DNA of 26,450 bases from a virus. The translations under genes and the position numbers were made by a program. Positions 1-26,450 of this stretch are shown one piece after another. Positions within the stretch are counted from its first letter, which is position 1, and each line of letters begins with the position of its first letter. The notes under the pieces were generated by a model. The model worked only from the letters and a program-made list of their open reading frames with translations, had not been told where the DNA came from and searched no databases. The DNA lies in IMG/VR virus record IMGVR_UViG_3300033571_021301, positions 1 through 26,450 of that record. One strand, 5' to 3'.

Positions 1-33
1 ACAGGGAGAGGGAGTCCACCTGCCATATGACGA

Positions 34-477
34 TCAGGAGTGTATCAGAGAGCCGTATCGTGCGTAAGTGTCGTCAAGGTTGTGGGAAATGTAGATAATC
101 TCTTGATTTTTCACTACAGCCCACTCAACTCCGTGCCAAGTTTTTTCGGTTTCACGCTGCCAAATCTGACAGCCCCCTTCACCATCAATAACCACCCAAG
201 GATTCTCTCCCGGAGTTGTCATCTCAACCATTGGGCGAGAAAGCTTGCGCCTTCGATGCCTACCAGAACGTTCCGCTTCCGTTAGTCCACCCCAAATACC
301 TTCTTCACCTTCTCCAGCTGCGAGACAAGGCTCAATTACAGAACAGGTTTCGCATATGGCTTTTGCGCGAAGTTCCCGGATCTTGCGATCCATATGTTTC
401 TCTTCTTCTGATGGGAAAAACACCTGCGTGTCCTTGCCTCGGCAGGCGGCCTGTTCCATCCATCTCACGCAACGCAT
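34..477 (-). CDS. whiB: WhiB-family iron-sulfur transcriptional regulator
   Basis: A predicted [4Fe-4S] redox-sensing regulator that in Actinobacteria binds the principal sigma factor at promoters. The four cluster ligands are visible as Cys12, Cys42, Cys45 and Cys51 in the usual single-Cys then CxxC-x5-C layout. They are followed by the family turn GIWGG (residues 60-64) and a basic RHRRRK tail that contacts DNA. Trp6 before the first Cys matches the conserved W of the family, which supports the ATG at 477. Residues from about 85 to 147 form an extension with several Trp, absent from minimal WhiB proteins; I do not recognise it. No strong ribosome binding site is visible. A plus-strand gene diverges from it. 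Phage WhiB proteins are known to interfere with host WhiB or sigma-factor function, which is the likely role here. The family call is firm; the target is unknown. Confidence 0.93.
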   Translation of the reverse strand: MRCVRWMEQAACRGKDTQVFFPSEEEKHMDRKIRELRAKAICETCSVIEPCLAAGEGEEGIWGGLTEAERSGRHRRRKLSRPMVEMTTPGENPWVVIDGEGGCQIWQRETEKTWHGVEWAVVKNQEIIYISHNLDDTYARYGSLIHS

Positions 478-524
478 GGTACTACTAGCCGTTATTGGGT
501 GCGGAACATGGTACTTTTTTGGCT

Positions 525-812
525 ATGGCCGTAAGACACTACACATATAACCTCACCGCAACGCCACAAGAACTGACTGGCTTGATTTCAACTGATCGCA
601 AGCGACGTATCAGCCTTGTTTTTAACACCGATAAAAACAGCAACGACACAACAATGATCGGTGCATCCACCGTTACGGCAACCGATTTCGGTTTTCACCT
701 TGATGCCGATGAACAATTTGTTCTTGAAGGCTGGTTTACCTCAACTGATCGGTTCTATGCTCGCGCAAAAACCACTACAGCCATTCTGCATGTTTTGGTA
801 GCCGGGGCTTAA
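525..812 (+). CDS. Small beta-rich hypothetical protein, possibly virion structural
   Basis: This is the only convincing plus-strand gene. An upstream in-frame TTG at 495 exists, but the ATG at 525 gives a 95-residue protein beginning MAVRHYTYNL that looks more natural. The sequence is rich in Thr, Val and alternating hydrophobics (ATPQELTGLIS, MIGASTVTAT, AILHVLVAGA), which suggests a small all-beta fold. Proteins of this look occur near capsid and tail genes of aquatic phages, so a capsid decoration or fibre role is possible, but I cannot name a family. Its TAA (810-812) overlaps the stop of the convergent glutamine amidotransferase (809-811). It may be the tail end or start of a rightward operon, or an isolated gene. 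No clear promoter is visible in the 47 bp separating it from whiB. Confidence 0.6.
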   Translation: MAVRHYTYNLTATPQELTGLISTDRKRRISLVFNTDKNSNDTTMIGASTVTATDFGFHLDADEQFVLEGWFTSTDRFYARAKTTTAILHVLVAGA

Positions 813-1615
813 AAACCGTAAGCACGATCCATACGATCAACCAAGGACAGAGGGCGATGAGGAGCAGGGGATTCCCATTCCCACACCAATTCTTCTTCCT
901 CACCATCAAGGGCAAGCATTCGTTTCTCAACGATCTCACCCTTGACAACCTTGAGATACATGCCCTCAGGCACTTCCCACACATCAACTAAACCAACATA
1001 GGCTTCACGACACGCATCACTCAAGATCTGTTTCGTTGAAGCGAACACCAAAGAACCGTTCCTTGTGTGACCGACCCACAATGGTGAACCATCCAAGCGA
1101 GCAAGGTGCATCGTTTTTGGATCATTGGCTTCATACCAACCGATTGCGGCACGACCCCACAGTTCGCCTAAACGGTTGAGATCATCAATGTTGGCGAGCA
1201 GTTGAAAGATGGCTTCTGAGTCCACCTGAGCGATTCTTTCCACGCCAAGTGCCTCGAATATCTCATCATCGTTGCTGATGTGGCCGTTGTGAACACCAAT
1301 GATTCCGGGAACGACAATTGGGTGGTTGTTGTCAGGGTTGGATTTGTCACCTTTGGTCGCATAGCGAGCGTGTAGCAACGCTGTGCGAGTGTATTTGGGG
1401 ATCAGGCTGATGTTTCTGTCCACGAAACGATCCGCGTTTACAGGTTCTTTTGCGTAAAACAGTTCCACGCCTTCTTCCGTGTTCTCTGACCAAACAGCAC
1501 CTGTCGCATCACGACCTCGGCTTTGGATTTGACGTAGGAGTTTGTCCGAGAGCAGTCGTGTCCGAATGACACGGTGATCCTTGTCGCTGATACTGAATCC
1601 TGCGATACCACACAT
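809..1615 (-). CDS. Class II (Ntn-hydrolase) glutamine amidotransferase
   Basis: A stand-alone glutaminase domain that should release ammonia from glutamine for a partner enzyme. The N-terminus MCGIAGF places the nucleophile Cys2 at the mature N-terminus after Met removal. Other family motifs are in order: SRGRDATG (32-39), HARYAT (82-87), the HNGH oxyanion/substrate loop (109-112) and DSEAIF (132-137). At 268 aa it carries the glutaminase domain only; no synthetase or isomerase domain as in PurF, GlmS or AsnB is present. The start has a perfect Shine-Dalgarno (AGGAGGT) lying inside the last codons of the upstream amidoligase gene, two bases after its stop, so the two are co-translated. The obvious partner is that amidoligase, which would use the ammonia to amidate a carboxylate. 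Substrate unknown. Confidence 0.92.
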   Translation of the reverse strand: MCGIAGFSISDKDHRVIRTRLLSDKLLRQIQSRGRDATGAVWSENTEEGVELFYAKEPVNADRFVDRNISLIPKYTRTALLHARYATKGDKSNPDNNHPIVVPGIIGVHNGHISNDDEIFEALGVERIAQVDSEAIFQLLANIDDLNRLGELWGRAAIGWYEANDPKTMHLARLDGSPLWVGHTRNGSLVFASTKQILSDACREAYVGLVDVWEVPEGMYLKVVKGEIVEKRMLALDGEEEELVWEWESPAPHRPLSLVDRMDRAYGF

Positions 1616-1617
1616 TG

Positions 1618-2712
1618 TTATTGACCTCCTGTAAGGGCTACTGCTCTTGCTTTTAGATATTCCTTGTCTGCCTCGGTGAAGAGGTTTTGTTTCGTGTCTA
1701 GTGGCTTTACGAGTGTGTCAAGCACACCGAACATTTCGCCACTTTCGTTCTCCAATTCTTTTTCAGCTGCGGTGAAGTCCACGAATGCGATCAGGAACTT
1801 GACCCAAGCAGAGATTTTCTTGGCGTTCAAAGAACCTTGGTGCAAACGCACTTCGTAAGTGCCTGCCTTTGGGAATGGCGTGATGTTCAACGATGAGGTT
1901 CGGTTGACTTGGGTTCTATCCGGGTCACGACCTGCCAAGATCAGTTGTTGCCATCTTGTTACTTCGGCAGGAACAACCGTCTTGCAGTAAGCGTTTGTCC
2001 AACGGCTACGAGAAACGAAGTGTTTGATCATGGTTTCGTTTGCGTACCATCGACCCACAAGTTCTGCTCGTTGCTCTTTGGTCATATCGCGAACACCGAG
2101 GTGAACATGAAGACCGCAACTTCTGCTAACTCCACCACCTGCCTCTTTGATCGCTTTCATCACCTTTTTGATTTGAGCGAAACCATCTTCGCCTTGAAGA
2201 ATTGGTGAGATCACTTCGCCACCTGTGTAAACAGAACCGTCACGCTCAACTTTCCATTCCGTGTAACCACTCACTTGTGCGTTGCAGGTTTCGCAAACTC
2301 TTCCGTGATACGGAAGCACGTGAATGTGTTGAACACCGAGAGCGAGAGCAACTTTTTCTGCCACGATACGGCGATCCATGTTGACATATTCAATTTCAAC
2401 ACCGAAGGTGCGAAGCGAAGTTTGTTGAACTTGTGGGTTCAAGATTCTTTGTACTGCACTTGGTTGAACGTTGAATCGGCGTTGCGCGGCTAAACGACCT
2501 GCCTGTGATCTGCGAGGGTTTGGTGCAGTCAATGGTGGCAGGTTGTTTACTCTTGCGTGGCGTGAAGCCGAGAGGCGAGCGGTTGACTCGTTGTTGAATT
2601 GAAGTACTTGGGTGATGAACGCCCAAGATTCTCCTGAAATAACTCTGAGGTGATAAGCCTCTCTGTCACGATCCACTTGGGTAAGTGGTCTTGCTGGTGA
2701 GATTGTCGGCAT
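1618..2712 (-). CDS. Amidoligase (glutamine-synthetase-like COOH-NH2 ligase)
   Basis: A predicted ATP-dependent ligase joining an amine or ammonia to a carboxylate, of the Amidoligase_2 type. Motifs in order: FGVEIEY (103-109), a TEWKVERDGS strand (151-160), GGEVISPIL (164-172) and the metal/ATP-site CGLHVHLG (199-206). Residues 1-95 form a separate basic region with a possible helix-turn-helix (RDREAYHLRVISGESWAFI), an unusual addition. CETC (140-143) may bind metal. The gene is preceded by AAAGGA ahead of ATG, a 5' hairpin and a strong promoter. It is followed immediately by the glutamine amidotransferase, a pairing known from phages and proposed in surveys of the superfamily to modify peptides or cell-wall stems. 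Which molecule is modified cannot be read from the sequence. Confidence 0.88.
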   Translation of the reverse strand: MPTISPARPLTQVDRDREAYHLRVISGESWAFITQVLQFNNESTARLSASRHARVNNLPPLTAPNPRRSQAGRLAAQRRFNVQPSAVQRILNPQVQQTSLRTFGVEIEYVNMDRRIVAEKVALALGVQHIHVLPYHGRVCETCNAQVSGYTEWKVERDGSVYTGGEVISPILQGEDGFAQIKKVMKAIKEAGGGVSRSCGLHVHLGVRDMTKEQRAELVGRWYANETMIKHFVSRSRWTNAYCKTVVPAEVTRWQQLILAGRDPDRTQVNRTSSLNITPFPKAGTYEVRLHQGSLNAKKISAWVKFLIAFVDFTAAEKELENESGEMFGVLDTLVKPLDTKQNLFTEADKEYLKARAVALTGGQ

Positions 2713-2724
2713 CTCATTCCTTTC

Positions 2725-2746
2725 TGTAAGACTCCCTTGCCTTACA
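2725..2746 (-). promoter_or_regulatory. 5' leader hairpin upstream of the amidoligase gene
   Basis: On the transcribed (minus) strand the leader begins TGTAAG, a 10-nt loop GCAAGGGAGT, then CTTACA: a 6-bp stem at or next to the predicted transcription start. The second promoter of this type (see 3777-3797) has the same loop but a stem TGTCAG/CTGACA, so an A-T pair is replaced by C-G on both arms. That covariation argues for a selected structure. The function could be transcript 5'-end stabilisation, a protein-binding site, or a DNA operator; the sequence does not decide. Confidence 0.6.
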
Positions 2747-2752
2747 TATAGA

Positions 2753-2784
2753 AGTATAGGGGCGAAACTAGCCCTAGGTCAAGT
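2753..2784 (-). promoter_or_regulatory. Sigma70-like promoter P1 for amidoligase-amidotransferase operon
   Basis: Minus strand: -35 TTGACC (2782-2777), an 18-bp spacer, and -10 TATACT (2758-2753). The -35 overlaps the stop codon of the upstream zincin gene. The stretch from about 2754 to 2784 is identical to that of promoter P2 (3803-3834), including the whole spacer, which is more conservation than a simple promoter needs and suggests a shared regulator or recent duplication. Confidence 0.8.
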
Positions 2785-3211
2785 CAGCCATTTCTATGTG
2801 GAAAATCTTGCCCTCGGCAACCAGCCTCTCAAACGACCTTGGGGCGACCTTGTAATACAAGGAAAGCGACCAAGCCCTCGCATCAGGTTCTACGTCGGTT
2901 TCGCGACCTGAGAAGCCTTTGGCTTTGTTGTGCCGTTGAAGAGCGTGGCGAAACTCATGGATCACGGTCACCATTGAAGGCTTGCTCATATGAATGGTGT
3001 TGCTTGGTAAATGGTAATAACCGCTTCCAGCTGCGACTCCCTCAATGATCACAGGCATTGGAATGTCATATTCGAGCGAGGCTTTCTGTACCCATTCCTG
3101 CATTTTGATCCACTTCCGGGAATCATTGCACCTGCCCCAATCTTTCATCATCACCTTCGTGATGGCGAGTGTGTTGGGCTTAAAGTTGTTGAACTTTTTG
3201 TGATATCTCAT
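2774..3211 (-). CDS. Zincin-like metallopeptidase (HExxH)
   Basis: A 145-residue protein with a clear zinc-protease helix: VIHEFRHAL, with H85, E86 and H89 as predicted zinc ligands and catalytic base. It is followed about 20 residues later by an acidic stretch with VEPDARAWS (107-115) that could supply the third ligand. The preceding YYHLPSNTIHMS resembles the strand leading into the active-site helix in small zincins. There is no signal peptide or membrane segment, so it should act in the cytoplasm. I cannot place it in a named peptidase family. Its ATG overlaps the stop of the 34-aa micropeptide gene (ATGA), so the two are translationally coupled, which makes the micropeptide a candidate substrate or partner. 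Its stop lies within promoter P1. Confidence 0.75.
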   Translation of the reverse strand: MRYHKKFNNFKPNTLAITKVMMKDWGRCNDSRKWIKMQEWVQKASLEYDIPMPVIIEGVAAGSGYYHLPSNTIHMSKPSMVTVIHEFRHALQRHNKAKGFSGRETDVEPDARAWSLSLYYKVAPRSFERLVAEGKIFHIEMADLT

Positions 3212-3312
3212 TGGTGATCATCACAGTTGCAGTCAGGTTCACACACATTTTGCGCGAACTCTTCCAATACGGACATTAAAAGCATTTGTTGCTCTTGTTC
3301 TTCTTCAGTCAT
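3208..3312 (-). CDS. 34-residue acidic, Cys-rich micropeptide
   Basis: A short reading frame that I translated directly. It opens MTEEEQEQQMLLM and ends with three closely spaced cysteines (NVCEPDCNC) and DDHQ. It is supported as a real gene by its exact fit: its ATG overlaps the stop of the upstream 61-aa gene (TAATG), and its TGA overlaps the ATG of the downstream zincin gene (ATGA). The N-terminal half is Glu/Gln-rich and could form a helix; the C-terminal half could bind a metal or form disulfides. It lies in the operon of a metallopeptidase, next to an amidoligase and amidotransferase, so it could be a substrate for peptide modification. That is inference. It could equally be a small regulatory protein. 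Confidence 0.65.
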   Translation of the reverse strand: MTEEEQEQQMLLMSVLEEFAQNVCEPDCNCDDHQ

Positions 3313-3497
3313 TATTTCACTCCGATCACTTTTGAATTGATTATGACACCTTCGTGCATCACAAGGTTGGCGTAATAGGTTTTCTTACCATTTGGCCGCT
3401 TCACCGAGGCGCAATGAGTCCAACCGTTTCGTTGGTGCATCCAATCTGCTTCAACTAATTGAAGCAACTCCCAATCTTGACCGTCTTCGTTAAACAT
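3312..3497 (-). CDS. Hypothetical 61-aa protein
   Basis: A longer frame reaches 3563, but the ATG at 3497 overlaps the stop of the upstream zinc-ribbon gene (TAATG), giving a 61-residue protein starting MFNEDGQDW. Its stop likewise overlaps the ATG of the 34-aa gene. The protein has a Trp/His-rich centre (EADWMHQRNGWTHC) followed by RPNGKKTYYANLVMHEGVII, which looks like a small beta domain. No family recognised. Its place between a zinc-ribbon protein and the micropeptide in a fully coupled operon indicates co-expression with them. Confidence 0.7.
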   Translation of the reverse strand: MFNEDGQDWELLQLVEADWMHQRNGWTHCASVKRPNGKKTYYANLVMHEGVIINSKVIGVK

Positions 3498-3766
3498 TAT
3501 TTTTTCCCCTCCATTTCCAATGCTTCCGCATATTCTTCTTCTGTCGTGGTAATAGTTCCACAAAGGATCAGAATGGCTCTTTCAAATTGCAATTCGCCAT
3601 CTCGCACTAAACATTGATGTGCAGGTCTAAAACTTTTGATACCGCGGCCACTTTCACCAACTACTTCAACCGCTTCATCGTAAGTGAGATACCACTTCCC
3701 GGATTTGGATTGTCTCCAAACAAGGTCGTTTCTGCCACACCTTTTGCAAGTGACCGATTTTGCCAT
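3497..3766 (-). CDS. Small zinc-ribbon-like protein
   Basis: An 89-residue protein with an N-terminal CKRCGRNDLVW motif (CxxC, residues 7-10), a KWYLTYDEA strand and then HQC near residue 50, consistent with one zinc site made of CxxC plus H/C. Proteins of this kind are common in phages and have no known function beyond presumed nucleic-acid or protein binding. The C-terminus is acidic and helical (TTTEEEYAEALEMEGKK). The gene is the first after promoter P2 and its leader hairpin; GGAGGAAA precedes the ATG at a good distance. The downstream genes overlap it in series, so it heads an operon with the 61-aa, 34-aa and zincin genes. Confidence 0.75.
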   Translation of the reverse strand: MAKSVTCKRCGRNDLVWRQSKSGKWYLTYDEAVEVVGESGRGIKSFRPAHQCLVRDGELQFERAILILCGTITTTEEEYAEALEMEGKK

Positions 3767-3776
3767 TTTCCTCCTC

Positions 3777-3797
3777 TGTCAGACTCCCTGCCTGACA
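3777..3797 (-). promoter_or_regulatory. 5' leader hairpin upstream of the zinc-ribbon operon
   Basis: Minus strand: TGTCAG, a 9-nt loop GCAGGGAGT, then CTGACA. It is the second copy of the element at 2725-2746, with the loop nearly identical and one stem base pair changed on both sides. It sits where transcription from P2 should begin and ends 11 nt before the start codon, after which comes the GGAGG ribosome binding site. Confidence 0.6.
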
Positions 3798-3802
3798 AGA
3801 CG

Positions 3803-3834
3803 AGTATAGGGGCGAAACTAGCCCTAGGTCAAGT
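3803..3834 (-). promoter_or_regulatory. Sigma70-like promoter P2 for zinc-ribbon/zincin operon
   Basis: Minus strand: -35 TTGACC (3832-3827), an 18-bp spacer identical to P1, and -10 TATACT (3808-3803). It begins just after the stop of the upstream 111-aa gene (3839-3841). Duplicate of P1. Confidence 0.8.
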
Positions 3835-3838
3835 AGCC

Positions 3839-4174
3839 CTAGATTTGCGCTCGAACATTGGCGTTCAGGGTTCTCAACGCATCAACCGACGTGCGAAGCG
3901 ACAACAATTTTTCCCTCTTCGCCTTTACCAAAGCCTCAGCGATCTTGAACTGATACATCGTGTCCGACATAGCCAAATCTGCAACTGCTTCCCGGTTACG
4001 AATAGAACCCTCAGCCTGAAGATATGCCTTCGCCCACATCGCTTTGTGTGTTGCCTCGGTTTCAGCTGCTCTTTGAGCAAGAACTTCAAACTCTTCTGTG
4101 TCGGCTTCCAAGTTGGAAAGCAGACGCATGATCTCTTCTTCTATCTGTCCTTGTGTGATTGGGCCGTTTCTCAT
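3839..4174 (-). CDS. Hypothetical coiled-coil protein, 111 aa
   Basis: The open frame extends upstream, but the ATG at 4174 overlaps the stop of the HTH gene (ATGA), giving a protein starting MRNGPITQGQIEEEIM. It is almost entirely helical, with heptad-like spacing (EEFEVLAQRAAETEATHKAMWAKAYLQ split over two helices, then REAVADLAMS and KIAEALVKAKREKLLSLR). No catalytic motif is seen. Similar small helical proteins occur in the early regions of actinophages without assigned function. It is translationally coupled to the HTH protein, so it may work with it. Its stop lies next to promoter P2. Confidence 0.7.
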   Translation of the reverse strand: MRNGPITQGQIEEEIMRLLSNLEADTEEFEVLAQRAAETEATHKAMWAKAYLQAEGSIRNREAVADLAMSDTMYQFKIAEALVKAKREKLLSLRTSVDALRTLNANVRAQI

Positions 4175-4422
4175 TCTTCCGGGTGCTTTCGTAGATCTGC
4201 GAATAATGCTTGATCCGTGACACCACAAGCATCAGCGATCTGACGATAAGGAACTCGTTTCTCGCGCAAACGCCGAACAACTTTTCGCCGCTGTTTGCCT
4301 AGGCGCACAACTGACTGTTGGTGTTCTCGCATCATCTGTGTGAGTAAACGACATTTCTCTAAATCGTCTTGTTCGCTTTCATGCTTAATGGTGTCATCGT
4401 TGATAACAATGTTTGGTTCCAT
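4171..4422 (-). CDS. Helix-turn-helix DNA-binding protein
   Basis: An 83-residue protein. The C-terminal half reads as a basic helix (RRKVVRRLREKRV) followed by YRQIADACGVTDQALFADL, a good sigma-region-4/homeodomain-like helix-turn-helix. The N-terminal 30 residues are acidic. This is a common type of small regulator in actinobacterial phages. The ribosome binding site GGAGGGG lies two bases before the ATG. A TATAAT sequence (4447-4452) upstream could be its -10 element, but I see no matching -35. The gene overlaps the following 111-aa gene by ATGA. Confidence 0.75.
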   Translation of the reverse strand: MEPNIVINDDTIKHESEQDDLEKCRLLTQMMREHQQSVVRLGKQRRKVVRRLREKRVPYRQIADACGVTDQALFADLRKHPEE

Positions 4423-4446
4423 AACCCCTCCGACCGTGTTGGGCCG

Positions 4447-4452
4447 ATTATA
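4447..4452 (-). promoter_or_regulatory. Possible -10 box (TATAAT) upstream of the HTH gene
   Basis: A perfect TATAAT on the minus strand, placed so transcription would start about 18 nt before the HTH gene's ATG. There is no recognisable -35 at 16-18 bp and no TGn extension (it is preceded by a run of C), so it would need an activator. Weak call. Confidence 0.35.
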
Positions 4453-4463
4453 GGGGGGTAGTG

Positions 4464-4859
4464 TTACGCCTCTAGCGAGCGAAGATATGCGTCACCTTTG
4501 GCGGTGATTTTGCAGATTCTTTGCAGTTCACCTGCCGTAGATTTAGCAAAATCTCCTGTTGGAACGATAAAGCCCATCGCACGTAGTTCTGAGCAACGCT
4601 TCCAGTAACAGCAACGAGGTTTCAGAGCAAGCCCGGTGAACATTCCTACCTCTTCATCGGTGAAGCCTCGACCGCTACCGAAAGCTTTGAGAATGATTAC
4701 CTGTTGCGATGGTGAGCGTTTGACCGCACCTTTCGCTGCTTTCTTGCTAGTGACTGGATCAGAGTTTCTGAAGAGCGGAATGATTGTCGCATTCACTTCT
4801 TCTTTCTTTCCCCCTAATCCGTTAGATGGATGGAATAGTTGTCCTTGTTCCCGGTTCAT
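4464..4859 (-). CDS. Winged-helix-like phage protein with DPVTSKKAA motif
   Basis: The frame is open to a TTG at 4874, but the ATG at 4859 has AAGGAG at ideal distance, giving 131 residues from MNREQGQLF. Residues around 35-50 contain RNSDPVTSKKAA, a motif seen in many phage proteins ahead of a winged-helix domain. The rest (PSQQVIILKAFGSGRG, DEEVGMFTGL, SELRAMGFIVPTG, ICKITAKGDAYL) matches a winged-helix pattern ending in the usual 'T.kG..yl' segment. It is probably DNA-binding. It overlaps the 3' end of the RusA-like gene by about 38 bp. The exact biological role of this family is not known to me. Confidence 0.75.
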   Translation of the reverse strand: MNREQGQLFHPSNGLGGKKEEVNATIIPLFRNSDPVTSKKAAKGAVKRSPSQQVIILKAFGSGRGFTDEEVGMFTGLALKPRCCYWKRCSELRAMGFIVPTGDFAKSTAGELQRICKITAKGDAYLRSLEA

Positions 4860-5244
4860 AAAGTTCTCCTTCAACTTTTATGGTGATTTTGTTTTCCTTT
4901 TGTCTTGATGGCGCATGAAATGAGATCGTTGTTACGTGATCTCCTGTGTCATCAGGAAACAAATTAGCATCAACCATTCCGTCAATCGCTGCTTTTACTG
5001 CTGGCATACAGGCTGCGGTGTCCTGTAATCGCCCCTTTAGTTCAAGGGTGACCTCGACTGTTGCATCTGTAAGGGTGGTGTTTGGGCTGAGGGTGGCGAA
5101 ATGTTCTCTCCACATTTTTGTGTTCTTGGCTCGTTCCCAACGGTTGCCTGCTCGTTCCGCGTTCACAGTCCAAGGTCGCATCCACACCTCAAAGGTGAAC
5201 ACCTGCCTGTAACCACTTGTTGAGGCTGTCACCTTGGATTCCAT
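4822..5244 (-). CDS. rusA: RusA-like Holliday junction resolvase
   Basis: A predicted endonuclease that resolves branched recombination or replication intermediates before packaging. The protein (140 aa, near RusA's usual ~120) has the N-terminal MRPWTVNAERAGN...W strand region and the diagnostic catalytic pattern CMPAVKAAIDGMVDANLFPDDTGDHV (given here as positions 78-103): a conserved Lys and Asp in the helix, then the paired Asp (DD) before xxxxHV. The usual DxxN at the start of this helix is changed (TAACMP), as is common in actinophage relatives. It follows the HNH gene by 9 bp and overlaps the winged-helix gene. The start at 5244 lacks a strong ribosome binding site; an internal start before FEVWMRPW is possible. 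Confidence 0.72.
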   Translation of the reverse strand: MESKVTASTSGYRQVFTFEVWMRPWTVNAERAGNRWERAKNTKMWREHFATLSPNTTLTDATVEVTLELKGRLQDTAACMPAVKAAIDGMVDANLFPDDTGDHVTTISFHAPSRQKENKITIKVEGELYEPGTRTTIPSI

Positions 5245-5253
5245 TGACCAAGA

Positions 5254-5616
5254 CTACTTTTCAGGTTTGCGTAGCAAGCCTTTACTCATCGCCTCTGCCG
5301 GGTTCGCATGAACATATTGGTGACATGCCGTGCATAAAGCCAAAAGGTTTGAAGGATCGTGGCCGCCACCTTGAGATCGGCGCAACACATGATGCACGGC
5401 TTCTGCTTGTCCAGTACACACCTGTAACCGTGCTTCGCATACGCCTTGGCTTCGTTCGGCCACCACTTTCCGGGATTTAACTAAAGCCCCATCGGTTTTG
5501 ACACGTCGCTTTATTGGCTTGCGTTTGATCGGTTTCTGTGACCTTTTGAGAGGTGTGCGCTTGAGAGGCTTTTTAGGCTTCAAGTTCGATGGTGGCTTTC
5601 CCTTGCTCCAACGCAT
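5254..5616 (-). CDS. HNH endonuclease
   Basis: The C-terminal half has the treble-clef HNH core: CEARLQVC, then AVHHVLRRSQGG, DPSNLLALCTACHQYVH. The two CxxC-like pairs should bind structural zinc and the paired His the catalytic metal. The first 45 residues are a basic repeat (KPKKPLKRTPLKRS, KPIKRKPIKRR) of the type found on phage HNH proteins of this class and probably binds DNA nonspecifically. I chose the ATG at 5616; a TTG further down (about 5586) is a possible alternative, since no start has a clear ribosome binding site. It overlaps the upstream helicase-loader-like gene by about 44 bp. Many phage HNH proteins act in packaging, but this one lies among replication and recombination genes. 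Confidence 0.85.
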   Translation of the reverse strand: MRWSKGKPPSNLKPKKPLKRTPLKRSQKPIKRKPIKRRVKTDGALVKSRKVVAERSQGVCEARLQVCTGQAEAVHHVLRRSQGGGHDPSNLLALCTACHQYVHANPAEAMSKGLLRKPEK

Positions 5617-6076
5617 CGTTAGCAGTTGCCACAAGTTCCTTCAACACTTCTCGATCTAACGACTTCGCCATACTGTCGTACATCCTGAGGAAGTTTGAGC
5701 GAAGCACATCAACATTCTCCGACATACAGATATCACGCCAACCAATTGCCTTCACAACAGCCTCTGTGGTCGCATGAGAGAACTCAGGAACGCCGCTACG
5801 GCCCTTCTCGCTTACTTGCCGTAAAACATCCTGCCAAGCCATTGCAGGGGCTGGAGATACCGCCCCGGATATTCGAGCGACCGCGTTGAGGATCTGTGCA
5901 GGGGAAGGGAAGAACTCTGATTCTCGGACTATCTCTTTTGCCGCAACCATCACATCCGGGGCAGGCAAACCGCTCAGAACATCGTGGAAAACTATCGCCG
6001 TTTGTTTCGTAACCTTCGCATTAGGAAAAGCCGCAGCCAAATAACCCAAAACTTCTGCTGTTTCATGTTTGTTCAC
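5573..6076 (-). CDS. Helicase loader-like protein (G39P type)
   Basis: A 167-aa helical protein. The N-terminal 65 residues (ETAEVLGYLAAAFPN, IVFHDVLSGLP, AAKEIVRESEFFPSPAQI) match the pattern of the phage SPP1 G39P-type N-terminal domain: a helix around YLAAAFP, a helix with W/F-x-x-L-x-x-L/P, and the 'FFPSPAQI' end. In that family the protein binds the replicative helicase and loads it at the origin through an initiator. The remainder is helical and less conserved, matching G39P's flexible C-terminus. It starts with GTG, overlapping the TGA of the upstream O-like initiator (GTGA), with GGAGGAGTT as ribosome binding site. Pairing with that initiator strongly supports the role, but the identification is by pattern only. 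Confidence 0.65.
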   Translation of the reverse strand: MNKHETAEVLGYLAAAFPNAKVTKQTAIVFHDVLSGLPAPDVMVAAKEIVRESEFFPSPAQILNAVARISGAVSPAPAMAWQDVLRQVSEKGRSGVPEFSHATTEAVVKAIGWRDICMSENVDVLRSNFLRMYDSMAKSLDREVLKELVATANDALEQGKATIELEA

Positions 6077-6837
6077 AACTCCTCCAAAAAGTCTCTAATT
6101 CCATCAAATCCACGTGGCTCATTCTGCTGTCTTTCGCGTTGAGCCTGCAAACGCATCGTGTCGTACTTCGCTCTTAGTTTTCCCGGAGACAAAATGTTCG
6201 CTTTCCAGAAATCGTTTTGCTGTGACCACCGAATACACGCCTCAACCTGCTGTGATGTTCGCCCATCAAGGCGCAAGATCTTGTCCATGTCGTGAACCCA
6301 CTTCTCGGTGATGTTGGGTGACTTGCATCCGTTGAGAACCATCAAGCTTGAGAGCAAATGGCAAAGCCGTGAGGCTTCTGACATGTTTCCTATGTACGGT
6401 TCTTTTACGGTTATGTACGGTTTGGGTGCATCTCCTGCACCCCGTTCTGTCGTCATATGCACCCCGTTCGGTATGACATGCACCCCGTTAGTGTCGTCAA
6501 ATGCACCCCGTTCATCAACGACCTGCTCCTCCTGCACCTCGTTACGAAGACCCAAAGCCAAGTTCCAACCTTGCGGCCTACGGTCATGTCGAGGGATATG
6601 AGCTGCCACTATCCGAGGATCGCATCGGTAAATGACACCAAGTTCTTCCAATTCATCCAACTTCAGGCGTATGGCGCGTTCAGACAGCAACGTGTACCGC
6701 TGGATCGTGCCAACGGAAGGAAAAGCTGCCGTACCATCAGGGCGAGCATGATTAGCAAGGGCAAGCAACACTAACTTTTGGGTGGGCGATTTACAGGGTG
6801 CGTGATTTAACGCCCACGAATACGCCTCAACACTCAC
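6073..6837 (-). CDS. Lambda O-like replication initiator
   Basis: A 254-aa protein with an N-terminal winged-helix domain (residues ~5-75: SWALNHAPCKSPTQKLVLLALANHA split across helix 1-2, FPSVGTIQRYTLLSERAIRLKLDELEELGVI over two further helices) typical of phage replication initiators and 'replisome organisers'. The C-terminal segment (ACIRWSQQNDFWKANILSPG, LRAKYDTM) is a feature of initiator proteins in this family that contact the helicase loader. Between them is a low-complexity linker (about residues 105-150) whose DNA holds the iteron array described separately, just as lambda's origin sits inside its O gene. It starts with a GTG and has a weak ribosome binding site. It is followed by the helicase-loader-like gene with a 4-bp overlap. 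Confidence 0.8.
   Translation of the reverse strand: MSVEAYSWALNHAPCKSPTQKLVLLALANHARPDGTAAFPSVGTIQRYTLLSERAIRLKLDELEELGVIYRCDPRIVAAHIPRHDRRPQGWNLALGLRNEVQEEQVVDERGAFDDTNGVHVIPNGVHMTTERGAGDAPKPYITVKEPYIGNMSEASRLCHLLSSLMVLNGCKSPNITEKWVHDMDKILRLDGRTSQQVEACIRWSQQNDFWKANILSPGKLRAKYDTMRLQAQRERQQNEPRGFDGIRDFLEEL
6391..6543. other. ori: Probable phage replication origin (iteron array inside initiator gene)
   Basis: Plus strand: four exact copies of the 11-mer TGCACCCCGTT start at 6436, 6458, 6479 and 6502, i.e. 22, 21 and 23 bp apart, about two helical turns. A fifth, degenerate copy TGCACCTCGTT starts at 6533. To the left are two copies of TATGTACGGTT at 6391 and 6412 (21 bp apart) in more AT-rich DNA. 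The 22- and 23-bp spacings are not multiples of three, so the repeat is kept at DNA rather than protein level. Placement inside the initiator's variable linker is the lambda-type layout. Binding by the initiator is inference. Confidence 0.75.
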
Positions 6838-6897
6838 AAAAACCCATATCTAAAGCCTCAGAACGAAAAAGTAGAGCGAAATCTAGTGCGAAATAAA
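6838..6897 (-). promoter_or_regulatory. Intergenic leader before the initiator gene
   Basis: A 60-bp stretch between the terminator and the initiator start. A possible -10 (TAGATA, minus strand around 6848-6853) is seen, with only a poor -35 match about 17 bp upstream. A promoter is expected here because a terminator lies just before it, but the sequence does not show one clearly. Confidence 0.25.
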
Positions 6898-6938
6898 GAG
6901 CCGAGACTGGCGAATCCGACAAACACCAGCCCCGGCTC
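6891..6938 (-). terminator. Intrinsic terminator after the annealing-protein gene
   Basis: In minus-strand RNA a 13-bp stem forms between 6938-6926 (GAGCCGGGGCTGG) and 6910-6898 (CCAGTCTCGGCUC) with a 15-nt loop, followed by UUUAUUU. Two of the pairs are G-U wobbles that only work in the minus-strand transcript; in the opposite RNA they would be A-C mismatches. This fixes the direction and closes the exonuclease-annealing protein operon 24 bp after its last stop. Confidence 0.72.
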
Positions 6939-6961
6939 ACTTCCTGAAACTTACCTTCCGA

Positions 6962-7693
6962 TCAAAAAGGCTCTTCTTCAGGAAGCATCTCAACGATTGG
7001 CTGAGGGTTCATCAACGAATCAATGACCTGCGAAGCCTCTCGACTGTTCATATCTTTGGCCGTACTCAACGCATGACCAACGATCCCTGCACAATAGCCA
7101 ACCACATCGCTGATCTGGTTATCTTTTGCCAACTTGTTGATCAAGAACACCTGCTTCTCTGAAACAGGGTTGCCTGCTGATGCCTGCTTTGCCGTAGGGC
7201 GAGCTACAGACGCATTAGAAGGCTGCTGAGGCTGAGTTGGGGCATTTACTACCGTGCTTCCCGGAAAGGACTTCGTAACCGTCTGTACCGTCACTCCACC
7301 GCTACCGCTGTCCTGCTTTGACCAGAGATTGAGCGCAATTCCGAAACGCATCGAACCGTTGCGTAATAGATCGCCAATGAGCTCCTTCTCATAATCAGCC
7401 TTATCTGCCCTTGCAGAACCAACACAGATCATGGATTTGCCAAGCAGGGTTAGTTTCCCCCACATCGTTGCCATACCGTTTTCAATGTGAATGGCAGGCC
7501 GCCCATTGATCCATTCAATCGGTTCCCATGACCATCCGCTGTCCACTTGAATGAGAATGCGTGTGATTTCCGAATGTGATACGTAACTGAGATTTACGCC
7601 ATTCCGGGGGATCGTTCCCACGATCTTTGGATCTGGTGACGCATACTCGTCAAGCACCGCCCTCAACAATTGACCATTTAACTCTTCACTCAT
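6962..7693 (-). CDS. Single-strand annealing protein (Rad52/ERF-like) with SSB-like tail
   Basis: A 243-aa recombination protein predicted to coat and anneal single-stranded DNA made by the neighbouring exonuclease. The N-terminal 125 residues end in KADYEKELIGDLLRNGSMRFGIALNLWSK (positions 97-125), the helix that in Sak/ERF/Rad52-type proteins reads like 'K..etdAlkRaa..fGiglyLw'. A Gln/Ser/Pro-rich linker follows (about 127-175), then a small helical domain (SEKQVFLINKLAKDNQI, REASQVIDSLM) also found at the end of other phage annealing proteins. The last residues LPEEEPF resemble the acidic, Phe-ending tail of SSB. The start overlaps the exonuclease gene by 8 bp, the classic Red-type pair. 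The exact superfamily (Rad52 versus ERF) is uncertain. Confidence 0.75.
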   Translation of the reverse strand: MSEELNGQLLRAVLDEYASPDPKIVGTIPRNGVNLSYVSHSEITRILIQVDSGWSWEPIEWINGRPAIHIENGMATMWGKLTLLGKSMICVGSARADKADYEKELIGDLLRNGSMRFGIALNLWSKQDSGSGGVTVQTVTKSFPGSTVVNAPTQPQQPSNASVARPTAKQASAGNPVSEKQVFLINKLAKDNQISDVVGYCAGIVGHALSTAKDMNSREASQVIDSLMNPQPIVEMLPEEEPF

Positions 7694-8642
7694 CTTTTCC
7701 TCCGTTTAACATCCGCATCGTGCGGAATGGGTTTCCTTGTTTCATGTATTGCTTTACTAAATCAGGGTGAGCCTCTTTCAAGGCTTTCGTGTCCAAACTT
7801 TCACGACCAGCCATTTGTTTCCAAGAAACTACACGCTTGCCGTGCAACAACCCAACCTCGTTGTCCAACAACATTCGAGCCAACGCATCCTTCGCCTGCT
7901 TTTCCTGAGCCTCGCCTTGAGCCTTCAACTCGCGCCCAACTTCAAGCAACTGCAAAAAGGTTTCAGCCTCAGCAGGCAACTCAATCGTTGTCTTGGCCGC
8001 CGGGAACATTGAAGCAATGTCATCAGCACTCAAATCCTGAATCAACTCATCAGACAGAGGCTCTTTATTGTCAATCATTTTGCCAATACGTTCCGCTTCA
8101 GCATCAATCGCATCCGCTAAACCATTGTCAAAAGGCATTTCAACGACCGTAAAGTTCTGTCGCTTATCAAACACACCGAAGAACACAGGACAGCCAACGA
8201 TTTTGGACTGCATATGCCCTTGGGCGATCCATTCCTGAGGCAAATCAGAACCAGAGTTGATCGTGTACTTGCCTGTCACCTTGATTTCTCCGATGAACTC
8301 AGGCTTTTCTACCGAAGCAACTGGAACAGCATCAAGCGAACCAACCCATCGACCACCTGTGTAAACCACTTCCGGGGTCACCAAAGCAGTACCAAGCCTC
8401 AACCCCATCTCCTCAACAAGCAAAGGCTCCATCAGGTTGCCTTTACGCATCGCCCAACTTTCCTCAACCACAACAGGTGAAGTCAGTTTCTCCATATACA
8501 ACTGTGCGCGACTCTTGTAAGGACTTACGCCCATCAAAGCTGACGCATCAGAGTAACCAAAAACGGCTTCCCCTTCCTCGTTTCTGAACCTATCCCACAG
8601 CCATTCGGCTGAACCATGTTTATGTTTCGGTTTTGTTTTCAT
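7686..8642 (-). CDS. YqaJ/lambda-exonuclease-type recombination nuclease
   Basis: A 318-aa 5'-3' exonuclease of the PD-(D/E)xK fold. Visible motifs: GYSDASALMGVSPYKS (family 'igASe.a.iLG.spy' entry), AMRKGNLMEPLLVEEM (the conserved G-x-x-x-E helix), GSLDAVP (active-site Asp) and GEIKVTGKY (E-x-K catalytic pair), followed by WIAQGHMQSKIVGCPV, the Q-bearing helix. C-terminal 100 residues are an extension with coiled-coil character and the RESLDTKALKEAHPDLVKQY segment that also closes other YqaJ proteins. It prepares ssDNA for the annealing protein encoded immediately after with an 8-bp overlap. Two purine-rich ribosome binding candidates precede the ATG. Confidence 0.87.
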   Translation of the reverse strand: MKTKPKHKHGSAEWLWDRFRNEEGEAVFGYSDASALMGVSPYKSRAQLYMEKLTSPVVVEESWAMRKGNLMEPLLVEEMGLRLGTALVTPEVVYTGGRWVGSLDAVPVASVEKPEFIGEIKVTGKYTINSGSDLPQEWIAQGHMQSKIVGCPVFFGVFDKRQNFTVVEMPFDNGLADAIDAEAERIGKMIDNKEPLSDELIQDLSADDIASMFPAAKTTIELPAEAETFLQLLEVGRELKAQGEAQEKQAKDALARMLLDNEVGLLHGKRVVSWKQMAGRESLDTKALKEAHPDLVKQYMKQGNPFRTMRMLNGGKDE

Positions 8643-8675
8643 ATCTCCCTATTCTCCTCTAGGGGTGTCACAGAG

Positions 8676-10604
8676 TTAAAGCTGCTCCACCTGCCATATT
8701 TGTTTTGCGATCCACTTTGCCACCGGGGTAGCAACTCCATTTCCACACATTTTGTATCTGTGGGTATCCGACATTGGCGAACCATCAGCCTTGAAAGCCG
8801 TATGGTGCAACGGCCATCCCATCAGTAACTCGCATTCTGAAGGCGTAAGGCGACGTACCGCCATCTGTGGCTCACCATCATGTAACTGAATATGAGGCTC
8901 GTTATCTCCACGCTTAGATTCCGCTCGAAGAGTAGGAACTGTTCCTTCCCAAACACCGCCACCTAAACGCACCATCGTTCCGGGTTGAAACACCGTTGGC
9001 TCATCAACGGGCTGTGCCACGAAATCGCTGCTATCACGACCAACCCTTAACGAGCGATGAATCCCGGAATCATCAAGTTTCTGGTTATATCCGTCATACA
9101 CCACAGGCTCAGTAATGAACATTTGGGCATGGTGCGACTGTGGGCTTGGCCGTAAACCAGTCAACGCATTAGCCGTATCTAATTCTGTAGCCGAGAAAGT
9201 GTTTGCCTTAGCGTCTTCACGAACCGAATAAGCGACTGAAGGTGACTGTTGGCTTGCTTTCAATGTTGGTGAGCAGTCCTCGGTGACGTTCGCATTAGAA
9301 CCAAACTGTGTATCAAAAGCCAAAGGAACAGCAACCATCGGCGTGTTACCGCCACCTGTACCCATCTTCGCTGACAAGGTTTGAGTAACCCCATCTTTTG
9401 AAATCCGCGCACCATCACGATAAGAGTTTTCAAACAGGACAGTCGCATCCTCAACAATGGCAATGCCACCTTGATTCAGACTTGGATCAGGCTTCCAAGT
9501 ATCCAAAGTTTTAGCCACATCAACCTCGTTTACGCCGCTATCCGGGTTAGAGGATTTCATTGAGTTAGACGACAAAGAATCAAACGCATAGACAGTTTGC
9601 TCAACAATTACATGAGCCGAATCTGTTGTCTCTGTTCCCCTCGGCCCAGAACCACTCTTTGCGGTCAAAGGGCCGACAGTATCCGAATAAATAACAGCGG
9701 TTGTTGTCCGAGTGTCTCCCACATCAAACGCATTCAATGTCGGAGAAACCTCACCTTCAATCCAAGTCTCATCGTCAGTAGCTGACTGCGCTCGGCGCGA
9801 CTTCACAAACAGCGATGGATTTTCTTCAATGACCGCTTGAAGACGTTGCTTATCAGGCATTCTTTGTAGATCCGATGTGGTGGTCAGCGAATCCGCTACT
9901 TGTCCACCGTTCCACCATTCACTTGATCCCTCTCTTCCGGGGGCAACAATTCCACTCTCATCTCCAACGCCTTCTGTAAGCGTTCTGGCAGAACCTTTCC
10001 TCTTCGGTTTGCCCTTCTCAAAATGCCTTGGCAAGCTTTCGGAGACAGGTAATAACGGGTCGGGACACTTTGCGGCGGTTGCAGGATCGAACTGAGAGAT
10101 GAGCCAAATGCGTCTTCTGCGTTGGGGGATTCCGAAAAAGCGCGCATCCAACATAGCGTATTCTTGGAGAACCGCCCCTGCTTCTGCCATTTCATTGATG
10201 ACTGTTGCAAAATCTCTTCCATTGTTAGAAGTGATTGCTCCTGCGACGTTTTCCCAAACTGTCCATCGGGGAAAAGCTCCATTTGTGACATAACGCATCT
10301 CCTTGATAATTCGTACTGCTTCGTGAAATAAACCTGATCGTGAACCTTCCAACCCGGCGCGCTTTCCAGCAACTGAGAGGTCTTGGCACGGGCTGCCAAA
10401 AATTATGATATCTACAGGCGGTAAAAACTTTCCGTCAACAGCAGAAATGTCACCCCACTTTTGAACATCAGGCCAATGCCTATCTAACACGCTTCGACAG
10501 TTCTTATCCCACTCCACTTGGAACTTGCATTCCGCGTAAGGGTCAAAACCCATATCAAAACCGCCCACCCCGGAAAAGAGGCTGCCGTACGTTAGTTGTT
10601 TCAT
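8676..10604 (-). CDS. DNA (cytosine-5) methyltransferase with expanded target-recognition region
   Basis: Transfers a methyl group from AdoMet to C5 of cytosine in a specific DNA site. Conserved motifs (numbered from the ATG at 10607): LFSGVGGFDMGF (I, 10-21), SPCQDLS with catalytic Cys74 (IV), WENVAGA (VI, 118-124), PQRRRRIW (VIII, 161-168), RRLTPSECELLMGWP (IX, ~585-599) and YKMCGNGVATPVAKW (X, ~618-632). The target-recognition region between VIII and IX is about 400 residues, several times the normal size, and contains about ten recurring 'xxTLxA' units. Two ATGs are adjacent; the second (10604) has better spacing from GGGAGG. It stands alone behind its own promoter, with no restriction enzyme nearby, so protection from host restriction is the likely role. 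It may relate to the CCSGG pattern in this genome. Confidence 0.93.
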   Translation of the reverse strand: MKQLTYGSLFSGVGGFDMGFDPYAECKFQVEWDKNCRSVLDRHWPDVQKWGDISAVDGKFLPPVDIIIFGSPCQDLSVAGKRAGLEGSRSGLFHEAVRIIKEMRYVTNGAFPRWTVWENVAGAITSNNGRDFATVINEMAEAGAVLQEYAMLDARFFGIPQRRRRIWLISQFDPATAAKCPDPLLPVSESLPRHFEKGKPKRKGSARTLTEGVGDESGIVAPGREGSSEWWNGGQVADSLTTTSDLQRMPDKQRLQAVIEENPSLFVKSRRAQSATDDETWIEGEVSPTLNAFDVGDTRTTTAVIYSDTVGPLTAKSGSGPRGTETTDSAHVIVEQTVYAFDSLSSNSMKSSNPDSGVNEVDVAKTLDTWKPDPSLNQGGIAIVEDATVLFENSYRDGARISKDGVTQTLSAKMGTGGGNTPMVAVPLAFDTQFGSNANVTEDCSPTLKASQQSPSVAYSVREDAKANTFSATELDTANALTGLRPSPQSHHAQMFITEPVVYDGYNQKLDDSGIHRSLRVGRDSSDFVAQPVDEPTVFQPGTMVRLGGGVWEGTVPTLRAESKRGDNEPHIQLHDGEPQMAVRRLTPSECELLMGWPLHHTAFKADGSPMSDTHRYKMCGNGVATPVAKWIAKQIWQVEQL

Positions 10605-10628
10605 CATTTCCTCCCAAAAGGTTCCCTC

Positions 10629-10657
10629 ACACTAATGAAGCACTCAACCCAAGTCAA
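10629..10657 (-). promoter_or_regulatory. Promoter P3 for the methyltransferase gene
   Basis: Minus strand: -35 TTGACT (10657-10652), 17-bp spacer, -10 TAGTGT (10634-10629), with transcription expected about 15 nt before the GGGAGG ribosome binding site. As with P1, the -35 overlaps the stop codon of the preceding gene. Confidence 0.6.
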
Positions 10658-10893
10658 GGATTACTTAAAAGTTTTGTTTCCTTGATCATTGCAACCGGGA
10701 TCGCCAACAGGTGATCATACGCATCGTCATCGTTAAACGACTGTGCAAGAACCACATGATCTGGTTTCCCACCTTCAAGCATCCAACCAACCGAACTAAC
10801 TACACACGGCTCTTCCGCTATCGGCAGCGAAATCCACGATTCAGAGATCGCATGAGCATCATGCCACGTAACCATAACAATTGGGTGTTTCAT
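10654..10893 (-). CDS. Small conserved phage protein, unknown function
   Basis: A 79-residue protein with VMVTWHDAHAISESW near the N-terminus, SSVGWMLEGGKPDHVVLAQS in the middle and LAIPVAMIKETKLL at the end. This 'W.DA..., SvG.l, v.LaqS, IP..mI' layout is a recurrent small phage protein that I recognise by look but for which no function is known to me. The likely fold is a small beta-rich domain. Its ATG overlaps the stop of the upstream metallophosphoesterase gene (ATGA), so the two are coupled. Its stop overlaps the -35 of the methyltransferase promoter. Confidence 0.75.
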   Translation of the reverse strand: MKHPIVMVTWHDAHAISESWISLPIAEEPCVVSSVGWMLEGGKPDHVVLAQSFNDDDAYDHLLAIPVAMIKETKLLSNP

Positions 10894-12080
10894 AGAACCG
10901 CCATATCCGACCAGCCTTTAGGGTCATGTTTTCCGACCAAGAAAGTCAAAGTACCCGGCGTACTCCAATTTCCTGTCATATCTGTGTACCACTTAGAACC
11001 ACCGTCATTGGAAGGGCATTGAAATCTGTACCAAGGCCCAAAATCCTGTACCTGAAGGTGATGCCTGTGAGCAGTCACCCAAATATCAGGTTCACGACCT
11101 TCCTCACGCAAAATCCTGATGGATTGACCGCGCAACCATTCGACCTCTTTGCCGCTGATCTTATGACCGTGTGTAAAAGCGACTTTCACCCCGGATAGCT
11201 CTGAGGTGGTTACAAACTCATCGTGAGGGATAGTCCAACGCATGTTCTCTACCTCAGGCCGCCCATCCAACACTCGTTGCAGGGCATCAGTAAGGAAACC
11301 ACCAGCATTGTCGGAATCCGAGGTAACAGATTTACCGTTCCTTCGCATCCACTCACCGTGATTACAAAGCACCGAAATGAACTCCGACCGTTCGGCAAGG
11401 GGGGCTAACTGACGTACGCCTTGCGCCCAAAGGTCAAGAGCCAAAAGCAACTGTTGGCGTTGAGTGAGTTCAACCGTAAACAACTGACTGGCATAGTTAC
11501 CATCACAGCCCTCCACCGGGTCACCCATATTGACAATGGCAATGTTTTCAATGTTGCGACCAAGCTTGCGAAGTTCCTTAATCCGGGCAACAGTCGCATT
11601 CACTCCATCCAAAATCCGCTCAACTGCACCTTCCGTGCCGCCACCAGCAGACTTACCGATCTGCTGATCAGCCCAACAAACCACCAAAGTAGAACCAACA
11701 GCAGGGCTTTCCACAACAGTCCGTGCAATCGGCTTCCATTTAGCCACATACTTCCTGATCTCCTCAATCTCCGCGTCAGGCAACGCATCAACGCTCTTCC
11801 TACGAAACTTCGCTCGATACGAATACAGCCAAATCAGGTCACGATCACCGTTCTCAAGGCGTTTAGACGACTGCCATTTAGACATACGAACCGTGTCATC
11901 AGCGACCTCAAATACATCAGGATCAAGCCCAAAAGACCGCAAAACACTATTCCAGTCACCCGTCAGCTGCGTAGGCATAGCCCCGGTAGAAAGTTCACCA
12001 CCGTCTAATTCAACGGTCGCCCAAGCTTTCGCATCAGGGTTTGGTGACTCTGCTTCTAACTCGTCAAGAAACTTTGACAC
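10890..12080 (-). CDS. Metallophosphoesterase (calcineurin-like)
   Basis: A predicted two-metal phosphoesterase or nuclease of the type common in actinophages. The motifs are in order, some altered: WADQQIG (usual DxH, here D-Q-Q), NMGDPVEG (usual GDxxD), SVLCNHGEWMR (the GNHD/E metal-bridging and catalytic His motif), FTHGHKISG and VTAHRHHLQ (the final GHxH-type His pair). The frame is open to a GTG at 12104, but the GTG at 12080 has AAGGTGG at a good distance and yields MSKFLDELEAES (396 aa). Residues ~40-120 look like a separate N-terminal domain with a Trp-rich segment. The role is unknown; the neighbouring HTH gene overlaps its start by 17 bp. DNA processing is more likely than signalling, given the position between lysis and methylation genes. 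Confidence 0.83.
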   Translation of the reverse strand: MSKFLDELEAESPNPDAKAWATVELDGGELSTGAMPTQLTGDWNSVLRSFGLDPDVFEVADDTVRMSKWQSSKRLENGDRDLIWLYSYRAKFRRKSVDALPDAEIEEIRKYVAKWKPIARTVVESPAVGSTLVVCWADQQIGKSAGGGTEGAVERILDGVNATVARIKELRKLGRNIENIAIVNMGDPVEGCDGNYASQLFTVELTQRQQLLLALDLWAQGVRQLAPLAERSEFISVLCNHGEWMRRNGKSVTSDSDNAGGFLTDALQRVLDGRPEVENMRWTIPHDEFVTTSELSGVKVAFTHGHKISGKEVEWLRGQSIRILREEGREPDIWVTAHRHHLQVQDFGPWYRFQCPSNDGGSKWYTDMTGNWSTPGTLTFLVGKHDPKGWSDMAVL

Positions 12081-12291
12081 TATGTTTCCACCTTGAAATA
12101 CCACTACGCGACACTTCGTAACCCATCTTCCTCAACGCCCTTTCAATAGCACCAGCAGAAACCTTGGGATCATGTATCGCATCAACTAGATCCTGAAATG
12201 ACTCAGGCTCCATTAACTGTCTAAGCCGATCTTCCGTACTCAAAGAACCGTTGTTCTCTAGAGCATCCTTAAAACGCATCATTTCAGCCAT
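12064..12291 (-). CDS. Small helix-turn-helix protein
   Basis: A 75-residue protein whose C-terminal half (KVSAGAIERALRKMGYEVSRSGISRWKH in two segments, positions 43-70) is a good helix-turn-helix: 'vs..aI.raLr..Gy.vs.s.I.rWr'. This is typical of small actinophage DNA-binding proteins. GGGGAGAG precedes the ATG. It overlaps the metallophosphoesterase gene by 17 bp. A regulatory or terminase-small-subunit-like role is possible; there is no terminase gene nearby, so the former is preferred. Confidence 0.72.
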   Translation of the reverse strand: MAEMMRFKDALENNGSLSTEDRLRQLMEPESFQDLVDAIHDPKVSAGAIERALRKMGYEVSRSGISRWKHSVKVS

Positions 12292-12322
12292 AAATCTCTC
12301 CCCAAGATTGGTTGAGAAAACT

Positions 12323-12523
12323 CTACATCACACCTTTAGCGTGATCGGTGATATGGCTATCAATCTTGTGTTCCACACGTTCCATACCATCAGCAAGGCG
12401 ATCCAACGAACTTATGACCATCGCATGATCATCCTTGTTTTCACCCCGGAGCATTACAAGAAGCGTAGTAAGCACCCCGCCAACGACAGTAACGAGTGCG
12501 GCGATAACCGCTCCCCAATCCAC
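12323..12523 (-). CDS. Single-span membrane protein, holin-like
   Basis: The open frame continues upstream inside the endolysin gene, but a GTG at 12523, just after the endolysin TGA, gives a 66-aa protein. It has one N-terminal transmembrane helix (WGAVIAALVTVVGGVLTTLLVML) followed by a charged, helical tail (MVISSLDRLADGMERVEHKI). This layout, membrane helix then coiled coil, right after the endolysin, fits a holin or antiholin of the one-helix kind. The preceding GGGGCG is a modest ribosome binding site. Function is inferred from topology and position. Confidence 0.65.
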   Translation of the reverse strand: MDWGAVIAALVTVVGGVLTTLLVMLRGENKDDHAMVISSLDRLADGMERVEHKIDSHITDHAKGVM

Positions 12524-12524
12524 A

Positions 12525-13079
12525 TCACGCCCCAGCCTGCTTGGAAGCCACAAAAGCGGCCACATCAGGCGTAGGAGTAGCAACAACCATACGAATATGC
12601 CAAGGCTCCTCAGGGAGAACTTCCCAAGAGAAACCGAATCGAGCAATGTTCGCTTTCATCCAGTTCAAGATCTTCCCGTTCGCATTAGCCACATCAACAG
12701 CGATGCCGAGCATATGGCGACTGCACTTCGTTGGATCGTCTTCCGGGGCTGCCAAAGGAGCCATTCCGGGCTTCAAAAACCATTTCTTACCCTGATAGGT
12801 ACGCGTCTTGCCAGTACCAGTATCGGTTTGGCTGTAGCGTTGCAAAAATCCTTTGAGTTGCTGGTCAATACTGCGGAATGTGTCGCCTGCTGACGTCGGT
12901 TTGAGAACAATTCCTTCAGCCTTAGCTGCAGCGACCATCGCATCCCAAGCGTCTGCACAACACTTCTCCAGCATTCCACCGCCATCTACCTTGCGGAGCA
13001 TATCTTTGGTGATCTGGGAAGGCTTTTTGCCCTTCACATGGGCGCAAAACTTGATCGGGGTGACAAACATTTCGCTCAT
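12525..13079 (-). CDS. lysA: Endolysin, M15/VanY-type peptidase
   Basis: A 184-aa zinc peptidase predicted to cut the peptide stems of peptidoglycan. The M15 signature is complete: SRHMLGIAVDV (S120, H122, D129) and EEPWHIR (E158, H161), with the two His and the Asp as zinc ligands and Glu as base. The core also contains QQLKGFLQRYSQ (the QxxLyxxY-type helix) typical of actinophage and actinobacterial VanY domains. No separate cell-wall-binding domain or signal peptide is evident, so release to the wall should depend on a holin. It overlaps the upstream two-span membrane protein gene by ATGA and is followed at once by the one-span membrane protein. Confidence 0.9.
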   Translation of the reverse strand: MSEMFVTPIKFCAHVKGKKPSQITKDMLRKVDGGGMLEKCCADAWDAMVAAAKAEGIVLKPTSAGDTFRSIDQQLKGFLQRYSQTDTGTGKTRTYQGKKWFLKPGMAPLAAPEDDPTKCSRHMLGIAVDVANANGKILNWMKANIARFGFSWEVLPEEPWHIRMVVATPTPDVAAFVASKQAGA

Positions 13080-13357
13080 TCTGTTTCCTCTGCTTCAATC
13101 GCATCGTTTTTCTCGCGCTTTCCCCCGGTAGAAATCATCAAACCAGCCAAAGTGCCTGTAATAAAAGTCGCTACAGACGACAAAACACCAAAAAACATCT
13201 TGTCATTTTCGGCCTGAACACCAATCGGCTGCGTCACGAATACGAGTGCATACAAAATAAAGGTGGTCGTGATCAGCAAAACACCCCCAAGAATGCAACC
13301 AACAACGAACTTCAGTCGAGCATCCAACTCTTCAGGGCTTAAACGGGTCTTTTTCAT
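13076..13357 (-). CDS. Two-span membrane protein, putative holin
   Basis: A 93-aa protein with two transmembrane helices (FVVGCILGGVLLITTTFILYALVF, given as residues 17-40, and FFGVLSSVATFITGTLAGLMI, residues 55-75), a charged N-terminus and an acidic C-terminal tail (NDAIEAEETE). Size, topology and tight coupling (ATGA) with the endolysin make it the best class II holin candidate. It is also coupled by ATGA to the upstream lipoprotein gene. Confidence 0.75.
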   Translation of the reverse strand: MKKTRLSPEELDARLKFVVGCILGGVLLITTTFILYALVFVTQPIGVQAENDKMFFGVLSSVATFITGTLAGLMISTGGKREKNDAIEAEETE

Positions 13358-13560
13358 GGCAAAACAATCGTTTCTTCAGTAATGGTTTCATTCGGGTCAA
13401 AGCCAATAATGTCCGACGTACAAGTACCAGACACCTTGCATTGAGGCTCAACGCATTCCGGGGCTTCCCAATTGGCAGGGTCTTGGCATTCATAACGGTA
13501 ACCACCGTCATAACCACACCCCGCCAATACGAGAAACAGCGCGAAAAGCGTTTTTCGCAT
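13354..13560 (-). CDS. Small Cys-rich lipoprotein
   Basis: A 68-aa protein with a clear lipoprotein signal peptide: MRKT, a hydrophobic stretch LFALFLVLAG and the lipobox LAGC. After cleavage the lipid-anchored Cys15 starts a ~54-residue mature peptide with five further Cys within about 35 residues, probably disulfide-bonded outside the membrane. It sits inside the lysis cassette, coupled by ATGA to the putative holin. In phages of Gram-negative hosts a small lipoprotein here would be called Rz1-like; in an actinophage, superinfection exclusion or envelope disruption are alternatives. No family recognised. Confidence 0.75.
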   Translation of the reverse strand: MRKTLFALFLVLAGCGYDGGYRYECQDPANWEAPECVEPQCKVSGTCTSDIIGFDPNETITEETIVLP

Positions 13561-13563
13561 TAG

Positions 13564-13851
13564 TTACTTAGCTGCCTTTTTTGCAGGAGCTTTCTTAGCA
13601 ACAGCTTTTTTTGCTGGTGCTTTAGCGACTACAGGAGCAGCTTCAAGAGCCTTATTCGCTACCTGAAGCAACAGGGCTGTGTTCTTGTCACCGATTTTGG
13701 TGGACAGAACCGACAATCCTGCGGCTACTGCTGGTAACAGAACTGCGATCAGTTCCGGGGCAAGATCCACTTTGGCTGCCACGTAGGTGACAATACCTAG
13801 AGCAAGACCTTTAATAGCGGCATCTGCGTGACTAGCTTCCAATTTATTCAT
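13564..13851 (-). CDS. Membrane protein with Lys/Ala-rich C-terminal tail
   Basis: The frame is open further upstream, but the ATG at 13851 has AAGGA at proper spacing and starts MNKLEASHADAA (95 aa). Two hydrophobic segments (IKGLALGIVTYVAA and LIAVLLPAVAAGLSVL) suggest two membrane passes. The last 25 residues are a histone-H1-like Lys/Ala/Pro repeat (AKAPAKKAVAKKAPAKKAAK). Lys-rich tails are common on holins, but this one is long and could also bind nucleic acid or anionic lipid. The start overlaps the stop of the upstream 56-aa membrane protein gene by 8 bp. Confidence 0.72.
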   Translation of the reverse strand: MNKLEASHADAAIKGLALGIVTYVAAKVDLAPELIAVLLPAVAAGLSVLSTKIGDKNTALLLQVANKALEAAPVVAKAPAKKAVAKKAPAKKAAK

Positions 13852-14014
13852 TTTCATCCTTCTTAAGAACGGCACCAACGAGATGAATCGCTGTACCTAT
13901 GAGTGTTATCCATATTCCCCAAGTACGGGTACTACCTGAAAGGGTGATTAGGACTAGCCCAGTTCCACAGGTCGTCAACACAAGTCCGTGTATCTCACCT
14001 AGAAACTTTTGCAC
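13844..14014 (-). CDS. 56-aa two-span membrane protein, holin-like
   Basis: A short gene translated by hand. It starts with GTG at 14014, preceded by AGGAG five bases away, and runs MQKFLGEIHGLVLTTCG to LKKDENE. Two hydrophobic segments (about residues 10-26 and 33-50) are separated by a short polar turn (SGSTRTWG), and the tail is charged. This is the first gene of the lysis cassette and is coupled to the next by an 8-bp overlap. Its ribosome binding site lies in a 7-bp inverted repeat (14020-14045), so its translation may be controlled. Confidence 0.68.
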   Translation of the reverse strand: MQKFLGEIHGLVLTTCGTGLVLITLSGSTRTWGIWITLIGTAIHLVGAVLKKDENE

Positions 14015-14019
14015 TATTA

Positions 14020-14045
14020 CTCCTAAACCGATCCTGAGTTAGGAG
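14020..14045 (-). promoter_or_regulatory. Hairpin sequestering the ribosome binding site of the lysis cassette
   Basis: In minus-strand RNA, CTCCTAA (14045-14039) can pair perfectly with TTAGGAG (14026-14020) across a 12-nt loop. The AGGAG in the second arm is the Shine-Dalgarno of the 56-aa membrane protein, so folding would block its translation. Confidence 0.5.
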
Positions 14046-14056
14046 CCATGATAAAC

Positions 14057-14070
14057 GGCCCTAAAGGGCT
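14057..14070 (-). terminator. Weak terminator-like hairpin after the Thr-rich protein gene
   Basis: Minus strand AGCCCTTTAGGGCC: a GCCC/GGGC stem with a TTTA loop, followed by CGTTTATC. A second small palindrome, AGGGT-CTAA-ACCCT, lies at 14084-14097 over the stop codon. Short stems and a poor U-tract make this at best a partial terminator. Confidence 0.3.
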
Positions 14071-14088
14071 GATCGCATAGATAAGGGT

Positions 14089-15828
14089 TTAGACCCTCAC
14101 CCTCCTAGAAGCCACTACTGGAGCGGAAATAAGCACACCTGTGCCTGCAACAACAACACGGCGCGTACCAACATCAATCATGGAATCCAAAGGGTAATAA
14201 CCATCAAACACCCCACCAAAGACATTGATTTCCTCTTGGAACGCATCACGAACCTCAACAGGAGCATCCTGAACCGCTGCGGTAATCTCCTCACCATTCT
14301 CAGCTGTTAAAGCCCCCTCATCAACAGACCCAAACACCTCTGTTGCCTGCTCCCCGGAAACCGACTCCAACACTTTCGCGCTAGAAACCAACTCGACAGC
14401 CTGCTCAGAAGCAACACCCCCCTCCTGCCCAATCACCAAATCCACAACCTGAGCAACCTGATCGTTAGTGATCGCATCAGAACTCAACACATTGACCACC
14501 TCAGCAAAGCGTTCCTCAGTCAAAGGCGTATCCAACACAGCCGAAAAAGTCTCCACCAAAACCTTGTCAGAAATCTGCTCATCAAAGATCGCATCCAATA
14601 CCGTCTTAAACTCCTCGGTAGATAACGGCTGATCCAACACCTGTTGGGCTAACTCAATAGTCGCCTCATCCGAAAGATCCGCGTCAAACACCGAATCCAA
14701 AACCGTTGCTAGTTCACGTACAGAAAGATCAGCTTCCACCAAACTGTCCAAAGCGGCTGACATAACCTCAACAGTCGCATCCTCCGTAAACACAGCATCC
14801 ACAACACTTTCCAACTGTGCGACCGTAACATCGCTAGTCAAAATCTCGTCAATAGCTGCCGACACTTCTTCAGCGGAAGCATCCGGGGTAAACGATTCTT
14901 CAATGATCGCATCAAGAACCGTGTCTAAAATCGGTTCATCAACAACTATTTCTGTATCCTGAGGCAATGGCTCAACAACCGTTGTAGGAGGGATTTCAAA
15001 TGTTGGATCTAATTCAACTGGCATTTCTGTGGTTACAGGAGGATCCTCTTGGGGTAGTGGCGTTTCTATCGGTTCTTCGACTATTGTGGTTGTCGTGCCA
15101 GTTGGCACCCAAACGGTCGTGGGAGGCGTAGATGGAATGGTGGGGATGGTTGTTGGTGTCACCGATGTGGTGGTTGTTTCTTCTAATGTTGTGGTCGTTT
15201 GTGGCTGAGAAGAAGAGGAAGAGGAAGAAGTAGATGAGGTTGGCAGGGTTGTTTCTGTTGTTGTTTGTGGTACTCCCGTTGTATTGGGCAGGGAAGTAGT
15301 TGTTGTTGTCGTTGTTGATGCTTCCGTTGTTGTGGTTTCAAGGATGGAAGTTGTCGTTGTTGTTTGAGCTGCAGTCCACAAAGACAGGTTGCTGATCGTC
15401 AAGTTTCCCGGCTGACAACAAGAATCCGTTGAATACTGCCTGAAAGTAAAAACATCCCCCTCAACAACAGGGATAGATAGCGAGCCAGTCGCATTGTTTT
15501 GTTGAGTTAACAAAACATAGTTGCCATTAACCGCGTACTGTGGTGGGTCATACACCCAACCGTCAAAGGTTTGATAAGCCCAAGTGAAATCTACGGTGTC
15601 CACCCCTTCCGGGATAACAGTCTCAATCTTCACCCAATTAGACCCCTGACAACCACCACCATCAGGGCCATACAGAACAATGCTGTTGTCCACCACATCA
15701 ACCGAACCAGTAATACAAGACTGTGATGCAGTCCAATTACCCAACGCATCAGCTTTCACCCTGCTAACAGGGATAAACAAAGCCAACAACAGAACAGGAA
15801 CAAACGTAAACCATCGAGAAAAACGCAT
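14089..15828 (-). CDS. Secreted Thr-rich repeat protein
   Basis: A 579-aa protein (from the ATG at 15828; a GTG lies one codon upstream). Layout: a signal peptide (MRFSRWFTFVPVLLLALFIP, cut probably after VKA); a ~135-residue Cys-containing beta domain with VDVVDNSIVLYGPDGGGC and DTVDFTWAYQTFDGW, like a carbohydrate-binding sandwich; a Thr/Ser/Pro mucin-like linker (about 155-290); then roughly ten acidic ~20-residue helical repeats of the kind 'vld.if...ls.eel'. The end contains DAPVEVRDAFQEEINVFGG and VGTRRVVVAG, a look I associate with secreted proteins of some actinobacteria. A signal peptide is unusual for a phage protein and suggests export from the infected cell or acquisition from a host. 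No ribosome binding site is visible and the start lies in a hairpin. Function unknown. Confidence 0.75.
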   Translation of the reverse strand: MRFSRWFTFVPVLLLALFIPVSRVKADALGNWTASQSCITGSVDVVDNSIVLYGPDGGGCQGSNWVKIETVIPEGVDTVDFTWAYQTFDGWVYDPPQYAVNGNYVLLTQQNNATGSLSIPVVEGDVFTFRQYSTDSCCQPGNLTISNLSLWTAAQTTTTTSILETTTTEASTTTTTTTSLPNTTGVPQTTTETTLPTSSTSSSSSSSQPQTTTTLEETTTTSVTPTTIPTIPSTPPTTVWVPTGTTTTIVEEPIETPLPQEDPPVTTEMPVELDPTFEIPPTTVVEPLPQDTEIVVDEPILDTVLDAIIEESFTPDASAEEVSAAIDEILTSDVTVAQLESVVDAVFTEDATVEVMSAALDSLVEADLSVRELATVLDSVFDADLSDEATIELAQQVLDQPLSTEEFKTVLDAIFDEQISDKVLVETFSAVLDTPLTEERFAEVVNVLSSDAITNDQVAQVVDLVIGQEGGVASEQAVELVSSAKVLESVSGEQATEVFGSVDEGALTAENGEEITAAVQDAPVEVRDAFQEEINVFGGVFDGYYPLDSMIDVGTRRVVVAGTGVLISAPVVASRRVRV

Positions 15829-15839
15829 CACAATGCGTT
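15822..15839 (-). promoter_or_regulatory. Hairpin covering the start codon of the Thr-rich protein gene
   Basis: A perfect 7-bp stem, AACGCAT/ATGCGTT, with a TGTG loop on the transcribed strand. The ATG start is in the 3' arm. No Shine-Dalgarno precedes it. The remaining intergenic DNA (15840-15917) holds a short palindrome (15848-15859) and no clear promoter. Confidence 0.45.
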
Positions 15840-15917
15840 ATTTCTAGCCTAAATCTAGGTTGCTTGTTTCTTGAGTGGGTTTAGCGAATAGCGCAAACCG
15901 TATTACGAAAATGAAGA

Positions 15918-16259
15918 TCAGACAACTGGTATTTCAACCCATGCCAATGTTTCTTCATCCCACATATAGTCGCCTTCAGGTTTTGGTGTCGGTGCCTGCC
16001 AATCATAATTTTCATCTAGCGACCAAGATGGAAATGGTTGTGGCGCAACAAACACATCAGCATCAGCATCATAAGTAAAACCAATACCTGCATATTGTTT
16101 GCGGATGTTGTTGTTGTATGAAGTGCGAACACAGACTTGCCCTCGAAAGTTGCCGTACCACTCTTCCGGGTTCAAACCATCAAGCAATTCATTTTCGTCT
16201 TTACCAACAATTACTTCTGTCACAATGTTGTTGTTATCAAGAAAAGCGTAATGTGCCAT
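15918..16259 (-). CDS. Tail-fibre-associated protein (copy A)
   Basis: A 113-aa protein of a type common next to tail-fibre genes in aquatic phages. Visible landmarks: MAHYAFLDNNNIVTEVIVGKD at the N-terminus (21 residues, so quoted only in part as AFLDNNNIVTEVIVG), a TSYN followed by RKQYAGIGFTYD, then FVAPQPFPSWSLD and a final Y-M-W-D-E-E. The core is shared with the 112-aa protein at 17846-18184 (NNKVVNVIVAEE, AQPFDSWTF, WIWDEENGEW), so the two are paralogues. It may be an assembly chaperone or a minor fibre component. Its ATG overlaps the TGA of the glycine-rich fibre gene (TGATG), indicating stoichiometric expression with it. Confidence 0.75.
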   Translation of the reverse strand: MAHYAFLDNNNIVTEVIVGKDENELLDGLNPEEWYGNFRGQVCVRTSYNNNIRKQYAGIGFTYDADADVFVAPQPFPSWSLDENYDWQAPTPKPEGDYMWDEETLAWVEIPVV

Positions 16260-17182
16260 CAGAAAGTCACCGAACCTGTACCAGCAGTAAACGTGTAAAC
16301 ACGATAACCGCTACGACTTGAAGTGCTAACCGAATAAGTTAAACCTGCACCGATTGTTGTTATAGCAGGATATGTGCTTTCGTAGGCAATAATAACTACA
16401 CCAGAACCACCGTTTCCACCTATTGTTGTTCCACCAGCACTAGCGGCTCCACCACCACCGCCACCCGTGTTGCCAGTTCCTGCCCCACCATTTCCTGATC
16501 CAGAACCATTGCCGCCACCACCTGAACCACCTGATGTTGCTCCAACATAATGACCTGCACCGCAACCACCACCACCAGCACGTGTTGTTGCAACTCCATC
16601 TATTGATGACGATGAACCAGTACCACCATTACCTCCTGTTGTTCCTGCAGCACCTGCACCACCGCCTGAACCTCCGTAATAAGGATTTGCGTTATACCCT
16701 GCACCACCATCGTTTCCTTGTGATGGGCTAGTTGAAGGGGTATTACCCAAACCAGCAGCCGCGTCAGTATTTCCACCGCCACCGCCACCAGAACCACCAT
16801 CTCGTTGAGTATTCAACGTACCGCTACCACTAGAAGCACCACCACCACCAGTCGAAGTGATGCTTGAAAGAATACTGCTGTTACCCCTAGTGGAGTTAGA
16901 ATATGTTGAACCAGTACCACCTGCACCAACTGTTACGGTAAATGATCCAGTTGGGGTTGTGAAGCTTGCTGAAGTTCTGTACCCACCAGCACCGCCACCA
17001 CCACCTGCGCGTGAAAGACCTCCATCTGAACCACGACCACCACCGCCACCAGCAATTACAAGATATTCAAATGTTGGTGCAATATAAATCGGAGCTACAG
17101 ATGTAGCTGTAGTTGTACCACTCGCATAACCAAAAAGGTTTTGCGCGGAAGAACTACTCACATAACCAAGAGGCCTAGACAT
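16259..17182 (-). CDS. Glycine-rich tail fibre / adhesin (copy A)
   Basis: The frame is open further upstream, but the ATG at 17182, overlapping the sulfotransferase stop, gives a 307-aa protein starting MSRPLGYVSSSSAQ. The same entry (RxLGYVSS) is found in the paralogue at 18184. A beta strand region (APIYIAPTFEYLVIAGGGGG) leads to ~170 residues of Gly/Ser/Ala-rich sequence (GGGGAGGYR, GSGGGGGG, GGSGVVIIAYES), of the type called Gly-rich phage adhesin, probably folding into polyglycine-II sandwiches at the fibre tip. The last 45 residues are ordinary beta structure. It should recognise the host surface. It is followed by its small partner gene with overlap. Confidence 0.83.
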   Translation of the reverse strand: MSRPLGYVSSSSAQNLFGYASGTTTATSVAPIYIAPTFEYLVIAGGGGGRGSDGGLSRAGGGGGAGGYRTSASFTTPTGSFTVTVGAGGTGSTYSNSTRGNSSILSSITSTGGGGASSGSGTLNTQRDGGSGGGGGGNTDAAAGLGNTPSTSPSQGNDGGAGYNANPYYGGSGGGAGAAGTTGGNGGTGSSSSIDGVATTRAGGGGCGAGHYVGATSGGSGGGGNGSGSGNGGAGTGNTGGGGGGAASAGGTTIGGNGGSGVVIIAYESTYPAITTIGAGLTYSVSTSSRSGYRVYTFTAGTGSVTF

Positions 17183-17843
17183 TGACCACTCCAACCTTTT
17201 TACGAACGTCGTGCATACCATCCAAACCGTACACAGAATCATTTTCTTGGTTCACATTGACAACATTATCAAAATCATGTTCAAAAAATGGCAGGCCCAA
17301 AAACTCGTAAATCCGGGTTAATTCTTGATTCGGGTGAGAAACCAAATCATCGTAATCAACAAAAAGAAACATATCCGAATCATTTTCTAGCATCGCATGG
17401 TTCAAACCAATAGCAGCGATTTGTAATTCCTCAGCAAAAACGGAAGAAAAAAAATCATCACGGCCGTTATCAGCGAATAAACGGACAAAAGATGTTTCAA
17501 TATCTTCAAGTTTTCTTGTGCAACACACAATTTTTGGGTCTTCAGAAATATATTTTTTAATCAGACCGATATTCAACGGCAATGTCCATGCTCGACACTT
17601 ATCAATAACGACAGGTCTTTCAACATCAGAGTAATAAATACTAGGAATCTCTTTAACAAGCTCCGAAACATCGCGGCTATTTCCGCTTAATTTATTTGTT
17701 CGTTCAACAGACTGGCTTACATTCCACATTAAATCGCATAAACCTGACACACCTTCAGTATGAATATCCGGGTTTTGATACAAAATACTTGTTAATAAGG
17801 TGCTACCACTTCGCGGTAGTCCTGAAATGAAATGAAGTTTCAT
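17175..17843 (-). CDS. Sulfotransferase
   Basis: A 222-aa protein of the PAPS-dependent sulfotransferase fold. The 5'-phosphosulfate loop is clear: FISGLPRSGSTLLTSIL (residues 5-21). A core strand/loop (KIVCCTRKLEDIETSF) fits the 3'-phosphate-binding R-x7-S region, and HPNQELTRIYEFLGLPF matches the C-terminal 'p...l..i..FLglp' helix. It would move a sulfate from PAPS to a hydroxyl group of a sugar or protein. It sits between the two tail-fibre modules, suggesting the target is the fibre or a cell-surface sugar. The gene is visibly more AT-rich than its neighbours and lacks a good ribosome binding site, which points to recent transfer. Confidence 0.85.
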   Translation of the reverse strand: MKLHFISGLPRSGSTLLTSILYQNPDIHTEGVSGLCDLMWNVSQSVERTNKLSGNSRDVSELVKEIPSIYYSDVERPVVIDKCRAWTLPLNIGLIKKYISEDPKIVCCTRKLEDIETSFVRLFADNGRDDFFSSVFAEELQIAAIGLNHAMLENDSDMFLFVDYDDLVSHPNQELTRIYEFLGLPFFEHDFDNVVNVNQENDSVYGLDGMHDVRKKVGVVNV

Positions 17844-17845
17844 TT

Positions 17846-18184
17846 TTATTGTTCAATCCACTCGCCATTTTCTTCATCCCAAATCCAACGTTCAACCTCA
17901 TAAGGCGTACCATCAAGCCAATTTTTCGTCAAGATTTCTTCACTCGGTTTCGGAACTGGTGGATTCCATTTGCGTTGCTCTTGGCTAAAAGTCCAAGAGT
18001 CAAATGGTTGAGCCAATGAAAATGTGTTGGTATCTGAAAAATAAAAACCACCAATATGTGCGACATTATTCATATCGGTTGCCACATATGTAAATCCATC
18101 TTGTGCAACTTCTGATATTTTATTTTCTTCAGCAACAATGACGTTTACAACTTTGTTGTCGTTATTTATTTGCGCCCAATTCAT
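17846..18184 (-). CDS. Tail-fibre-associated protein (copy B)
   Basis: A 112-aa paralogue of the protein at 15918-16259. Shared elements: an N-terminal strand NNDNKVVNVIVAEE, an AQPFDSWTF segment and a C-terminal WIWDEENGEW. Sequence between these has diverged. Its ATG overlaps the TAA of glycine-rich fibre gene B (TAATG), the same gene order and coupling as copy A. The likely role is assembly of, or attachment to, the preceding fibre. Confidence 0.75.
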   Translation of the reverse strand: MNWAQINNDNKVVNVIVAEENKISEVAQDGFTYVATDMNNVAHIGGFYFSDTNTFSLAQPFDSWTFSQEQRKWNPPVPKPSEEILTKNWLDGTPYEVERWIWDEENGEWIEQ

Positions 18185-19143
18185 TAGAGTGCATACCTCA
18201 CAATAACTATTCCACCAGTTGCAGAACCGTAGTATCCATATGTTCCTGTTCCGCTACAGGCACCACTTCCATATCCTTTTGCCCCAACAACAGGTGTATT
18301 GTATGTTGAACCAAATCCTCCTGTGTAGTTTCCAACAACACCTTGACCAACCCCCCATACACCTTGGTAGCCTGCGTAACCATAGCCCATCCCCCCCCAA
18401 GCAATAGCCACATTTTCAATTATTGTGTTTGTATATTGACTAGATGCAGAAGGTGCGCGAAGAAGGTCAAAAAAACTAAAATTAGTTAAATCATTTGGTA
18501 AAGCAAACCCTGTGCCAACACGTCCTGAAACATCCCTGTTTCCACCCCCGTATGGTGCGCCTTGAGCTCCAGCAAGTGCGGCAGATGTTGCTCCGCCTCC
18601 AGAACCAGAAGACCCTCCTTCACTATTTCTCCCTGTCGCTCCAGCATAACCTTCAACGGGTGTGTATGAACCAGCGTTACCTGCGGCACCAGAGTTTGTT
18701 GAATATGCACCGCCACCAGAACCACCTGATGCAGCAGCCTGACTTGCTGTTCCACCACGACCACCACCTGTAGCAGAAATAGTTGTTGATGAAGTAACAA
18801 TAGAACTATTCCCGCCATTGGTCGGTGTTGTGTTGTGGGATGTTCCTGCTGCTCCAACTGTAACTGCATAAGAGTTCCCGACAACAAATGTTGCCGCAAT
18901 TAAGTTACGAACTCCACCTGCACCTCCACCACCACCACCAGCACCAGCACCGCCACCACCAGCAACGACAATTACATCTGCCGATGTTGTTGAGGCCACA
19001 AAGGTTCCAGAAGCAGTAAAAATTGCGTAACGGTAAGAGCTACCTGTGTAGTAGTAAGGCGAAGATCCATAACCCATCGCATAGGCAGGAACTGCCGTGC
19101 TTACCGTCGAACTGACGTAACCTAACTGCCTACGATCAGCCAT
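18184..19143 (-). CDS. Glycine-rich tail fibre / adhesin (copy B)
   Basis: A 319-aa protein. It begins MADRRQLGYVSSTVST, has a beta region (YRYAIFTASGTFVAST, ADVIVVAGGGG), then a long Gly/Ala/Ser-rich section (GGGGGGAGGVR, GGSGGGAYS, GSSGSGGGATS), ending in GGIVIVRYAL. It shares the opening and domain order with the 307-aa fibre at 16259-17182 but differs strongly in the glycine-rich part, as expected of receptor-binding tips. An insert around residues 210-245 (TNFSFFDLLRAPSASSQYTN) is not found in copy A. It should contribute to host attachment. Confidence 0.83.
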   Translation of the reverse strand: MADRRQLGYVSSTVSTAVPAYAMGYGSSPYYYTGSSYRYAIFTASGTFVASTTSADVIVVAGGGGAGAGGGGGGAGGVRNLIAATFVVGNSYAVTVGAAGTSHNTTPTNGGNSSIVTSSTTISATGGGRGGTASQAAASGGSGGGAYSTNSGAAGNAGSYTPVEGYAGATGRNSEGGSSGSGGGATSAALAGAQGAPYGGGNRDVSGRVGTGFALPNDLTNFSFFDLLRAPSASSQYTNTIIENVAIAWGGMGYGYAGYQGVWGVGQGVVGNYTGGFGSTYNTPVVGAKGYGSGACSGTGTYGYYGSATGGIVIVRYAL

Positions 19144-19146
19144 AGG

Positions 19147-19521
19147 TTATGCCGAGATTCTATTAACAAACCCGTGAAGAACAATCACATCGGCTGTAGC
19201 AGCAAATGCTTTAACAATTTTTGCAGTCGCATTTCCTTGCAACAAAAGACCCGGAATGATCGTCACTAAACCAGCCTCAGGCAAAACGGTCACCTCAATG
19301 TTTCCATCAGGCGCGGTTGTTGAACCCCACTCAATCGTCAACTTGACCGAAGATGTAGAAGTGTTAATCGCATACAACCAGATTTCATCAATATCTGTGG
19401 TCGTAGTTGAAGCCGTATGAATTGTTGTACCAGCCGTAGCCGTAGCAGCAACCTTGATGCCCAAGCCAGTACCCGTAGTACCGCCTGTAGGTTCTAATGT
19501 TTTCTTTGTATATGTTGCCAC
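19147..19521 (-). CDS. Small beta-rich tail protein
   Basis: A 124-aa protein starting with GTG, preceded by AGGAG. It is dominated by Thr, Ala and Val (VAATATAGTTIHTAST, VKLTIEWGST, GNIEVTVLPEAGLVTIIPG, LLLQGNATAKIVKAFA), indicating an all-beta fold like those of small phage decoration or tail-tip proteins. Located between the tail proteins and the fibre genes; 25 bp-scale gaps suggest one operon from the promoter at 19830-19857. No named family recognised. It resembles the plus-strand 95-aa protein at the left end only in general character. Confidence 0.72.
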   Translation of the reverse strand: MATYTKKTLEPTGGTTGTGLGIKVAATATAGTTIHTASTTTTDIDEIWLYAINTSTSSVKLTIEWGSTTAPDGNIEVTVLPEAGLVTIIPGLLLQGNATAKIVKAFAATADVIVLHGFVNRISA

Positions 19522-19529
19522 AATGACTC

Positions 19530-19796
19530 CTAACTAAAGACTTGAACTTGCAGAATGTCTGCACCACCACCAACAGAAACCCACGCGGAGCCGTTATATA
19601 CGGACACCGTGTTTGAATCCATCAAATAACTCATCATCCCCTCGGCCAAAGTTGCCTCGCCAGCACCGCCAAAAGCGGCCGTACGTGCAGCTTCGTCAGC
19701 GAAACGCATGACGGTTTGATCCATTAGGTAGGTATTAACCTGTGCGGCGGTCAATACGTCGCCCGCCACGAAAAGCTTAGATCCTGCTCCTGCCAT
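19530..19796 (-). CDS. Small minor tail / fibre-base protein
   Basis: An 88-aa protein. It opens AGSKLFVAGDVLTAAQVNTYLMDQ and continues VMRFADEAARTAAFGGAGEA, EGMMSYLMDSNTVSVYNGSAWVSVG (each quoted run shortened where longer than 20: the key pieces are FVAGDVLTAAQVNTYL, FADEAARTAAF, YLMDSNTVSVYNGSAW). The 'v.F.d.a.R.aai....EGm..yl.dt..l.vy.gsaW' pattern is a widespread domain of phage tail and fibre proteins. It is the first gene after the promoter at 19830-19857. Confidence 0.8.
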   Translation of the reverse strand: MAGAGSKLFVAGDVLTAAQVNTYLMDQTVMRFADEAARTAAFGGAGEATLAEGMMSYLMDSNTVSVYNGSAWVSVGGGADILQVQVFS

Positions 19797-19829
19797 AGTG
19801 CGCCTATCTTATGTAACGGAGATAAAGCA

Positions 19830-19857
19830 TTTATATATAGTGGCGATTAGTTATCAA
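19830..19857 (-). promoter_or_regulatory. Promoter P4 for the tail-appendage operon
   Basis: Minus strand: -35 TTGATA (19857-19852), 16-bp spacer, -10 TATAAA (19835-19830), in AT-rich DNA between the minor tail protein and the small tail genes. The -35 overlaps the final codons of the upstream gene, as for P1 and P3. Confidence 0.55.
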
Positions 19858-21556
19858 GGGTATTTGTGTCCAATAAGCCCTTGGTTACGCTGTCCAAAAT
19901 GACCACCGAACTATTCAAACCTGTAGCGGTCGATGCCCCAACCCCTGACCCTATGGCTGTTCTAACCTTGTCACTAATCCAAGTTGCCGTATCTCCAGCA
20001 GTTGCCCCACCACCCCCGGAAGCGGTCACGAAACGATAGTTGTACTCACCCAACGCATTTGTGTCCAACAAACCAGTCGTAGCATCGTCTAAGCGCAAAA
20101 GAGCAATAATTTGCCAATCACCTGTTCCTGTTGATGTGCCAGAACCTGTTGCTGTTCTTAGTACAGTTCTCAAACCATCACTTGAAGAAGATCCAGTACC
20201 GTCACCTGTCGCATCACGCGGAGCAATATGCAAGCCCGTAGCCGAATCCCCGGCAGTAGCCGACCCAGAACCGACAGCGGTGCGGTCAGCGATATGCAAA
20301 CCAACAGCCGTACCCCCTGATGTGCCTGACCCGGTAGCTGTTCTAGTGAATGTCTCAAACGAAGCAGGAGCAAGCTTGTAGGAGACAGTATGGCTTTGGG
20401 CCGTAATCACATGCTCAATATGTTCAATAGTGACGTTCTGATAGATGGTGGAAGGGCTGCCAATAGCATAAGTTTTAAGCACTCGAATATCAGAACCGAT
20501 ATCAAGATCAATGATCTGTTGCTGTTCAGCAGGAGACACCAAAGCCCCGGCAAACTGGACTTCCAAACCGTCAAAACGGTAACTAGGAATACTGTAAAGA
20601 GACAGCAAATAATCCGCTAAATCTTGTGCATCCGAGTCAGAACACAACAAATTGTTTACCGAAAGAGCTGCGATACCAAAAGTAGATTGGCTAGTCGCAT
20701 CGTCAGCCACTCCGGGGTTGATTGAGTCAATTGGCGTACAGATAACACGGTTGTAGAGGTTTTCTTGCCCATAAACAATGGACAATCGGTTGTATTCGCT
20801 TCCAACCCCATCATCGCTGAAATAGTGGTCAATCGTTGGTGATCCTGTGACGCGACTGCCAAAGAAAAGTGTTCCATCACCCTTGACAACCAAAACGCCA
20901 CGTTCTGTGGCCGCTACAGCTTGCAACGCATCTAAAGCCCTTGTGCCAAAGGCAATAGGGTCATCAAGACAGGTAATAGTTCCTGACTCAATATCTGTCG
21001 TACCTGAAAACCCGATTTCCGGGAGATCCAAAATCGCTGAAACTCTTGCGCCGCTTAACTGGCTAGTTGGCAAATACTCATCCAAATACGCATTCGCCAA
21101 CAACACGAAATCATCGGCCACATCAATAGTCACCGTTGACCGCGTTATCGGTGAACTTGTTGGATCATAAGAAATATCAATATCGGTAATTCGACCTGTA
21201 AAAATCGCTGTGCTGCCATAATAAACGGTCACTTTGCGGCGAATCGTGACACCAGAAGTATCGGTTACTGGGTCGTAATAGCGAGATTGAGTGTTTTTAG
21301 GGTCTAATTCACGGTCATTATTGGTCAAAACCAAGGTCATAATCCCGGCTTGAAAATCCTGAAACTGGTCATGGCGACCGCGAGAAATGCGTATTTCCTG
21401 AACTCGATCAGTAATGTCATCTGTCGTTCTGCCATCCAAATAGCAGTTTCCACCCAAAACACCTAACGATGAGTCATCTAGGGTGAACTCGTTTGAGGGT
21501 AAAGCGAGATCTGCCAAAACACTATAAGTACCGCCCCAAGGCATTAACTGTGGCAT
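19847..21556 (-). CDS. Minor tail protein (tail tip/hub) with C-terminal repeats
   Basis: A 569-aa protein directly after the tape measure (two bases between stop and start), the usual place for the distal tail or tail hub protein. The first ~390 residues form a beta-rich body with DITDRVQEIRISRGR, LVLTNNDRELDPKN, a RRKVTVYYGSTAIFTGRITD strand pair and HVITAQSHTVSYKLAP at the end, all typical of actinophage tail-tip proteins. Residues ~400-569 contain degenerate repeats of 'GLHIAxRTAxGSGxxxAG' type and a LLDTN motif twice (TTGLLDTNAL, TKGLLDTNTL), which look like shaft or display repeats. It probably joins the tail tube to the receptor-binding fibres encoded next. Confidence 0.8.
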   Translation of the reverse strand: MPQLMPWGGTYSVLADLALPSNEFTLDDSSLGVLGGNCYLDGRTTDDITDRVQEIRISRGRHDQFQDFQAGIMTLVLTNNDRELDPKNTQSRYYDPVTDTSGVTIRRKVTVYYGSTAIFTGRITDIDISYDPTSSPITRSTVTIDVADDFVLLANAYLDEYLPTSQLSGARVSAILDLPEIGFSGTTDIESGTITCLDDPIAFGTRALDALQAVAATERGVLVVKGDGTLFFGSRVTGSPTIDHYFSDDGVGSEYNRLSIVYGQENLYNRVICTPIDSINPGVADDATSQSTFGIAALSVNNLLCSDSDAQDLADYLLSLYSIPSYRFDGLEVQFAGALVSPAEQQQIIDLDIGSDIRVLKTYAIGSPSTIYQNVTIEHIEHVITAQSHTVSYKLAPASFETFTRTATGSGTSGGTAVGLHIADRTAVGSGSATAGDSATGLHIAPRDATGDGTGSSSSDGLRTVLRTATGSGTSTGTGDWQIIALLRLDDATTGLLDTNALGEYNYRFVTASGGGGATAGDTATWISDKVRTAIGSGVGASTATGLNSSVVILDSVTKGLLDTNTLDN

Positions 21557-21557
21557 G

Positions 21558-24500
21558 TTACTGAGTCTTTACAGGTATTTTGCCGTTACGTCGTTGGTAG
21601 CGAATCAGCTCATTAACAATCGCATCACCAATAGAAGCACCATCAGCCCCCATCCCGGCGTTCACCGTGATATTGATTGGTTGGCCACCGCCCATCATCC
21701 GCTCCAAACGATCCATAGGGATAATAGCTTCTGGACCCTTTTCGCCAATCATGCCGATCTGCGGCGAAGTGATCAGGCCGCCTTTCGCATGGGTCAAACC
21801 TTGAGCCTTGAAAGCCGCGTAAAGGTTCGGGAAAGCAATCTTTGCTGAAGCAACAGGCGTACTTGACTTCAATGCCCCTGCTTCCGGGTGAAGATCTCGG
21901 ACAGCAGAAATGAAAGAACCGTACTTGCCAGAAGCTGCAACGGCTTTAGCGGCTGAAATCTTATCAGCAACCGTTTTTGGCGGTGCGCCTGTAGTTGCGT
22001 CTTTTCCAGCCAAATCAGTCAACTCAGGGATAGTTAAGTCAGGCATGGAATCTTGCAACGCTTCCAATCTTGCTTCCAAACCATCAACAAGTTTCTGAGC
22101 CAAAGCAATACCAGCATCATAGAAAGTTGAACCAAGCAAAGTCTTGAGATTTTCAGCCGTTTCAAGCAACGAGTTTTCAATCTTTGTTGACGTTGCAACA
22201 GCCTCAGAACCGCCATCCAACAAGGCTTGCGCGATCTCTGAACCAGCCTCAACACCAGCATTAAGAACCTGCTGGATAGCACCCGGAGAGAAACCAGCAG
22301 CAATCAGTTGCTTAATCTTCTCGGCAAAAGCAGTCGCATTCTGAGCCTGTGCAGCCAACGCCGCAATGAAATCAGCACCAACTCGATCACCAACCTTGAA
22401 ATACTGGTCAGCAACCTTCAAACCAGCCTTCTCTGAAACCTCGCCAATCTCCGTAAACAGTCTGTTTGTCTCAGCAACAGCAGCCGAACCACCAGCAATC
22501 AGTTCATCTGCCATCAAACCGCCCGTAACAGCACCAGCCTGAATAATCTGATCCATACCATCTTTAGACAAGCCCATCGTCAACAACTGTTGAATCTTGC
22601 CTGCAAAACCCTTTGCCTGCTCAACCTGAGCGCGTAACTGATCCAAGAACGAAATCTGTTTCGCCTGAGCAGCCGAAGCCTTATCAGTCGCATCAGCCAA
22701 AGCTTCTTGCGCCGGGATCAGGTCAATAGCAGCCTTTTGGATTTCCTCAAAAGCCTCACGGCGAGCCTTTCGACCAGAAGCGTTTGAATACTTATCAATC
22801 GCATCATTGAACTTTTGGTTGGCAGTATCGGCCATGTCCTGTGCTTTAGCAAGGTTCTCGTTAGCCGTAACAAGATCCTGTGCGGCTGACTGTTGCTTAG
22901 AAATAGCGTCAGACATGCTCAAAATAGACGAAATTGAATCCCCAACAGACTTGGCATAATCATCATGGATTTGCCTTGCTTCCTCAATCTTTTCGTTGTA
23001 TTCGTCAGCCTTTTGTTTAGCGACAGACATAGCATTGCCGAAATCAAAAGCACCCATAATCGCGTCATCAGTAGCCGATCGAAGAGCATCCAGCTTGGCT
23101 TTCAACTCTTCCAACTTCTTAGAAGCCGCCTCAATAGCAACGTTGTATTTCTTGGTGATCTGCTCAATCAACTTCTCTTTTTGCTTCTGCAACGCTTTAT
23201 CAGCATCCCCGGCTTTCTTAGACGCATCGCTTACTCGCGTCAAACTTCCAGCAACAGAGTCATAAGCCTTAGATTCCTTCTCCAAAACAGCCAAAGTCGC
23301 ATTCAACTGAGCCAAATAGCGAGCTTGAGTATCGTCACGCGACTTAGCAGGGTTCATCAACTCCAAAGCCTTGACAACAGCAGCGATCTTTTCCTTCACC
23401 CCGGTGATATCGGCATCAATCATCACCTTTGTGCGAAGACCTGACAGGAGGTTCATTGACTCCAAAATCGCGTTAATCTGCTCATCGGTAGCCTTACCAG
23501 CCTTTGCTGACCTGATAAAGCCTTCAATCATCACCGAACTAGCAGCGGCAATCTCTTCCTTACCCTTGCCCATGTTATACATGGCCGCTGAGTTCTTGTT
23601 GATCTGCTCAAACAGGTCAAAACCAGCACTCGTTAACGAATCAAAGTCTCCACGTGCAGCTTTAGCAGCATCTTGCACACCAGTCATCGCCTCGCGCATC
23701 TCATACCAAGTCTTCGCATTGGCAACAGCGTCATAGTTCTCGATACCAAACATGGCTTTAGCCATTTCCTCAGCCGTAGCCTTGCCATCCTCGGCGGCAG
23801 CCTTAAACTCCTTCAAACGGTCAATCATCGTGGAAACAGCCATCTCAGCCTTTTCAGTTTCCTTAGCAACCTTCTTCTCTGCATCAGAAGTCTTATTTAG
23901 TTCTTTACCGACCGCATTCAAAATATCCAAATATGTTTGGTCTGTTGCCACTTTCCCAGCAGCTTTCAACTCAGCTTCCGTTGTGGCCTGAATGTTTCTG
24001 ACAATCTGTGCTTCTTCCTTACCTAAAGCAACAACCGCGTCTAAGTGACCCTGAACGAAATCTTTGATACTGGTTTTCTCTGCCTGATCATCAAGTTCTT
24101 CAATCTGTGCAGCAAGATCTTTATATTGAGCTGATACTTCACCGATAACAGTACCGTTGTCGTCATATGCACTAACAGCACTTGCAATATCTTTTGCTCC
24201 CGCAACACTTGCACCAGCCATAATTGCCATCGCATAAGCAGCGTCATAAGAGCTCTTATTGAAAGCCATCAAAGTAGGAATAGCGTCTTCTTGGCTGGCG
24301 TTCACATAGTTCAAAGCAGAAGATAGTTTTTCTCCATCTTCCCCGGTTTTAAGAATCGTTTTTCCAAGTTGCTCCGTAGAAGACAAATACTGAGACAATG
24401 CTTCTTTATTTTTCTTCAAACTAGCGACTTGTGTATCAATAGCCTCAGTTAATGCTTTAGTACGTTCCTCAACCTGTTTATTACGGTTAGAGAATGCAGT

Positions 24501-26141
24501 AAATATCTTGAAAACAGCGTAAAGGGCAATTGCGATCAACAACATCGGAAGCACCGAAGCCATAAAGTTGAGAGCCGCAGTTTTCATAGCCATAAAGCCC
24601 TGAACGGTCATAGCCGTGAAAGCCTGCATCCCGGTAGCACCAAATCGACTAGCGGTAGCAAAATACTCCACCATCCCGGAAGCAAACATCGTGGCTTTAC
24701 CAAACAACATTTGTGCGGTAGTCGCCGTACCTGTAGCAATCGCACTCTGGGCTGCAGCAACCTTCTGCATTACCAAAGCGGCAACAAACTTGACACCAAT
24801 GAGGATAATTAAAGGCTCAAGCAAAGGCCCCATCATCTCAAGCACAGAAGCAAACGCATAGAACGCGCCAGAAACAACTGTAATAACCCCTGCAAGTGGC
24901 CCAGCCAACACCTCAACAATGCTTGAAATGCCTTCCAAAATCGCTTCTGCAGCCCGACCAATAGCCTTGCTGAACTTAAGGAAAGCAGGAACTAATGGAA
25001 CTGCAGCCTTCGCTACGCGAGAAAAACTGTCTCGAAGTTTAGGGTTCAAAGCAACAAGCACACCGATACCAGCAACTACCGGGTTCAAACCGCCTGCCAA
25101 GCCCTTCAAAGGTGTCATTAGCAAAAGACTCTTACCAGCCATCGTTGTTATAGCGGTTGCGGCAGCCATCAACATTGGCGTGAACTTGCTAATGGACTCT
25201 CCTAATCCATCAACATCAAGTTTCGCATCTTTGAAGTTTTTAATCATTGCGGCTAACTTCTCAATACCAGCCGTAAATGGGGCAAACAGCATCGTCATAG
25301 CGGTTGTCAACTCGCTAACAACTGGATATAAAGCCCCGCCTTCACGAAGTAACTTTGAAAACCCGGAGAACAAGTCATATGAGGCTTTAATCATTGGGCC
25401 GAAACCAGCAAGCAACGCATTACCCATCGCCACCTGCATATCGTTCACAATTCGAGGGAACGAACGTAGAACCTTTCCGGGTTCTTGCATGGCCGCCGTG
25501 TAAACACCAGCAACCTTTGCACCTTCATCCATGATCAGGTTGATAATTGCCTGTTGACGCTCTTGAGCGTTCAAAGTGTTTGAGGTTTTACCGATTTCTA
25601 ATGCGTAACGGGCATAACCTGCTGAAGCTTGCTCTGAAACACCAGCAGATTTGAGCAACATACTGTTACCCGTTTTGATAGCACGGGTCAGAATCATTGC
25701 CGTATCGGTTGAGTTCTTTTGCGAAATAACCGCCAAGTCCTGTGCTACACGCGCAACTTTGGAGGCTTCAGCCATATCAAGGTTGCCTTGAGCAAACTCA
25801 ATAGCCATCTGCTGTGCGGCAGCCATCTCAATACCGTTGTCACGGATGGCGTTAGCAGCCGATTTAATGTTTTTTGCACCGATCCCGGTGGACTTACCAA
25901 TCGCATCAATAGCGACGTTCAACTCCGAAACACGGGCGGCAGCTTGGAATGATGCTTTGCCCCATTTGACAAGGGCAAAAGCAGCACCACCAATAACAGC
26001 CCCGGCAGCGACTAAGCCTTTATTTACGCCACCAACGGTTTGATTTAACTGATTTGCAGAGGATGAGGCTTGTTGAAAAGCCTTGGTGAAGCCATCGTCA
26101 ATCGCACGTAAGTGCGCTATAACTTGGATATCTTCGGCCAT
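21558..26141 (-). CDS. Tail tape measure protein
   Basis: At 1527 aa it is the longest gene here and sets tail length (by the usual ~1.5 angstrom per residue, a tail of roughly 230 nm). The N-terminal part has the characteristic VAAGAVIGGAAFALVKWGKA and a phage-tail domain (DLAVISQKNSTDTAMILTRA, KSAGVSEQASAGYARYALE). Hydrophobic segments in the middle include VLPMLLIAIALYAVFKIF and PLLEPLIILIGVKFVAALV. A long coiled-coil region covers about 900-1200. The C-terminus has the family ending GGLITSPQIGMIGEKGPEA and IIPMDRLERMMGGG. A strong ribosome binding site (AGGAGGTGA) precedes the ATG and lies in the end of the frameshifted chaperone T. Confidence 0.97.
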   Translation of the reverse strand: MAEDIQVIAHLRAIDDGFTKAFQQASSSANQLNQTVGGVNKGLVAAGAVIGGAAFALVKWGKASFQAAARVSELNVAIDAIGKSTGIGAKNIKSAANAIRDNGIEMAAAQQMAIEFAQGNLDMAEASKVARVAQDLAVISQKNSTDTAMILTRAIKTGNSMLLKSAGVSEQASAGYARYALEIGKTSNTLNAQERQQAIINLIMDEGAKVAGVYTAAMQEPGKVLRSFPRIVNDMQVAMGNALLAGFGPMIKASYDLFSGFSKLLREGGALYPVVSELTTAMTMLFAPFTAGIEKLAAMIKNFKDAKLDVDGLGESISKFTPMLMAAATAITTMAGKSLLLMTPLKGLAGGLNPVVAGIGVLVALNPKLRDSFSRVAKAAVPLVPAFLKFSKAIGRAAEAILEGISSIVEVLAGPLAGVITVVSGAFYAFASVLEMMGPLLEPLIILIGVKFVAALVMQKVAAAQSAIATGTATTAQMLFGKATMFASGMVEYFATASRFGATGMQAFTAMTVQGFMAMKTAALNFMASVLPMLLIAIALYAVFKIFTAFSNRNKQVEERTKALTEAIDTQVASLKKNKEALSQYLSSTEQLGKTILKTGEDGEKLSSALNYVNASQEDAIPTLMAFNKSSYDAAYAMAIMAGASVAGAKDIASAVSAYDDNGTVIGEVSAQYKDLAAQIEELDDQAEKTSIKDFVQGHLDAVVALGKEEAQIVRNIQATTEAELKAAGKVATDQTYLDILNAVGKELNKTSDAEKKVAKETEKAEMAVSTMIDRLKEFKAAAEDGKATAEEMAKAMFGIENYDAVANAKTWYEMREAMTGVQDAAKAARGDFDSLTSAGFDLFEQINKNSAAMYNMGKGKEEIAAASSVMIEGFIRSAKAGKATDEQINAILESMNLLSGLRTKVMIDADITGVKEKIAAVVKALELMNPAKSRDDTQARYLAQLNATLAVLEKESKAYDSVAGSLTRVSDASKKAGDADKALQKQKEKLIEQITKKYNVAIEAASKKLEELKAKLDALRSATDDAIMGAFDFGNAMSVAKQKADEYNEKIEEARQIHDDYAKSVGDSISSILSMSDAISKQQSAAQDLVTANENLAKAQDMADTANQKFNDAIDKYSNASGRKARREAFEEIQKAAIDLIPAQEALADATDKASAAQAKQISFLDQLRAQVEQAKGFAGKIQQLLTMGLSKDGMDQIIQAGAVTGGLMADELIAGGSAAVAETNRLFTEIGEVSEKAGLKVADQYFKVGDRVGADFIAALAAQAQNATAFAEKIKQLIAAGFSPGAIQQVLNAGVEAGSEIAQALLDGGSEAVATSTKIENSLLETAENLKTLLGSTFYDAGIALAQKLVDGLEARLEALQDSMPDLTIPELTDLAGKDATTGAPPKTVADKISAAKAVAASGKYGSFISAVRDLHPEAGALKSSTPVASAKIAFPNLYAAFKAQGLTHAKGGLITSPQIGMIGEKGPEAIIPMDRLERMMGGGQPINITVNAGMGADGASIGDAIVNELIRYQRRNGKIPVKTQ

Positions 26142-26145
26142 TTAA

Positions 26146-26340
26146 TCACCTCCTGCGTTTGCTTGCTTGTTCAGCCTCGTAAGCCCTTAACTTGTATAGG
26201 GCGGCCCACTCGACTATTTCGGCAGAGGTGATTGGGAGATGGGCAGGTGAGCCGTACAAAAGTTCAGCCACCGTGCGCCCCAACTTCTCCGCTAGTTCGA
26301 AGAGGAACCGCCGTTCTGTGTTGATGAGGAGTCTTTTCCC
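26146..26340 (-). CDS. Tail assembly chaperone, frameshift extension (T part)
   Basis: This frame has no proper start; it is entered by a -1 shift at G_GGA_AAA (26340-26334) from the upstream chaperone. After the slip it reads GKRLLINTERRFLFELAEKL, then GRTVAELLYGSP, ITSAEIVEWAALYKLRAYEA and a basic end. The 'iTs.E..eW.alY.l' motif is typical of the T extension of actinophage G-T chaperones. The 65-codon extension ends five bases before the tape measure start. In lambda and many siphophages the G and G-T products in set ratio wrap and fold the tape measure protein. Confidence 0.85.
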   Translation of the reverse strand, partial: GKRLLINTERRFLFELAEKLGRTVAELLYGSPAHLPITSAEIVEWAALYKLRAYEAEQASKRRR

Positions 26341-26450
26341 GCTACATCAATGGCATCAGCACCAAAACCCGACAATCGCATAGCGACCGTGTTGATCTTC
26401 TCCAACGCCGCGCCATTCTTGGACATGATGGTGTCCTTGTCAGCGTGGGT
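26292..26450 (-). CDS. Tail assembly chaperone G (partial, upstream part outside window)
   Basis: The zero-frame gene enters from the right edge and reads THADKDTIMSKNGAALEKIN, TVAMRLSGFGADAIDVAGKD, then a Ser/Asn-rich tail ending at TAG (26292-26294). Only the last 52 codons are in the window, and the true start is not visible. The heptamer G_GGA_AAA is in the correct phase of this frame 13-15 codons before the stop. Position just before the tape measure gene gives the identity. Confidence 0.8.
   Translation of the reverse strand, partial: THADKDTIMSKNGAALEKINTVAMRLSGFGADAIDVAGKDSSSTQNGGSSSN
26334..26340 (-). other. -1 programmed frameshift site
   Basis: Minus strand GGGAAAA, in zero-frame phase G_GGA_AAA, a canonical X_XXY_YYZ slippery heptamer. 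It joins the G frame to the T frame. Confidence 0.85.

Follow-up and report, generated by a model that had tools for sequence, protein, structure and literature searches.

The closest described counterparts of the enzyme considered here are the multispecific DNA cytosine-5 (C5) methyltransferases of Bacillus phages, including M.SPRI, M.H2I, and their relatives (Noyer-Weidner, Trautner, and colleagues, cited in PMC8936443); for the SPR methyltransferase a triple specificity is named in a reference of PMC8936443. The 643-aa enzyme of the present phage is likewise phage-borne and combines one catalytic domain with tandem putative target-recognition domains; unlike the triple specificity named for SPR, about nine cassettes are present, and, unlike those of the Bacillus-phage enzymes, they are widely exchanged among freshwater phages. 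The Bacillus-phage enzymes protect several palindromic targets at once; here the same property is suggested by the motifs that are present in one branch of phages and absent in its sisters. If the enzyme protects CCSGG and not CCGG in general, this target would, to our knowledge, be new among multispecific phage C5 enzymes. CCSGG is the recognition sequence of Type II systems of the NciI, BcnI, and CauII type, the same sequence that is retained in this phage.

A second term of comparison is restriction avoidance, for which a systematic study describes a contrast in site avoidance between coliphages with and without a DNA hydroxymethylase (PMC6286503). As in that study, so far as its passages on avoidance go, palindromic Type II sites are fully lost and relief is found in relatives that modify, or here would modify, their DNA; unlike there, the avoidance is context-dependent, a site being tolerated only as part of a longer motif, and the returned sites are evenly spaced, a feature absent from the same passages.

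The window, that is, the whole 26,450-nt stretch of DNA analyzed, belongs to a freshwater phage and contains 69 CCGG tetramers (36 CCCGG and 33 CCGGG), every one inside CCSGG; by exact count CCCGGG, DCCGGH ([AGT]CCGG[ACT]), and CCWGG are all 0, where an order-1 Markov model predicts 43 DCCGGH, 29 CCSGG, and 47 CCWGG. The sequence-only reading, made by eye, had reported about 68 such sites, all nested, and a lack of CCWGG; both patterns turn out to be exact, although several of its example positions are off by 1–5 bases. The phage's complete genome (G001, 61,480 bp) is circularly permuted relative to the window and 99.97–100% identical to it; window positions 1–13547 correspond to genome positions 47934–61480 and 13425–26450 to 1–13026, so that the ends of the record overlap by 123 bp and close it. 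In this genome, 175 of 175 CCGG lie within CCSGG, and neither DCCGGH nor CCWGG occurs. Synonymous-codon shuffles, in which proteins and codon usage are preserved, give 105 DCCGGH (minimum 75), 60 CCSGG (maximum 77), and 79 CCWGG (minimum 61); DCCGGH and CCWGG therefore fall far under a codon-preserving null, as in restriction-site avoidance. The claim that unprotected CCGG has been purged holds for DCCGGH and fails for the tetramer as a whole, the total of 175 standing against 162 ± 10 expected from the shuffles: since CCSGG is at 2.9 times its neutral level, total CCGG is undepleted and it is the flanks that are altered instead. Other motifs are also scarce in the genome, namely CASTG (3 vs. 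79) and GGWCC (9 vs. 54), both against the codon-preserving shuffle, and GGACG/CGTCC (1 vs. 72 expected). In the window alone, CASTG, a TspRI-type site, is found 0 times against 65 by Markov expectation and GGWCC once against 40. Palindromic hexamers are nearly all avoided in the genome, AAATTT, GAATTC, GCATGC, CCCGGG, and about 20 others being found at 0 or 1.

Relatives of the phage were found via the shared terminase, and comparing these sisters amounts to a natural experiment on one lineage, in which the multi-cassette enzyme is present in some members and absent from others. Outside the window branch, almost all terminase relatives are without CCGG of any kind; the near-complete sisters G015, G020, G023, G025, and G024 have 0 DCCGGH and 0 CCSGG. 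Almost all sisters outside the branch also have zero AGCT, GGCC, and ACGT and mostly zero GATC, with tens to hundreds of each expected, and those checked for PF00145 have either none or one enzyme of normal size (359–398 aa). The window branch combines 0 DCCGGH with CCSGG at 1.4–2.2 times the Markov expectation, a state that within the terminase lineage is found only in this branch and is shared by the relatives L001–L007, L257, L259, L265, and L269; in addition, ACGT, AGCT, GGCC, and TCGA are at 0.5–0.8 of expectation in the branch and absent in the nearest sisters (L261/L262). A second nested case is L026 (contig G2), with 1 DCCGGH, 67 CCSGG, and an enzyme 38% identical; its DNA matches the window only in the methyltransferase gene, and a few of its proteins are distantly related. 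Over 18 motifs, the purged fraction averages 0.46 in the terminase sisters vs. 0.06–0.10 in phages with longer cassette arrays, a contrast that resembles the hydroxymethylase contrast of coliphages described in the passages of PMC6286503 on this point; among carriers, array length and the fraction of purged motifs are not correlated (rho 0.10, P 0.42). The lineage is not uniform, since CCGG is kept both inside and outside CCSGG in L292 and L297, which are identical terminase relatives, and in L332. The sisters G015, G020, G023, and G025 (L345–L350, L360–L362, L364–L368) are about 60 kb long and free of CCGG; in G015 and G020, AGCT, GGCC, and GATC are missing as well and ACGT is scarce or absent, GTAC is missing in G015 alone, and CATG in G020 alone.

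The 643-aa enzyme is the sole C5 methyltransferase seen in the genome, and all the C5 catalytic motifs are located in it (F.G.G, PCQ, ENV, QRRRR, R.LT..E, and GN); its gene lies where the sequence-only reading placed it (8676–10604), with the end of the ORF at 10607. Motifs VIII and IX are separated by about 415 aa, a stretch made up of some nine short cassettes, most of which have a TL-type dipeptide; these cassettes recur in different orders and combinations among related enzymes of public viral contigs (Table 1); from their position and swapping, they would represent a tandem array of target-recognition domains. The enzyme is the likely candidate for the agent of CCSGG protection. No PF01555 (N4/N6) enzyme was found in the phage genome, nor was any other methyltransferase common to CCSGG-keeping phages. 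A search for the host by way of the enzyme found no relatives of it in bacterial genomes. A 191-aa methyltransferase-like protein with no Pfam or PHROG match (G001 46739–47314, minus strand) adjoins a ParB-like protein; it is excluded as the CCSGG protector because the CCSGG-free G005 carries the same protein at 74% identity.

Table 1. Positions in the window of the nested CCGG sites and of the methyltransferase gene with its motifs and cassettes
Feature	Position	Strand	Detail
CCSGG-nested CCGG set	1..26450	.	n = 69; first 210, last 26002
DNA cytosine-5 methyltransferase, 643 aa, candidate CCSGG protector	8676..10607	-	PF00145, E 1.7e-50
Motif IV SPCQDLS	10374..10394	-	catalytic Cys
Motif VI ENVAG	10239..10253	-	
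Motif VIII QRRRRIW	10104..10124	-	variable region begins
Cassette B	9825..9923	-	EWWNGGQVADSLTTTSD
Cassette C	9690..9824	-	ETWIEGEVSPTLNAFD
Cassette D	9597..9689	-	VGPLTAKSGSGPRG
Cassette E	9447..9596	-	SNSMKSSNPDSGVNEVDVAKTLDTW
Cassette F	9324..9446	-	ENSYRDGARI..TQTLSAKMGTGGG
Cassette G	9228..9323	-	DTQFGSNANV..SPTLKASQQ
Cassette H	9108..9227	-	REDAKANTFSATELDTANALTGL
Cassette I	9009..9107	-	DGYNQKLDDSGIHRSLRVG
Cassette J	8883..9008	-	FQPGTMVRLGGGVWEGTVPTLRAE
Motif IX RRLTPSE	8835..8855	-	variable region ends

This phage has cassette B where the relatives L002–L006, contigs with a known array, have cassette A (NAIGASLYHH), and CCWGG is kept by these cassette-A relatives and wholly lost here; the form of cassette C with NAFD occurs in 40 phages that retain AGCT and in 0 that avoid it. 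For CCSGG itself, neither presence or absence of cassettes nor peptide k-mers yielded one that cleanly tracks retention. Most single cassettes are excluded as the CCSGG reader because near-identical copies occur in CCSGG-purging phages: cassettes E to J are nearly unchanged there (E, for instance, in L051 and L233), and close forms of C are also present. Slot D is the exception among the branch-wide cassettes, all the others recurring in CCSGG-purging phages; it is filled by two different cassettes, the one of the window and, in L004, L005, and L007, GTLKARGHKG, both seen only in the window branch. As a CCSGG switch, the amino acid that precedes PTLN in cassette C (S/A vs. N) was also discarded, L096, L104, L128, and L071 having A and no CCSGG. 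Two further associations, of cassette R with even GATC spacing (P 2e-6 and 5e-4) and of cassette F with even CCNGG/CCWGG spacing (P 1e-6 to 8e-5) and fewer close CCNGG and CCWGG pairs, are suggestive, coming from many tests on phages of shared ancestry and with exceptions such as G2.

The sister contrast, the second nested case, and the change from cassette A to B with loss of CCWGG lead to acceptance, in outline, of the idea that CCSGG is protected; on these genome comparisons, protection of CCSGG and not of other CCGG in the window branch appears well supported. It is rather probable that restriction of CCGG by the host, together with a multi-cassette C5 methyltransferase modifying CCSGG, has readmitted CCGG only in the form of CCSGG. 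Host enzymes cutting CCGG, as well as ACGT, AGCT, GGCC, GATC, TCGA, and others, would restrict the phage lineage, most members of which would survive with none of the restricted sites. The window branch would descend from a phage that gained a multi-cassette C5 methyltransferase with CCSGG among its targets; CCGG within CCSGG may then have become safe and returned, CCGG in other contexts staying unprotected and absent. In addition, CCSGG sites lying at some distance from one another appear to be favoured by selection. We infer methylation of CCSGG, the 643-aa enzyme as its agent, the involvement of host enzymes, and an order in which loss came first and return followed. The nested exception, CCGG only in CCSGG, would thus point to the protection target of an uncultured phage from its sequence alone. 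The sequence-only reading, in which CCSGG is modified and other CCGG purged, agrees with the CCGG-free state of most sisters and with the confinement of the nested state to the methyltransferase branch; it falls short where CCSGG is kept without the enzyme, and a purge explains neither the 2.9-fold excess of CCSGG nor its even spacing.

CCSGG without the enzyme is found in G013 (60.5 kb; CCSGG 20 vs. 45 expected, DCCGGH 0) and G010 (55.8 kb; 18 vs. 49, DCCGGH 2), neither of which has a PF00145 or PF01555 enzyme, so part of the sparing may be host-side. In its full form this alternative, which we consider doubtful, attributes the pattern to a CCGG-specific defence that spares CCSGG, either because the host methylates CCSGG or because C/G flanks block the enzyme, with a separate CCSGG-specific enzyme clearing CCSGG from most sisters. 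It also agrees with a mirror image of the nested state, CCSGG at 0 or nearly so with other CCGG near expectation, seen in L009, L011, L014, L018, L020, L022, L027, L029, and more, which indicates that the pressures on CCSGG and on DCCGGH are separable; of the 94 contigs that carry related methyltransferases, 42 have purged CCSGG. However, CCSGG in G013 and G010 reaches only about 0.4 of its expected number vs. about 2.5 in this phage by the same measure, and ACGT, AGCT, GGCC, TCGA, and CCSGG differ together from the nearest sisters, which is better accommodated by one multi-target enzyme than by a separate host change behind every motif.

The excess of CCSGG goes beyond what protection requires. 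A null model that excludes DCCGGH and CCWGG predicts 100 ± 5 CCSGG in the genome against the 175 found, so protection alone leaves the counts unexplained. At the codon level, GGG follows Ala, Ser, or Thr NCC codons in 51 of 51 NCC-Gly pairs, GGG being 14% of Gly codons, and wherever CCG precedes a non-Gly GNN codon, the CCG is itself preceded by C. Individual CCSGG sites are conserved between this phage (G1) and G3 at 48%, with no conservation above the background of 48%; the excess is thus maintained by gain and not by retention of particular sites. Vsr-like repair was discarded as its origin, CTCGG being undepleted.

The sites are also evenly spaced. The gap CV in the window is 0.69 for CCSGG (P about 5e-4), 0.44 for ACGT, 0.47 for TCGA, and 0.55 for CGCG, vs. 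about 0.97 for random placement, and in 150 synonymous shuffles of the full genome it was never below 0.80. Pairs of the same motif within 100 bp are at 0.20–0.59 of expectation for these four motifs and pairs of different motifs at 0.87–1.10; by a hand estimate with a hard-rod model, ACGT, TCGA, and CGCG seem more regular than repulsion alone would make them at their density. The evenness persists though half of the CCSGG sites differ between G1 and G3, a comparison in which no clear signal of lost sites offset by nearby gains was found. In a scan across phages (threshold z < -2.5), even spacing was detected in 32 of 560 tests and 18 of 41 genomes carrying related, mostly multi-cassette enzymes, and there it is confined to ACGT, AGCT, CCGG, CGCG, GATC, GGCC, and TCGA; it was absent in the terminase sisters (0/197 tests, 0/19 genomes) and in the cultured controls lambda, T7, Waltz, Dallas, and CHVD5762 (0/74 tests, 0/5 phages). 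These seven tetramers are those most often lacking in the sisters, where loss of GTAC, TATA, CATG, TGCA, AATT, and TTAA is confined to individual genomes or pairs; even spacing therefore seems to mark motifs that are under host attack and whose retention the carrier phage can afford. A cost dependent on distance, borne by unprotected sites lying close together and due to two-site restriction enzymes or short-fragment loss, would explain the repulsion; it leaves the CCSGG excess unexplained.

CCSGG sites thus behave as if chemically protected and also wanted. We know of no restriction-avoidance model that predicts even spacing of readmitted sites, and a placement of protected sites that is both even and over-abundant is, as far as we know, new. 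It is tentatively proposed, at somewhat less than even confidence, that in carriers of related, mostly multi-cassette enzymes the palindromes erased from sisters are evenly spaced and repel only their own kind, with CCSGG in excess, and that the spacing of protected sites is a selected trait. If so, the targets of a methyltransferase could be read from genome sequence alone through that spacing. The even spacing suggests that the harm from restriction, or else the gain from methylation, varies with how far apart sites of one kind lie. A rival reading, which we judge improbable, takes CCSGG as a functional mark under positive selection, with sites wanted every few hundred bases and selected against in close proximity; they might serve as methylated self-marks that host systems read motif by motif, restriction setting only the flanks. 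The excess over both nulls, the invariant use of GGG after NCC, and a same-motif repulsion that outlasts the turnover of sites agree with it; against it, single sites are no better conserved than the background, and phages that bear DCCGGH without CCSGG show the same even spacing, so that CCSGG as such is not special. No reader system is known to us. A compositional or codon artefact has next to no chance of being the cause, the synonymous shuffles never coming near the counts or the spacing and terminase sisters of like composition behaving otherwise. Protection of CCSGG by the multi-cassette enzyme against host restriction is retained as the preferred reading.

As regards the host, matches of the terminase and exonuclease are mostly to phages of Actinomycetota. 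A short protein at window positions 34–477 (minus strand) has by eye the look of a WhiB-type regulator, which would fit an actinobacterial host. An amidoligase (PF12224; 1618–2712, minus strand) adjoins a gene at 809–1615 whose product starts with MCGIAGF and has the look of a class II glutamine amidotransferase; this gene pair (809–2712, minus strand) possibly modifies a small molecule or peptide. In T7, sites that all point one way escape a Type III enzyme dependent on sites in inverted orientation. An orientation of this kind is seen for CGCATC, found 105 times on one strand of the genome and 0 on the other (TCGCAT, 121 vs. 5), as would be expected of a phage evading such an enzyme; G3 is biased likewise (44 vs. 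0) and the sisters are without the bias.

Follow-up and report, generated by a model that had tools for sequence, protein, structure and literature searches.

Phage replication origins have rarely been located outside lambda and a few models. In lambda, the O protein binds iterons inside gene O, and an adjoining AT-rich tract opens (PMC7466680, PMC5043065). Repeats within an O-like gene are also noted in passages on Pseudomonas phage MD8, which encodes the O-like gp56 and the P-like gp57 (PMC8508860), and HTH_36 proteins occur in the non-lambdoid replication regions Eru5, 6, 8, 11 and 13 of E. coli phages, whose mechanism was called unknown (PMC8951638). We propose that positions 6391-6543 of the viral fragment analysed here, which comes from a freshwater phage, form a phage replication origin of lambda-like layout, within the stretch of the phage's initiator gene that codes for the linker, where a winged-helix domain would read the iterons, repeats at 11-bp intervals would open and DnaB would be loaded; we put the probability of this reading at roughly 85%. 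An earlier note made from the sequence alone had called the region a probable origin with the lambda layout, a view now supported by repeats that persist in relatives, by an array pattern found almost only in initiator genes and by a C-terminal domain related to that of lambda O.

The window (the whole stretch of DNA analysed, 26,450 nucleotides) is an IMG/VR fragment that shows 4 mismatches over about 26.4 kb to a longer record of 61,480 bp (G001; L318-L321), whose ends it spans. G001 looks near complete, because it carries a 123-bp terminal direct repeat. It yielded no DnaB_C or AAA_25 helicase match, which fits the use of a host helicase, and no Phage_integrase match; a WhiB gene points to an actinobacterial host. 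Genes for a single-strand annealing protein and a RecE/YqaJ-like exonuclease lie upstream of the initiator gene (6962-8642, minus strand), and RusA-like and HNH genes lie downstream of it. Elsewhere, the minus strand encodes a glutamine amidotransferase (GATase_6, 4e-16) adjoining an amidoligase (Amidoligase_2, 1.5e-30) at 809-2712, possibly a peptide- or surface-modifying pair; a 643-aa C5-cytosine methyltransferase with a long insert between its conserved blocks (8676-10607); and, amid tail-like glycine-rich genes at 17175-17843, a sulfotransferase-family protein (Sulfotransfer_3, 1.7e-17) in the part of the window with the lowest GC content, about 39-40%. Neither Rfam nor tRNA searches of the window returned a match. 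The turn in GC skew near 6.4 kb that had been suggested as a check is absent from the window, where all genes run one way and the skew is monotone, and also from six larger records, among them the near-complete relative of 61 kb; skew is not expected to be informative where all genes have one direction.

The initiator gene (6073-6837, minus strand, GTG start) encodes 254 aa and matches Pfam HTH_36 (1.6e-10) and the 'O-like' PHROG 391 (3.2e-28), as well as PHROGs 1032 and 2514. The only other Pfam match is a weak one to MarR_2, and no Rep_3 match was found at E values up to 0.1. We modelled the protein with AlphaFold2 from 57 sequences, having discarded an earlier model from 7 sequences with a mean pLDDT of 49.5. 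The model shows a confident winged helix at aa 1-93 (coded by 6559-6837, minus strand; pLDDT mostly about 90), which is presumed to read the iterons and whose recognition-helix region is YTLLSERAIRLKL, and a confident helical C-terminal domain at aa 152-239 (6121-6384, minus strand), related to the C-terminal domain of lambda O (35% identity over 68 aa, pairwise E 3e-11) and presumed to contact the loader. Between them, aa ~100-150 are disordered, with pLDDT below 50 over most of that length. The N-terminal domain is the part of the initiator that aligns best with winged helices; because a PDB fold search returned generic winged helices only (none at E <=0.001 with Foldseek; Z <=8.6 with VIA-align), we claim no specific structural homolog, and a sequence search among solved structures gave nothing useful for the initiator. 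The next gene (5573-6076, minus strand, 167 aa), which had been read as a helicase loader, is conserved with the initiator: among the relatives tested, 11 carry a homolog close to it. Its loader matches are weak: PHROG 2289, helicase loader, at 3.5e-6; the P-like PHROG 109 at 1.2e-3; and PF11417 (Inhibitor_G39P) at 17.6 bits, under the Pfam gathering score of 22. We therefore keep the putative loader as a weak assignment.

The part of the gene that encodes the disordered linker carries the array. On the plus strand, TGCACCCCGTT occurs exactly at 6436, 6458, 6479 and 6502, with spacings of 22/21/23, and a copy with one mismatch, TGCACCTCGTT, lies at 6533; the four exact repeats and the degenerate fifth were thus all located where the earlier note had seen them, and the disordered linker of the model together with the PHROG 391 match bears out their placement in the linker-coding part of an O-like initiator. 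Because the host gene lies on the minus strand, the sense-strand iteron is AACGGGGTGCA, present in four exact copies and one mismatched copy, AACGAGGTGCA, with spacings of 22/21/23/31 bp. Numbered along the gene, all on the minus strand, iteron 1 (the degenerate AACGAGGTGCA, 6533-6543) encodes NEVQ in frame 0, iteron 2 (6502-6512) ERGA in frame 1, iterons 3 (6479-6489) and 4 (6458-6468) NGVH in frame 0, and iteron 5 (6436-6446) ERGA in frame 1, at offsets of 294, 325, 348, 369 and 391 within the gene. The phase is helical and not codon-based, as had been argued from the spacing. Such an array is not expected by chance: within 6381-6560 the best 11-mer (<=1 mismatch) occurs five times, and the maximum in 300 dinucleotide shuffles was two. 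AACGGGGTGCA is non-palindromic, and an inverted half-site adjoins the last copy only.

The iteron is common to several phyla and not private to the window phage. We scanned viral contigs and one genome per species for 84,980 bacterial and archaeal species for exact iteron pairs, using no protein information. The genome scan yielded 103 stretches, of which 84 fall within an open reading frame that has the same N-terminal domain, and two of the remaining 19 (L146, L151) resemble pieces of such initiator genes; among the matches listed from viral contigs, most likewise fall in HTH_36 initiators. The array pattern is thus tied near-exclusively to this initiator family. Hosts include Pseudomonas, Halomonadaceae, Burkholderiaceae, Bordetella, Lysobacter, Pseudonocardiaceae and Rhodococcus, and the same array occurs in annotated phages such as BR141a (P. 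aeruginosa) and SC_8_H2H8_2017 (Pseudomonas), with a next gene annotated as replication protein P. The HTH_36 domain and its array are joined to varied C-terminal domains: lambda-O-like in the window phage, DnaT (PF17948) in Pseudomonas and Halomonadaceae members, and a CxxC-containing tail, judged by eye, in Pseudonocardiaceae and Rhodococcus members. In the literature searched, which included few subscription journals, no account of this class of iteron came to light, and its novelty is provisional.

Two further conserved parts, an inverted half-iteron and the three-unit form of the AACCGTA repeats, had been overlooked in the first reading. The half-iteron, TGCACCC (6424-6430, minus strand), stands 5 bp past iteron 5. 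Beyond it, the two TATGTACGGTT repeats noted earlier, 21 bp apart, are indeed present at 6391 and 6412, but the underlying pattern is three AACCGTA units on the minus strand (6416-6422, 6406-6412 and 6395-6401, together 6395-6422), at intervals of 10 and 11 bp (starts at 6395, 6406 and 6416, hence 11/10 on the plus strand), which make up a putative strand-opening element. AT content in the 36 bp past the inverted half is 61% (96th percentile), compared with 49% gene-wide, and the median over 56 representatives is the 98.5th percentile; in high-GC relatives (L214, L221) the AT-richness of the repeat region is only relative or absent. The window phage thus fits what we define in the present analysis as the ACGGGGTGCA-class of HTH_36 phage initiators: an HTH_36 N-terminal domain, direct iterons about 22 bp apart, an inverted half 5 bp past the last of them and A[AT]CC repeats at about 11 bp.

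By analogy with lambda, we infer a mechanism that runs from binding through opening and loading to origin activity. The initiator would use its N-terminal winged helix to bind the five direct iterons and the inverted half-site by the last of them. The iterons are about two helical turns apart and so would lie on one face of the DNA. The resulting nucleoprotein complex would strain the adjoining AT-rich DNA, so that the AACCGTA repeats, 10/11 bp apart, would open there and perhaps be kept as single strands. Loading of the host DnaB helicase would then fall to the lambda-O-like C-terminal domain together with the product of the next gene.

Across relatives, 11 bp is the modal spacing of the AACC repeats, and it is out of codon phase in phages of gammaproteobacteria, betaproteobacteria and actinobacteria with at least two characterised C-terminal types. 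Over the 56 representatives we counted 100 A[AT]CC pairs at 10-12 bp, whereas synonymous resampling gave 28.8 +/- 3.7 expected from the protein alone (maximum 39), so linker peptides account for part, not most, of the signal. Two distant initiators (L310, L303), with other or weak iterons, also have AACC-type 11-bp repeats in the linker. We suggest, without claiming even odds for it, that repeats of the form A[AT]CC[GA]T[CA], 11 bp apart, constitute an opening element that is invariant across a broad class of phage origins and that the initiator itself reads during strand parting, and that the whole is one module, with exchangeable pairs of iteron and winged helix and exchangeable C-terminal loading domains, which phages have spread across phyla. 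The common repeats would suggest a shared opening step in hosts as unlike as Pseudomonas and Actinobacteria. It is also possible, though short of probable, that the region is an origin in which the initiator neither opens nor holds the AACC repeats, these being a site for a host factor or a mere coding stretch of low stability. The share of the pairs that conserved linker peptides such as KPSxEPS explain (the resampled mean above) is in keeping with this, but the constancy of the 11-bp spacing across phage groups and C-terminal types makes a single host factor unlikely.

A second alternative is that the array is some other protein-binding site, such as an operator for autorepression of the initiator or a site for partition or packaging. 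Initiators commonly regulate their own genes, and a helically phased array bound by a helix-turn-helix protein could serve any such role. The array, however, lies more than 290 bp inside the gene, and a sigma-70 consensus scan found no promoter around it, which also leaves transcriptional activation in the lambda style unsupported. No partition or packaging gene adjoins; the genes around it serve replication and recombination. The AT-rich 11-bp repeats that are conserved next to the last iteron are consistent with strand opening. We consider this alternative improbable.

Comparison of relatives bears directly on whether the DNA or the peptide is maintained. All five iterons are kept, with at most one mismatch each, in ten close relatives. 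At 61% identity (L010/L244), the five copies are again kept and now encode SGVQ, DGVQ, ERGA, ERGA and ERGA, with frames and peptides changed, so that the repeats do persist as the linker protein drifts, the outcome for which the earlier note had proposed looking. Linkers of 12 representatives found by protein hold 49 exact iteron cores, against 1.4 expected and at most 5 when codons were resampled synonymously at the usage of each locus. RGA is written CGGGGTGCA in 37/40 linker cases in protein-found loci, compared with 8/193 elsewhere in pattern-found loci, and pattern-found arrays often carry copies in all three frames. Among the distant members (L301-L311), arrays are weaker and some do not rise above shuffles. 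These comparisons show that the repeats are under DNA-level selection. That they are a by-product of a repeated linker peptide, the DNA itself having no role, is highly improbable: the array is coding and ERGA and NGVH do recur, but it uses two frames here and all three in Pseudomonas relatives (0, 0, 1, 2, 0, giving RGA, TGC and GVQ), synonymous resampling fails to reproduce the iterons, and the codon choice for RGA is particular to the linker, the frame shifts and the resampling together ruling out a peptide-repeat origin.

In other lineages all iterons change together, to GGGGGGCA, GGGCTAAT, GGGGTGACA or GGGGCGTCGT, and the spacing of about 22 bp and the 11-bp repeats are kept. One group (L285/L295) has copies of GCGGGGGGCATC at an unchanged spacing of 31/23/22 with an inverted half of TGCCCCC. 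A relative 50% identical to the window (L248), whose placement in the tree is weakly supported, has all five as ACGGGCTAATC at 33/22/21/21 and an inverted half that is a poor match. Prophages of Actinomycetes and Arthrobacter phage Eesa have other iterons again, for example CGGGGTGACA with TGTCACCC, or CGGGGCGTCGT with ACGACG, and downstream of these, AACCGTCC-type repeats appear once more. The initiator gene of Moraxella phage Mcat8 (L339:1501-2619) carries a duplicated array of eight iterons (AAAGGGGGTACAA), spaced at 21/22/41 bp, with AATCC/AAACC repeats after it. When eight hand-picked iteron classes were paired with the downstream sequence, the true pairing of inverted half and own-class iteron scored 53, and 20 of 40,320 permutations did as well; the inverted half thus tends to change with the iteron sequence. 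Changes in the recognition helix that accompany the switches are suggestive, and the switches near the window, in one or two lineages each, do not allow a recognition code to be derived. Natural switches of this kind, in which the recognition helices are matched, could be used directly to test how winged helices read DNA. If our reading is correct, this is a widespread origin class in phages of unrelated bacteria, and the origins of many temperate and environmental phages could be read from sequence, in the linker of the HTH_36 initiator.

Among known systems, SPP1 resembles this locus in the order of its gp38 and gp39 genes, initiator then loader, and the next gene here has the weak Inhibitor_G39P match, under the Pfam cut-off, described above. 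SPP1 encodes its own helicase, gp40, a counterpart of which (DnaB_C/AAA_25) was not found in G001. Iteron plasmid origins of the RK2, F, R6K and P1 type likewise have non-palindromic, helically phased direct iterons beside an AT-rich region that opens and contains repeats of its own (PMC5043065, PMC10797057); unlike them, the present locus has no Rep_3-type match, its array lies within coding sequence and its initiator has a lambda-O-like C-terminal domain. The likeness to MD8 is one of description, since the sequence and frames of its repeats and any links to other hosts are absent from the passages concerned (PMC8508860). The Eru proteins belong to the same Pfam family as the window initiator, and their origins are not described in PMC8951638; the present reading, if true, supplies a testable proposal for them.

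The closest likeness is to lambda, whose annotated iterons were recovered by the same de novo search as a positive control. In both, the origin lies in the part of the initiator gene that encodes the linker, with about four iterons at 20-24 bp and an AT-rich tract 3' of them; a loader gene, putative in the window, follows, the phage has no DnaB of its own and the C-terminal domains are related. The iteron sequence is unrelated to those of lambda, as the earlier note had said, and lambda iterons are inverted repeats to which O dimers bind (PMC5043065), whereas those of the window are non-palindromic 11-mers. The inverted half-site and the 11-bp AACC repeats conserved here were not seen in the lambda sequence past its last iteron. 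The lambda O N-terminal domain is PF04492, Phage_rep_O (5.7e-36), in place of which the window initiator has HTH_36; because PF04492 is absent, we do not file it as lambda-O-type. The lambda layout claimed earlier is supported, with a correction to the N-terminal domain, and we propose that the origin works like that of lambda and shares its C-terminal domain.
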